From: Polytrichum commune
Lineage: Eukaryota; Streptophyta; Polytrichopsida; Polytrichales; Polytrichaceae
Direction: 5' to 3'
DNA: 64,000 nt
Assembly: GCA_950295325.1 (NCBI GenBank)
Contig: OX485803.1
Coordinates: 69,581,554-69,645,553, forward strand
Shown: piece by piece, positions 1-64,000 of the stretch
Layout of the letters: each line of letters starts with the position of its first letter
Position numbering within the stretch: the stretch's first letter is position 1
The notes under the pieces: generated by a model
The model's database searches: none
Seen by the model: only the letters and a program-made list of their open reading frames with translations
Told to the model about the DNA's origin: nothing
Translations under genes and position numbers: made by a program

Positions 1-1
1 A

Positions 2-367
2 TGCGTCGGCTTCCAGCTTACTGAAAGTCATCACGCAGGAGCATTTCTTGTTGCCACTGCCATCCATCCCAAAAAGAGCATGAAGACAGATGAGGCGAAT
101 CTGAAACGTGAGGAGTTAGCTTCGTTGGTTGCAAATTGGAGGGCCGAATTTAATCTGGATGCGAGTAAGCTCGACGACAGCCAATTCACCCTCTTTCTAG
201 AAGCCACTGGATCTTCAGGTTACAAGGAGCTTTGCGACCTCAAAGACGATTCCAAGCATTTGAAAGAATCGCAAGCGGACAAAACATATGACCTGAATAA
301 TTTGGTCAGCGAACAACAGCAGCTGGCCCTCGGCAAATTCGAGAAGGCATTGTCTGCTTACCTTTAG
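2..367 (+). CDS. Unidentified ORF, 3' part, open at the left edge
   Basis: This frame is open from the first bases of the window to a TAG at 365-367, giving about 121 residues with no stop. The first internal ATG is at 80 (95 residues to the stop), but the frame upstream is also protein-like, so this is more likely the last exon of a gene entering from the left than a complete small gene. The product is hydrophilic and rich in Asp, Glu, Lys and Leu. It has no membrane segment, and its second half looks helical. I do not recognise the family. A chance ORF is possible, but the unbroken frame and balanced codon use argue for real coding sequence. Confidence 0.4.
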   Translation, partial: CVGFQLTESHHAGAFLVATAIHPKKSMKTDEANLKREELASLVANWRAEFNLDASKLDDSQFTLFLEATGSSGYKELCDLKDDSKHLKESQADKTYDLNNLVSEQQQLALGKFEKALSAYL

Positions 368-562
368 TCGGAATTTCACTGGGAGGAGAATTTGCTCTCA
401 GACACTGGCAACCTCCAGGGCGTGGAACAGAGGTGAGAACACTGTCCTGAATATCGGCTCGTCGTTAGGAGGCCGTTGCAATCATTACAGTGATTCGCCG
501 TTGAGGGACGTATAAGTTAAGACACCGGTTATCAGAGCCCAACATTTTCCTTTTTAATTACA

Positions 563-775
563 CCCATACCCAGACCATGCCCATCAGCAGTGACCCATGC
601 CCACCCATTATAATATCAAACCCATGCCCACCCATGAACAATAATATCGCAGTCATGCCCACCCATGCCCACCCCTGAACAATAATATCGCAGCCATGCC
701 CACCCATGCCCACCCATGAACAATAATATTGCACCCATGCCCACCCAAAACCCATGGGCATGGGTGGATATGGGC
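563..775. repeat. Minisatellite with CCCATGCCCACC units and a foldback end
   Basis: At least five imperfect units of about 30-50 bp combine the core CATGCCCACCCATG with the spacer AACAATAATATCGCA. The array ends with an inverted copy of its own core (CCCATGGGCATGGGTGG, about 750-767), so the last units can form a hairpin. Short ORFs on both strands here simply translate the repeat and are not genes. Confidence 0.8.
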
Positions 776-1091
776 ACCCAATGTAGGGCTCTGCTGGTTA
801 TGGTATTTTTGCCTGCTGCGTTTCGAAGTAACAAAGCTGCGAATCATGCCTTGTGGAAGTACTCACATTCATTGTCAAATTTTCAAAGCCTTCACAGCCT
901 AAGGAGGTCCCGAGTGTGCACACCAACCGTGAAGATGCGAAGTTTGAATGGGGTGAGTGGTGCTGGAAGCATGTCGTGGGGTCCGTAATCAGAAGTCTGC
1001 TTTCAATACATTGAAACTTCTAGTATAATAAGAAATGTGTAATCTGGAAGTATGACCAAATCGTAGTATTGCAAGCCTAAAATCTGATCTA

Positions 1092-1402
1092 GAGGAAGAC
1101 ATATTCCACATGATGAGAAACGTCTTCGCGAGATTGACAAATTTAAGTTCCCCAAGGGTTCGATTTCCGAAAGTTACGTGAGTTTACCCTTCAAGTTTGC
1201 CTTGGTTATCGTCATAATAATGATTCGAGGTTGGCACACCCTGGAAGGGCATTTTTGAGGGAACTCATGTTCAAATCGTCTCAGGAGCCTATCCTCGACG
1301 GCGAGAATGCCTTAACCCCAGGGCAGTATGGAAAGGTGCAAATTGACGAGACTGAAGGTGCCTACTGCAGCTTTGAGCAAGAGCTTTCTGCTCTGTGCAC
1401 TG
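1092..1402 (+). CDS. Candidate exon pair of an unidentified gene or pseudogene
   Basis: Two stretches look like exons. The first (about 1092-1179) follows an acceptor CTAG and ends at a donor TAC|GTGAGT. The second (1285-1402) follows TCTCAG and ends at ACTG|GTAAAT. Joined at phase 0 they read through in one frame, including SYEPILDGENALTPGQYG and QIDETEGAYCSF, which look like globular protein. A third piece around 1454-1486 (after GATCAG) can continue the frame. No start, terminal exon or family was recognised, and no upstream exon joins cleanly. This may be a decayed gene or a chance alignment of splice-like signals. Confidence 0.25.
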
Positions 1403-1791
1403 GTAAATAAGCAACAGCTCGAGCACAACTGAGTCATCTCTGGTTCTGAGATCAGTTTATGGAAGTCGAAAGATAAAATGTTTTACGTCGGTAATACCTG
1501 TAAATTGTTCATTCATTTGGCTAAGGGCAGTGGCTTGGGACTGATACTCTACGGAGAAATGTGTATACTTGAAGGTTCAGGTGCCAAACCCTATCAATTA
1601 CAGGTGACGTATTTACCTCAGGAAGGAGTTTCTAGGGTGATATTGCTACAGACGGCACCGTCATATGCAATTCTTTCCTAATACCACTCTTCATAAGTTG
1701 CAAGAAGTGGCAGACATCTCAAAGGACTACAGTAGTCCCTCTCTGATGGAACTAAACAAGTGCCACGGAGGGGTTGACCAAGATACCACAT

Positions 1792-2061
1792 TTAGAACTT
1801 AATACTTGTAATTATTCGAGGCCATTCGTAAGTGTCGATTCCCCGTGTTGGAAAGTGAGATTTGTGGAAAATAGTCAAATCTTCTACCTGTGCACTGTAC
1901 GTATGTGATGAAAGCAGAGCGAGATCCAATTTCAGTCCAATATGTCCACAGGGAATCTCAGAACTGAGAAGATCGTTCCTGCACTGCTTGATTAGAAGTT
2001 TTGCCACTTTGTTGAGCTCCATGAGTACACGCTTGAGAGGCCGAGGATTTGCTCTCCTTAA
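1792..2061 (-). CDS. Candidate exon or ORF, unidentified
   Basis: On the minus strand about 90 codons are open from near 2061 to a TAA at 1792-1794. The translation has protein-like composition, with a helical Leu/Lys-rich first half (for example LKRVLMELNKVAKLLIKQ) followed by a polar second half. No ATG with good context begins the frame except at the Met inside that helix (2022). I do not recognise it, and the opposite strand is also open over part of this stretch. Confidence 0.2.
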   Translation of the reverse strand, partial: LRRANPRPLKRVLMELNKVAKLLIKQCRNDLLSSEIPCGHIGLKLDLALLSSHTYSAQVEDLTIFHKSHFPTRGIDTYEWPRIITSIKF

Positions 2062-2065
2062 TTGA

Positions 2066-3126
2066 GAGAAACATCAGGAGAAGTCTGAACAAGATTAACC
2101 ATTGTACCTTTGGAAATCTCTGAATGGTCCACAAAATTGTTTTGTGAAGCTGTGCCTCCTGGCGTGTGACACTACCACCATGTGAGTCCTAGGCAATCGA
2201 CATGCCTTGAAACAATTATGCAAATCTACCACCGTGATAGGTTTACATATTTCCCACTGACGTATGATAATTTTTCAGCAGCATAAATCAAGTGTCCATT
2301 ACTCATATGCTTGTATTGTAAGGAGACATGGTGGTATAATATCCAAAGCTTACTGATTATATCAACTTCCAAAAAAGTTGGGTTCTAAGTATTCCCACCG
2401 GCTACCTAATATGGTCTGAGTCATTTAGGGTTAGTTTTCAAGTAGGTTGCTCGCCCACCAGATTCTAGTGGGTGAGTGGCCTACATGGAAACTAACCCTT
2501 AGTCTTCTACATCGACCAAGTCCCTTAGTGGCATGCGTTGTTGGGCTTTTGAAGTCTATTAAAGTTCTTGTCAAAGTGACATTTCATTTGTCCTACTTTT
2601 CAAACAATCCGTACAAGATTTGTTGACCATGGTGGATGATGTTTCTAGGTCTTGTTTCCAGTTACATTATATAATCTTACTTAGTGAGGCATTCGAATTC
2701 ATGCGCCATGTTAATTGTAGTGGCATATGTGACATATCCTATATATTGACAACATGAAGTGTATCCCATGCAACATGTGTGATTAGAATGTGACTAGGCT
2801 CATGTAAGTTGATCTTCCAAGCCTATTTTTGTTGATTTATAAGTTTATATATAGGCCTACCTTAGAAATTGCGGAAATGGAAAAAAAAATTATATATATA
2901 TATATACATCCATTGTTGCATGTGAAATGTTTCAAATATGCCCATGAGAATATATATTTTTAGGGTATGTCCGAACAAACATTATATTTTGGGATTGCTT
3001 GATAAATTTTTTGTCACTACCTTGAAAAACAATGAAAAGTGTACAACAATGCATTTTTAAGTTAGTATTGTTGAATATTTGGGTTCCAATATCCATGGCC
3101 TAGGTAGGAACTACATACTTTGTATT
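2066..3126. other. AT-rich intergenic DNA
   Basis: No coding pattern was found. The stretch holds an inverted short repeat of a 'gtgggc...ccacta' motif around 2440-2500 that recurs near 54300-54390, and a short A/TA-rich tract at about 2880-2905. Confidence 0.6.
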
Positions 3127-4219
3127 CTCCTATGCAGGGCATAAAATTGACACCCTGGGGGGTGTATTTTGCTTCCTAGAGTGTCCTAGGACACCCAAAT
3201 CTCAAACAGGGTGTCCCCGAGGACACCCAAAAATCCTACAAGGGTGTCCTTTTTACACCCAAAAAAAATTCAGGGTGTCCCCTGTACTTGTAGGGCCTAT
3301 CAGCGCATACCAAATTTGTGGCACAATTTTTGGACATTTCTAGAGGTGGTGAGATCCATTTTCAAGACTCTACAGGAGTGGTGCATTCACATATATTGCA
3401 TTATGCACCATTGCCTCATGCAATTGAGTTTGGTGGTGATGGTACCCTCCATGGGTGCAAGGTGATTGCACAGGCCTATGTGGTTAAGGTGATAGAATCA
3501 TTGCAGCAACGATTTCCTGATTTGGAGCTCTTCAATGCAGCTAAGCTATTTAGCCCTGTCTGTTTTTCAACAGACTTGACACTTCTTCATCGAAATGCTC
3601 GTTTATGACTTCAGAGTTTCATTGACCACTTCTGCACTAATGGAGGGAATCTTTTTGATGAGCGTGGTTTAAAATCAGAGCTTCGAGGTTTTTTGGATAC
3701 ACTTCATATTTCATGTGGTGGTCTTAAAATGCACCAAGCTTGGATAGTTTATTCTTCCAATTTGGACTATGTTGGAAGATATCCTCATATGACAAAGTTG
3801 TGGCAAGCTGTTCTTGTAATTCCTGCTAGTACAGCTTCTTGTGAGAGAGGAGTTTCTACTCAAAATCATATTAAATCTACTTTACGGTGTAGTTTGGTAT
3901 TAGAGACTTTGGAAGCACAAATGAGAGTTGCAATGGCAAAAATCCCCATAGAGGCCATTGACTTTGAACAAGTATGGGTAAAGTGGTGTGCTATGAAAGG
4001 CCGCCGCTTGTAGGTTTGATTTGCATTGCAAGTTATGATATGTAGTGATTTTTTTGATTTTTAATTGAGATTTTGAAATGATATTATATATTTTTCAAAA
4101 TTGTACCTATTTTGACAAAAAAACAATTTTAAGAGAAATTTATGAGGACACCCAAAATTTGGGACAGGGTGTCCCCTGGAAATTTGGCTAGGGTGTCAAA
4201 TTTATGGCCTGCTCCTATG
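3127..4219 (+). mobile_element. hAT-superfamily DNA transposon with intact ends and 8-bp target duplications
   Basis: The element runs from 3135 to 4211 (1,077 bp). Its ends are 21-bp terminal inverted repeats beginning CAGGGCATAAAATTGAC on the left. The right end, read in reverse, begins CAGGCCATAAATTTGAC, so 19 of 21 positions match. It is flanked by an identical 8-bp duplication CTCCTATG at 3127-3134 and 4212-4219. CAGGG-type ends and an 8-bp duplication are diagnostic of hAT transposons. Subterminal GGACACCC/GGGTGTCC motifs are repeated several times just inside both ends, as expected for transposase-binding sites. The interior keeps only the C-terminal transposase region, so this is an internally deleted, probably non-autonomous copy. 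Confidence 0.93.
3318..4013 (+). pseudogene. hAT transposase C-terminal fragment (hATC dimerisation domain), disrupted
   Basis: One frame from about 3318 to the TAG at 4011-4013 encodes the C-terminal third of a hAT transposase, of the kind often annotated as zinc-finger-862-like. It is broken once by an in-frame TGA at 3606-3608. The second half carries the hATC dimerisation signature: a hydrophobic YPHMTKLWQAVL segment, then VIPASTASCERGVS and IKSTLR, and a terminal VWVKW stretch. The N-terminal zinc finger and the RNase-H-like catalytic core are absent, so the product could not transpose the element. It lies wholly inside the TIR-bounded hAT element at 3135-4211 and reads in the same direction throughout. 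Confidence 0.88.
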
Positions 4220-4739
4220 AACGATATGAATTTGCATATGTCAATTATATCCAATTATATTTTCACAAAAGATAATATTACATCCAAGCACACTCATGTG
4301 GATTTTCTTTGCATTCAATTGTCCAATCTATCATACATATGTCATATGCTCTACAAATATAACACATAGTTAGATGATTATGGACCAACAAGGTGCCCAG
4401 AAATTGCACCATGGCATGTTCGGCAATTGCGAGGTCTTACGGTCATTGCTATCATATAAACATATGGCAATTGAAATGAGATGAGATTGATTTGTGAATG
4501 TTTGATTAAGAAAAACAACTGAGTAAGACCTGCATACCTTATATAAGGAACAGTGAATGATTCTTGGTTCTTCTCCAATTTTCAAATTTTCAATATTGGC
4601 TCAAGCCTCAATCTACAAAGTGAACTTCAAGACTGCACATAGACACATGCATAACAGAGTGCACCAAACCACCTATTTATTTGTTAACTATTTATTAGTA
4701 GTTGCCTATTGAAAAATTTAGGAGAACATTGCTATAAGG
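4220..4739. other. AT-rich intergenic DNA, no gene seen
   Basis: Only short chance ORFs occur. There is no recognised repeat apart from the flank of the hAT insertion. Confidence 0.5.
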
Positions 4740-5330
4740 TATGAGGGCCACTGCACACAAGAGCCAAGAACCATGACCATGAAATTGTGAGAGCCCAAAA
4801 GAAAGTGTCCAAAGGCCGTCCAACACACTTCCAAAATCATGTAGTCTGGTCACGGACCCTCAAGTGCAATGTGAAGTCATATGTGACCGGGCCCTCAACC
4901 AAATGCTATTTCAATGAATTTTTATTCATGCGGGTCCTCACGCATGATAAAATAGAATAAATCAATGGTTGCGAGCATTCGGAGTGCCATGGTCTCCCCG
5001 TTTTTGTGTTAGGCCTACCTCCAAGAGGTGGTTTTTGAAAATAATCCAAGTGACCATGAAACATGATCCATTCGATGCCATGTAGGAATCCATGTAGACT
5101 TTACATCCATCTTGCAGTCACATACTCCGTTGGTCCCTCAACCGTAGTGTGAAGTGAACTTGGACCGGCTTCACCTTTTCCACCAATGAGAGTGCTTGAA
5201 GTGTAATGGTCTCGGGCTCTCAGTCCCGTGTGTGAAGTGGCCCTGAGAGTTGGAATCCCATATAAATGCATTGGTCACCCGAGTTGTAAGTATAGGATCC
5301 AAGAATTTCAGGTACTTTTGTACCAGACTC
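4740..5330 (+). repeat. Dispersed repeat family R2, copy 1
   Basis: This block contains the recurring phrases 'agaaccatgaccatgaaatt', 'gaccatgaaacatgatccat', 'gccatgtaggaatcc' and 'gtgaagtgaacttggacc'. The same phrases in the same order recur at 26030-27400 and, on the other strand, at 20030-20470. No coding sequence or clear termini were found. I infer a decayed non-autonomous transposon or the non-coding part of a larger element. Confidence 0.6.
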
Positions 5331-7980
5331 AAATATTAAGTACTTAGGCATATCATAGTGAATACATAATCATTTTGATGTGCACAAAAACTAATGTCGT
5401 AGTAATAGACAGCTCAAAATCATTTAATATAATAGGAATTAAATACATATTAGAATTCTTTCAAGATTTGAGTAAATGGGATAATGTGGGTTCAAAAATG
5501 TAGGGTATAATATACTATCCGAGTTCAAATTGTATTTAACATCCTAGTCCCAGCCAGGGATTTGTGGCACTCAAGTGTATTTTTCACAGCTAGAGCGTTC
5601 TTCATTCGTTATCATCTCATCAATGATAATGCTAATTTTATTACAAGCAACACATGCAACTGAATGCGTATGAATACTTGTGAAAGTAGAAGGCATTACC
5701 TAAAATACTATAAAATATACATACTAAATCAGCACACTAATTTAAGCGTCATTGTAGAATGACAAAGACAATTTCAAATGGTAAGTCACAGAAATTATAA
5801 CCTCAATGTTAATGAGGTATTTGTAATGTTTTTGACCTCCAAGCTAATTACGTGCTTCATTGATGGTTTCACTTCCGGAATGAAAACCCCAACAATTGTT
5901 TGTTTACTAACTGGAAGTGCACATATATATTGAATTTTAGACCTTGAAGGTGAAGTGCACTCAACATGCGATTTGTAGTCAAGCGGCCTTCAAGATCACA
6001 AGGGCAATTCGTTTTTTTTCCAAAGTTGGGCGGGACAGACAACAGTTTTCGGTCGGCTTCAGAAAATTTAAAAAGAACTCTAGGAAGGTGCCCCAGCCCG
6101 GATTTGACACCCCCTAAAAATTCGTGGGGGGGTGTTTAACGTCCGCCTTCATCCATTTGTCGACCCCCAAAAGAAGGTCTACATAGACTCCATGAGCATT
6201 CCTTTGCCAAAGTGGGGCCAAAGGAAGGATGAGGTCACATTGATATCAAAAGTCTGCTTGAGGGCTCACCCATGACGTCAAGCGTTTGTAAGACGCCTTG
6301 TCACTTTGTAAAGCCATTGTGCAAACGGCCACACCGGCTTAACTCTAGAGCCCCTTTAACTCCGTACTTCCAAAGTGCCCTAAGAAGCTACAAGGTAAGG
6401 TCAGAATCATCGGATATAGGAACTCGACGAATAGAGTGGGGGTATGGACCCCGTACCGAGGTGGGGATGAATAGAGGACCGCACATGGTCCCCGAGTAAG
6501 ATAAGTCTAACTACATTGATTTATTGAGTGAGGGAGGGCTAAGCGTGCATGTGGGAAATTAGTGAAGGCGATACTAATTTTTTTTCCCGCTATGAGATTT
6601 GTGCCACCAAAAGATCCAGGAAGCATTGTTCATCTCGACATATTATTCGTAGCACCGCTATTGATTGAAAGTACTAGCACTGTTCATTTTAAAACTATCC
6701 ACTGACAAACATGTGTTTGTATATAGATTAGTTTATCACTCTGCAAGTACCTTAGAGCATGCACTAATTTCCTTGAAATGTATGGTACATGAGCATGTGT
6801 TTGTGAACTTAGTATCACTCAATAAAATAATTTAGCTATCACTAAATTTTGAGACTTGGCAAAATAGTGTGTGTTTCGGGAATTAGTCCCACACACACTA
6901 ATTGGGATAATCAGTGCAGTGTGCCGACTTATAATGTCACTGCTTTCTCTCTCACTTTTTTGTTTTCCAAGTTAGTGTGGAATATAGTAAGATAAGTGTG
7001 CATAAAATTGAGGGTGGTTTTAATAGCAATTTACGAGTTGCTTGGAGTTCAGTGGACCCTATGACAGTGCCACGTCATTGTGACATTTTAAGTAAAGAAA
7101 AAAAAGGTGATGTGGCATGACAACTAAGTTGGTGATTCTTGTATACTAACCCCAAAAGGCTTGGGCGTTCACATTAAATCAAAGATGTACCATAAAAGTT
7201 TGATTTGAAATGAATGTGGGATTGAATTGACACTACCTTTGTCAGTTGGAACAAGCAATTGTATTGTCATTGATCTTCATCAAGAAAATATTAAAAGAAA
7301 AAGGAAAAAGGAACATGTCATTCGATACTATACTAGTTTGGGCATGTGTCATCCTAGCATGTTGCACCCATGCATATAATTTGGGAACAATGGGGGCAAC
7401 AATCTCACCATCTACACATTATCCGTTGTATAATAGATAAATGTGTGATGTATGTTCACCACTTTCTACCAATGTTACAATGTCAACCTTGGCCCTAGTT
7501 GAGGGATGGGAGCAATCTCCACTAAGTGAAATTTTAAGCAATTCATTTTTTTAAAGTGAAATCATATCATTGAAGCTTTCAGTACATAAGCTAAAACACA
7601 AGATGATACAATTGACCACATTGATGAAATCGAGAAGAACTATCATGTCAAGAAGCTCATTCCATTCTCCATGTATTGAATTTCTAACATATTCTTCTAA
7701 AAGGGTCGTTCAAGGAGACTGTGTGTGAAAAATGTAAAACAATCGTAAATATGAAGTGGATTGTGAGTTCCGGCATACATGGTTGTGGTACATGATATGA
7801 GATAGGAATTGAAGAAAAAAAAGTTGTTCCTCTACTTCGAAAAATCAAATGCCCTTTTATAGCTTTGTGCTTGACTTAAATATAAGAGTAACACTTATGA
7901 CTGCACTAAGGGGCCATAAGAATAGGGAGATCCAACCACTACTATTGTGGGTGGAAAAGTAGGATGGATATAATTAGCAT
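5331..7980. other. Intergenic, repeat-poor to moderately repetitive
   Basis: No gene is recognisable. Near 6060-6150 there is a C/G-rich phrase (gacaccccctaaaaattc... gggtgtttaacgtccgcc) related to the repeats at 9170-9290 and 9660-9760. At 6880-6910 the phrase 'cacacactaattgggata' matches one terminal repeat of the MITE at 23118 and 59219, but no second end was found. Confidence 0.5.
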
Positions 7981-7984
7981 GACC

Positions 7985-8515
7985 TACACTAATTTCTAGT
8001 TAAGATAGGATTATTGCAGGTCCAAGACCTTGAGTTGCTCCGTTAGTCTTCATGAAGACATCTAACCAACACCTTACATAAAATTAAATAATCACCTTCC
8101 ATCTTTAAAGTAGCACAGAAACCATATAAATCACCCACATATATTTTCTAGAAAAACAATTGTTATGGTCCACGCTAATTTTTTTCTCGAAATTTAGCGT
8201 GGGTTGAAAATTAATGTGGTCCATTTTGATTCTCATATGAAAATTAACATGTACTCTAGAAAATTATTGTGGCCCTCAATAATAGGACAATTTAGTAGTC
8301 ACAAATGCGCCAATTGAGTTGGGTTTGAGAAATGATAGGGTCAAATTCAAGACTTTAAATAGATTTTCCGATGATTTTAGAGGAATCTATGAAATATATC
8401 TTATAATAAAATACTTAAAAAATAACCCCAAAAGACATTAACATGTAACTGGACGGACTTGAAAACACTTGGATCTCGACGGACTGTGCCAAATCTCCCC
8501 TAACATTGGAGTAAG
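7985..8515 (-). repeat. Dispersed repeats: 'tgttggttagatgtcttc' block and R1 copy
   Basis: The segment 7990-8050, read on the minus strand, matches 26410-26470 and 56980-57040 (ttggttagangtcttcntgaagac...ggtcttggacc). It is followed by an 'aaaattagtgtgg' inverted motif, and then at 8318-8510 by an R1 repeat (gattttagaggaatctatg ... aaatctcccc). The same block order occurs at 56450-57170, so these modules probably belong to one composite DNA-transposon family. Confidence 0.55.
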
Positions 8516-9011
8516 GTATATTTCCCTGATACCATTAGGGTGTCCTCTTTCCGTACTCTAGGGAACAAATTCAAACAATAAGGTCCAAGGGTTCCCAAAG
8601 TTTCCAATGCATGCGCTCTAATGAGGGAGGGGAGGTGTCAAATTTAAGTTAGGTGGAGCCCAGCTTGATGAAGGAAGCTTAGAAGCACTTGCATGGGAGA
8701 GGCAAGTACGAAAATAAAGAAACTAATCTCTCTAAATATGACAAGGTAAGCATGATTTCAAGGGCAAGAAAATTCCTTCCTATTCCTTTGCTATAAATGG
8801 TTGGCTAGGGTTGTTGGATATAGGACAACTTGGTGAGGGTATTTAGAACCAAGTCAGTGTGTAATTAGCTCATTTGGTGTTAGTTCCAAGACACATGATG
8901 AGTGTGTAAAGATAAATTTAAATGTAATCAATAAACAAGAATTGCTTCTACATAACATTATTAAGCAGTGTGTAATTGTTCATGTGGGCCCTGAGAATAT
9001 AACCATGGGAG

Positions 9012-9735
9012 TCACAACTAGTGCAAATTCAAGGCTTCAAGAAAATTACCAATCAATTTAGAGAAATCTGTAGAATATACCCCAATTTAACAAATAAAAA
9101 TTGAAAGATGTCAACATGTAACTAGTTGGACTTGGAATATCGATTGATTATGCCCAAAAATCTCCCCCACTATGGCAGGTGGTTGACATTAACCCTCCCC
9201 CTATGAAATTCAAGGGGAGCGGTATCTACATGCATAGGGGCTTGGGCCCGTGATTTGGCAACACCCCCCCCCTAAAAACTGAGAAATGTCAAATTGTTTT
9301 TTTTTTTTTTTTTGAGACAGAAGGCCGACAGGCCAGCGCCAAAGCACAGGAGGCAGTTCACCACCTGGCAAGTTTTCCGTCAAGTAGAGAGGAGATTTCA
9401 CAGCCGGGATTCGAACCACCAACCTCTTCCTTGAGATTTGGGTATCCCTCTACCATCACCCGGTAGTTTAAGGTCATCTCGGACCAAAGATGTCAAATTG
9501 TAATCTATTGAAATTCAAGGCTTCAAGAAAATTACCAATCGATCTAGAGAAATCTATAGAATATACCCCAATTAAATAAATAGGTATTGAAAGATATCAA
9601 CTTGGAAACATTAGGATATCGACTGATTATGCCAAAAAATCTCCCCCAACATGGCCGGGGGCGGACATTAACCCTCCCCCTACAAACTTTCAGGGGGAGC
9701 AGTCTCTGCACTGATAGGGGCTGGGGCCCATGACC
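9012..9735 (+). repeat. Direct duplication of a ~230-bp R1-containing unit, split by a SINE
   Basis: The unit at about 9012-9260 (aaggcttcaagaaaattacc ... ttaaccctccccctatgaa ... ataggggcttgggccc) recurs in direct orientation at about 9508-9735. The SINE at 9297-9489 lies between the two copies. Part of the C/G-rich end recurs inverted at about 9835-9940. Differences scattered through the copies indicate an old duplication. Confidence 0.7.
9297..9489 (-). mobile_element. tRNA-derived SINE, copy 1
   Basis: On the minus strand this begins GGTCCGAGATGACCTTAAAC, has a polymerase III B-box-like GGTTCGAATCC, a tRNA-unrelated body, and ends in CTCAAAA followed by a long A tail (seen as the T run at 9297-9313). 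It is flanked by an 11-bp target duplication, ATGTCAAATTG, at 9286-9296 and 9490-9500. The body matches the copy at 22091-22275 along its length. The tRNA-like head, A tail and target duplication together define a SINE; I cannot assign the source tRNA confidently. Confidence 0.9.
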
Positions 9736-10177
9736 TAACAACCCCCCAAAAGGAAAAAAAGAAGAAAAAAAGGATCAAAATTCTATGATCCCAACCAAAA
9801 ATTGTTAGCTGCCCCGCCCAACTTCAAAAATAATTTATGGGGGTTGCATGAGGGTGTCGGATCACGGGCCCCATCCCCTATCTATACAGAGACCCCTCCC
9901 CTGAAAGTTCATAGGGAAAGGGTTAACATCCGCCCTAGCGGGTGAGTCTAGTGTACGATTCATGGATGAAATAGCTAGAGTTTTCCCAAAGTATTAAAGA
10001 TTATGAGGTTGATATTGGTTGAATACGGATGAACATGTGCCCTTTCATCCATCATAATGTGCACTCCTATTATATAAGTTAATAACTCAAGACAGGCATC
10101 GCTATAACGCGGCACATGGGCGGCGTCCCGGATTGCTGGTGTGCGACGACTGTGGACCTAGCCTCCTGCACGGAACG

Positions 10178-10245
10178 GAACTTGTGAGGCGTGCACGGAA
10201 CTTGTTGTGCACAGAACTTGTGATGCCTATTCGGTGATCAGAACT
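10178..10245. repeat. Short tandem repeat of an ACGGAACTTGTG motif
   Basis: Four imperfect copies of a 16-22 bp unit (acggaacttgtgaggcgtgc and variants) lie at the start of the region leading to AOX. The surrounding 10080-10330 is GC-richer than its neighbours. Confidence 0.65.
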
Positions 10246-10379
10246 TGTTGAGCAGATGAGGAGCTGAAGGTGCTAAATAAGTTAAGCTATGTTGCATGTC
10301 ATTGTCGCCGCGTCGTATAACTTGACTTGTATGTAGGTTTAAGGCCGTTGCGCGCACTCGACACAATTAGGAACTCTCT

Positions 10380-12332
10380 ACTCTCCTCCAACGGTTACCT
10401 GGACATCGATCCGCTGGTATTTTTCTCACTTGCTCTCACCAGTTTTCTGTATTTAGTCAGTCATGGTAACAAATCTTAACCTTGAGCGACGAATTGCTTC
10501 AGAATTTTGTTGCCTAGATGAGAGTCAACCTATAGCCTATGCAGTAGTGTTATGTGGCTTGAACTGTTCTAAGGAATTTCTTGGCTATTGGACTAACAGA
10601 GATTAGAAATGCTACCAACGGACTCTCCTGCGATGACATTTGCACAGCGTTTTGCTCGTAAATGACTCACCTTCCTTTACCAAGCTCTTGCGATTAAGCA
10701 GTCTCTGCCCATATTTTTAGCTTGAGTGACGACTTGTGATAGCCCTGTTGACCCGACGAGGAGAAAATGGTGCTATTTCTAGTTAACATAGAGTCGAGTT
10801 GATCTTTGCCTGAGCACGGATCATGAAACTACGTGTCAAACCTCTGGCACGCACTCAATTTACTGTTGTATGTGCTCCGATTCTCGTAAGATGAAATGCG
10901 TAGATTAGTGATAACGAGAGTATAGCACTTCGTGGCTCAATGGTTCTACAATAGTTAGAAACGCCTCTCTTAAGAACCTGCAAATTCGATATGTTCGTAA
11001 TTTTCTCACATGAGCTCACAAGAGTCTCTACCTTGACCAGAATTGTGTTAACCAGCTGAGGAGTTGAGTGCACAATACTTTCGAGGTTAGAATACAATTG
11101 GTACGATGAAGATTGAGGTCAAGTTCATGCAAGATCCAGAGTCCTGTGCTGATTCGTTGCACTTTAGTTTTCTAGGGTAATGGAAATAAATCGTTGGAGT
11201 GAGAGTACGTAGAATATGGATCGACTGAACCTGGAACTTGGAATTGCAATCCTGCTCGTAACTCCCTCATGCCACCCCACCAGCTTTCTGTGTTTCCGCA
11301 ATCCTCGTATTAAGGAATTTTAGACGAATTGTGCCAGAATTAAATCATAGAAAAGAGTCCATTGCTGATGACGAAAATGGCGAATCATTTTGACAGAAGT
11401 CAGAAACAGGGAAAACCTCTCTTCCGACGAGCACCTTTTAATCGATTTGCTCGCAATCTCTTTAGAGCTACTTGTAAGTAGACTGTCTCGCAAAGAATTT
11501 GAAGTTTAATTGAAGAACTTTGTTGACTGGATGTTAGACAAGGTGAGCACAAGATTGGAGCTCAAAACTTACCAAATCTGGTTGTATTTTTTTTCTCTAA
11601 CGTGTCCTCGAGCTTTATGTGATCATACAGTCACTGCGACAAGGATTGAGTTGACTCGATGAAACTTTGAAGTTTTTTATTCGAGGTCAGATGAGGTCAA
11701 CACAGAACCGGTGGTAAAGAACTGGCGATCCGGGAAATGCTCCACATAGCTGTGACGTTCTGTCAACCTGTGTATATAATGATAACGAGAGAGAGAGAGC
11801 ACGTAAAAGATGGCTTGGCGTAGGTTGAAATTGGAAAGTGTGGATTGTCAGGTTATGACAATCTTGGACACAATCGCGCAAATCATGTCTTCTACTTGCC
11901 ACCGTGCCGGGTAGAGCGCGAGATTTTTTCAATTTAGTATAGTTGTATCTAGCAAGATTTCACTCGGTCATTCCAAGTAAGGTTTAGAGTCTGTAGTACT
12001 TCCTACTAGATAATCACAGCTATCCCTCACATTCGACACATTTTGCTAGAGCCTTCAAGAACATTACAGCTGCAGAGAAATTAAATGCTGTTCCTTCAAT
12101 GATTCCTTCCGCCTACGCTGTTATGCAGACGGGTCACATATGAGTCGCAGAGTGTGAGACGATCCAATCCACAAGACGTCAGGAATTAACATACTAGATT
12201 GTGGTAACCATGTCAATTTGCAGAACGCGTGAGCCTATGTATGCCTGTGAAATGTTCACATGAGTTTTACCTTACCAACATCTTTCTTGTAATGCACAGG
12301 ATTAAGGGGGCTCCTCAAGAGCATTGGATGTC
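10380..12332 (+). promoter_or_regulatory. AOX upstream region or leader with diverged tandem repeats
   Basis: No coding exon was recognised between the repeats to the left and the AOX start. Several blocks recur at irregular 160-340 bp spacing. Examples are 'ttgctcgtaa...ctca' near 10653, 10990, 11252 and 11438, and 'gaattgtg(cc)agaatt' and 'gttgactngatga' phrases in between. They suggest an old tandem array, parallel to the clearer arrays in other genes here. This is where a promoter and 5' UTR, possibly with an intron, would lie; no TATA box or transcription start can be fixed by eye. Confidence 0.4.
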
Positions 12333-14523
12333 ATGCTGATGCGAAGGCTAGTGAGCATGACTTGGCAAGCGGCGGTCCTCAAGTATGCAACCGGCGGGCT
12401 GCACAATTCCAGGAACTCACTCGTTACCTACAAAGAAAACTGGCGAATCGTAAACACAACGCCCGGACGGTCCCCGCAGTTCACTAGCCCATGGTCAGTA
12501 TTGGTGCAACAATACCGCGACATGGCCACGGCATCAGTGGCGAAGGAGGACCCTGAATCTGAAACCCCCGCCTCCAATCAAGGACAGGAATCAAAAGAGA
12601 CTCCCAAGGAACACTCGGCTTACTGGGGACTGGTGCCGAAGCCTCAATTCAGAGAGGACGGCACTCCATGGCGATGGAGTTGCTTTACTGTATGCGCTCT
12701 TATCCTCCTACCCTGATACCCGACTACTCTCACGCCAGTCTCCGTTAGCAATACTAGTCACGTTTGGCGTGCATCATAACGTAGGCCAAGCAAGTAGTCA
12801 CATTTAATCCAGTCATTAACATATATCAAATAACATCATAGTATGTTTATAACACCTTGAGGTTTCCTTTATATATCATGGAGCCCTTTCATTGAGCTTG
12901 TTATTAGTTGCCTGCATAATTCGAGGAATATTTAAAATCAAGAATTGTGTGAAAGATGTTTGTGTTTGATATTTTGATGATTATATTTGAGGAATTTATT
13001 GTATTGAACATTTTGTCGAATATTTTTTGTAATTAAACCCTTTAGATCTTTGGTCATGGTTACTTTTTAACTTTCTTTGATAAGGTATAAGAAATGTGGT
13101 CTACTTCACTATGCTTGCACCACACATTAGATGCGCTTGACATGCAATTTTTGACATAGATGTTGTTCTTGTTGTATATGTGTCGCAGCCGCACCATGCC
13201 AAGGCATCTGACATTCACGTTGACGTGATGAAACACTACAAGCCCCAGACTTGGTCTGACAAAATTGCCTTCTGGGCAGTGCGGTCGTTGCGAGTCCCCT
13301 CAGATTTATTCTTTCAGGTAAAGACAAACCTTGAGAAATTTCTATTATTAGAATTACATGCTATTAAATACGTTTGTGCTTCCAAATCCCACACAATATC
13401 ACCATGTTGTAATTGTGGTGCAGGTGTTATCATATCACTGTATCGCATGAGCTTTTGGTTTCATCTGCAAATCGCCTTGACAAATTTGATCATTATGCTC
13501 TTGGAAGGATGCTGCGCTATCAAATAAATTGGAGACACATCTTATCTATACCATGTAGCAGAGCGTCCAATTCTGCAAATGTTGTGCTTCTCCTAATATT
13601 CTTGTTACTTTCACGGAAGTACAAGGTCATTTGGAGGACAACTGTTTCCCCAGTGCTTCACTAACTTTGAATTTCTCTGTGAACATTATTGCAGCAAAGG
13701 TGGGGGTGCCACGCGATGATGCTGGAAACGGTGGCAGCTGTACCTGGCATGGTAGGAGGAATGCTCCTGCATTGTAAGTCGCTTCGGAGGTTCGAGGACA
13801 GCGGGGGGTGGATCAAGGCGCTTCTTGAAGAAGCCGAGAATGAGCGCATGCATCTCATGACATTTATGGAAGTCTCCAAACCGAAGTGGTATGAGCGCGC
13901 TATTGTGTTTGCGTTGCAAGGAGGTTGGTTTAACTTATACTTCCTTCTGTACGTCATTAATCCAAAGATTGCGCACCGGATGGTGGGCTACCTGGAGGAA
14001 GAAGCCGTCTACTCGTACACTCAGTACCTCAAAGCAATCGATGAGGGCCGTGTCCCCAATGGTCCCGCACCAGCTATTGCAATTGATTACTGGCGGCTTC
14101 CCAAGGACGCCACAATTCGAGACGTCGTCAATGTCGTCCGAGCCGATGAAACACACCATCGCGATGTCAACCATTTTGCTTCAGTAAGTCAATTCTTTTT
14201 CCACTATACTTCCCGCCATCTTGCAGATCAATACTCGTCCTGCAATAGAATTCATCATTTATCCTACTTCGCTTCTCAGCATGTAGCATACATAATATCA
14301 ATGCATCGGTCCTCCTGCATAAGTATAGCACACGAACGAAACGTCACGTGCGCGTCTGATGTTTTGAGCAACCATAACACGTATCGCTCCTTCTGCTTGA
14401 ATTTCACAACTTCAGTTCTGACTGTGTGTGACCTTAGACTGGAACTCTTGTGTACCAATGCAGGATATTTTGAAACAAGGAAAACAGTTGCGGGAGGCAC
14501 CCGCACCCCTCGACTATCATTGA
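12333..14523 (+). CDS. AOX: Alternative oxidase, mitochondrial (4 exons, 344 aa)
   Basis: Exons are 12333-12689, 13189-13317, 13695-14183 and 14464-14523, all GT-AG with phase 0 junctions, ending at TGA. The product oxidises ubiquinol and reduces oxygen to water on the matrix face of the inner mitochondrial membrane, bypassing complexes III and IV. An Arg-rich N terminus (MLMRRLVSM) fits a mitochondrial presequence. The family diiron ligands are present: [10 protein letters not shown] (E173), ENERMHL (E212, H215), [10 protein letters not shown] (E263-265) and [12 protein letters not shown] (E314, H317). Both regulatory cysteines are kept, in WRWSCF (C117) and [10 protein letters not shown] (C189), so thiol and alpha-keto-acid control is plausible. 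The usual PWETY after the first cysteine is replaced by PHHAKA with no length change, and the last exon encodes a normal 19-residue tail. The start is the first ATG of the frame; a second in-frame ATG lies two codons on. Confidence 0.95.
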
Positions 14524-16343
14524 AACTGCATCTTGTACAGTTCGTAACATGCATTGACACATTATTTCTCCGTAGGCATCAATCAATCAGTACTACTAAG
14601 GGCCTTCATTAAATGGAATTGCACACCTTATACCAACAAGCAATTCGAATTTCCCTTGTATGTTGGTTCGGCTGTTCCCATGTTAAACCATTGTAGGCAG
14701 AGCGTGTTGCAAATAGACAAACCTGCAACTCGAGATACCTGATGACCTAATGCATTTGACCTATCTCCCTCTCTGACCTACCTCGTTCGGACAAGACCAG
14801 TGCCCAAATGTAGGCATTGCACAGGAGTATCTAAACGCCAAATTACCTCAGGTATGTATAATGGAAAGTAATGGCAGAACCGTCTACCTGTCCATCTCAG
14901 GGCAACTTATATATGTTTCTCAAATCCATTCATATATACATGTATCTTGTTGTCTTTGAACTTCTCCATTTTCAATGTTGAACATCAAATAGATTATGGG
15001 ATTTGTTAAATCAACCACATAGTTTACAATTGTTAAAATGATTACAAAGATGCATCACACGGTCACATGACTTGTCAAAAAATGATTTTTCATCACATGA
15101 AAAGTAGCAATAGAAATAATAATCTTCAGCCAACTTGGATGACAAATCAGAGCCTAGTGAACACCTTCCATATTGATTGTGTAAGTAATTGCACTTTCTT
15201 TCTTGGGATTTTAGGAACATAAAAACGAGCTCTATAAATATGAAAATTCCCAAGCAAGACCTGAATGATATGCTACCCCAACCCAAGACCAGTGCCGATT
15301 CTTGTCTCGATATTCGATGTACAGCAAACCTCAATCTCATGCATTATCAGTTTATTTTCTCGCCCTCTAGAGACTTTCCAACAAGGTACAAGTCAGAAGA
15401 TACTACCTGTAACCCCCATATACACAATCATTGTGCCCTAGCCAATGTCACAGATTATTACATTTCTAGTATCCAGTAGGATGAGCTTCAATAAGCTTCA
15501 GTAATATCTCAATAAGGATTATAACCTGTAAGGCTCACAGAACCCGTCATTCATAACATCCGTAGACACCACATTGGGGGCCGCTCCAACTTTGAAATTG
15601 CTTTGCAAGCACAAGTTCCTGATTTTTTTGTTTTCTAATGATTGCATGTGAACAATTGACTAAAATGATTAACGAAGGTGCCCCTACCTTAGTTAATGGC
15701 TGTCCCCAATTGGCCATTGAAGGTGGACCCAACACTCATTAGACTTTGTCTGGACGCAAGACTACTTTGTCAGCACTCATTACATTCTGAAGAACATCGA
15801 ATATCGAGACAAGAAGAAATTTTCTACCTCGACCACTGTAGCTTTCAAACATTGTGATATATAGCAACTTAAGTAGAGAGAAAACACCATAACACTGTAG
15901 GATTGAATCCATAAACTTGTAACTCAAAATCGGAAGTCCACGAACCCCCTTGGGAAGATCAAGAATGGCAGCAAAAAAAATCAACATGCACCCCATCCAC
16001 GAAGTGTTACTCCAGCCTCACTTGTTACAATATCCGAGAGCGACCTCTACTTTCTAGTCACTAGAACATATGTACACTGATACTAAAAACTACCCAGGTT
16101 GCAAGAGAAGACCTGGCCTTCCATGATTTACATACAAGTATCCTGAACTATGAACCAGTACTGGAAAGATCATATTTGTGCTATGCTGGGTAAGACTTTG
16201 AGGAGACGGTGCTCAACACCAGGTTAGGTATACGCAGCAAATACTCCATCCTCATAAATTTAATTACTCCACTGCATGTGAAAAGGAGTCAACAGCCATC
16301 ATGTCCTGAGATAGGAGATGGTTAGGGAGAAAATGTTGAAAAT
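14524..16343. other. AOX 3' flank and interval to VAMP72-A
   Basis: This interval between the AOX stop and the convergent VAMP72-A stop must hold both 3' UTRs. I see no further exon. Overlapping short ORFs around 15010-15480 on both strands have no domain and no splice support. Confidence 0.5.
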
Positions 16344-17995
16344 TCAATTGAGAATCTCAGGTGGCATGTATCCAAGCAAGCGACGTCCTGCAGGTGGTAT
16401 GTACGCAAGCAAGCGTCGTCCTCCAGGTGCAGTAGCGGGCGTTGAAGACCCACTGTGGCAGACGAAACCGCGGCAGATGGACAGCCAGATGATAATAATG
16501 ATCACAATAATGATTGCAAGAACAATGAGCTTCACTTTCATGTTTTGGAACCACATCTTGCGCCGGAGCTTTCCTCCTGTACGTTGGAAATTGTCAGCCT
16601 GCGCAGATTAAACTCAGTTAGCCTCTATGGGAAGGTATTCCAATGACAAGAACCCATGCCAACCCTGTGGGAAAAAGAAAGCCTAGATCACTAGAACAGC
16701 ATCTAATTATAGATCAATGAAGTCACTACATGCTACTGTACCTGAAATCGCAGAGTTTCTGTCTTGTCAACCAAAAGCTCAATCTGCTCTCCTCGATCAA
16801 GAACCTGCACGAGTTGAAAAAAAGAAGGCACACTAATATCAGCATCAAATGGAACCAAATATGCCAACAAAAAAAAAGTAACTCAATATGCGCTCATAAC
16901 TTCACAACCAAAACCCCAAGGATGCTCAGTAGCGTTCACAGAGTTCGCTCCCGGATAACTCTAATCTACACTGTACAAGAGCGAACTCTACCATAACCCC
17001 AAGGACACAATACATGCGCAATCGAGTCAAACAGCCACAATATGCAACACCGATTTCTGAGTATTAGAGTATACTCCACATCAGTAGAAAATCCGATACC
17101 TTCTCAATGTTGTCCATCATGATACCCTTCACTTCTGCCACTTGAGACTTTATTTTGGAGATCTTGTTCATTTCCTCAGGGTGATCAACACAATACTGCA
17201 TATGCTCCTTAAGCTTGGGTCTGCGCACCAAAAAATTTACTCATTATCAAAATCCACGCTCGTTTGAGCACCTTAATACCAGGCAGAACAGACATTAAAA
17301 GTAGAACGTCTAAACTAAAGAAGAAACAACTTGCTTTATAAGGTCGAACAAGATATATATAAGCTCTTACCCAAAATCTTTGTCTAAGCTGTGTGCCGAG
17401 GCCAGGTCAGCCTTTCCACCCGCATACCGCTTCTTAAAATCCTCCTTCACGCGTTCCAAAAAGGCAAAGATGATTTCTCTTCCAAACTCTTCATCAGCCA
17501 CAACCAAATATGCTGAAATTCAAAAAAACCAACAAAAATTAGTACACCATATTCTCCTGACGACTATTTGTACTTAGATGCACACCTGAATCAATGTCCG
17601 TGGATGCACATAACTGGCCGCCGTGTCCAATCAATGTAACAACATTGGCGGTAGGTCGAGGACAGTGACAAACTCAAGATGCACCTGAATTACAGAGAGA
17701 AACTGATATCTGCAGATACACCCTGGTATCCAGGGCATGTCCTGTCAGTACGTACGGACCCAATGGGTTGGGATCAACATTAAGTAGAAGGCTAAGGAAT
17801 CTTACTGAATCCCTCCTCAACGAGGTAGTTGAATGTATGTCGGTCACACGTATACGTGAACTTGTTGTTATTGGCTGGAAGCTTCTGCAGACACTGCACC
17901 GCAATAGTGCTGAAGTTTCCAGAAAATGCTGTGTACTCAGCGAGCACCATGGTGCCCCTGGCAACAAAGCTGTATATCAGCGCTTGCGACCCCAT
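16344..17995 (-). CDS. VAMP72: VAMP72-family R-SNARE, paralogue A (5 exons, 256 aa)
   Basis: Minus-strand exons are 17995-17806, 17512-17371, 17220-17100, 16804-16742 and 16598-16344. The first four have exactly the lengths (190, 142, 121 and 63 bp) and phases of paralogue B. VAMP72 proteins are plant longin R-SNAREs that pair with Qabc syntaxins to drive exocytic and cell-plate vesicle fusion. An N-terminal longin domain (about residues 1-115, starting [14 protein letters not shown]) precedes the SNARE motif (about 123-185) with the zero-layer arginine in [12 protein letters not shown] membrane anchor (about 196-213, [19 protein letters not shown]) follows. Family members usually stop soon after the anchor; this one has a roughly 40-residue extra lumenal/extracellular tail in which [11 protein letters not shown] is followed by [10 protein letters not shown]. 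The start is fixed by similarity to B and to the family [14 protein letters not shown] opening. Confidence 0.95.
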
Positions 17996-19990
17996 CTCAG
18001 ACCCTTTGATCTCTTCTCCAATGAACCTGGTATGTTCAAATTTCTTGGGCTACCCTGGAAGCAGGCCACACAAGAATATCAGCAATATGAAAATAAAATA
18101 TGTAAACTATAGGAGCCACCTCGCACATCAATTGTGATGTCCGCACAACCTTTGCTTAAACAAAGATTATCAGACACAAAGACGAATCACACGCAACGTC
18201 GAGACTCTGGTTTCAGATCTTCAAACAAGTGGGTTGCAAGAATGAGTTGAACAGACTTTTGAGATCCCATGATACAAAAATGCAAATTCCGGTCTGGCAC
18301 CACCCAAAACTACCCGGTTACAATGAAGCAAGTCGAAACCTTTCCGCTGAAGGTGAGGTAGCTCTAATCCAGGTTAAACCTATCTTATAAGAGCTTCAAT
18401 TTTAGCCTCAAGTAATTTTAGCACCATCCAGATCCTTCAAGTTCCTAGCCAGTTTACGCCAATAGCTCGCCCATTGCGCCTTCACGGGTACCTAACTAGA
18501 GCATGCAGGTGAGAACAAGAATCCAACACAATGCGAAGGCTGCCACACATTTTCTGTCTCCCAAAGTTTCATACCGCCTCCGATCTACATCTCTTTGAGA
18601 TCTTCCAACTACATACGTAAGAATAAACAATCCTTTGGCAATCCCTACAGAGATGTACTGTGACGGTAAGCCATTTCTGATCCTATACACACTCCACCGA
18701 GCCTTTCCATTACCTGCCGACATCTAACGCGCCTTACCTCCTCTTTCCGATTAATGCGGAGGTTATCGAAAACGAACTCACGATTACGTCGATCTCTTGT
18801 AGGTTATCTGACATCGATAGATCTATCAGGAAACTCGATGAAATGAATCGACGACCCCAACCGACTACCGAGGAACCTCCCTTTCCAACGAGCGGCAGAT
18901 TCGCTGAACACTGGTTAAAACCTCTCTTCTTAATGCCCCTGAGCTTCCCCAAAGTGCACACACCATGCACAACCAAACGAACGGGTCCGCCTGCCCGCCA
19001 ACTTCAGAAAACCCTAGAAGGGTGTATAGACCCTATAAAGACGGTCGAATCACCTCCGACGCCTCACATTCCCTTCCAACTGTCCTCTCTAACTCGCATG
19101 CAGCCGCGGACTTCACCACAACCAGATCGGATCCATGAAACCCTCACTCACTCATACCGCAAATCGTACCCGCATTTGTCCCACAAAACACACGAACTAC
19201 AGGGAGCAGAACACCGATGTGAAGGCCACCTCCAAACCCTGAAACCCTCAAGATCCTGCTCCTAAACACCAACAGCAACCCCAAATCACCTCACACAATG
19301 CTCACCCTAAACCACAACAAAAACAGACTACTCCGATACCACCGCCTCCGAACTCCGAAACCCTCACGAGCTCAATATCAAAAAACATCGATCTGCCTCC
19401 ACGTCACACCACACCACACCAAACCCAATCACCTCCATTTACCACAAGAACAAAGAAACAAACGAAAAGACGAACACAGACATACCGACGCGGAGAAGAG
19501 TGCCTCACCTGAAACCCTGAAGAGCTCGAGATCCAGCTCTTAGAGATCGATCCAGCGCCACATCACAACAAGTGACGTGAGCCGAAGATCGTTGGAAGCG
19601 CGGCGGAGGAACGGACGTGGATTCGAGAAGGGGAGCAATGCATGTGGAGAGGAGAGGACGGGAACTGATGGTTGAACTATCGAGCTCGGTGGCTTCGTGA
19701 CAAGACGCGAGGAAGAGATCACGGCCGGGGTGCCTTCAGTGAGGGAGATGGAGGTTGGACCTGTGGCCGACTGGGGAAGAAGGTCCCGTAGCCGCGGAAG
19801 AGTGGCCGGTGACCGTGGGGCTACTTCTAGGGGTGGCGTTCCCGCCGCGGAGGGTTTCAATTTGGCACCGTTGGGAGTGGGCCTGGCAACGGCCACTTGA
19901 ATGATGACATTGAACTTGGTTTGTGGGTCTAGGGTTTGTTGGTTTGTTGATTGTCCGAGTGCATTAAAATGGTGGGGAATATGAACTTCC
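17996..19990 (-). promoter_or_regulatory. VAMP72-A leader intron, 5' UTR and promoter region
   Basis: Upstream of the VAMP72-A start, 18840-19990 is clearly GC-richer than its surroundings. A good donor on the minus strand (CAGGGTTTCAG|GTGAGG, exon end at 19509) resembles the donor upstream of VAMP72-B (CAGGGTTTGAAG|GTAAGC, exon end at 32797). I infer a non-coding first exon above 19509 and a leader intron down to near the start codon. Three related phrases (gaaaccctNaagagctcNagatc) occur at about 19240-19260, 19358-19380 and 19511-19545. A 150-codon open stretch at 19540-19992 lacks an N-terminal ATG and is judged non-coding. Confidence 0.45.
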
Positions 19991-20029
19991 AACTCGGAGG
20001 CATAAGCTCGTACTTTTCCTTATAACATG

Positions 20030-20790
20030 GGCCAATTAACACTAAGAGATTGAGGGCCCTTGACCCGTGTTATAAAAAATAGGTGATTGGTCGAGAAGCC
20101 GGAGACGGTCCAAGTACAATTAATACTAGACTTTGAAGGCTTGAGGGACCGAAGAAATTCGACTTTGTGGAAATCCTACATGGCATCTTGTATGGCACGG
20201 AGTAGATGATATCAAGTTCTAACTTGGAGGCATAAGTTGGTTTTTTTTTTTTTTTTTTGTCCTTATGTTAAGGGTCATTTTACACTGGAGCTTGAGGGCC
20301 CTTGACCTGTGATATGAAAATTATGTGATTGGTCGAGAAGCTAGAGACGGTCCAAGTTCACATTACACTAGACGTTGAGAACTTGAGGGATTAAAGACAC
20401 TTTGACTGGATAGAAAAACTATATGGCACCAAATGGATAATGTATCAAGATCTACTAGATACATATTGCATTAAGTCCATCAAAAAAAGGCGGGTCTAAC
20501 GCAAAACTAAGGGTCATGTGCCATTGGCTCATGGAAATTTTATTTTTATGATGGTGTCCTAGACTGCCTACTAATTTGGATTTGTCCATAATATATGTTG
20601 TGGTCCCTCACCATGGTCCGCTTTCACTTTACAATGAGTTGAAGGCCCATCAATTGCAAAAATGGATCTCCATTTCCCATGATACAACTTTTGAATGGTT
20701 CAAGGGCCATTAGATTTTCATGGTCACGCCTCTTGGTATGTGTGTAAAGCGGTCGTCTAACGTTATTGTCCTCTAGGACATGACCACAAA
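20030..20790 (-). repeat. R2 repeats, two tandem diverged copies plus fragment
   Basis: Two direct copies of about 230 bp start near 20035 and 20275, each with 'ttgagggcccttgacc', 'tgattggtcgagaag' and 'gagacggtccaagt'. They are the reverse complement of the R2 blocks at 4740-5330 and 26030-27400. A further degraded piece (cctcaccatggtccg...ttcaagggccat) lies at 20600-20740. Confidence 0.65.
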
Positions 20791-22076
20791 TGTTCAAGGA
20801 ATAGACACTCTATTCACTCCAACCTCCTTCAAAGAACGGAGTTCTTCTTCTATAAAGCATCCCTAAGTGATTGACATGGTGACCATCATTAGAGTGAAGA
20901 AGTCTATTTTATTTAACCCTTGACTTCCTAGAGTGTATTGTGCTTTCATTAGAACACCTAAAAGCTAAGCTTTATGAACCTCGAGTTTTATTATACTCGT
21001 CAGAAAAGTTATTGCTAATTATTCTAAGATCACGTTGACACAATAGCAATATTTAGTAGTTTTCATGATTTGTTTGAAATCGATTCAGAATCATCAAACT
21101 TGAAGAAATTGTAAAAAATACATGCAATAAACTTATAGTCCAAAATTTCAAGATTATATTAAGAATGTGTATGTGTGTGTGTGTGTGTGTTTTGAGATAA
21201 GAAAAAGGAGTCTATGAAAAATGAACAATTTTCAATTAAAATAATCTAAAATTACTAATATAATCATACATCAACAAAGGGAGAAGTTTATTCATTATTG
21301 ACTTTAAAAATCTCATGTGAACAACCGTCATTTCATGTTGGGATGGGATCATCACCATTGATGAGGAAATTTGATGAGGAACACGATAACACATGTTATG
21401 ACCTTCCTAGCACCTTATTTTTGGATGAATTTGCCTCCGATGACCTTTCATAAAGCCAAATATGACCTCTTAGGAAGTTATGGGTTAAATTATGGATGAA
21501 AAACCATCCATGTGATTGGTCATCAATCTATGATTCGAGCAAAAACATTCTCGTAATGTCCCTTAAGGGCAAGCCCTCTCACACCACATTTGCACTTTAT
21601 CATCCAAGATGCAAATTAAAAAATGCAAGGTGAGTGATCCACTCATACCTCTTGCAGCCGTTATCCACAAATGAAAAAATAAATAAAATAAAATAAAATG
21701 TTGAACCTCCTTGTATATGTGAGATATATGCAAAGAGTGTATTATATACTAAGACAAACATTATTTACTTGTAAGCATGCGATGGTTTTTTTTCATATTT
21801 GTAATGTACCACTTAACATGGTGACGGTCAATGAAGTGAATAAACATACTTTCTAGTTCTAAGTTTATGGATGAAAGCTTTTTTTTAATAGGATGGAGCA
21901 TTGATTTACGATGAAGGCAATAAGATTTTTGAAATGTCCCTAACACCGTAAAACATTACATCATACTTGGTTTGCTATATTTATTGGAGTCTTGCCACAT
22001 CACATAAACTCCGTTGGGTGTGCTTTGCAATGGGGATTCATAATGCGGCTTCAAGATGGCATAAGTGCAAAGTGCA
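20791..22076. other. AT-rich intergenic DNA with a (TG)n microsatellite
   Basis: No gene was found. A (GT)n tract occupies about 21166-21193, and a short AAAAT repeat lies at about 21676-21700. Confidence 0.5.
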
Positions 22077-22289
22077 AAGTGTATGTAAGTGGTATGAGAT
22101 GACCTTAAACTACCGGATGATGGTGGAGAGATACCCAAATCTCAAGGAAGAGGTTGGCGGTTCGAATCTTGGCTGTGAGATCTCCTCTCTACTTGACGGA
22201 AAACTTGTCAGGTGGTCAACTGCCTCCTGTGCTTTGGCGTTGGCATGTCAACCTTCTGTCTCAAAAAAGAAAACAAAGTGCATGTAAGT
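22077..22289 (+). mobile_element. tRNA-derived SINE, copy 2
   Basis: The body at 22091-22275 begins GGTATGAGATGACCTTAAAC, carries GGTTCGAATCTTGG as a B-box-like element, shares the unrelated body with the SINE at 9297-9489, and ends in CTCAAAAAAG plus a short A-rich tail. The target duplication is AAGTGTATGTAAGT (22077-22090) and AAGTGCATGTAAGT (22276-22289), 13 of 14 matching. It is more diverged in the B box and has a shorter tail than copy 1, so it is probably the older insertion. Confidence 0.9.
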
Positions 22290-23117
22290 TATTGTTAGAG
22301 GTAAGTACAAGTTTCCCGGGTGATGTGAACTAAAGAAATGAACCATCGATAATAATTATAATAATAATAAAGTTACCAGCATCGATGTACCATACGAATG
22401 ACAACTAAGGTTCAAGGGTGGTATAATCCCTACCATGCTAGATTCCAATATTTCATATCTTGGACATTTGCCAAAAGAATTATAATTAACTAGATTTTCT
22501 TTCAATACAATTTAGGGAACACCTACAGTTAATTAGATAAATTTTAGACAACTATAACTTGAGAGTCTCAAACTTTGTAAGGAGCAAGTCAGCAAGTTCT
22601 TTCATTTATCTCAACAAATGAAATAAAATATATTAAATAATAATAATTTAAGAGACCTTATGTAAGAATCAATGCTTGTCACCCATGCCGGCCCATCCCA
22701 AGAAGGAATAGAACCCACCATTCCTTACGGCAGTTGAACCCATTATACTCTAAGTTACTTGACAATGAGGTCATGCTCATTAGGTGTTGATTAACTCCAA
22801 GTCACAAATGGAATCATGTATGAAATTTAAAAGTTTAAAAAAAAAGAAAAGGGAAAAATATAGATGCTCTGATATGTCATGTACTACACTGCAAGTTGTG
22901 CTCAACTTTAGTTAACTGGATATAACTATAGTTAACTAGCTTTTGGAAGACCAAAACTAAAACAACTATACTTAACTACATTCTTTGGCAAGTCAAGTCG
23001 TGAACAACTATAGTTACGAAAGGCAACTAGTTAACTAATAGTTGAAATAGTTGGTTAGTTGTCCAAGGTTTGCAATATTTGTCACCTCTTAAAATAGGAA
23101 CCCAACCACACCGAATA
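22290..23117. other. AT-rich intergenic DNA, no gene seen
   Basis: The stretch includes several short 'actatagttaact' motifs in both orientations at 22905-23060, which could be the inner repeats of a decayed element. Confidence 0.45.
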
Positions 23118-23316
23118 TCCCAATTAGTGCATGTTACTATTTGGAGTTACACAATGCCATAACTATTTAGTGAGGATGTAATAGTTTACCAAGAAAAGTC
23201 ATCAATTTTCTATAATGTGCGAACAACCTATTGAACTTTTGTTAGTAAAAATTGAAACCTTGAGTAAGACGTTATTGCACTGCATAACTCCGAATATTGA
23301 CACACACCAATTGGGA
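23118..23316. mobile_element. MITE, copy 1 (199 bp, TA target duplication)
   Basis: The terminal inverted repeats are about 32 bp, with 26 of 32 positions matching. They begin TCCCAATTAGTGCATG on the left and TCCCAATTGGTGTGTG on the reverse of the right, and both end inward in GGAGTTA. The element is flanked by TA on both sides (23116-23117 and 23317-23318), the signature of Tc1/mariner-type (Stowaway-like) insertion. A second copy of nearly the same length lies at 59219-59418. Confidence 0.85.
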
Positions 23317-23485
23317 TAACCATTATACCGCACCACAAGTTTGGGGTGATTTGGGCCCTTTATTGATGAAATTGGACAAAATCAAACTCCGAGCAAAAAT
23401 ATTTTTGTATTGTTGCCCGTGACATGCCCAAAAAATTTTCCAATGCACAAATTAGTCGGTTGGTGCCATTGCCACTAGGGAGGTT

Positions 23486-23540
23486 TCAATTAGAGCACCA
23501 ATTGGGTGGCCTTGGCAACGGCCACTTGAATTATAAGGTA
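23486..23540 (+). repeat. Degraded copy of the sequence at 19862-19905
   Basis: The phrase 'ggcaacggccacttgaat' and the preceding 'gtttcaatt...caccnnttggg' occur both here and in the upstream region of VAMP72-A. Either a piece of that upstream region was copied, or both derive from the same repeat. Confidence 0.5.
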
Positions 23541-23697
23541 CTATTTATTTATTTGTCTAAATGCACTTGACAGTTTTATAGATGCAAAGTCAACTGAGCA
23601 TGTTAGATCAAGTCAAGTCAAGAGGGGAGGAGGCAAGGGGGCCAAGGGAGCCAAGGGCGGAAGCCCCTCCCCCCCCCCCCCCCACACACACACACAT

Positions 23698-23903
23698 CAC
23701 TACACTAAATATGATATTTAGTGTTTGATATGCTAAACACGAACGCATACACTAAATATCAATAACCCTATTGAAGTAAGTAACATTAAATGTAAACTCG
23801 AACACTAAATATCTACTATGGTGTTATGTGGAAGTTACATGTTTGAATTTAGTGTTTGTAAGGATTTGAAAAAAAAATTAACAATGATAAAAGGAGGGAG
23901 GGG

Positions 23904-23936
<33 letters not shown>

Positions 23937-24110
23937 CTTGAAGTGATCGAAGAAGAGTGTGAAACAGGAAGGGAGGTGGCAGTAGGGAAAATAGGGACAC
24001 ATTTATGTCTAACACTAATTGTCGAGGAATTGAAAATTAGTGTTGAGCATGGTAGGGTGGTAACAACACTAAATATAATCAACACACTAAGTATGATATT
24101 AGTGCAGTAG
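23698..24110. mobile_element. CACTA-like non-autonomous inverted-repeat element
   Basis: The left end CACTACACTAAATATGATAT faces an inverted right end. Read in reverse, the right end is CTACTGCACTAATATCATAC, matching over about 24 bp with a few differences. Multiple subterminal ACACTAAATAT and TTTAGTGT motifs in both orientations lie inside both ends, as in CACTA (En/Spm) elements. No 3-bp target duplication could be fixed, and there is no coding content. The left end abuts a 15-C tract and a (CA)n run; a (GA)n tract lies inside at about 23903-23930. Confidence 0.6.
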
Positions 24111-26029
24111 AAAACTATGCCAAGGTGATTAAATATTTTTCTCTTTTGTTTTGCAACTACAATGTTAAAAATTCCGGGATGTGTAACACACTGTTAGAAA
24201 GGTGTTTTTAAGACCATTCCAACGGTATATTACAAACCCCCAAATTCCTAAAATTTTAGTTGGTAAAACCAAAAAATATCTGCAATTGTTTAGCCATTGC
24301 AAAGCAAGTTGGTCAAAAGAACTGCAATGGGAAAACGACAATGGTTCCTTTTTTGCAATGTTTTCTATGAGTTCATTGAAGGAAAGTTGGGCATCTGCTT
24401 ACTATTGGCGATGTTTATTGGCGACGATTGGTTGGTTGAGTCGATGATCATATATATCGATAAAGATCATTGCCAAAGCTTTGTATATTAACGACATTGT
24501 CAAAAAAAAATGGGGATATCAGCTCGATGAGTTCCAATCTCTTAATAAATAATCAAATTCAACCACCTATTGAAATTAGAAAATAAAATATACATTGGAT
24601 ATTTCCATATTTTGAGGTCCCCCTAGATCAAAATCTTGACTCCGCCCCTGCAAGTCAATGCATGAAAACTTATACTCATCTACAACAATGGGGTGACAAT
24701 GTCTTTCAAAATAGTACTTATCCGCTTAAGAGAAAAGAAAAGAAAAACAAAAAAAGGAATAATTTGGGATACTATGCCATCCACAAATCCTTAGAATTCA
24801 TGATAAAGTTATATCTTCTTATAATAAAGGTTGTCCTTAGAAAACCTTTGCTTCAATACATTGTTTGTAGGTATTTGTAAAATATAAATTAATAGTTGAC
24901 ATATTGATCACGATTGGAATGATAGGCCCGGGGGGGGGGGGGGAGGGGCATTATTTTACACTAGCTTCCCCTCCCACAAGTGAAAGAAGCAGTCATACTC
25001 AAATTATGGATGAAAATTTACATTCATTGACCATATTATATTATAAAGGTAAATTCCCAAACGATTTCATCCATTTCCTCAAACTTCACTGAAGAATGTG
25101 GCTAATTCATTCATTCATTCATTGAAAAACTATAGAATCAGTGTGATGAAATATTATTTGCTATGAAATTGCAACACCATTTTCAAGGCAAGCTAGGGTT
25201 TCAATCTTGTAATCCCTACCGCTTCACTTTTTTCACTCCCCCCCCCCCCCCCCTAGTAAATAAACAAACATAGCAAGGTCGTGGTGGATATCACTTTTAG
25301 AATGTGAAAGAAAATTTTTAAAAGCAAAAGCTTGCTCAAAGGTGAAGCTTCCCTATTCACATCAACAAATAGATAGAAGCTTCGGACCTCTTTCAAGGCT
25401 GGCATGAATAAAGTGGTTGTTAGTAATGTGAACGACCCAGTGCTCACCAGACAAAGGGCCATTGGTCTCACATCAACACTTGTCAACTTGCATTGTCTTT
25501 CCTCACAAAATAAAATAAAATAACATAGTTATATGTGTATTGAACGAGAAGTCATGCACATCCATCCATTTTTTTGCCATTTCAACGTCTTCATTGTGTA
25601 GGAATATATTAATCAATTCATCCATGAATTTTGCTAACAATTATATTTCCTTTGCATAGGAATTTTTTTTCCTCACTTTGCATATTGAGTGGGTTGTGTT
25701 TACAAAACCATTCCCGTTAAGAAACTATTAAGAAAAACTAAAGAGCTAAAAAAATACTCAAATTTGTGCCTTTGAATTTAGAGTGTACGATGGAAAGTAC
25801 CACACGCTTCTTGGATTATCTTGAAAGTAATGTTGAACTTAAGACTTGTGTTGTGAGGGTTTATGATGGTTTATTAATTTTAGGGCAGCCACAAAGAAAT
25901 CTTAACTCCACAAAACAAATATAAAGGGAACTATTATGTGCTTGAGGGGCCTACACTAAATTGCCTTTTTGAGATTTGGCATGGGTTGAATAAATCTCTT
26001 ATCAGGAGTTGAGGATAGTGCCATGGCAC
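24111..26029. other. Intergenic DNA with two long G/C homopolymers
   Basis: No gene was found. Homopolymers lie at 24930-24943 (G) and about 25238-25253 (C). An (ATTC)n run occupies about 25106-25125. Confidence 0.5.
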
Positions 26030-27400
26030 ACACTAAGGGCCGCGTCACAAATGTACCAAGAGCCTTGACCATGAAAATCTAAGGGCCCTTGAAAATCATC
26101 CAAAGGATGAATTGTAGGATATAGAAATCCAATATCACAATTGATGGGTCCTCAAGTTTAGTGTGAAGTGAAAGTGGACCACATTGAGGGATCGTAACAT
26201 ATAATTTGTATGCACAATCCAAATAACATGTACACTCAAAAATATTTGTATTATGCAAAACAATTGAAAATTTGGGCCACACTATTTTTGTAGAGCCCAA
26301 TGTGTTAATTATCATAGTGAGAATTGAGGGGGGGGGGGCACATTCATTGTTTTCCTAGAAAAATGGATGTGAGTGATCACTTTATTTTTTGCTACTTTTG
26401 TCCTATAACTAATATATCAATGTGTTGGTCGGAAGTCTTCATGAAGACTTAGGGGAAGACTTGGGTCTTGGACCCACACTAATTCCAGCTTGACTAGAAA
26501 ATTAGTGCGGTCCACACTTATTTCCCACCCGCTATAGTTGGACTATGTGATGTAGTTTGGGACCCCACCATGGAAATATAATGTTTATAGCAACTAATGG
26601 CAATTAAATTGCTTGCCGTGCCCCCCCCCCCCACCTAGATTTGCATTAGACCCGTCTTTCTTTGATGGGCCAAACGCAACATGTGGTAGACCATGAAACA
26701 TCGTCCACTTGGTGCCATGTAGGATGCCATGTACATTTTCCATCCATTCGAAATTCTATGGTCCCTTATGGCCTTAGGATCTAGTGTAAAGTGAACCTAG
26801 ACCATCTCCAGCATCTCGACCAATCACAAAATTATCACATCATGGGTCAACGGTTCTAAAGTTGTAGTGAAAAGTGGCCCATGGATAGGACTACAAATGC
26901 CACTTTACACAAATTATGGGCAGGGGCCATGACCATGGGGTTGTGAGGGCCCTTCAAACTCATCTCAAGACTGTACCATTGGGGATTGAAATTGAATGTA
27001 GTGTGGCCCTGGGCCTTCAAGGGTATTGTAAAGGCATTCACAACAATGCTTTGATCCAAAAACTTTCCAACCGTCTTATTCCTGTGGGTCCTTCTACACA
27101 ATACATTGCATTAAATCAAGGGATGTGATGTTTAAAGTTGGTCATGCTATCCCGATTTTGTGCTAGACACATCTCATTGAGGTGGGGACTGGACGCAAAG
27201 ACCGATAGACCATGAATTGTTATCCATCACATGCCATGTAAGCCTCCATTGCAAGTAGTGTTTGCATCCATTCCACATTTCTTGGTCCCCTAGGCCCTCA
27301 AACTCTATTGTATAGCGAAGTGGGACTATGAGAGATTTTTAGATTTCGATGCTCATGGGTCCTCGAACGCTTTTGTAAAGTGCGCCCCCTTGGATGTTCA
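26030..27400 (+). repeat. R2 repeat cluster with embedded second repeat
   Basis: Successive diverged R2 blocks start near 26040, 26690, 26920 and 27200 (gaccatgaaacatcgtccac, gccatgtaggatgccatgta, tctcgaccaatcaca). At 26410-26560 they are interrupted by the 'gtcttcatgaagactta...cccacactaatt' module also found at 7985 and 56980. Homopolymers lie at 26328-26338 (G) and 26621-26632 (C). Confidence 0.6.
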
Positions 27401-30400
27401 TTGTTCAAGATATGTTTCAAAGTTTGTTGGGAGTAATCTCCGGTTCGCAATTTCAAAGTTGTCATTTTTTTTGGAAATATAGTAAAATCCTAACATCAAA
27501 ATTCTCAATAAGTAATGTGATTTATTAAGCGTCGCTCTAACTATAAGATTGTGAAAAAATAGTGTAAATTGATTGATTAACATTGCTTGAACAATATATT
27601 ATGTTCAATTATTGATACAATCTCACAACATCATTGGAATTAAGTGTTTTTTTGGCACAGATGAATAACATAAATGTAAAAATTAGTGTGAAACTCACTA
27701 GATTCGTACTTGTGTGACCTAGAAATTAAGTATTGTGAGATTTGAAGCTCTCTCTCACACCACAAAAGAAGAAGAAGAAGAAGAAGTGTTAGATTTAGTA
27801 ACTAGCATGTATCACACTATATCCTAAAAATGGTCTTCTATAGTTCACTATGTATCTTACCAATACTTCTTGGACTAGAATAAGTTATATTACTTCAAAA
27901 TGATAAACCCATGTTGGCTCATAGTACAATTATTAAAGTAGAAGGGCATGTTACCATGCTTGAAGCTAAAGTGGATTGTTGGTTGTTCAATTGGGTCATC
28001 GTCTTACAAAATCAATACACCTAGAGAGACGGGTCCATGTAAATTGCATTAGAATACACTAACGTAATATGATACGTAACATTACTAAGCAACTAGACGA
28101 TGGGTTCTTCTCAAAGAAAGAGGTTACAATTTTAAAGAATGATAAATTATGATTGCTTGTCGAAAATTCTATAGTACACATCACGAGTGCTTCCCATAAA
28201 CAGGGATCGTGGAATTAAAGAATAATTACGTTCGCTCGATATTTGGTCCCACGGATTGTAGCGAGGGAGGTGAATAATGATATGTATCCTTGGTACACTC
28301 AGTATATGATCCCTGCTTGGAAACGTGGTATTGGAACACACTTCCCATTTGACATAGGCGATCGTTAGCACCCAGCTCGATTCACAACAATGGTCCAATG
28401 AACTTTGTGAAGGTCGTAGATTGGACTTGACTCTTGTCAATTTTGGTCTTGTTCCAATAGGTCGTGTTCAAAGTTACTGCATTTTTTATGGCAAATGTTA
28501 TGAACATACTCATAGTGTGACTTACCCTTCGATGCACTACATGTGGCTCACAAATCTTTTCCATCACGCAATTAAACATTGTGGAGCCTTGTACTTAGAG
28601 AGAATTGTTTATGCATCAATTTCTCCACATACCCAAAATTCATTCATATTTTTTATATATTTATTAGCATTCAACAAGGATTTTTTCGGCAAAAAAAACT
28701 TTATCAATTTTGTTCAATATATATTTTTTGGGAAAATTATAAATATTCAAATCTTAGATTTGGAACCACCTAGGTAGGATGGGTATAAATCGGATCTCAC
28801 TTTCATGGAAGTCTCTCCAATGCACATTGTTTTCCAGCCAATATGTTTATATTGTAACCTACAATGTAGACCTCTGATGTTATTTATGATGGGTTGAAAT
28901 CCCATTGGAATGTACTGTGCATTCACATTAATATCCCTAATATTTTGAATGTTGGTTTCCTCATTTACAATGTGGCCCACAACATGTACCAAGTACAATG
29001 TAGTGGTCATTATAGTCCCATGGTGGTTGCATTTTTATTAACTTATTTGGGGATTTATTAAAAAAGGAATTATGGGGCAAAAACTCATGTTTTGGAAAAG
29101 AAAATACGGGGCATAAGATAATATTGTATTTGTCAAAATAGAACCTTGAAAATTTATCTATTATTTAACAAAGACGTGTAGAAACTGCCATGGAGTCCAG
29201 TCATCCCTTTGCATTTCAACCTCTACTATTTGATTCTTTACATTCGAGAGGACACTCATGTTGGTGCATCACCATGTGTCAAGTAGCATGGTTCATTATG
29301 TGATCGTACATTCCAAAAACTTGATTGTTTGGAGGGGGGGAAATGCTAGTGAAGTCCACCGAATACCCGCTAACAAATTAAAAATATTATTTGACATTAT
29401 CAAATCCGTGAGTCAATATTTTGGGACATAACAAATTTGAAAATTGAATAGTCATCTATGAACTTGTATAAGGATTCTAATATCATGGGTACGGAAGGGT
29501 TTGTTTGATAGTTGTTGACGTCATTTTAAAAAAACAACCAACACATCGGATCGATGCAACATGCTTACAATATTGTTTCCAACAAAACTTAGAGTTTTTT
29601 TTATATCTCTTTAACAAGCTACGACCCACTACATCTTACAAAGCCGTTTGAACACTCGATTTTCAAACTCTTCCATGAACCCATCCATGGCTCACATACA
29701 ATAACTCTCTAGCAACTTGGGCAAAAAATAATTAATTTTAAAGGTGTCTGAATTTATGGGAAATTTTATGAGCGTCAAAAAAACAAACAACTTTCAAAGA
29801 GTGCCTAAAATCACAAAATTGCCATAGATGAAATCAGGGAAACCATTCATGAATTATAGAAATGACTTGGATGAATGTATAACATGTTTTAATTTACTTT
29901 TTTAATATGTCCAATTTTAGAATATGCAATTTTGGGTTGCCTAACTTACTTACGCACCTTAATTAATTATTAGGCAGAAAGGTGCCCAAGCTGCTAGAGA
30001 ACTACGGTATGAGGAAAAATATTGACTAGAGTTGAAATGTTTTGCTTCATGCCAACATGCAACTCTTGTTCATGCTCTCTCTTAAGACTCTTCTGATGTT
30101 AATATCTTGTTGCTCAAATGAAACACATGATGAATATCTTTTTGTGAGAAAGTTGCTTACCAAGAGAGACACATGATGGACCCCCAACTCACAAACCATA
30201 AAGCACCACACATAAGTCACCGTAGGATTAAAAAAAAAAAAAATGTTATGTCGTCCTTCAAGTGTTGTAAAACGGAGAGTGTCCTTATATATATGTACTT
30301 AGCTCCTTCAAATGTATCCAACAAACTATCGGTCATTGGGTTTCTCCAACCCATTTTTAAAGTGTATGATTGACTCTTTCCTTTTATCAACTCCGTGGAG

Positions 30401-31690
30401 ATAATCGATGCATTCCAAGTACTTACTTCAAGATGGAGTTCGGGAGGCCCTTAACAATATCCTCCCTTATTTTTATTGCTTGTAGTTCAAGTAGGTCATT
30501 GGCTACACACGTGACACATTACTTAAGCAATGGGCCACTCTTTGTTCTTTCCATTTCATTTTCAACTACTTCATCGGGAATATATGTATATGATCTAAGC
30601 TATTTTATAATAGCCTAAGCTTTATAACACCCAAAATCATCTTTCCAAATGGTTGAAGGAAGTCAGTGTATTTCTTAGAAACATGATCAAAATCCTCATG
30701 CCCCCCTTGTCCCAAGTTGTGCTTTCTACACCAATCTTTTAATGAAGGTTTATAGCATCATTTAAGTAAATACAAATAAAAATAACAAAAACATCAACTT
30801 GATTTGACCCATTTAAAACATATGAAGCAATGTGGCCATGGCCCCACACTATTCATCATCAACCCACATTAATTGTCCTACAATTATTGGGTGGCAACTA
30901 CTGAGAGGTTGTGACACAACACTTGGTGCTAAAATGACTCTAATTAACACACCACACTAAATTAGATGTATGGTTCAATGTTAAAGCTACATATTTTAAA
31001 CGTCGTAAATCAAAACTTATTAACAATGTCATGCCAATCCAAAAGTCACCGTTGTAAAGGTTGTATACAATATGTGATGCAACCAAATGAAAATTTTATT
31101 TTTATGCTTATTTGCCTGCCTCCAAGTACCCTAAATTTGCTACTAGTGGGGAGGACATTAGATTAAATATAATAATACACACTAGCTTTTGACTTTTGAA
31201 TATAATGTGAACCACATCAAATGTTTTATCCACATTAATCACTTCTAGAGATTTATCATCGGCCATTCTAATCTCTAATTTCCAAATTAGCAAGGACGAT
31301 TTAACCATTAAAATTAGCAATATGATGTGTGGCTTTCCATTCCAATGAACTGAATTGAAATGGAATTGATGTAAAGTTTATGAAACTTGAAGGCTTACAA
31401 GACTAGAAGTACGCCAAGATGGCACCTAAAAGGCTAATTCCGTAGGGTACGGAGTACAGTGGCCTACATAACACATAAGTAAGATGGAAGATTTGATGGT
31501 ATGATTAGAGTAAGACTCGAGACTACATGATAATACATTATTAAGTAAGCGATGACATGGTGAGGACGAGTGGATAAAGAATACGAAGAAGGGAAATGGT
31601 AACGTTGTCATCGATCGTAAATAGTGTAGTTGAGCTTGCAAACTAAAATCCTGAACCGTTTGGAAAGTTTTTACAAAACTTTAGGGCCCA
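27401..31690. other. Long AT-rich intergenic stretch
   Basis: I see no gene I can support. Open stretches near 28147-28780 (up to 118 codons) have AT-driven composition, no ATG-anchored family match and no splice-joined partner. An (AAG)n run lies at about 27766-27786. Remnants of unidentified transposons are likely. Confidence 0.5.
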
Positions 31691-31719
31691 AAAAATCCAT
31701 TATATGTGACGGTGACCGG

Positions 31720-32610
31720 GCTCCAACCCATGGCCATGGAGTTGTCTTCATAGTCACGACAAGGTCTCCATGTGGGTGTAGGACTTGCCTTGGTCCCTCA
31801 ATGTTTTCTCGTGTAGCCACGTGGCTTGGGAATTGAGATAGATTGAAGACGAAGACTTTCCAATGTTCAAACATTGTAAAAATTAACACGAGAGTTGTCA
31901 AGTCCATAAAGATGACAATCATATGGTAAAAAACTATGTTTAACATCTTAACATGCCAAAAAACCATGTAGTAGCTTTAATCGTAAACAACCATAAAGAA
32001 AATCACAACAAGTTAGTCTTTTAATTAACTTTGTGTCAAGTCAAAACTTGATATGAGTGCGTTTATTATGAAATCTTCGAGTGTTGCATCATATATGTAA
32101 CAAACCAACAAAAAGTTTATATGGAACTTTAATGATGGTGCTAAAAAGCTTGTAATGAAATGAGGAAATATTAGGCTCGGGATACTGTAACGCACTCATC
32201 AAATAGGAGATGGATGAAAAAGAGCATCATCATCATGCACTTTCTATCTACAGTTCATCCATGAGTACACTGTGTTCATATGTGCTCCACGACTCATCTA
32301 TTCCCACCCTGTTCACACAGTGGACCAACCAGACGGGGTGAAACTGGAGGAGTCATGGATGAAATCAGTCACACAAGTGTGTTTCAGGATGATGCGTGGA
32401 TGAATAAAGGATGAAATGCGAGCGTCTTCAAGGAAGAACCGCAGATGAAGAGTGGATGAAATGGTGATGATGATGCTCGTGTTCATCGAGCTCCTGGTTG
32501 ATGGGCTCCTGCGGCCATAGGGCCCCATGGGTTTGGGTCTTCGCACCCGCGGTAACGGGGTTCCCGTGTGGCTGCGGGACCTGCCTCGGTGTTTCTTCGC
32601 AGCAGCCATG
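31720..32610 (+). repeat. Diverged pair of a ~75-bp phrase upstream of VAMP72-B
   Basis: The phrase around 31740-31812 (tggtctccatgtgggtgtaggacttgcc-like) recurs, GC-richer, at about 32535-32605 (gggttcccgtgtggctgcgggacctgcc-like). The second copy lies in the GC-rich block that probably forms the VAMP72-B promoter and leader, the first in ordinary AT-rich DNA. The direction of copying is unknown. Confidence 0.45.
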
Positions 32611-32797
32611 GCCATAGCCGGGCCAAAGGTCTTGTTCTCCGTGACCCTTATTAGTCGCCATCTCTTGCTGCTTGCGTGCCTCGCCCGGAATCCACACCTG
32701 CATCGCCAGCGACGGCTGTCCATTCCACGCGTTTTGATGTACCTCTTTTGCGGATCCGCCCGCTGTAGCCGGATTGCGAGCTTTCCAGGGTTTGAAG
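32420..32797 (+). promoter_or_regulatory. Probable promoter and non-coding first exon of VAMP72-B
   Basis: A GC-rich island in AT-rich DNA ends at a strong donor, CAGGGTTTGAAG|GTAAGC (exon end 32797). This matches the donor context upstream of VAMP72-A. Open frames here on both strands lack introns, domains and good starts. I infer the 5' UTR exon of VAMP72-B; the cap site cannot be located by eye. Confidence 0.4.
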
Positions 32798-32830
32798 GTA
32801 AGCTCTCGTCAATCGTTGGCACCTCTCGCT

Positions 32831-34065
32831 TGTAAGTATGCCCGCAGTGCTGGCAATTGGTTTTATCGTTCGTTAGAATTTTCGGAATTATGTCGCCCTG
32901 CAGTGCGTGATATAGTGCACAAATTTTTCATGGAGACGGATTGTTGCTTTTCCTGAGAATTGCGCTGCAGTTTAATATGCTGGAAGCCTCCAGTTTTCTA
33001 AGTTCGTGCCTCTGAGGCAATTTGTCTAACCTTTTCTTTACCCTAGGGATGTTGAGAGCTGAAATATGAGATTCTTCTTAATTTCCAAGAGCCTCTTAAT
33101 CAAGATCGTTCACTGAATTCCAGTTTTGTTTCTGAGTTTCAACTTGAGAGCTGAACCTTGTATGCCCGCAGTGCTTGCAACAAAATTTTCTTGTGAATTG
33201 GTGGCGGTTTCTCGCTCTGCAGTGCTTGAAATAGTGTAGAAGTTGTGCATGGAGATGGATTGTTGCATTTCCTGATAATTGTGCTGCAGGTTAATATGCT
33301 TGGGAGCCTCCAGCTTCCAACGTTAATTTGGTCTAACCTTTTCTTTACCCTAGGGATCTTGAGAGATCAAAGAATTGATCCTTCTTATTGTCCACTGAGC
33401 CTCTTAACCAAGCCTGTTCAAGGAATTCAGCTTCTCTTTCTGAGCTTTCAACTTGAGAGCTCAACCTTTTTATGTTTGAATTGGTGGCCGTTTCTCGCTC
33501 TGTAGTGCGTACCCAGTGCGTGCTATAGTGTAGAAGTTGCGCATGGACATGAATTGTTCAATTCTGCGCTGCAGTTTAATATGCTCGGAGCCTTCGGCTT
33601 CTAAGGTTGTGCCTCCGAGGCAATTGGTCTAGCCTTTTCTTCACCCTAGGGATCTTGAGAGCTAAATAATGATCCTTCTCATTGTCCACTGAGTCTCTTA
33701 ATCAAGCTTGTTCAATGAACTCCGCTTTTCTTTCTGAGATTCCAACTTGAGAGCTCAACCTTTTGTCGTTTGAATTGGTGGCTGTTTCTCGCTCTGTAGT
33801 GCGTGCCATAGTGTAGAAATTGTGCATGGAGATGGATTGTTAAATTTTCCTGAGAATTGCACTGCAGTTTAATCCCTGTTTAATATGCTCAAACCCTCCA
33901 GCTTCCAAGGTCGTGCCTCCGAGGCGATTGGTCTAACCTTTTCTTCACCCTAGGGAACTTGAGAGATAACCGATCCTTCTCAATGTCCACTGAGCCTCTT
34001 AATCAAGCTTGTTTAATAAATTTCACTTTTCTTTCTAAGCTTTCGACTTGGGAGCTCAATCTTGT
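32831..34065 (+). repeat. Four tandem ~295-330 bp units upstream of VAMP72-B
   Basis: Four direct units (about 32831-33158, 33159-33467, 33468-33762 and 33763-34065) share 'gtttctcgctctg(c/t)agtgc', 'atagtgtagaagttg', 'gctgcagtttaatatgct', 'accctagggatcttgagag' and 'caacttgagagctcaacctt'. They lie between the probable leader donor at 32797 and the coding start at 34933, so they would be inside the 5' UTR intron. The later units resemble each other more than they resemble the first, which fits stepwise duplication. Confidence 0.85.
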
Positions 34066-34165
34066 TACATGTGGGACTTTTAACAAGCTCTTGGTCCAAA
34101 TCCTAAGCTACCTTGTTAGTTTAAAAAATTAGTTCAGTGTAGATTAGGTTGTTAAGAAAGTGAAC

Positions 34166-34651
34166 ATGCAATTGCTTACAAGTCGCGTTGCTCTTGAGAA
34201 AATTGAAGAAGGGTCAGAACGGGTTATTCATGATAATGACATGAAATGTATGTATTGTATTTTAGTGTTCAAAGCTGGAAAGCTGAAAATAGGGACGTTG
34301 AATACCTTGAGTGTTATTGGGTATTTCCCTCACATAGGTCCTCACGAGCCTTTGAAACAATATACGAGAAATTTGGTAGAACTTGCCCCAGGCTTTGAAG
34401 GTGTTGATTTCGGTTGGTACAACTTTGCGGATTTTGGTTTCATTGTCCTTTTAAATCTGTTCTCACGTTTTGCGAGGCTGCTGGTTTCGCTTATGAGTAA
34501 TTTTCATCCCGAATATATTGTGCTTCCCAGGAGAGGATTCGATTGGGTGCAGAATGGTCGGGGTAGAATCCAGGTGTCTGTGGGAATGGAAGTAGCTGTT
34601 GATAGATATACAGATTACGTTGTAATGAGGCGCATCTATAGGCGATTTTGA
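34166..34651 (+). CDS. Uncharacterised ORF, 161 aa, between the repeats and VAMP72-B
   Basis: A single uninterrupted frame runs from ATG 34166 to TGA 34649-34651. The product has a mid-protein hydrophobic stretch (FGFIVLLNLFSRFARLLVSL, about residues 97-116) that could be a membrane helix, and a basic C terminus (MRRIYRRF). I do not recognise the family. It would sit inside the inferred leader intron of VAMP72-B, on the same strand. It is long for chance in this base composition but has no supporting homologue I can name. It could be a nested gene, a retained gene fragment or chance. Confidence 0.3.
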   Translation: MQLLTSRVALEKIEEGSERVIHDNDMKCMYCILVFKAGKLKIGTLNTLSVIGYFPHIGPHEPLKQYTRNLVELAPGFEGVDFGWYNFADFGFIVLLNLFSRFARLLVSLMSNFHPEYIVLPRRGFDWVQNGRGRIQVSVGMEVAVDRYTDYVVMRRIYRRF

Positions 34652-34932
34652 TTTAAGGGACTTGTTTTACGTAATTGTTGTGTTATGGATAGTCAAAGAG
34701 AGACGTCTTGTATGCTTTAGAAGGACGGTGATGGAATAACCATTTGACTTTGATCTATGTAATCTTAGTGCTACAACGTCTAAACCTTAAAACGTGGATG
34801 CAGGAAAAGACAACTCTTTCATGACTTTCTGTGAAGTTGACAAAAAGGTGGAGAACAGCAAGAAACTGCAAATTTGAGGGGGAATCGACGGTGATCAAAT
34901 AGGTCTTTTGAGGAGGGCCTAAAGGTTTGAAG

Positions 34933-36617
34933 ATGGGGTCTCAAGCGCTGATATATAGCTTTGTTGCTAGAGGCACTGTGGTCCTCGCTGAGTATACAGC
35001 CTTTTCTGGCAATTTCAGTACCATTGCAGTGCAGTGTCTTCAGAAGCTTCCAGCTACCAACAATAAGTTTACCTACACATGTGACCGACATACATTCAAT
35101 TACCTTGTTGATGAGGGATTCAGTAAGTTTCCATCCGATGTTAACAACGATTACACTCTTCTAACCTTTTGGTTGATCTGAGTTTTTGTTCATGTACAAA
35201 TTTCTTTGACGATGACTACCCTGGAAATCTGGCCTTATCCTTTTTTGAAAGTAAGGGGTGCAAGTTATTGTAGTAATTGGTTTTAATAATAATGAAGGAA
35301 GTTCACCATATACGACAGCAAGAAGTCCACTATCATATGCTGCATCTATCTGAATGTGGGACTGGTATCGTGGCTGATCAAGTTCTTGTTTATTGCAGCA
35401 TATTTGGTTGTGGCTGATGAAGAGTTTGGAAGAGAAATTATATTTGCCTTTCTGGAGCGAGTCAAGGAGGACTTCAAGCGGCGATATGCAGGAGGAAAGG
35501 CCGATTTGGCTACTGCTCATAGCCTGGACAGAGATTATGGGTGAGGATGGGCCTATGTCTAGTTTAACTTCTATGTGCTTCTTGTACAGAGTGATTTACA
35601 GAGTGCTGATATTCAAAAATGTTGTGGAGTTGCATTGGGAGGCGGTTCTGTTCAAGAGTTGTGTATGATATCTCCTATAATGCACTTCCTGTTGATCCTG
35701 TGTCTTTCTAGTCTCTCATTATATTAAGTTGCATACGGGCTGTGTAAGTTACACATTGATCCATTTTTTCTTATATTTAAATCACTGATGTGCTACATGA
35801 GCAGGCCCAAGCTGAGGGATCATATGCAATTCTGTGTGGATCACCCTGAAGAAATGAATAAGATCTCAAAAATAAAGTCTCAAGTTGCAGAAGTGAAGGG
35901 CATCATGATGGATAACATTGAGAAGGTATTTGGTTCTATTCAGGCCCTTCCAGTGGATGCTCTTTCGTTTGGATGGGGTGTGTAGTCTCTTGGCCACTTG
36001 ATACAATCAAATATATCATATGCTCTCCCATTGCTCTTTAATTATTCGGTTACCAACATTTGGGCATCTTATTACAGGTTCTTGATCGAGGAACTCAAAT
36101 TGAACTTCTGGTTGACAGGACAGATCAGTTGCGAGATCAGGTGCAAATTTGATCAGTTTTACTTTTTCATGTGTATTGAAAATGCATTATAGGGACCTTT
36201 TGTCTTCAGTGCTTTTCTTTCATATTTGTGCTACCTCTTATAGCTACGAATCTAGGCGATTCTAAAGCTCAGAAGCCGAACTAGGATGTGGGCTGCCTAG
36301 TTCATGATTTTGCTTACTCCATAAAAAAATTCTGTTAAATAGAAGATCATTAAGGTCTCCAGTCTCACAAGTTGTTTTCTTGACAGGCTGACACCTTCCA
36401 ACGGACAGGCAGGAAGCTCCGACGCAAGATGTGGTTCCAGAACATGAAAGTGAAACTTATAGTTCTTGCCATCATAATTGTTATTGCCATCATCATCTGG
36501 CTGTCCATCTGCAAAGGTTTTGTGTGCCACAGTTCATCATCATCATCATCAACTAAAGCATCACCCCCTGCTGCTCGCCGCTTGCTTATGTATGTGCCGG
36601 CTGCATTGCTCAATTGA
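34933..36617 (+). CDS. VAMP72: VAMP72-family R-SNARE, paralogue B (5 exons, 248 aa)
   Basis: Exons are 34933-35122, 35399-35540, 35805-35925, 36078-36140 and 36387-36617, all GT-AG. The frame reads without a break to TGA. A longin domain (residues 1 to about 115, with [20 protein letters not shown] across the first junction) is followed by the R-SNARE motif, with zero-layer R155 in [11 protein letters not shown]. The [12 protein letters not shown] juxtamembrane basic region and a membrane anchor (about 196-213) come next. The family function is exocytic vesicle fusion at the plasma membrane and cell plate. The C-terminal tail beyond the anchor is about 35 residues, with a seven-Ser run, [14 protein letters not shown] and the end; this is longer than typical for VAMP72. 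In the longin exon it differs from paralogue A at only about three residues. It lies head-to-head with A, roughly 17 kb away. Confidence 0.95.
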
Positions 36618-39113
36618 GTGTTGCAGGTTTTTGTGCACATAAAAAGCTGCAAACCCACGACTGCCATTTCCTCTTGACAAGATTGGGATGCTTACGAAAA
36701 ATGGAGCAATGGCTTATACTTATTGCTGACGTGCATTTTGGTCAGCATCATATTTGAGTGGTACCCTTCAGAGTAGAAGTGTCTTAATCTTAGGTTAGGG
36801 TTCATTGCAACTGTAAACAAAGAGGACCCCATGTAGGTATGCACATAATCAAGCATATTAAAACATATGTATATAGAATTGGTGATTGCAGGAATTTAGA
36901 TATAGATATTGAATGGAGCTAGGCTTGAGTATCACTTGGATGATGCGGTGCATGCTGATATTTTTTCTGGCGTTTTTTAATCTTTGTCCAAGGTAGTTAA
37001 TCTTAATCCAAGGTAGTTATCCAAGTTTTGTGACAATATCCTGGTGCTACAATAATGATCAGTTATCAAGCAGCAAGCAAAGGTTCTTCCCCTCAAATGG
37101 GAGTTCGTGTGACTGGTCTCTGCTCACTCTGGTTTTCAGTCATCATGATTCTGGTGTCATATTGCAACTCAGGTCTTATAGATGGTATGTGTATGACACT
37201 CTGGTCAAAGACATCACTATTTAGAGCGTGATGACACGAAATATATTAGGTAGAAGTTCAAAAATCAACAAGAGTCCAATACAAACACCTATTTCTGAAC
37301 TATGAATGGCATGAGTGTTGTCAATGTTTAATTTAAGGAGAACTGTTAGTCCATTGGTTTGATGGAGGCAGATTTGGGACTTGCTCAACATTGACCATTT
37401 TGGGACCTACTATGTATTCATTTAAGGTTTTCACTCTTCCCAAGTTTGCAAAACTCTACAAAATTCTTAGACTCCAAATGATACAACGTTAAGCTCTTTG
37501 GGCACGCAGCTGCTAAGTTTTTAGTACCAAAAAGAAAAAACTCCAAGTTAAGGGGCTTCAGTGTTTGGAAGTGTCCACTACAGGCGACCTCTCCTGTCTT
37601 TCTGTTTACTTTAGCAGTTTTCATTCTTTGGTGCTATTACACTACCAGACTGTTTATGTACGCTAGCTTTATTCCATGAGATTTCAAATGTGTTTCCAAT
37701 GTATGTGTCTGTTTTGACTATATGTACATCATTGAGTACACTGTTATGATAGAATAAAATGCAAAACGATTTTGAGGATCCTTTTCATGGAATTGAAAGG
37801 ACTTATCACCGAGCTGCCTGCTGTATGTAGGGTGCAAATCAAGGAGAGGAATTATGGCATTAAGTTTGATGGTGGCATATCAACACTACTTCGTCCAGAA
37901 AATAAGAACACCAAAAAACTTGACATGTATGTGGGAGATCTCGGTGCTTATTCATGGCCGACTCGAGATCCCAATGGTCAACATGAATAGCAGAATTGAA
38001 CAGAAGCCACACTGGCACTCTACAGATACAATAATTCTTCACATGACTGAGATTGCAATTGCCTTCAAGATTTCAATTACATTCATAGTTGGCTCAAAGT
38101 TTCTAGACCCCGCAATCTGTGCTGCGGTCTACCTGAACTATTCACCTTGCTTACAAGTAAAATTCTACATATACACATTCCCACAGCTGTGGAGCAACTG
38201 TTACTAAAATGCTGTTGCTGATCCACCCAAGGAAAAATGCTGTGAATCTATATTGACCTTCCTGAGTACGAGGATAACATGAATAAGTTCTTACCAGCTA
38301 TGCAATTTGTCTACAGAAATTGCAATCGCCGACCAATTTCAAAAAAGAAGTGTTGAACAAAGCAGTTAGTTCATCCATCACTCCTCTTGCTGTACAAGTT
38401 CAATTTTTTGGTCCAACTCGTTGAAGGTGTCCTGGTTGTGAACCTCCTCACATGGCTTGGCGAGTCTTGTGGCAGTCAGCATTCATATTGTTGTTGCCCA
38501 GGTTTTTTTTGGTTTCACAATAAATCAGAAGTGGGCAGCAGCTCAAATGCTTATGTACAGAACCCCGCAATTTTGCAACCGTTCTTTTGAACTCCTCATC
38601 CATGTGTTGCTGAATTTACGGTATCCATATGAATATCAACTAGTCATAGAGGCCCAGAGCACAAACAGTTAGCCTCTTCCTCTTCTGTTGTTCTCTTGAC
38701 TTGTTTGTCACCAAAAAACGATTGTGTGCAGGCTTGCCAGGTTGGTCGAAATAATTCAGTGGCTGCTCTTGAAGCCACTGTTTGCGATCATGTTACTAAA
38801 TGTAGGAAGATCTTTAATTCCGAATGTGGCCTCTGATACCAGGACCCGAATTAGGAACATTCTAGCTGGAGCCCAAATCTGCTGTACAATTTCTTGTCTG
38901 CATAAGTTTCAAGAGATGATGTTTGTGTTCTCAAATTTCAAGTCCTGAATGTCGGATTGTACAGCACGTATGCGAGGCCCTCATATTAGGACTTCAAGCC
39001 TCAAAACCTGACCTCATAATGGATAAAAATTCAAGCAAGAGCCTGACAGTTTGCCATGCTCTCACCCTGATTGTATGAGTATTCTCTGTCACCTCAGCTG
39101 CCAATACTGGGCT
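36618..39113. other. Interval between convergent VAMP72-B and GEN1-like stops
   Basis: The interval holds both 3' UTRs. Several short ORFs (for example 37772-38207 and 38387-38948) show no domain and cannot be joined into a convincing gene. I see no recognised repeat. Confidence 0.5.
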
Positions 39114-42100
39114 TCAAAATAAAAGTTTTCGTCTCACTGGTGGACGTGCAGGGTTGTTTTGCGAGACCACTGGGGCATCACCAGCCTGCCCTTGCGAATG
39201 TGTTGGAGAAGAGTCGATTGCCAAATCGATCCTGTCAGAACCCATTCCTGCCCGCTTCTTGATTGGAGCAGATTCGTGGTTGGACAAACTACGCGCCCCT
39301 TTTTTCACTTTGAAAAAGGACTTGATGCTGAGCTGGCTCTGAATGCGGTCATGCTCTAAAGACTTGCGCTTAGAACCCTTCTTCATTGCTTTCGCCATCT
39401 CCTTCACTGCCTGCACAAAACAATTGCACTAACCATGAGAGACCTTATGTCTAGTATAGCATAAGCAACAAGAGATAACAATACAGTCTAGAGAATGTTC
39501 AGTTGTTATTCATCTATAGCCTTAGTATCAGTCAACATTCAGGGGTGCTCCAAACATCCAAGCAAAGGGAAGCCTTGCCCATCACAAATTGCTTGCAGTT
39601 TAAAATTTGAACCCAAGACCACTTCTGGAAACAATGAACCTACATACCAATACCCTTGAGACAATTTACACTGCTATATTGTTCAAGAGTGTGTCTGAAA
39701 AAAGGTCGATCCTTGAATGGGTAGGCTGAGCAGGTGAAATATGAGAAGATTGTTGCTACTACCAATTTTGGATGTTTTGATGCCACTTTGAAAGTCCTTA
39801 ACCATTATAAATTGTCAAAAATGGGGAGACACTCCCTACCAAAACATGAGTTTTTGAGAGACTTTAAGGATAACTCTATTATGTAAGGGTAGGAGAAGAT
39901 TATATGAATGCCAAAGTCTTACCTGCTCTTGCTCAAATGCTTCCACAAGCTCTGGACATGCCAACTCCACCAGCTTCATATCTTCAATTGTGGTAAAATT
40001 ACATTTTTCAAGGTTGGGTGCTCCGTTGGTACGTAGGGAGTGACTATCCAGATTACTGTGATCATCATCTCCAAAGTGATCCCCATCCGTTGTGGAATCT
40101 CCCAAAGGGGAAGTAGTGGTTGTTTGTTCTGTTGTTGTCTTGGGGTCTTTCTGAGGGCTTAGCCAAATTTCATTGCCTTCAAGGGATACCAACTGCTGCC
40201 ATCGGAGCATGTAAAACTCCTTGAAGTGGTTAACCTTGATTCTCTCAATTGAGTGTGGAACAAATCTTCCCAGAATTGAATCTTCAAAAGGGTACACGTT
40301 CCACATTGATGGCTCATGCTGGTTCCTTGAGGCCAGTCCTTTGAGACAGATAGTAGAGAGGAGAGGTAGGATATGTTGACGTACAAATTCAGTGTCCCAA
40401 TGAAGATGTATCTGCAAAAAATCTTCCAAGGAGTCCATGTTCGGCATGTGCCACTTCAGCAAAGTTGCAGGACCAAAATCCCCTGCAACACCATACATTA
40501 TAGTCAGTTTCAGACACCCATATGACGAAATAATTAATTTTCAAGGTGCCACATAGGGTTCATAACCACTCTTAACCGATGGCAATATGACACGTGGAAC
40601 TTAGATATTTAGGCAGTTGTAGGTAGAACTAAAGATGTACGAAAATAACAGGCATGTAGGGTAGTACACAATTGCAAACAGAAATCCATGCCAGAATCAT
40701 ATAGGACTACCCATATCTTGATATACCACTATTTGGATCCATTAACCTAGAATTTGACTGGAGCTTTGACTTCAGAAGCAAATTCAGTGATGAACATCCT
40801 ATCAAGAGAAGAACAAAATAGGCTCCCCTTGAAGAACAACTGCAGTAAAGAATCGACTAGAGTAGAAAATTAAGAGAAATGTATTCTTGTAGTAAATGGG
40901 GGCACACCCACAGTGTCTAAGGCGTGATGTGAAATTTGATGGTACTTCCCTTGACTCATTATGTAAGTGAATGAAGCATAATCTGTCTATCCACTTATTT
41001 GACTAATCTGAAGTCACAGGACGCTTTCAATAATGTCCTTGTTCCCATTTCTGGAGAAATATCTCAAAGAAGATGTTACAGTTTCTTAGGGGTTCATGAT
41101 CACAATCTTTAATCACAGATTTATGAGGTTAACCCTACCTGCCAAGTTGGTTTCACCAGGTCGCAGGAAGATGTCAATGATGCTCTCCTTAGGGAATCCG
41201 TCAGTTGATGCCATCTTACTACAATATTTCTCCAACCAATCTTTGTGCTTTGTCTTCTTCTTCAACTTTCTCCTCTAATAAACAGAACAAAGCGTCAATA
41301 ATGCAATCTAGTCCATAAAAAGGTACTCACAGCCGCTTACAGAGAGACCTAGGGTCTACATTCTACGCCTTCATTTTCAACCTTGTCGTGTATATAAACC
41401 AGATCATACCAAGATTACCATGGGGCTTTGAGAGCAGACAAGCAGGTTAGAAGTTGACTCACTCACTTGAGCAAGGACAGTTGCAGATATTTGCAAATTA
41501 AATGCAATAAGTGATAGAAGTTGCTTGTTGCCATATCAGTTGATTTGAATGTCTAGAGAAGACCAAATAAGCAGAGAAAAACAAATATGATTTATTCTAA
41601 AATAATAGTAAAAGTTTTTGACTTACTTTTGCACAAGCCATGCACAGACATTGAAAGCCCTTGCCTTTTTTAACACAGCCGTGTTCTGCAGCTTCTACTG
41701 TATTCTCATCCATCCTGCAAGCTGAACACCTGTACATGGCATGATCTCGTTTGGTACCTGGATGACCACAGTTGCTGCAATGGGAGGGGCTTTTCTGAGA
41801 CTCAAATCCTGCACTTGAAAATATTTCAAAGTTTAGTTTTCTACAAGTTTCATTTTCGCCGTCGTCTAGATCTGTCTCTGAATCACTGTTGTAACATATT
41901 CTCGTTGACAAGCCACTAGCATCATATTCTCCTCTCCCCCATCCTCGCAACCTGCAGTCGTATATACATGACTTAGAATATAAACATAACTGCTGTAAAA
42001 ATACACTATAGAACCATAACCAGAAAACTAAACTTTAGGAAGCTTCATATGCTTGTGATGAAGTGAGAAGCATGTCAAAAGACCTGATAATGCACTAACT

Positions 42101-44385
42101 TGTCTCATGTCTAATGTAATAAGAAGTGAAGTTTTGAGGAAATAGATACCAAAGATCACAGTGTACAAACCTTTCAAGTATTTCTTCATTAGGGAAGGAC
42201 CGGACGAGTCGCATGGCATTACTGCAACCGATACCCACAACTCCCTTTCGGTCATAATCACATCCAACCAAGAGGGCTAGAGCTATCATGTGTTGTCTTT
42301 GTAAGCCCAATGTGGTCTCGATGTCCTCAGCTGTGTAGATCTCAACAAGTGGGTCCTGTTTTTGAGCAAAAATACACATGTTCAAAAGGATCCGTTCCTC
42401 TCTCCAATGTTGCCAACGCTATTGCTACTCCATATGTAGAAGTGACGTCATGAATAAATGTAGCAATCTTCCTTCTGACAGTTATTTACGAAGTATTTAG
42501 TGGTGTCTAAATAGCCTGGTTCATATACAGTATAATCAATTGCACCACAGATAGCCCATTCCAGTCTACTAATGTACAGTCTTGTATTTCCGCTGGTCAG
42601 ATTTTGCATGCACAAGGGCCTACAAACTATTCTAGGTTTGAACTATAGAATACGTACAGACTTAAATTGCGAAATTACATGCCCCAAGCTAATTCTCAAA
42701 GGACATTGCTGCTCATCAGTATCAACAGATGACTGATATATTTGCACATTGCACCATTCGCAGCAATGAACAATTGAGAAGTTCAGCGACAATGCCGGTG
42801 CACAAGTGGACAGTACCTTTCATAAGTAGTGCATTTCCTTTTATGAAGCAAGTATAAAATGATAAAAATGCAATATCAAATGTCGAAGCATGCACCTTAG
42901 CATCCAGTTGGAGAACTTTGATTACACATTTGGCACCATGCAAGAAAGCATCACTGTCTGGGGTCACACATGCGTCCACCCAGCCTTCTTGATTGAGCTC
43001 TGCACATAAGCCTTCTGCTTCCCATTTTGCTCGCAAGACAGGCATTCCCAGCAGCTCCAGAAGCTCCTGATAAATCACAAATCTGTCACATGATGTCTGA
43101 TATTTTACATTGTTGCATACAAGGACAGAACAGAAGGCAGTGCAGTGCTCCTTCTCATTCGACAAAAGAAAAGAAAAACCCAACACACATTAGTTCTGCT
43201 CTTTTCTTAGAATAGGTTTTTAGATTAGGTCACGTGCGATACAAGTATGGGAAAAAGAAAACTGGTGCAATTTTCAGTGCGGCATGAAGGTAACTGAGCA
43301 CCCACCACACATTCGTCTATACTTTGTTGAAATGCACTGTTTCGGGCAATGTCTGGCTCATCTGCAGAGATGTCCACTTGAGAAAATGGCAAAGAAATGG
43401 GGGGATTAAACATCCGGCCGAACCTCTCCATGCGTACTCCGAGCTTCTCTGGAGGAGGGTTGCCATCGACAACGAACACTGGCAATGCCCCACCCTGCAA
43501 CCCAAACATAACGATGAGCACATTTGCAATACACACAGGCCATTCTACAATACCCCATGCTATGTTGCAAGAAATAGGTTTTAAGCACACCCTTGACCAC
43601 CAAAAGTGTCATCGTCTATTAAATTTCTTTCTCCACATGTGGTGGAGGACTGTGCACCCAGTAATCCTTCAATAACTTACAAACAAAATCCAGTTCAGAA
43701 AGCACATCGCCACCCTGCAACCCTCATGTAATGCTGAGCACATTTGCAACACACACGGCCATTCTCAAATACCCCATGCTGTATTGCAAGACATAGGTTT
43801 TGAACCAATCCTTGATCACCATGAGTGCCATCTTCTATCAAACGTCTTTCTTTCTGTACATATGGTGGAGGATTGCTTACCCAGTAATCCTTCGATACAC
43901 TTACAAAAGATCCGGTTCAGAAAGTACTTGGCCACCCTGAAACTCAAACGTAATTCTGACCACATTGCAACACGCACAGGACATTCTAACACAAACCCAT
44001 GTTCTGTTGCAAGAAATAGGGTTTGAAGAAAATCCTAGACCACCATGAGTGTCATCGTCTACCAAGTTCTTCTTTCTGCACATGTGGTGGAGGACTGTGC
44101 ACCCGAATAATCCTTCAACAAGCTTACAAACAATCCTGTTCAGAAACTACATTGATTTGCAGAGCCATTGCAGGAGCAAAAGTAGCGTACCCTAGAAATG
44201 AGATTGACGATGCGAAAGAAGAGAATGCGGAGGTGAGGCTTGCGAGCAAGGGTTCCAACAGCCGACTGTTGCTGCACAATCCAGTATGACAAGTCGATTG
44301 CCACCCGCTTTCCTTGCAACCACTCAAGCCCCTTGTCTTGCTTCACTGGCTCTAGCTCATCCCAAAACCCTCCTCCGACCCCCAT
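39114..44385 (-). CDS. GEN1: GEN1-like XPG/Rad2-family structure-specific nuclease (8 exons, 685 aa)
   Basis: Minus-strand exons are 44385-44191, 43494-43306, 43066-42896, 42355-42171, 41951-41627, 41274-41139, 40482-39923 and 39410-39114. All are GT-AG and in frame. GEN1/SEND1 enzymes cut Holliday junctions and flaps during DNA repair in the nucleus. The N terminus MGVGGGFWDELEP must be free for activity. XPG-N acids D31 (RVAIDLSYWI) and D75 (PVFVVDGNPP) and XPG-I acids E144, E146, D165 and D167 (VTPDSDAFL) are present. D218 and D220 (LLVGCDYDRKGVVGIG) open the helix-hairpin region. A Cys-rich module (HCSNCGHPG ... CLCMACAK) follows, then a region with the family LRW-type core, and a basic tail with a PIP-box match QLSIKSFF (613-620). 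One oddity is WEAEG at 143-147, where the family has GEAEA. Intron 1 consists largely of a tandem array. Confidence 0.93.
43492..44158 (-). repeat. Three tandem ~220-bp units in GEN1-like intron 1
   Basis: Units at about 43492-43711, 43712-43932 and 43933-44158 share (plus strand) 'caccctgcaaccc', 'ccccatgctntnttgcaaga', 'ataggttttnaancaancct' and 'acatgtggtggagga'. The unit begins with the exon 2 acceptor itself (minus-strand GGTTGCAG|GGTGG), so similar acceptor sequences recur in the next units and could act as decoy 3' splice sites. The array fills most of the 696-bp intron. Confidence 0.9.
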
Positions 44386-46673
44386 CCTATCCTTGGGTTC
44401 CCCAAACCCTCCACTAATTTTTCTGCTGCAAGAAAAATATCAAAGTAAACCCCACCATGTCACCGACATGGATGCATGAATTGGACACTCAAGCTGAAAA
44501 GATAAACAGATGAAGTATTGTAACTCCACAGCATCAATCAATAGTGTTCGGAAACCTTGCCGCAATGTTCCGACATATGAAGTCACAGCAACGCTGACCC
44601 CTCATTAAAGCGATTATCAAGGTCGCCTGTAAAATTTTGCGATTACTTAGTACTTTGAGACGTTAAAGTAGAAATCTTAAATTTTGATTCACGGCTGTTT
44701 GTGCTTTTGTTATCGTGCTAGTAGCAACTGGCAGGTTCCGATGCTGACGATGCTTTCTTTGCATGGTGTGAGGTACAGTCGAAGACCCACAAAATTTATT
44801 ATGGTGCTCATACTACTTAACATAACCCAGAATTCGCCGTCGGAAGAGAAAGGAAAAAAGAGAAATACTTCGGGAGGAGAAAGAAGTTCTTCATACACTC
44901 TTTGTTGAAGAACTTAGCAAGAAACATCAACACCGTAAGAGCTGATGATGATGACCTTGCAACATGCACCAAGAGGAAGGATTTGCTTAGAAGCGACCCC
45001 AGCTGAATGATGCTCTCGGTAACTACTGTTCAGCCATTGTTTTTTGTGAAGTTGACCAGATTCTCATATCGGTCCGGTTGTTTCTTTCCAATCCTTAACC
45101 CCATTGAACAGTTCAACGTGCACAGACTTATGATGAAGTTAACTCACTTATTAGAGAAAACAAAACTTGCTTCCGACTAACTAACACTCAACTCATAGAG
45201 GAAAGCATTGATGATTCACGGCTGTTTTTGACTGTGGTCAGTTATGTCTTTCCAATCCTTAAACCCATTGAACATTTCAATGTGCACAGACTTATGAAGT
45301 TAACTCACTTATTAGAGAAAACATAAACTGCCAACTAACACTTGACGAAGAGAGGAAAGCATTGATTCACGGCGGTTTGTGACCATGGTCTATTATTTCT
45401 TTCCAATCCTTAACCCCATTGAACGGCTCAACGTGCACGGACTTATAAAGGTAACTCGCTTATTAGAGAAAATATAAGCATCCGAGTAACTCTTAATGAC
45501 TCAGAGAGAAAAGTTTTGATGATTCACGTCTGTTTGTGACTACGGTTGCGTAACTGGCTTCTCCTTTGCATGGTATGGATTACAGCGAACGACCCAAAAT
45601 TTATGCTACTCCCACTAACATGCACCGCCTTTTTCTTGCTTTTTCGGAAGCAAAAAAGACCGAGGAAGCAGAAGAGAAGGGAAAGAAAAGAAGAAGAAGC
45701 GAGTTCCTAAAGAAAAGCATGCAGACTTTTTGTTATTCAAGCAACACTAAGCTTAAGTTGTGTCCGGTTTTGCAATCTTATTAAGCAAGAAACACCACCC
45801 TAAGTGCTGATGATGACGATGACCTTGGAGTCTGCACCAAAGCTTGATGCTCGGTAACTACTGTTCAGAGACCGTTCAAGTTTTTTCTGATCAGTTTGTC
45901 GCATTGGTCCGTTGTTTTCTTGCAATCCGGTCCTCAACAACCCCGTTGAACATTTCAACACTTATAAAGTTTGAATACTCACTTATTAGAGAGACAAAGC
46001 TTCTGACTGCGTCACCATTACGTCTACTTAACCCATGAAAGTATCTCTCTGCATATAAGCGCTCATGCATATAAGTTAACTACTCGCTGATAAAGAGGTA
46101 TGAGCCGCATAACCGAGTCTTGATACATCAAGACTGTCTGATTAATGGAGCAACATCAAACATCATCGCCACACAAACATCAGCAAAAGAGTCGTCCGGA
46201 AAGCATGTAAATATTGCGGTTGCAGCGTGACCCAATTTTTTTCCAGGCTTTCAGGTAATCTTACTCCAGGTGATACGTCTCGATCACGTTGCTTCCTCGT
46301 TTCAAACGGAATCCTATGTCATGGCAGGTTACAAATACAACCCACGACCGTATCTACCAAGGCATCAATACTGCCACCGCATAGGTATACACACCTGCGG
46401 TGAAAACTAGGGTTAACCTGCTTTTCATGGTAGCATACTTTACTCCCCCGAAAAACGTGGCGCCACGTACTACCATATCATTTATAGGTAGACGTCATCA
46501 TACTAGGTCCAGGGGGCACATGCCACATAATAATCTTCAATCTTGTAGATTTTGAGGCTTGAACCCTTGAGTGCGTTGAAGTTGAGGTATTGTCATCCGA
46601 AGCTCTGTGAACAGAGCTAAGTAGCAAATTGTGTACAGATTTTTGTATACTTACTTCTTGTTGGTTGAGTGCA
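44386..46673. repeat. Intergenic region with nested direct duplications (about 44690-45790)
   Basis: Two levels of duplication are visible. A block at about 44690-44960 (ttcacggctgtttgtg..., gcatggtgtgaggtacag, cccacaaaatttat, gaagagaaagg) recurs at about 45515-45830. Between them, three units of about 150-165 bp (about 45065-45235, 45236-45380 and 45381-45535) share 'tttctttccaatccttaacc', 'cattgaacanttcaacgtg', 'actcacttattagagaaaa' and 'gattcacggctgttt'. The region is the shared upstream space of the divergent GEN1-like and lumen-protein genes, so promoters lie here, but no motif can be fixed. Confidence 0.8.
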
Positions 46674-49600
46674 ATGGCCACCGTGGTCATGGCCAGCATT
46701 CCCCTACTTATCCGACCTCGGTGGCTCTGTAGCTGCACTACAACAACAACTTCAGCAAGATTGGACCATGGAATTGTGCAAGCAAGCCAGAATTATCAGG
46801 TTTCACTCGGAGAGGATGATGCTTGTGTATCTGCATATGAGTCACAAGGAAATGTTGGAGTTCGTGTCGGCAGGCGAGATGCCCTGGCTGCATCCGCAGT
46901 GACAGCAGCCATGTTCTTCTTTTCTGTCGAGGATTCAGAAGGTCATTCAATACACTTGAACCTCAATTGGCATTAGTATCCAGATAATTGGCATTTGTGT
47001 CCAGATTATGGAGCATGCTCGGCTTCTCCATCTCAAGCCCTGAACATGGTATTGCTATTCATTACTTTCACCACTCCAAATTCGAATCAATCCACAAATT
47101 TATGTACGAAGAATGAGTACTACATTGGGCGACAAGGAGTGCTATTCGAACTCACGCTGAGCTTGAATTACAAGTGTGGAATTTTTGTCTCTTCAGGTTG
47201 TTCGGTTGTTATCCACTTTGTCACGAAGTGGTTAATATGTCCAAGAGGTCCCAAGTGAACCCTAAACCCTAATCGGTATTATGTATGAAGAATGAGTACG
47301 ACATTGGTATACACGGAGTTCCTGCTATTCGAACTGCTCATATCGAGTCTGATCAACAAGGATTGAATTTTTTGTCACTTCAATTTGTGCGTTTCTTATC
47401 CGAAGTTGATAATATCTCCAGAGGTCAGAAGTGAACCCTAAACCCCTATCAAAATTATGTATGAAGAATGAGTACTACATTGGTCGACACGGGATTGTTT
47501 GTTCATTTGTAATAGTTCCTGCAGTTCGAACTGCTCATCTCGACCATGAATAACAAGGATTGAATCTCTAGGTCTCTTCAATCTGTGCGGTTCTTATCCA
47601 CTGCGTTACAAGGTGGATACTATCGCTCGCCCTAAACCCTAAATCCTTCTCGTCGGCATTTTTTGTTCAACTCCTGGTCTTACTGAGTTGTATTTTCATA
47701 GGAATTCTGTCTCTGTATCATGAAACCGTATCTGAGGCTAATTTACTGTCATCGAACTACAATTTGAAAGTTTTCTGTGATGTGTACTCCAGCTTTTAGC
47801 TCTTTGCAACATACCAAAGCTATGCTTTAAAGGGTCGAGTTGCACTTGGAACATGTACATCTTTGACTGTGCATGGAGAGATGGGGATTTCATTGGATTC
47901 TCTTTTCTAAATGTTAGTTGGCAGCTCATGCAAATGTATAACATATACCGTATGTACACACGTTGTTCTTGTATTTGTGGTGTTCCTCTATGGCATCAGG
48001 AGATTGCATCTGACATGTAGTTGAGGACTAAGGAAACCAAGATTGGAAAGGTTTATTTATTCTTAAAAAAATGTTGTGATTGTGCTTTATACATCACATA
48101 CTGTGGTCTAGGCATACCTTATAATTTCGTTCAAGATTTTAAAGAGTCATGTTCTACTGTAAGGGGTTCACGAGATTGTTAGATGTTAGTGACATCTTAT
48201 TTTGCTGACCCTGCTAGTAGTGTGGTGTGCTTGCAGCAGCGGAATCAGGAGGATTTTTGAGCAAGTACTTAAAGAGGTGGGTCCTTGCAAACATGTGATC
48301 TTGTTAACTATCACCTGTGTAAATTTGCCATGTAGTGGACAGAGTGGTCTCAGCTGGGGGGATGATGATTTCAAGTTTGACACAAAGACACTCTTGGACA
48401 CAACCTTGCTCTCATGATTTTCAGCAAAAGTAGTAATAACAAAAAATATGTTGAAAGACTGTGTCCTTGCACTTGGAAAGGTCCCTCTTCTAAATATCTT
48501 GAACAGAGATACTTGTGAATGGAAGCACATACTTGCACATGACATGTGCAACCTGTCAGAGAATAATGACTGTTCAGGGGTTGATGTTGAATACTGTGTT
48601 GAATATGTTGTCCAATTTATGTGTTCTGGAGGTCATATCTGAGACTTACTGGGAGGTTATCTGTGCCTTGGAAGCAGAAAGAAGCTTGACCCACTGGATA
48701 CTTATGTACCAACCGTGGTGTTAGCACAACTCCAGTTCCAGGATGCCGGTACATTCTCATCACTGAAACAGTAATATGTGTGGAACTTCATAAACTTTGG
48801 GATCTACAGAAGTATTTGTGCATCTGTTCCTGTCTGGGAAAAGTTACGGTTTGTTTGCAAAGTACGTGTGCAAATTTTCACTGGCACTTTGTTACGGACC
48901 CTAAATGAGATCACCTTTTTGCTTTTCTACATGATCATAGTTATTTGGTCACCAGTGGCACATTATTTAATGTATTCTTGATATACATATCTTGATATAT
49001 ACATATTGATATACTTGACAAACTTGACAAACTTGACAAACTTGAGTTGCACTGATTGCATGGGGCTCATCTGTCTATTTTAACCCAAACACATGTCACA
49101 CAATTCTTTGATTACTATTGTATGTGAGACTCCTTGGAGTTCACAGACTCTTTATTTTCACAATAATGAGTTGAGAAGCCGCTAACATGCAAAGCACTGA
49201 CAGGTTGTATAATGTGGTCAGCACAGGTGGAAAGCTAGTTGGAGAAAAACCTGAATTCGACAATGTGCGATCGCTTTTGCGATCTGGACCAGCAGGATCC
49301 CTTCGCACTGACATACGAGCAGTGAGCCTCACCACCTCCAGAATAGTCAACTTAGTCCTCTTTATACAGCTTTAAGCATGCAACCAAATTATAGTATCAA
49401 CAGCTGGATCCTTGTTTATGGGATTCTAGGCCAGTGGAATTGAACTGTTGTTGTTTTTTGGTTCATCTTCACTGTTGATGCATATTACTGCAAGAGTTTC
49501 CTCAAAAAAATTGATTGAGTTCTTGCCTATTATGTTTCTAAGGAATGGACATGTGTTCTTGCTGTAGGTAGCACAGTATGCATTAGAGGCTGGGGAAGGA

Positions 49601-50971
49601 AAATCTGCAACTGAGGCTGTAGACCAGTGTCTCAGGTACAAGATGGGTTACCAGGTCCAAGTGGCATTACATATAAATTGTTTAACAACTCTCTGTATAC
49701 TGTAGATTCTTGGTATGAGTGCTTTTGCACCCATTTACTTGTGCAAGATGATCTTGTTTTGCTAGTATTGTGACATATTTGCAGATAATTCTGGCTATAT
49801 CTTGTAGCATTATGAAGTTATCCACCCTTCAACTTGTTCTCATAATGATGTTGCAGTGCCTTGGAGGACCTAGACTCGCTTCTTTTGAGAGCAGCACGGA
49901 GTGATACATCAGCATCTGTGGATGTCATGAAGACAAGGGTTTCCTCTGCTGTGACTGCGTTGGACAAGTAAGCCAATGCTAGACCCTAGAGAATTCACTG
50001 CTCATTGGCGCAATTATACAATTCCGTGTTGTACAAATTTAGTGGCCCAAAAAGTTAGAAGTCATAGCTGCAAGGATTGTACATTAGACTATCAACCTTT
50101 CCGTATCACTAGATAATGACTAGCACCATTCTGTATTGGTTTGGCCTGAACCCTTAAAGGTCACCAGGTGTTTCTCGAAAGTGAGATACTTGATATTGAA
50201 CGATTTTTCAATGCTCAGATGTTGTTACAAAGGAAGTTGTTACAAAGCACATAAAGTTTGCAATTTATATGGTTGAAATCTAAATTCTAACATCTTGACA
50301 TGGCATAAATCCATGTATAAGCTTATGAGGGAAATTATTCTTACGAAAGTAATATCAAGTGTCTCAAGGCTTAAAATTGAACTATGTACAACATAGTCTG
50401 CAGGATTGAAAAGAAATAAATTCATGTGTAGAAATGGTGGCTAAAATTACTGGATATTGCATGGAATTGTATGTTTTATATTTCTTCTGGTATTTTACCA
50501 TATTTTCACGCTAACTTCAACTTGATTATTGACTCCGAAGGATAAAGCTTTTCAAGGAGGGTTACTTTTCTAAGAAATTACTCTAATGAAGTTAACAACA
50601 ACAAAATTGTGTTTCTGTTGTTTCCAAATCTCCGTTGGGGCCATGGCAATGTTTAAGGGTAAACTACCAAATCTAAACAGACAGACTTCAGTTGTGGCTA
50701 CTCAGATTGGTATTGTTATTCCTTTGCTATCACATTGCAGCCTCTTGCAATGCATAGATTTTCTATAGTTATGTGATGAATCTATCACCATTGTTTTTAC
50801 TAAGGTCTAATCTCCCCTCTGGTTGTGGGCAGGCTGTTAGCAACAGTGCCGTCAAGCATACTGGAAAAGGGGAAGGCTATTGCCACAGCCTACCGGGACC
50901 AAAGTGTTGCGGGTAGTGATGAAAATTTAGGATATGACGAAAGCCGCGATCAGCTGAAGGGACTATTATAA
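46674..50971 (+). CDS. Putative chloroplast thylakoid-lumen protein with twin-arginine signal (6 exons, 243 aa)
   Basis: Exons are 46674-46941, 48237-48264, 49204-49321, 49568-49635, 49857-49967 and 50833-50971 (TAA). All have GT-AG junctions, and every split codon restores a continuous frame. Exon 2 is only 28 bp. Residues 1 to about 65 look like a stromal transit peptide (few acids, a CTTTTTSAR stretch). RVGRRDALAASAVTAAMFFF then gives a twin-Arg followed by a hydrophobic helix, the mark of Tat import to the lumen. The mature part (about 90-243) is helical, with LYNVVSTGGKL, FDNVRSLLRSGPAGSLRTDI, LEDLDSLLLRA and LLATVPSSILEKGKAIATAY. This suggests a compact helical bundle, broadly like small lumenal PSII- or NDH-associated proteins. 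I do not recognise a named family member, so location and architecture are inferred and function is unknown. Confidence 0.8.
47096..47646 (+). repeat. Three tandem ~185-bp units with telo-box motifs in lumen-protein intron 1
   Basis: Units at about 47096-47277, 47278-47454 and 47455-47646 share 'tatgtangaagaatgagtac', 'acattggncgacacgg', 'ctattcgaactgctcat' and end in CCCTAAACCCTAA-type motifs (47259-47271, 47439-47450 and 47630-47643). AAACCCTA telo-boxes are known plant regulatory motifs. Here they come with the repeat unit and sit downstream of the start codon, inside the 1.3-kb first intron. Confidence 0.85.
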
Positions 50972-52384
50972 TCAAGTACTGTTCATGACATACATTGCGA
51001 ATGTAGCTGGATTCCATGGATACAACCAGGAGAATTGGCATCATTCACAATGTTTGAAACTACCAGATGGCTTGCCTGCGACATCGCAGAACGCAGCCAC
51101 TGATAGGATTTTGTACAATGATAATATGTTCACCTGTAGAGAAATTACTTTGTACAGGCAAAACATCTGTTTGTTGGAGAACATGTCTGATGTGAATTTG
51201 AGCGTTTTAATGGTGAATGGAGATGTCTTGTTGCTGCCTTCCAGGCTTAACTCAGTTTCCTCCTTGGCTGAAAAACGACCATTTTACAGTTGTGGAAGAC
51301 TTTTGACGTGTTTGTCAGGTTGATTGCGTGCAGATGCACAAGAGCTTACCAGGCATCAGAGTTTGAGGCTTATTAATAACCTTAATCAAGTATATATTAC
51401 ACTATACTATGATTTTGTGTGGCCCATGCTATTCATTGACCCACACAAATAATCTGGCAACCACTGGGTGACTAGAGAAGGTGGCATGAACAACTTGCCA
51501 CTAAGTTGCATAATAAGTCATGGAGGCCATTTCAATGAACATGGCACATCATTTTGAATGCCACTTTTAAATGAGACCTATATAGTAGGAAGTGCAAAGT
51601 ACTTTTGACGATCCGAAGACCCTTCGCATGTCCTAACCAGTGTTGGTCCAGTATGTAGTTGAATGCATGGTATTAACAATTGACATCAATAATAATAATA
51701 TCAAAGAATCTATTTGTGGGTATCAAAATTGTAATACCAATCAAAAACAGTCATTTGGTGGGCATGTCAAGGTGAGAGAATCTTTATATACCTGCGTTAT
51801 CAAATGGATCAATACCAATCTAAGCCATATTGATATTAGGATGATTTTGCCGAAGTACGAGGATTCTTGCATGATATATAAACCCAAATGTGATTTAAAA
51901 CAACAATATCGTCAAATACCCATACCCTACACTGGTATCGAAAATAGGTGAAATCCTCACCATAGATACTACCCAAATGGTATCAAAAAAGACAATGCCA
52001 GCTCAACACTGGTCGTAACACTGAGAAGTGAGGGCAACACCAGTGATTGTCTGCAGATACACTGGTCTGTCATAGAGATGTACACACACATTCAGGTGAG
52101 TGGAGTATGAGTGCAATTTCTGCCCCTGTTTCTCATCAACGTATTTGCTGCTCAATTATTTCTCTCTCATGCAAGTTTGTGGAGAGCAGCAAATCCTGAT
52201 TTCGGATGGACAGTGCTGTCCTTAGATGATCAAGAATGTAGGTCTCTATTCCACCTCATCCCTCACCCTCTACACGCAGAATCAAAAACCGAAATGCTCG
52301 CCTCCGATACACCTGTGTCCTGCATGCACTCGACACAACTCTCTGAATGTAGGGTTACCCACTTTAGTCCTTGACCAGTACCCG
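50972..52384. other. 3' flank of the lumen-protein gene and intergenic DNA
   Basis: The 3' UTR presumably lies just after 50971. No further gene is supported. An open stretch at 52111-52374 starts at GTG and has no family match. Confidence 0.5.
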
Positions 52385-54060
52385 GGAAGTTTTTGGGCAT
52401 AGTCAGTCAAGATCCTAGTGATTCCAAATCCAGCTGGTTACATGTTGACATCTTCCGGTTTTGCTTTCATTCATTTGAGGTATATTCCATAGATTCCTCT
52501 AAAATGATCAGTAATTTTCATGAATTCTCCAACTTCGATCGGTTATTTCTCAAACTCAACCGGTTCATCCATAACTAACCGCCTGTTCTTCCCGGACATA
52601 GACTATGTTCCTTGAATAGAAACCTTTGGAGATAGCCAACAATAACTATTGACACATCCCCAGCTTGCAGTTATTGTTGGGTTGGGAAGAGTCTAAGTAA
52701 ACTCCATCACCAAAACGTCTCAAATGACTGGAGCCAATTTCGGCCTATCGCTTGTCGACGTGTCACATTTTGATTGGTATTGAGAACGAGGTCCTGGACA
52801 CCATATCCTTCGACCTTCGTTTAATGAAGATATGCAAGGAGTTTTTCCAATCTTCTGGGAAGTTTTGTATTTGCACCTACCAGAATTTTTTGTACTTATC
52901 ATGTTGATAATGGCATTCACAAGCATCGAGACCATCATCAATGGTGGAGGGCCCCCTTTGAGATGTAGATTCAATTCGATGGCTCACAAAAGGTCAAAAT
53001 TGACTACGTAAGGTAGCTGATGGGATTCACCCAACTATCATCTTGGGAATTTGGGTCCCAAAAATGTTTCAGTTGGTAAGATTCTTAAGAGGGTAACTAG
53101 GCTCATCCCACCAGCTACCTAGTACTTGTACATTCTAGATGAGGAGCTTAAGCTATAGAGTAGATGAAGCACAAAGCGATTGGTGTTATGGTATCTTGAC
53201 ATGATGTGTGAAGAAACTACAAGTGCAATGTAGGTATGACTAAAGAGGCTTGGGTGAGAGGAAGATCATCAACTTATTTGACTTCCTTCTCTAAGGTTGG
53301 GTGGAGAGCATTTCTCAAATTTCTCTTGCTCTATCTAATTCTAACAAGTTAAGAGTTCAACTAGGATATTGATCGTTGTCTAGATTTTTTTCGCACCCAA
53401 GACAAAAAGTAGGATGTATGTTGATCATAAAAAAATTAATTAAATTAATTAAAAAATAAAAAATGCACTAGGTCATGCATACACAATGTGAATTTATTCG
53501 AGAAGGTTCTATTTTCATTTCAACACAGAAAACAATCTACAATCTGGTTTTATATGACTATTCATGTCTTGTATATAATTATTAGACCAATCATCAATGT
53601 CTTATCATGAATGCATCTTTTGAATATCAAGAGCAGCAACGTATGTAAGAGATTATAGGAAGCTAGGTTGAATTATTGAACAAGATAATTCAACATCTTG
53701 TTGAACAATTTTTTCATCACTCAACATATGACAAGGCCATGTAATAAAATTCGGATTAAATATTATATTGATGGAAGGTGATACCAACTTGTTTTTATTG
53801 TGGTGGGATGATTGCTGTGCTCGAGGATTTTGATTGTGGTTGGGAATCGAGGCCCCAGAGGGAATTAATCAGTGTCCTAGGAGATTTTCGGGCCTAATCA
53901 GCCTAGATCCTAGTGTTTCCAATTCCAACTGGTTACATGTTGGCATGTTTCGGTTTTTCTTTATTGATTTGAAGTAGAGTCCATAGATTCCTCTAAAATG
54001 ATGGGTAATTTTCCCAAAATCTTCAATTCAACCGGTTATTTCTCAAACTCATGCCCTGAT
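52385..54060 (-). repeat. R1 repeats, two copies about 1.5 kb apart
   Basis: Blocks at about 52385-52570 and 53872-54060 share 'gatcctagtgnttccaantc', 'ctggttacatgttg', 'atagattcctctaaaatgat' and 'ggttatttctcaaactca'. They are inverted relative to the R1 copies at 8318, 9012 and 9508. No gene lies between them; the direct pair could be the ends of one decayed element. Confidence 0.65.
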
Positions 54061-54408
54061 CACACCAAACTTTATGTCCAGTTCCAACCATGAAAGTGAT
54101 GGGGATTATGTTGAGAAATAGATGCAAGTCCACCACTTTTCACATTATTACATCCGGAGATGCCAACATATGGTGTTTGAATTGGCCAGTATGATCAACC
54201 CCTCAACCAGCTCATCCGTAACTAAGCAGGCCCTCCTCCCTGATCGTTGGGAACTCTTATGGCAAACAAGGGTAGTCTCATGGTTTAGTTTTCATGTAGT
54301 CCGCTCGTCCACTAGATTCTAGTAGATGCCACTAAGTGAAATCTACATTTCCACTAGAATCTAGTGGGCAAGCAGCCTACATGGAAAACTAACCCTTATT
54401 CTATTCAT

Positions 54409-54410
<2 letters not shown>

Positions 54411-54465
<55 letters not shown>

Positions 54466-54476
54466 CATACATACAT
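54411..54476. repeat. (AT)n microsatellite followed by (ACAT)n
   Basis: About 50 bp of uninterrupted TA is followed by four or five ACAT/CATA units. Confidence 0.95.
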
Positions 54477-55261
54477 GCCCTCTACACTATGAATGTTGTT
54501 ATATTAATCAAGGGATCTTGAATCCAATTCTAGTGTAGAGTATCTCAGAAAAAGTAACCTCCAACCTACATATTATTACAAGATGTTTGTGTTGGAGAAA
54601 CAAGAGAGATTCTAAATGAAAAATAAATAAAATAATAAAAATCTCATGGAACGGATACATCTTATCTTGTAGGTGACATATATGTGCATATATGGGCAAT
54701 CGTAGGAATTAAACGTTGTTGTAAAATGCGTAATAATTGGAGTAGACTTCTCATGGGATGCATAAAATACATGTTAGCAATAGGCGACTTGAAGACTTTG
54801 AGTCTATATTTGCAGAGGGAGCTCAATAATGCAACCCAAAAAACAAAGAGCCAAAACATGATGATGATGATGATGTTGATGATAATGATGCTTTTCGGGA
54901 GATGGCATGGCATGGCATGAAGAGGCCTTGGACTCGGTTTTATTAGGTATGACTCGTTCTTCCATGCGTCCCTTGAAACTCTTCAACCCTCACTTTGATA
55001 CGGTTAAAGGAAAATGACAAAACAAGTGCCTCAACTTTCCTAGGGTGGCACCGCCCTAACGAGATGGGATTAAACAATGTGAATATACTACTAGGGTTGA
55101 TGGGTTTCCTATTCTATTTCATTGAAGTGGGATTTGACACAAAATCCAAGTCACAACCCATGCTGCCCGCACCCATGATTTTTTTTGGTATGGGAAGCAC
55201 TCAATGAGTACGATTGCAAGTAAGGGTAGGTTAGATGGGTTTTCAAACGGTCGCTTTTTTT

Positions 55262-55915
55262 TCCCGACTAGCTCACTTTTCTCCTAGAATACGAAACACA
55301 TGATTTGATTAGTACGAGATGGCTAGCAAGTCCAAATCAAGGCCATAGCCAATTTCCTCTTAATGTTTGGAGCTCATATGAGTATCTTATTCATTATCAA
55401 AGTGAAGGTTCACGTGCATATTAAATGGTCATATATATCCTGCCAATTTTGTTGACTATTGAGCCTAGAATGGTTATTTCTCCCAACTAGTCCACTTCTC
55501 TTAGGATACGAAACACATGATTAGTAGGAGATGGTTAGCAAATCCGAATCGAGCCCAAAGGCGACTTTCTCTTAATGTTTGGAGCTCACATGAATATCTT
55601 ATTCATTATTAAAGTGAAGGTTCACGTGCACATTAAATGGTCATATACACCTTGCCAATTATCTTGACTATTGAGTTTGTAATGGTTATTTTCTTTTCCA
55701 ACTAGCCCACTTTTCTAAGGATATGAAACACGCGATTAGTAGGAGATGGTTAGCAAATCTGAATCAAGGCCATAGCCAATCTCCTCTTAATGTTTGGAGC
55801 TCACATGAATATCTTATTCATTATCAAAGTGAAGGTTCATGTGTGCATCAGATGGTCATATACGCCCCACCAACTATGTTGACTATTGAACCTAGAATGA
55901 TTACCATCTTTTGAG
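55262..55915 (+). repeat. Three tandem ~218-bp units, intergenic
   Basis: Units at about 55262-55480, 55481-55698 and 55699-55915 share 'gatacgaaacacatgatt', 'agatggttagcaaatc', 'ctcttaatgtttggagctca', 'atcttattcattatcaaagt' and 'gaaggttcacgtgcacatta'. There is no gene in or near it. This is the only clean array of the set that is not next to or inside a recognised gene. Confidence 0.9.
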
Positions 55916-56449
55916 CACACCTTTCAATTCCTTTAAAATGCGTGTCTTTTTGGTATCCGTTGTTGGAGTCACACCAACTCATACTCCACTTAAATATAGG
56001 TGTCCGATTACGATAAGTAATTGGTTTAGGCACGTCTATCTTAAGACAAATTGTGCACTAAAGAGTTTGAGAATATCGTAAAGTGCTCCTCGGTTCATTC
56101 CATCGGCTACTTGTCATCTATTCACTTGGTGGGTAGCACACAATGAACAAACCTTTGTATGCCAGAGTCATTCTTTGGGTAAATACCAATATCCAAATAT
56201 CATGTTGATACTAGAGTGATTATACCTAGGTATGACAAAAATTAGTTCATATAAAGACATGTACCAAAGACCAAATATCCTTAGATACACACACCCTATT
56301 TGTATGACTGTTTTGCAAAATCTTCATTTTATGTACCCGAGTGGTATTAAAAGTAAAACAAAATCAAAAGGTGATATCATTCCAACATTGAAATCTACCA
56401 CCATTTATTGAATGTAACCAATGAATGGGGACAACATTGCATATGAATA

Positions 56450-57170
56450 GGTTGAGTTCGAGGAATAACCGGTTGAAGTTCAAGACTTCATGAAAATTAC
56501 CCATCATTTTAGAGGAATCTAATGGAAAAATATTTCAAATTAATAAAGAAAAGTGAAAGATCACAATATGTAACCACTTGGACTTGGAAACACTAAATTT
56601 TTATCCGGGGAGATTTTTGAGCATAATTGGTTGAGATCCTAGTGTTTCCAAGTCCAACTAGTTATGTAGTATGATCTTTCGGTTTTTCTTTAATAATAAT
56701 AATAGGTATATTCTATAGAGTCCTCTAAAATGATCAATAATTTTCTTGAAGTCTTGAACTTCAACCAGTAATTCTCAATCTCAATTGGTTCATCTATAAC
56801 CACGTTAAAAAATCCTAACACTGTGGGTCACATTAACCTTCTAAAGCCCAAGGTAATTATCATGAGAATTAATGTGGGCCACATAAATTTCCAACCCACA
56901 CTATATTTCTAATAGAAAATTAGTGTGGATGATTAGTTAAATTCATGTTATATTGTCTCATAACTTATGTTCAACGTGTTGGTTAGACGTCTTCTTGAAG
57001 ACTTTGGGGAAGAGCTAGGATCTTGGACCCATGTTAATTCCACCTTGACTATAAAATTAGTGTAGCCCACACTAATTTTCCACCCATGGTAATAATAGGA
57101 CTATTTAGTGTAGTGGTCGGTCCTCCCCGTTCATTGTGACCGATTGTGTCCAAAAATCTCCCCGGACACT
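56450..57170. repeat. R1 inverted pair plus 'gtcttcttgaagac' module
   Basis: An R1 copy at about 56450-56612 is followed directly by an inverted R1 copy at about 56613-56790. They meet at 'ccggggagatttttgagc', so transcripts could fold into a hairpin with arms of roughly 160 bp. Then come inverted 'aaattagtgtgg' motifs and the module shared with 7985 and 26410, ending in another 'aaaaatctcccc' at 57155-57168. I read this as a composite foldback or non-autonomous DNA transposon. Confidence 0.6.
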
Positions 57171-59218
57171 GAATGTAACAAACGGATCCTCGACTATGAT
57201 AGTCTGACTCACACTAAATCATATCTAGTGTAGTGTAGTCATTGGAGTGAGGTACACTACTTTGGCCATTGAATACTCAAAAGTTAGTGGAAAATGGTAG
57301 AGTGTCCTTTAAATCGTGTTTGGATGGCAACACACATTAAGAATGTCGCCTCCCAAAATATCTTCTTCCAACCACATGTGTGTATCTTTAAAGTTGTACT
57401 TTGTACCAAAGGCTCGGGAAGAAAGACTAGAAATACAACTCTTGAGTGTTAACCTTAAATGCCCGAGACGCCATTTTGGGCCTCTTGATTATGCTTTAAA
57501 TGCGTTTTGCAACTTCCTTGTTTGTACTCCACTCGTTGTTGTCAACTTATGACCCTAGTGTAGACGATCCATTCTACCTATCTATCGCATTGTTCACATC
57601 CTTGCAATTTTCTATTCTATAAAACCGATAACTTGGATTCCAAAAACTAAGATAGATGAGAGAATGTTGATGAAAGAGCCATCAACGTGGAAGACCATAT
57701 AAGGATGTTGGTCTAAAACTCGAATACTTACAAATGTAACACTAACTATGTTGGTTTTCTTTCAATATGTGGTATGTATCCCCATTGTTGTCACATGTGA
57801 TTGTAATCTTGTCTACTAAATGAACTTGAATGTGTTAAAATGTATGTTCAAGCTCACATAATAAATAATATACATGTTAATGCCATTTACTTATACATTT
57901 CAAAATTTAAGATTATGAAATGTGAAGTTTTTTATGTCACAAATGCAAGTATGACTTCTTACCATACAAATGTTATCTCCAGGTCATTACATTTGACGAG
58001 TAAACTCTGAAGTTAATTAAGCCTCTCATTGTAGATAATCTTACTTGTGAATAAAGGAAAAAATAATCTTTCAAGGGTTAATTAGTGGTTTCATACAACA
58101 CTATGAGAAAAATTGTTCATTGCAAACTGACGGTCATGTTTCAATAAATGTGTTGATGTGGCAATTTTATGTTCATTTTACATGGGAGATTTTGAAAATG
58201 AATAAATAATTATAGTAACCATGATTTGAATGACACAATCAGTTCTCAGTCGTGTCGTGATGAACAAGGATTGATAGAGTCATCCATGGCACTCTTGCAT
58301 TTGGAGAAACGTTCAAGTATAGCAAATGCCTACTATGCTCAACATGAAACAATTCAAAGCTTCTCAAATCAACTACACAAAATCTAAGTGCAATGATTGT
58401 GGGCCACTCTAACTCTATGGTTGTTTAAAAATATACATATAGATATTTATTGGAGCTTCAGAGATAATTAAAGATCTTGTTAAAGTAACTGCATATGGAA
58501 TTATGGTTGATATATCTCAATTGAAACTCATTGGACTAACTTGAGGTTATTGATGACATAATGTCATGGGTCAAATCAACTTTCAACAAACAAATCACGG
58601 GCTATAAGGAGTAGACTTAATATTTTCACCTTCAACTTATATGGGTGACACAAATCTTTGGACATAATATTCATTAATTCCCAAGACTTTCAAGCAACAA
58701 GTTCATATTATTATAACATTCTCCAACTGAACTAGGGTGTTCAATGGGTCTAATATCACACACATTTATTGTCGAATCTTATAGCTCTATGTCTGAATTT
58801 GCATATGCTTGTTGAATTGAAGTGACCTCTTGGCCAAGTAATGCCTCCTCATTAGGCTTGGTTGACTAGTCATGGTACATTAAGTAGCCTTGAAGGAGGC
58901 GTGGCAACCAAGGTAAGCCCTGGTGGAAACATCTAGGAAGTGAACATTCACGTTCTCTATTCCATTTTCTTTGTTAGAAAGAGAACACATTTCCCCATCT
59001 GGAAAAAAATTAAATTTGTATTTTCTCCTTTCACAAGAGGATGTGCAATCTTCATCCAAAAAAAAAAAAAAAAACCAAGCTACTTTGTGTGGGTCTCAAG
59101 AAATGTATTACTAATATTCCAAGTCAACAAGCTATCACTATCTACCAGAAAGTCAAATCACAAATGTATCCTCATGTTGTGCACTATAAAAATACCATAA
59201 GTACAACTATAGTGATTT
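57171..59218. other. AT-rich intergenic DNA, no gene seen
   Basis: At 57190-57240 'cacactaaatcatatctagtg' resembles CACTA-like ends, but no partner end was found. Short ORFs here have no support. An A run lies at about 59058-59075. Confidence 0.5.
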
Positions 59219-59418
59219 TCCCAATCAATGTGTGTTATTTTTTGGAGTTATAGAATACTATAATTGTTTAATGAGAATGTACTAATGTACCGAGCAAAGT
59301 TATTTATGTTATATAATGTCTGAACAACCTTATTGAACTTTCTTTGGTAAAAAATGAACTCCTAAGTAAAATATTATTGCATCGCCTAACTCCAAATAAT
59401 AACACACACTAATTGGGA
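59219..59418. mobile_element. MITE, copy 2 (200 bp)
   Basis: The terminal repeats begin TCCCAATCAATGTGTG and, on the reverse of the right end, TCCCAATTAGTGTGTG. Both run to GGAGTTA. Internal phrases (tgncgaacaacctnttgaac, tattattgcatcgcctaac) match the copy at 23118-23316. The right flank is TA and the left flank TT, so one side of the target duplication has mutated. The insertion lies only about 70 bp upstream of the GC-rich leader of the GBPL gene. Confidence 0.8.
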
Positions 59419-59485
59419 TAATCATTGTAGTAAAGGCCCAAATTGGGCATTAAAAGTGTTTTAGGGGAAAGAAAGACAAAAGAAA

Positions 59486-60037
59486 ACCGCACCGCACCGC
59501 ACCGCACCAAACCTTTTGGAACGAGGCTGTTCAAAATGCATGTGTGAAAAGGAATATTAGGGAACCAGAAGTTTGTTTCTTCCTCGCCAGGACGCATTCG
59601 AAAGCTTTGAGTCTTCCTCACCTCTCCATTTCTCTCCCGCCATCCAACAGCAAATTGCAGCCTCTCACGCCTCCCCTTCGCCTCCTCCCGCACACAATCC
59701 TCACCGTAGCAACTCTCGCACGCAATTTGGTCTTCGAAGCGTAAGAAACAAGCTCTGGTGCTCCGAGAACGGGATTGAGATCAACAACTACACTCACCCA
59801 GAAGTTCCAAGCTCACTTGCACTCGATTTGCATTCAAGCTCACGCAACGTCGACGAAAGAGCTTACTCCATACCTGGGATCGGAATTGGGTGATCGTTTT
59901 CGTTTCAATGCTCGTACGTCTCTCTCTGGCTCATGGTTGTGCCGTCGTCGGCGGAGTGGCAGATTCTCCTCCACATTGTGGATCTGTTTCGGAACATCTC
60001 TACTGTCTGCAAGCATTCGGTGATTGCAAGAGTCTCA
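59486..60037 (+). promoter_or_regulatory. GBPL promoter-proximal region and probable 5' UTR exon
   Basis: An (ACCGC)4 tract at 59486-59505 opens a GC-richer, pyrimidine-rich block (tctccatttctctcccgcc, cctccccttcgcctcctccc) typical of plant 5' UTRs. It continues to a possible donor at 60037 (GTCTCAG|GTGATT). A possible acceptor is TTTCAG at about 60946-60951, before the coding start at 61073. Open frames in this block lack domain matches. Start and end are estimates. Confidence 0.4.
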
Positions 60038-61072
60038 GGTGATTACACCTCCACTGTTGTCCTCTTTTGGATCTCAATCTTGTGGTCCTTTGAGATGATA
60101 ACTTACTTGGCACTCTCCAATTGTTGCCTTTTGGCTCGGAATTGACCGGGTTAGGCTCTTCGAGATTCAGCTAAGCCCACCTCAGTTCGGCGGCCCTCTT
60201 GTGGAGTGAATAGGTTTCATCGACCTCGGTCTCAAAAATGTCATCAAAGTAGACATTTTTGTCTACAGGTGGTGATTGATCCTCAGCGAAGTGGATTACC
60301 TCAGAATTGAAAGCTTAAGCTTTGAGCCTATTGGTATGGGTATATGTAATGTATGTATGAACCTCTTAGTTGGTTTCGGTTAAGCTCTTGTAGTCACTCT
60401 AATGAATACAGAGGCTTCATCAGACTGTTTTCGGAGCTTAGATACATGTTTTGGCATTAAAGTGGAACACCACAATTGGTTTCGAATTTTGGTCACTTGC
60501 TCTTGCATCTGCCGATGGATTGCTTTGGGTTTCTCAGGTTCCTATTACCTTGGATTTCTTTCTTACTTGACTCAATTTATTTATTCATATATTCATTCCC
60601 TTTGAGCGATTCTCGTGGCTTGAATTGGAGTTCAGCATTGTACTGGCTTATTAGGATGAGCGTCTCTCTCAATGAGGAGGGTCGAGAAATAGAAAGAGAG
60701 GAAATTTAGTTTTACACGATGTATCAGAGAGGATAAAGGGCCAGCTCAAACAGTCTTTAAATTGGTAAGGAAGTCTGTCTAAAGAATTTAGTCAACTACC
60801 TCATCAGAATTTCAAAGCACTGCTTATTGAATTTTCTCACAATCCGATCACTTTCTCCATTCCTTACCAATTTCCGAAAGTGGTCCATCGAAACACAGCT
60901 TAGGGGCAACACTATAAATTGGCTAGTCCTTACCTTGAGTCTCAATTTCAGGTTCCAGGAATCTGAGTTTTGCTGTATCAGCAGATAACCTTATGCAATG
61001 TCAACGCATTGTTCACTTTCTGAAAAATGGTATAAACAGATTGTAACCCAGTCTATCTGAACATCTATTGAA

Positions 61073-63876
61073 ATGCTCATGATGAAGGTGGTCAACACTG
61101 GGACCTCAATTACGGCGAAAACAAGGATGAAAGAGAAGATGGATATGGAGGTAGAATCTTCAGCTGTTACTGTTGTCCACAGAACTCCACCTCCTGGTAA
61201 ACCTTACAATACTCGTGCGACAAGACTTAGTAGTCCTCCAGCACGGCCTATTCGTCTTGTATATTGCGATAAGAAAGGGAAGTTCCAAATGGACCCAGAA
61301 GCTGTGGCAGCTCTGCAGCTGGTGAAGGGACCTGTTGCTGTTGTTTCGGTATGTGGACGTGCTCGACAAGGGAAGAGTTTCATTCTCAATCAGGTCTGCG
61401 CAGTAACTACAATACCCTTCTTTCATTCCACATTTTGTAATCAATAATAAAAAAAATTGTGTTCTTTAAAAATTGAGTCATTCTGATGCTTTACAATGCT
61501 TGATATGTGTTTCTGTGATAAGAGTCTTCTTAAGAGCTGCATAATTGCTGAAATCTGTTTCTTATCAACATTTGTGAATATGATGGTTTTGCTACATGAT
61601 ACTTTGCTCAATACTCTTATCCTTCTTTCACTCCATATTCTGTAGTCCATAAGCAGTTTTGATGTTCTTAAAAAAAAACGAGTCATTTTTATGCTTGACA
61701 ATGCTTAAATATGTAATTCTGTGTTAAGAGTCTCCTTCAGACCTGCATATCGCTCACACTGTTTCTTATCGGTGTTCGTGGATACCATGTTTTTGCTCAT
61801 GAAAGTCTGCTCAGTACCTACATCCTTCTTCTTTCATTCCATATTTTGTAATTAATAAGCAGTTTTGATGTTCTTGGATACATGAGTCATTCTGATGATG
61901 CTTTACATTGTAATGGGGGTTGTACTTAACTGATTTAGTCAGGTCAGCTATGTGTTTCTGTGTAATGGCTGATTCTGTTTTCTTATCAATATCCGTGGAT
62001 ATGATGCTTTTGCTGCATGATTGATAGCTGCTGGGACACAGCAGCGGTTTCGAAGTTGCAGCCACCCACAAGCCTTGCACAAAAGGTCTATGGATGTGGA
62101 GCACACCCATTAAGCGCACAGCTGCTGATGGAAGTGAATACAATTTGTTGTTACTTGATAGTGAAGGCATCGATTCATACGACCAAACTGTAAGTCACCT
62201 GTGACATGCTTTTCTGCTTTCTTTTAACCTCTTCATCTTATATTTGCTCTAAGAGATCTTAATTACTTTACGCATCTCTTGGCTTACTTACTGTCATAAT
62301 TCTGTTCATTCATTCCATTTTTCTTACACTTGAGCAAGTCTCTCATGTACACTGTGCAGGGAACATACAGTATTCAAATCTTCACACTGGCAGTTCTCCT
62401 GTCAAGTATGTTTGTGTACAATCAGGTGAGTTTCCTTGCAAGGCTCCTGTAGTCAAGAGCCTAGAAAATGAAAGAAAGGAAAGAAAGAAATATGACTCTG
62501 ATGTTGCCACCGGTGTGAATTATGGTGTTGCTTGGTTATTGAGTTGGTCTAAGATTATATTTAATCCTGAAACTGGCGTTACGAGATATAGAGGACCCCA
62601 GGAGACTACTGCGTCCTTTCGAAGGTGAACACCTTGAATGGGCGCAGACAAGCTGGCCAGCACCTATCTCCAATCCCCAAGGGCGAGCCCCTAAGTTCCC
62701 AGTTTCCCACATGGTTGGTTGAAAATATGCGGTTCACCTGGATACCCCCACTATGCATAGGTGGTAGGGTGCACTGGAAATCAAGCGCTAGGAAGGTCAC
62801 CCATCCGAGTACTAATCCAGCCTTGAGCAGCTTAATATCAGAGTTCCCATGGGATCCGGGTTTAAGCAAGTCTTAGAAAAATGAAAATTTATCTCAGCTT
62901 GTCTTGTGAAAAGAGGTCTGAAGAAACTCTTCTTGGGGCATTAGGTCTGCTACCTCATCAAAATCGTACAATACAAAACGCTTCTAAGGTTTTATTAAGG
63001 AGGCAGATTCAACACACATACAAACTACTTTTGATACATACATATTAGACTAACGGTAAATTCTAAGTGTAGTGTTAGGTCACATTCTATGTTAAATTTA
63101 GTCCCTTCACAGAGATGATGGTCCTAGTAGGTGTGATGAAACCCACAAGGTGGATTGTTGTGACTGGCAGATGAATGGCATAGATGAAGCGGCATTGGAC
63201 AATCTATCTCTAGTAACAAAAATGACAAAGCATATTCGAGTTCGAGCATCCCAAGGTGCAACCTCAGCTGATGAGCTTGGCCAATTTGCTCCACTCTTCG
63301 TCTGGCTACTTCGGGTGCAGTACTTTTCTTACATTCAGTTGATTGCTTCTGGGTGGTGATAATGAACATCGTGTGAATAATAATATATGATGCATAAACT
63401 GGTATATATGTTGAATTTTCCAGAGCCATCAATATCAAACATATCTTTGATTATCTCCTACTTATGTGCAGGACTTCTACTTGGATCTCACTGAGGATGG
63501 ACAAAAAATCAGTCCCCGAGATTACCTTGAGTCTGCACTCCAACCACTTCCAGGGTCAGGAAGAGCCATTGCAGCCAAAAACGAGGTTCTCAATTTTCAC
63601 TATATCTTTGTTGTGGGTGGAGATTTGCTGCAAATTCAATGTAATTGTAACTTGAAATATCAACATTGTTAATGAGGAGGCGTGCTCTAGTTCTTCAAGG
63701 GTAGGGTTTTGGTGTGATCAATTGTTTGTTGTCGACATATAATTACTTACAGGAAGTGTTCTTGGAAAATCCAGATTCGAAATTCTATACGGGCGTTGTT
63801 CCCAGAACGTGAGTGCTTCACTTTAGTTCGTCCCCTCGAAGCAGAACACGAGTTGCAGCACCTGGATGAAATCCCG
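61073..63876 (+). CDS. Guanylate-binding-protein-like large GTPase (GBPL), N-terminal part, runs off the right edge
   Basis: Exons seen are 61073-61393, 62028-62189, 62360-62425, 63171-63314, 63472-63585 and 63775-63876, all phase 0 GT-AG, giving 303 residues so far. The GBP/atlastin-type GTP-binding domain begins RLVYCDKKGKFQMDPEAV. It has the P-loop GRARQGKS (95-102), THKPCTKGLWMWS with the switch I threonine region, and the switch II DSEG (151-154). GTYSIQIFTLAVLLSSMFVY, LGQFAPLFVWLLRDFYLDL and ECFTLVRPL follow. Plant GBPLs hydrolyse GTP, and some Arabidopsis members form defence-related nuclear condensates; whether this one does is unknown. An in-frame TGA at 61058 supports ATG 61073 as the start. 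The C-terminal helical half lies beyond the window. Confidence 0.93.
61394..62027 (+). repeat. GBPL intron 1 made of three tandem ~205-220 bp units
   Basis: The whole 634-bp intron reads as three direct copies starting near 61394, 61600 and 61805. Shared phrases are 'tctgcncagtacctac', 'cttctttcattccatatttt', 'gttttgatgttctt', 'gagtcattctgatgctttac', 'atatgtgtttctgtg', 'ctgtttcttatcaa' and 'gtggatatgatgnttttgct'. The first unit begins at the donor and the last ends at the acceptor TTGATAG, so almost no unique intron sequence remains. Confidence 0.9.
62767..62858 (-). pseudogene. 5S rRNA-derived sequence inside a GBPL intron
   Basis: On the minus strand, 62858 to 62767 matches plant 5S rRNA from about its position 28 to the 3' end. 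It carries CGGATCCCAT, ATTAAGCTGCT (internal A-box region), GGATTAGTACTCGGATGGG and GGGTGACC (C-box region), then a degenerate stem ending GTGCACCC. The first ~27 nt are unrecognisable. Unrelated sequence continues on the 3' side to about 62610. It is diverged and lies antisense in an intron, so it is not a functional rRNA gene. A 5S-derived SINE or a fragment or solo LTR of a Cassandra-type TRIM element are the likely origins. Confidence 0.75.
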
Positions 63877-64000
63877 GTATGTAATTTATCCTGCTATGAA
63901 TTTCAGCATGAGGTTGAGTTATACTCTCTACGAAAGCTACATGATATGATTGTGCCAGAGTCAGGTCTAATTTATATCAAAATTATTTTGTTGATGGTGC
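63877..64000 (+). other. GBPL intron reaching the window edge
   Basis: After the donor CCG|GTATGT at 63876/63877 no convincing acceptor followed by the expected GBP helical-domain coding sequence appears before the window ends. Confidence 0.6.

Follow-up and report, generated by a model that had tools for sequence, protein, structure and literature searches.

Locus-specific low-copy tandem arrays in first introns and intergenic DNA of a 64-kb window of Polytrichum commune

The window analysed here, a stretch of 64,000 nucleotides of Polytrichum commune DNA, carries predicted genes for VAMP72-A, VAMP72-B, a GEN1-like protein, a lumen-protein-like product, GBPL and AOX. TRF and self-blastn revealed six tandem arrays in the 64 kb, each containing three or four copies of a unit of 152-324 bp (Table 1). 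The self-match scores of the arrays were 173-658 bits, compared with at most 24.7 bits in 12 dinucleotide shuffles of the window. In a tandem scan (offset 80-600, inter-copy gap of at most 150 bp, matches of at least 28 bits tabulated), ten matches of at least 28 bits were found; six of these were one per array, and the remaining four were a repeat at 19979-20428, a 41-bp minisatellite that took up two rows, and a match of 29 bits at 19226-19369. The repeat near 20 kb was found to be a dispersed family rather than a locus-specific array, with further copies near 5.1, 26.8 and 27.3 kb. A spaced pair (9025-9267 and 9511-9747) falls outside the gap limit of the scan; self-blastn revealed that it has additional relatives. 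All six arrays had a copy number of three or four, and two-copy repeats were only dispersed families (9.0-9.7 kb and 20 kb) or a block at 45 kb. No Rfam families (gathering score) or tRNAs were found in the window.

Table 1. Repeat features of the window (positions are those of the whole stretch).
Feature	Position	Strand	Units	Evidence
41-bp minisatellite	near 593-747			tandem scan (two rows)
Decayed repeat of a leader-exon-end/donor-like motif, VAMP72-A leader	19130-19541	-		local shuffles
Two-copy direct repeat	19979-20440	.	230 bp	tandem scan (129 bits), self-blastn, profile search
Four-unit array, VAMP72-B leader	32836-34067	+	324, 316, 288, 304 bp	TRF, self-blastn, tandem scan
Three-unit array, GEN1-like intron 1	43490-44152	-	221, 222, 220 bp	self-blastn
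Three-unit array, 45 kb	45077-45546	+	164, 152, 154 bp	TRF, self-blastn, tandem scan
Fourth 45-kb unit, decayed	45912-46008	+		profile search (E = 1.8e-8)
Three-unit array, lumen-protein-like gene	47100-47640	+	179, 176, 186 bp	self-blastn, tandem scan; absent from TRF list
Three-unit array, 55 kb	55255-55912	+	219, 215, 224 bp	TRF, self-blastn
Three-unit array, GBPL intron 1	61394-62027	+	208, 203, 223 bp (after re-phasing)	splice signals, alignment, profile search

A preliminary description of this DNA had assigned to each of several unrelated genes its own array of three or four units. Five of the six arrays that it listed were confirmed, and the decayed array that it placed upstream of AOX was not; the best match in 10000-12330 was 47 bp long (28.3 bits), and no array of three or four units was present. 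This match, at an offset of 579 bp, scored above all 40 shuffles (best 26.5 bits), and a second match of 24.7 bits was found at a similar offset of 594; an old two-copy duplication may conceivably lie in this region. The 55-kb array and the decayed repeat in the VAMP72-A leader were absent from that description. It had also placed the unit sizes near multiples of the nucleosome repeat; the mean unit lengths of about 157, 180, 211, 219, 221 and 308 bp are widely spread, and, judged by eye, the values of 157-221 bp plus 308 bp gave no tight match.

The VAMP72-B array lies at the 5' end of a leader intron (32798-34803) that was predicted from splice signals and precedes the ATG at 34933. The end of the VAMP72-B leader exon (32767-32793) shares a 27-bp match with positions 19538-19512 in the leader of VAMP72-A, with a score of 29 compared with 27 for the best shuffle, and none of 300 shuffles reached the observed score in each of two nulls. 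Among the short matches listed between the two leaders, this one alone was credible. In the VAMP72-A leader, the decayed repeat had three copies, perhaps four, with a spacing of about 112-166 bp. Its self-match was reached by 0 of 100 local shuffles, and the possible fourth copy scored 18 against a background of 17. Searches with the VAMP72-B protein in two non-plant collections gave 4 pattern-matching stretches in viral_contigs and 25 in genome_contigs, with no confirmed relatives in either.

Two of the arrays fit the borders of their introns. The GEN1-like array fills nearly all of intron 1 (43495-44190), and the acceptor sequence, CAG|GGTGG, recurs at the end of every unit of about 220 bp. 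Among these acceptors, the last alone is open through exon 2, and the others run into stops after 11 and 31 codons. The GBPL array makes up the entire intron 1, from donor GT to acceptor AG, and the joints between its units coincide with the donor and with a position 5-7 nt ahead of the acceptor. In both genes, the duplication touches a splice junction at one end while the other end of the intron is single, and thus one frame-preserving splice remains.

The 45-kb array is located between the divergent GEN1-like and lumen-protein-like genes. It is accompanied by a larger duplicated block, in which 44757-45168 resembles 45564-46002 piecewise and the second copy holds the decayed fourth unit; because this two-copy block encloses the array, the duplications are nested. 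The lumen-protein array lies within predicted intron 1 (46942-48238), and each of its units ends with CCCTAAACCC nearby, which we take to be telo-box-like. Downstream of this array, the stretch 49175-49372 matches DUF7880 and probably joins exon 1 of the lumen-protein-like gene. The 55-kb array is situated in repeat-rich intergenic DNA, 4.3 kb past the tentative last lumen-protein exon; recognised GBPL coding sequence starts 5.1 kb further on, at 61061.

To compare the copies within arrays, K2P distances were calculated, which were 0.13-0.28 in five arrays and 0.41-0.52 in GBPL, all below the value of 0.63 between VAMP72-A and VAMP72-B at four-fold sites. The copies were 63-88% identical to one another. 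The five three-copy arrays were compatible with equal branch lengths (P 0.12-0.54), a result of low power that uses the first alignment phase for GBPL. In the VAMP72-B array, unit 1 was farther off (K2P 0.23-0.24) than units 2-4 were from one another (0.15-0.18), so this array grew stepwise. No clustering of variable sites was detected in the VAMP72-B, GEN1-like, lumen-protein and 55-kb arrays (P 0.10-0.65); the variable sites were clustered in the 45-kb array (P 0.008) and in GBPL (P 0.004), and these two could hide constrained parts. The clustering, singleton and transition:transversion counts for GBPL rest on the first MAFFT phase, which was off at the start of the second unit.

Profile searches gave no support for one family shared by all arrays, as the best match of one array's profile on another had E = 3.3, and the earlier claim that the units differ between genes is thereby borne out. 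The sole convincing copy outside an array was the decayed unit next to the 45-kb array, and the next best outside match in the window was 20 bp long (E 0.05). Within the 64 kb, the unit is therefore unique to its locus in five of the six arrays, and the sixth has the adjacent copy alone.

Four of the six predicted first introns held an array, whereas all 22 later introns lacked one (P 0.0007 by Fisher's test on counts; P 0.015 by length), and the chance of at least four of six arrays falling in first introns was P 0.0006; these values come from six genes in one window, with introns predicted without transcripts, and from a test run after the pattern had been noticed. In the underlying intron table, several exon edges of the GEN1-like, lumen-protein and AOX genes are approximate, an exon total of 6500 bp is assumed, the last AOX intron is omitted and the VAMP72-B leader intron is one base short. 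The preliminary description had proposed a general process duplicating segments near gene 5' ends, rather than one transposon family. Its second part agrees with the locus-specific arrays of the window, and the intron counts agree with the position that it described; a special process remains a proposal, as the length-corrected P is just 0.015, post hoc and from six genes, and the 55-kb array is intergenic. The length and tolerance of first introns account for their surplus of arrays, and a higher rate of breakage in the open chromatin at the starts of genes perhaps adds to it. A process dedicated to the 5' ends of genes could conceivably also produce such crowding. In a limited literature search, no paper describing a general 5' bias of arrays like these was found for plants, which is not evidence of absence.

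Each array probably goes back to a local tandem duplication of non-coding DNA that is old, independent of the others and harmless in introns. In agreement with this reading, head-to-tail homologous copies were found at one locus, and the units had no dispersed copies within the 64-kb window. First, a segment of 150-320 bp would have been copied in tandem when a pair of neighbouring nicks or breaks underwent error-prone repair; Vaughn and Bennetzen (2014) reportedly traced small tandem duplications in rice to the repair of adjacent nicks or breaks. Unequal exchange or slippage may then have raised the near-identical young copies to three or four. This amplification has to be added because independent duplication by itself should mostly yield pairs of copies, and we place it while the copies were young because they do not reject equal distances. 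The copies would subsequently have diverged by point changes and indels, as is seen in their present sequences, with conserved sites unclustered in four of the six arrays. Finally, arrays would survive where they are harmless, in keeping with their presence in introns and intergenic DNA. Points against this reading are the first-intron excess, which local duplication does not require, the stepwise growth of the VAMP72-B array, and the clustered variable sites in the 45-kb and GBPL arrays.

It is unlikely, on present evidence, that break-prone gene 5' ends, with open chromatin and meiotic or transcription-linked breaks, make first introns and promoters the preferred sites of small tandem duplications, in which case first-intron growth would be a property of the genome. 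The first-intron counts and the decayed repeat in the VAMP72-A leader agree with this explanation, but the counts carry the limits given above, the predicted AOX first intron has no array, and the 55-kb array is more than 4 kb from recognised coding stretches. According to a review, most hotspots of recombination initiation in plants lie in promoter DNA depleted of nucleosomes, but they are frequent at gene 3' ends too (PMC6299014). Excerpts of a study of mice lacking ATM describe meiotic double cuts at adjacent hotspots leading to deletions and tandem duplications, although the duplications lie between adjacent hotspots and cuts within a hotspot gave microdeletions (PMC12918824). More doubtful is a 5'-directed process in which near-whole first introns, or segments of leaders, are multiplied three- to four-fold within a short burst, with splice junctions as the limits; if it were true, first introns would lengthen in steps of about one intron and would gather spare splice sites inside them.

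It is improbable that the arrays are kept for expression-enhancing first-intron or promoter elements in their units. Such a role would suit their positions in leader and first introns, the CCCTAAACCC at the lumen-protein unit ends, and AAACCCTA, which occurs eight times in the window, with three in arrays (two in the lumen-protein array and one in the GEN1-like array) compared with 0.5 expected by length, although these counts are small. However, the enhancer motif TTNGATYTG was found in 0 arrays (0.3 expected), CGATT occurred 4 times compared with 5.0 expected, no element was common to different arrays, variable columns were unclustered in four of the six and the copies are strongly diverged. 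The model for this explanation is the 408-bp repeat of grape VvmybA1, for which the accessible part of the report describes expression climbing with copy number (PMC7464560).

Equally improbable is that the units belong to transposons or to a satellite family with other copies beyond the window. In favour of this explanation, the 20-kb repeat is a dispersed family and the 55-kb array, in its repeat-rich setting, shows transition-rich decay (41:9 compared with 141:143 in the other five; P 2e-5) and lies between copies of a dispersed repeat in opposite orientation (53911-54051 and 56453-56595, 83% identical; self-blastn), but no unlinked relatives of the six arrays were found in the window, no inverted pair closely brackets the other five (self-blastn, E < 1e-3) and two arrays fit intron borders.

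If the first-intron excess holds genome-wide, small tandem duplications would be tied to plant gene 5' ends, and the growth of first introns would have a direct mechanism that can be counted. If it fails, the window is a worked example of old tandem duplications persisting where splicing hides them.

The arrays resemble known systems in part. In excerpts of a rice study (PMC7971508), tandem duplications were the commonest insertions, were attributed to repair of adjacent nicks and were enriched at 50-200 bp; their share of insertions dropped to about 5% by 200 bp, and the units found here are thus large for this mechanism. Like the small duplications of rice, the arrays are local, locus-specific, head-to-tail and not transposon-made, and the same excerpts (PMC7971508) describe structural changes as removed faster from exons than from introns; in contrast to the rice enrichment, the arrays have units of 152-324 bp, contain three or four copies and are old. 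The accessible part of the grape report describes the VvmybA1 promoter duplication in 2, 3 and 5 copies and proposes that microhomology underlay the first duplication and that slippage came next (PMC7464560). In both cases, a single gene carries a low-copy array of some hundreds of base pairs near a coding start; whereas the grape copies are described there (PMC7464560) as perfect, recent and expression-raising, those found here are diverged and mostly intronic. The arrays are also similar to a published tandem duplication spanning a splice junction, the report of which mentions an 83-bp duplication inside a first intron, although the present sequence shows no sign of a newly formed intron or exon. 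For the GEN1-like and GBPL genes, the simplest reading of the sequence would be one enlarged intron with spare splice-site copies inside.

The window was scanned against itself at offsets of 80-600 bp with gaps of at most 150 bp, and matches of at least 28 bits were counted. The scan revealed 10 such matches, against a best of 24.7 bits among 12 shuffled windows, and 6 of the 10 were arrays with three or four head-to-tail copies. The remaining four comprised a two-copy repeat at 20 kb (19979-20440), found by profile search of the window to be a dispersed family member, a 41-bp minisatellite near 593-747 that accounted for two rows, and a 29-bit match within the VAMP72-A leader. At 620-747, the minisatellite (41-bp period, 3.1 copies) showed 94% matches, the highest rate among TRF rows with a period above 20 bp. 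By self-scan and shuffles, every array listed in the preliminary description was real except the one upstream of the AOX gene, and the array at 55 kb (IG55) had been missing from that list. Upstream of AOX, the best match (10397-11022) covered 47 bp at offset 579 with 28.3 bits and formed no array; this direct match exceeded 40 of 40 shuffles (best 26.5) and is possibly an old two-copy duplication.

Coordinates of arrays, genes and other elements
Feature	Position	Description
VAMP72-B array	32836-34067	predicted leader intron 32798-34803; begins 38 nt past donor
GEN1-like array	43490-44152	intron 1 (43495-44190); runs from 37-38 nt past donor to 5 nt inside exon 2
IG45 array	45077-45546	45 kb, between two divergent genes
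Lumen-protein array	47100-47640	predicted intron 1 (46942-48238); 158 nt past donor
IG55 array	55255-55912	55 kb, repeat-rich DNA; opposite-orientation dispersed-repeat copies on either side
GBPL array	61394-62027	fills intron 1 (61394-62027)
VAMP72-like gene pair	16344-17995 (-), 34933-36617 (+)	divergent orientation; same five-exon coding structure
DUF7880 stretch	49175-49372	profile match
hAT transposase C-terminal dimerisation fragment	3609-4010	PF05699, E 3.2e-7
Palindromic dispersed repeat	56452-56784; relatives near 8.2-9.7, 52.4-52.6, 53.9-54.1 kb	self-blastn

A profile built from each array was searched against the whole window. As previously proposed, the units were mutually dissimilar between genes, with a best cross-array match of E 3.3 within these 64 kb. 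The sole convincing extra unit copy in the window (45912-46008, E 1.8e-8) adjoined its own array, IG45, and was located in the second copy of a larger block, in which 44757-45168 resembled 45564-46002 piecewise; because this block holds the extra copy, the duplications at 45 kb are nested.

The DNA was eukaryotic, plant-like and nuclear. Profile matches identified AOX (PF01786, E 8.9e-75), GBPL (PF02263, in both exons) and the GEN1-like gene (XPG_N and XPG_I), and the Longin profile matched the pair of VAMP72-like genes at 25.8 and 27.1 bits against a cut-off of 26.2. Structure-sequence matches were Vesicle-associated membrane protein 7 for VAMP72-B and Guanylate-binding protein 2 for GBPL, and the best PDB match of the GEN1-like gene was "Flap endonuclease GEN homolog 1". 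Exon 1 of the lumen-protein gene gave no convincing family match in the profile search, and the DUF7880 stretch was assigned to this gene. We use VAMP72, GBPL and "lumen protein" as presumptive labels, after the preliminary description.

In post hoc tests that used predicted introns and treated arrays as independent, and with the caveat that a leader intron farther upstream of GBPL is possible, arrays occupied four of six first introns and none of 22 later introns in our intron table (Fisher P 0.0007; P 0.015 after length correction with arrays collapsed to one unit), and the chance of at least four of the six arrays falling in first introns was P 0.0006. The VAMP72-A leader (19541-19130, minus strand) offers a fifth, weaker instance of a repetitive gene 5' end. 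It contained a motif with a donor-like end in three, perhaps four, copies spaced 112-166 bp apart, the possible fourth scoring no higher than background, and its self-match scored 32 against a best of 30 in 100 local shuffles. Additionally, the VAMP72-B leader exon ends in a stretch that matched this motif over 27 bp, a match reached by 0 of 300 shuffles under each of two null models; this supports the predicted leader exons of both genes.

Every GEN1 unit ended in an acceptor copy, which read either TTTCAG|GGTGG or TTGCAG|GGTGG. The last copy alone (exon start 43494) was open across exon 2; the earlier copies at 43936 and 43714 met stops after 11 and 31 codons. In GBPL, units 1 and 3 began with the donor sequence GTCTGC and unit 2 with CTTTGC, and the joints between units corresponded to a position 5-7 nt upstream of the acceptor. 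Thus, the donor end is single in GEN1 and the acceptor end in GBPL, which fits selection in which frame-disturbing duplications were lost and merely intron-enlarging ones spared. GEN1-like units 2 and 3 also carried a donor-like GTAAGT about 32-34 nt past the acceptor copy, which could allow cryptic small exons. Each lumen-protein unit carried, close to its 3' end, CCCTAAACCC (47260-47269, 47436-47445 and 47630-47639), which we take to be telo-box-like.

Unit copies within arrays were 63-88% identical, and K2P distances between copies ranged from 0.13 to 0.28 in five arrays, whereas GBPL gave 0.41-0.52 (JC 0.35-0.44 after re-phasing). VAMP72-A and -B were 87% identical over 248 aligned codons, and their introns gave no alignment in self-blastn at E < 1e-3. 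The pair differed at 33 of 78 four-fold sites (K2P 0.63); the five arrays at 0.13-0.28 therefore look younger than the gene pair, if rates are similar. Equal branch lengths were unrejected in all five three-copy arrays (P 0.12-0.54), and unit 1 was the most distant copy in the VAMP array. Variable columns showed clustering in two of the six arrays, IG45 (P 0.008) and GBPL (P 0.004), and were unclustered in the other four. The transition:transversion ratio was 41:9 in IG55 versus 141:143 pooled over the other five arrays (P 2e-5), and dispersed repeat pairs in the window were intermediate (233:156; P 0.0095 versus the five arrays, 0.0019 versus IG55). Methylation around 55 kb might account for the transition excess of IG55, whose CpG counts (4 of 18) are too small to judge by. 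Oppositely oriented copies of the palindromic repeat, MITE-like to judge from its shape, flanked IG55.

The array pattern in the window is real and of a known kind. In its simplest account, local tandem duplication would arise from DNA repair and be amplified rapidly while unit copies were still identical; the copies would then decay, with splicing acting as a filter on the survivors. Small tandem duplications are the commonest insertions in rice (PMC7971508), and the grape VvmybA1 promoter has a 408-bp unit present in 2, 3 and 5 copies (PMC7464560). A general 5'-directed process is at most suggested by these arrays. By analogy, breaks at open gene 5' ends could lie behind the first-intron excess. 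According to a review, plant recombination-initiation hotspots lie mostly in nucleosome-depleted promoter DNA and often also at 3' ends (PMC6299014). In mice without ATM, as PMC12918824 reports, meiotic breaks at adjacent hotspots lead to tandem duplications, and double cuts inside one hotspot lead to microdeletions.
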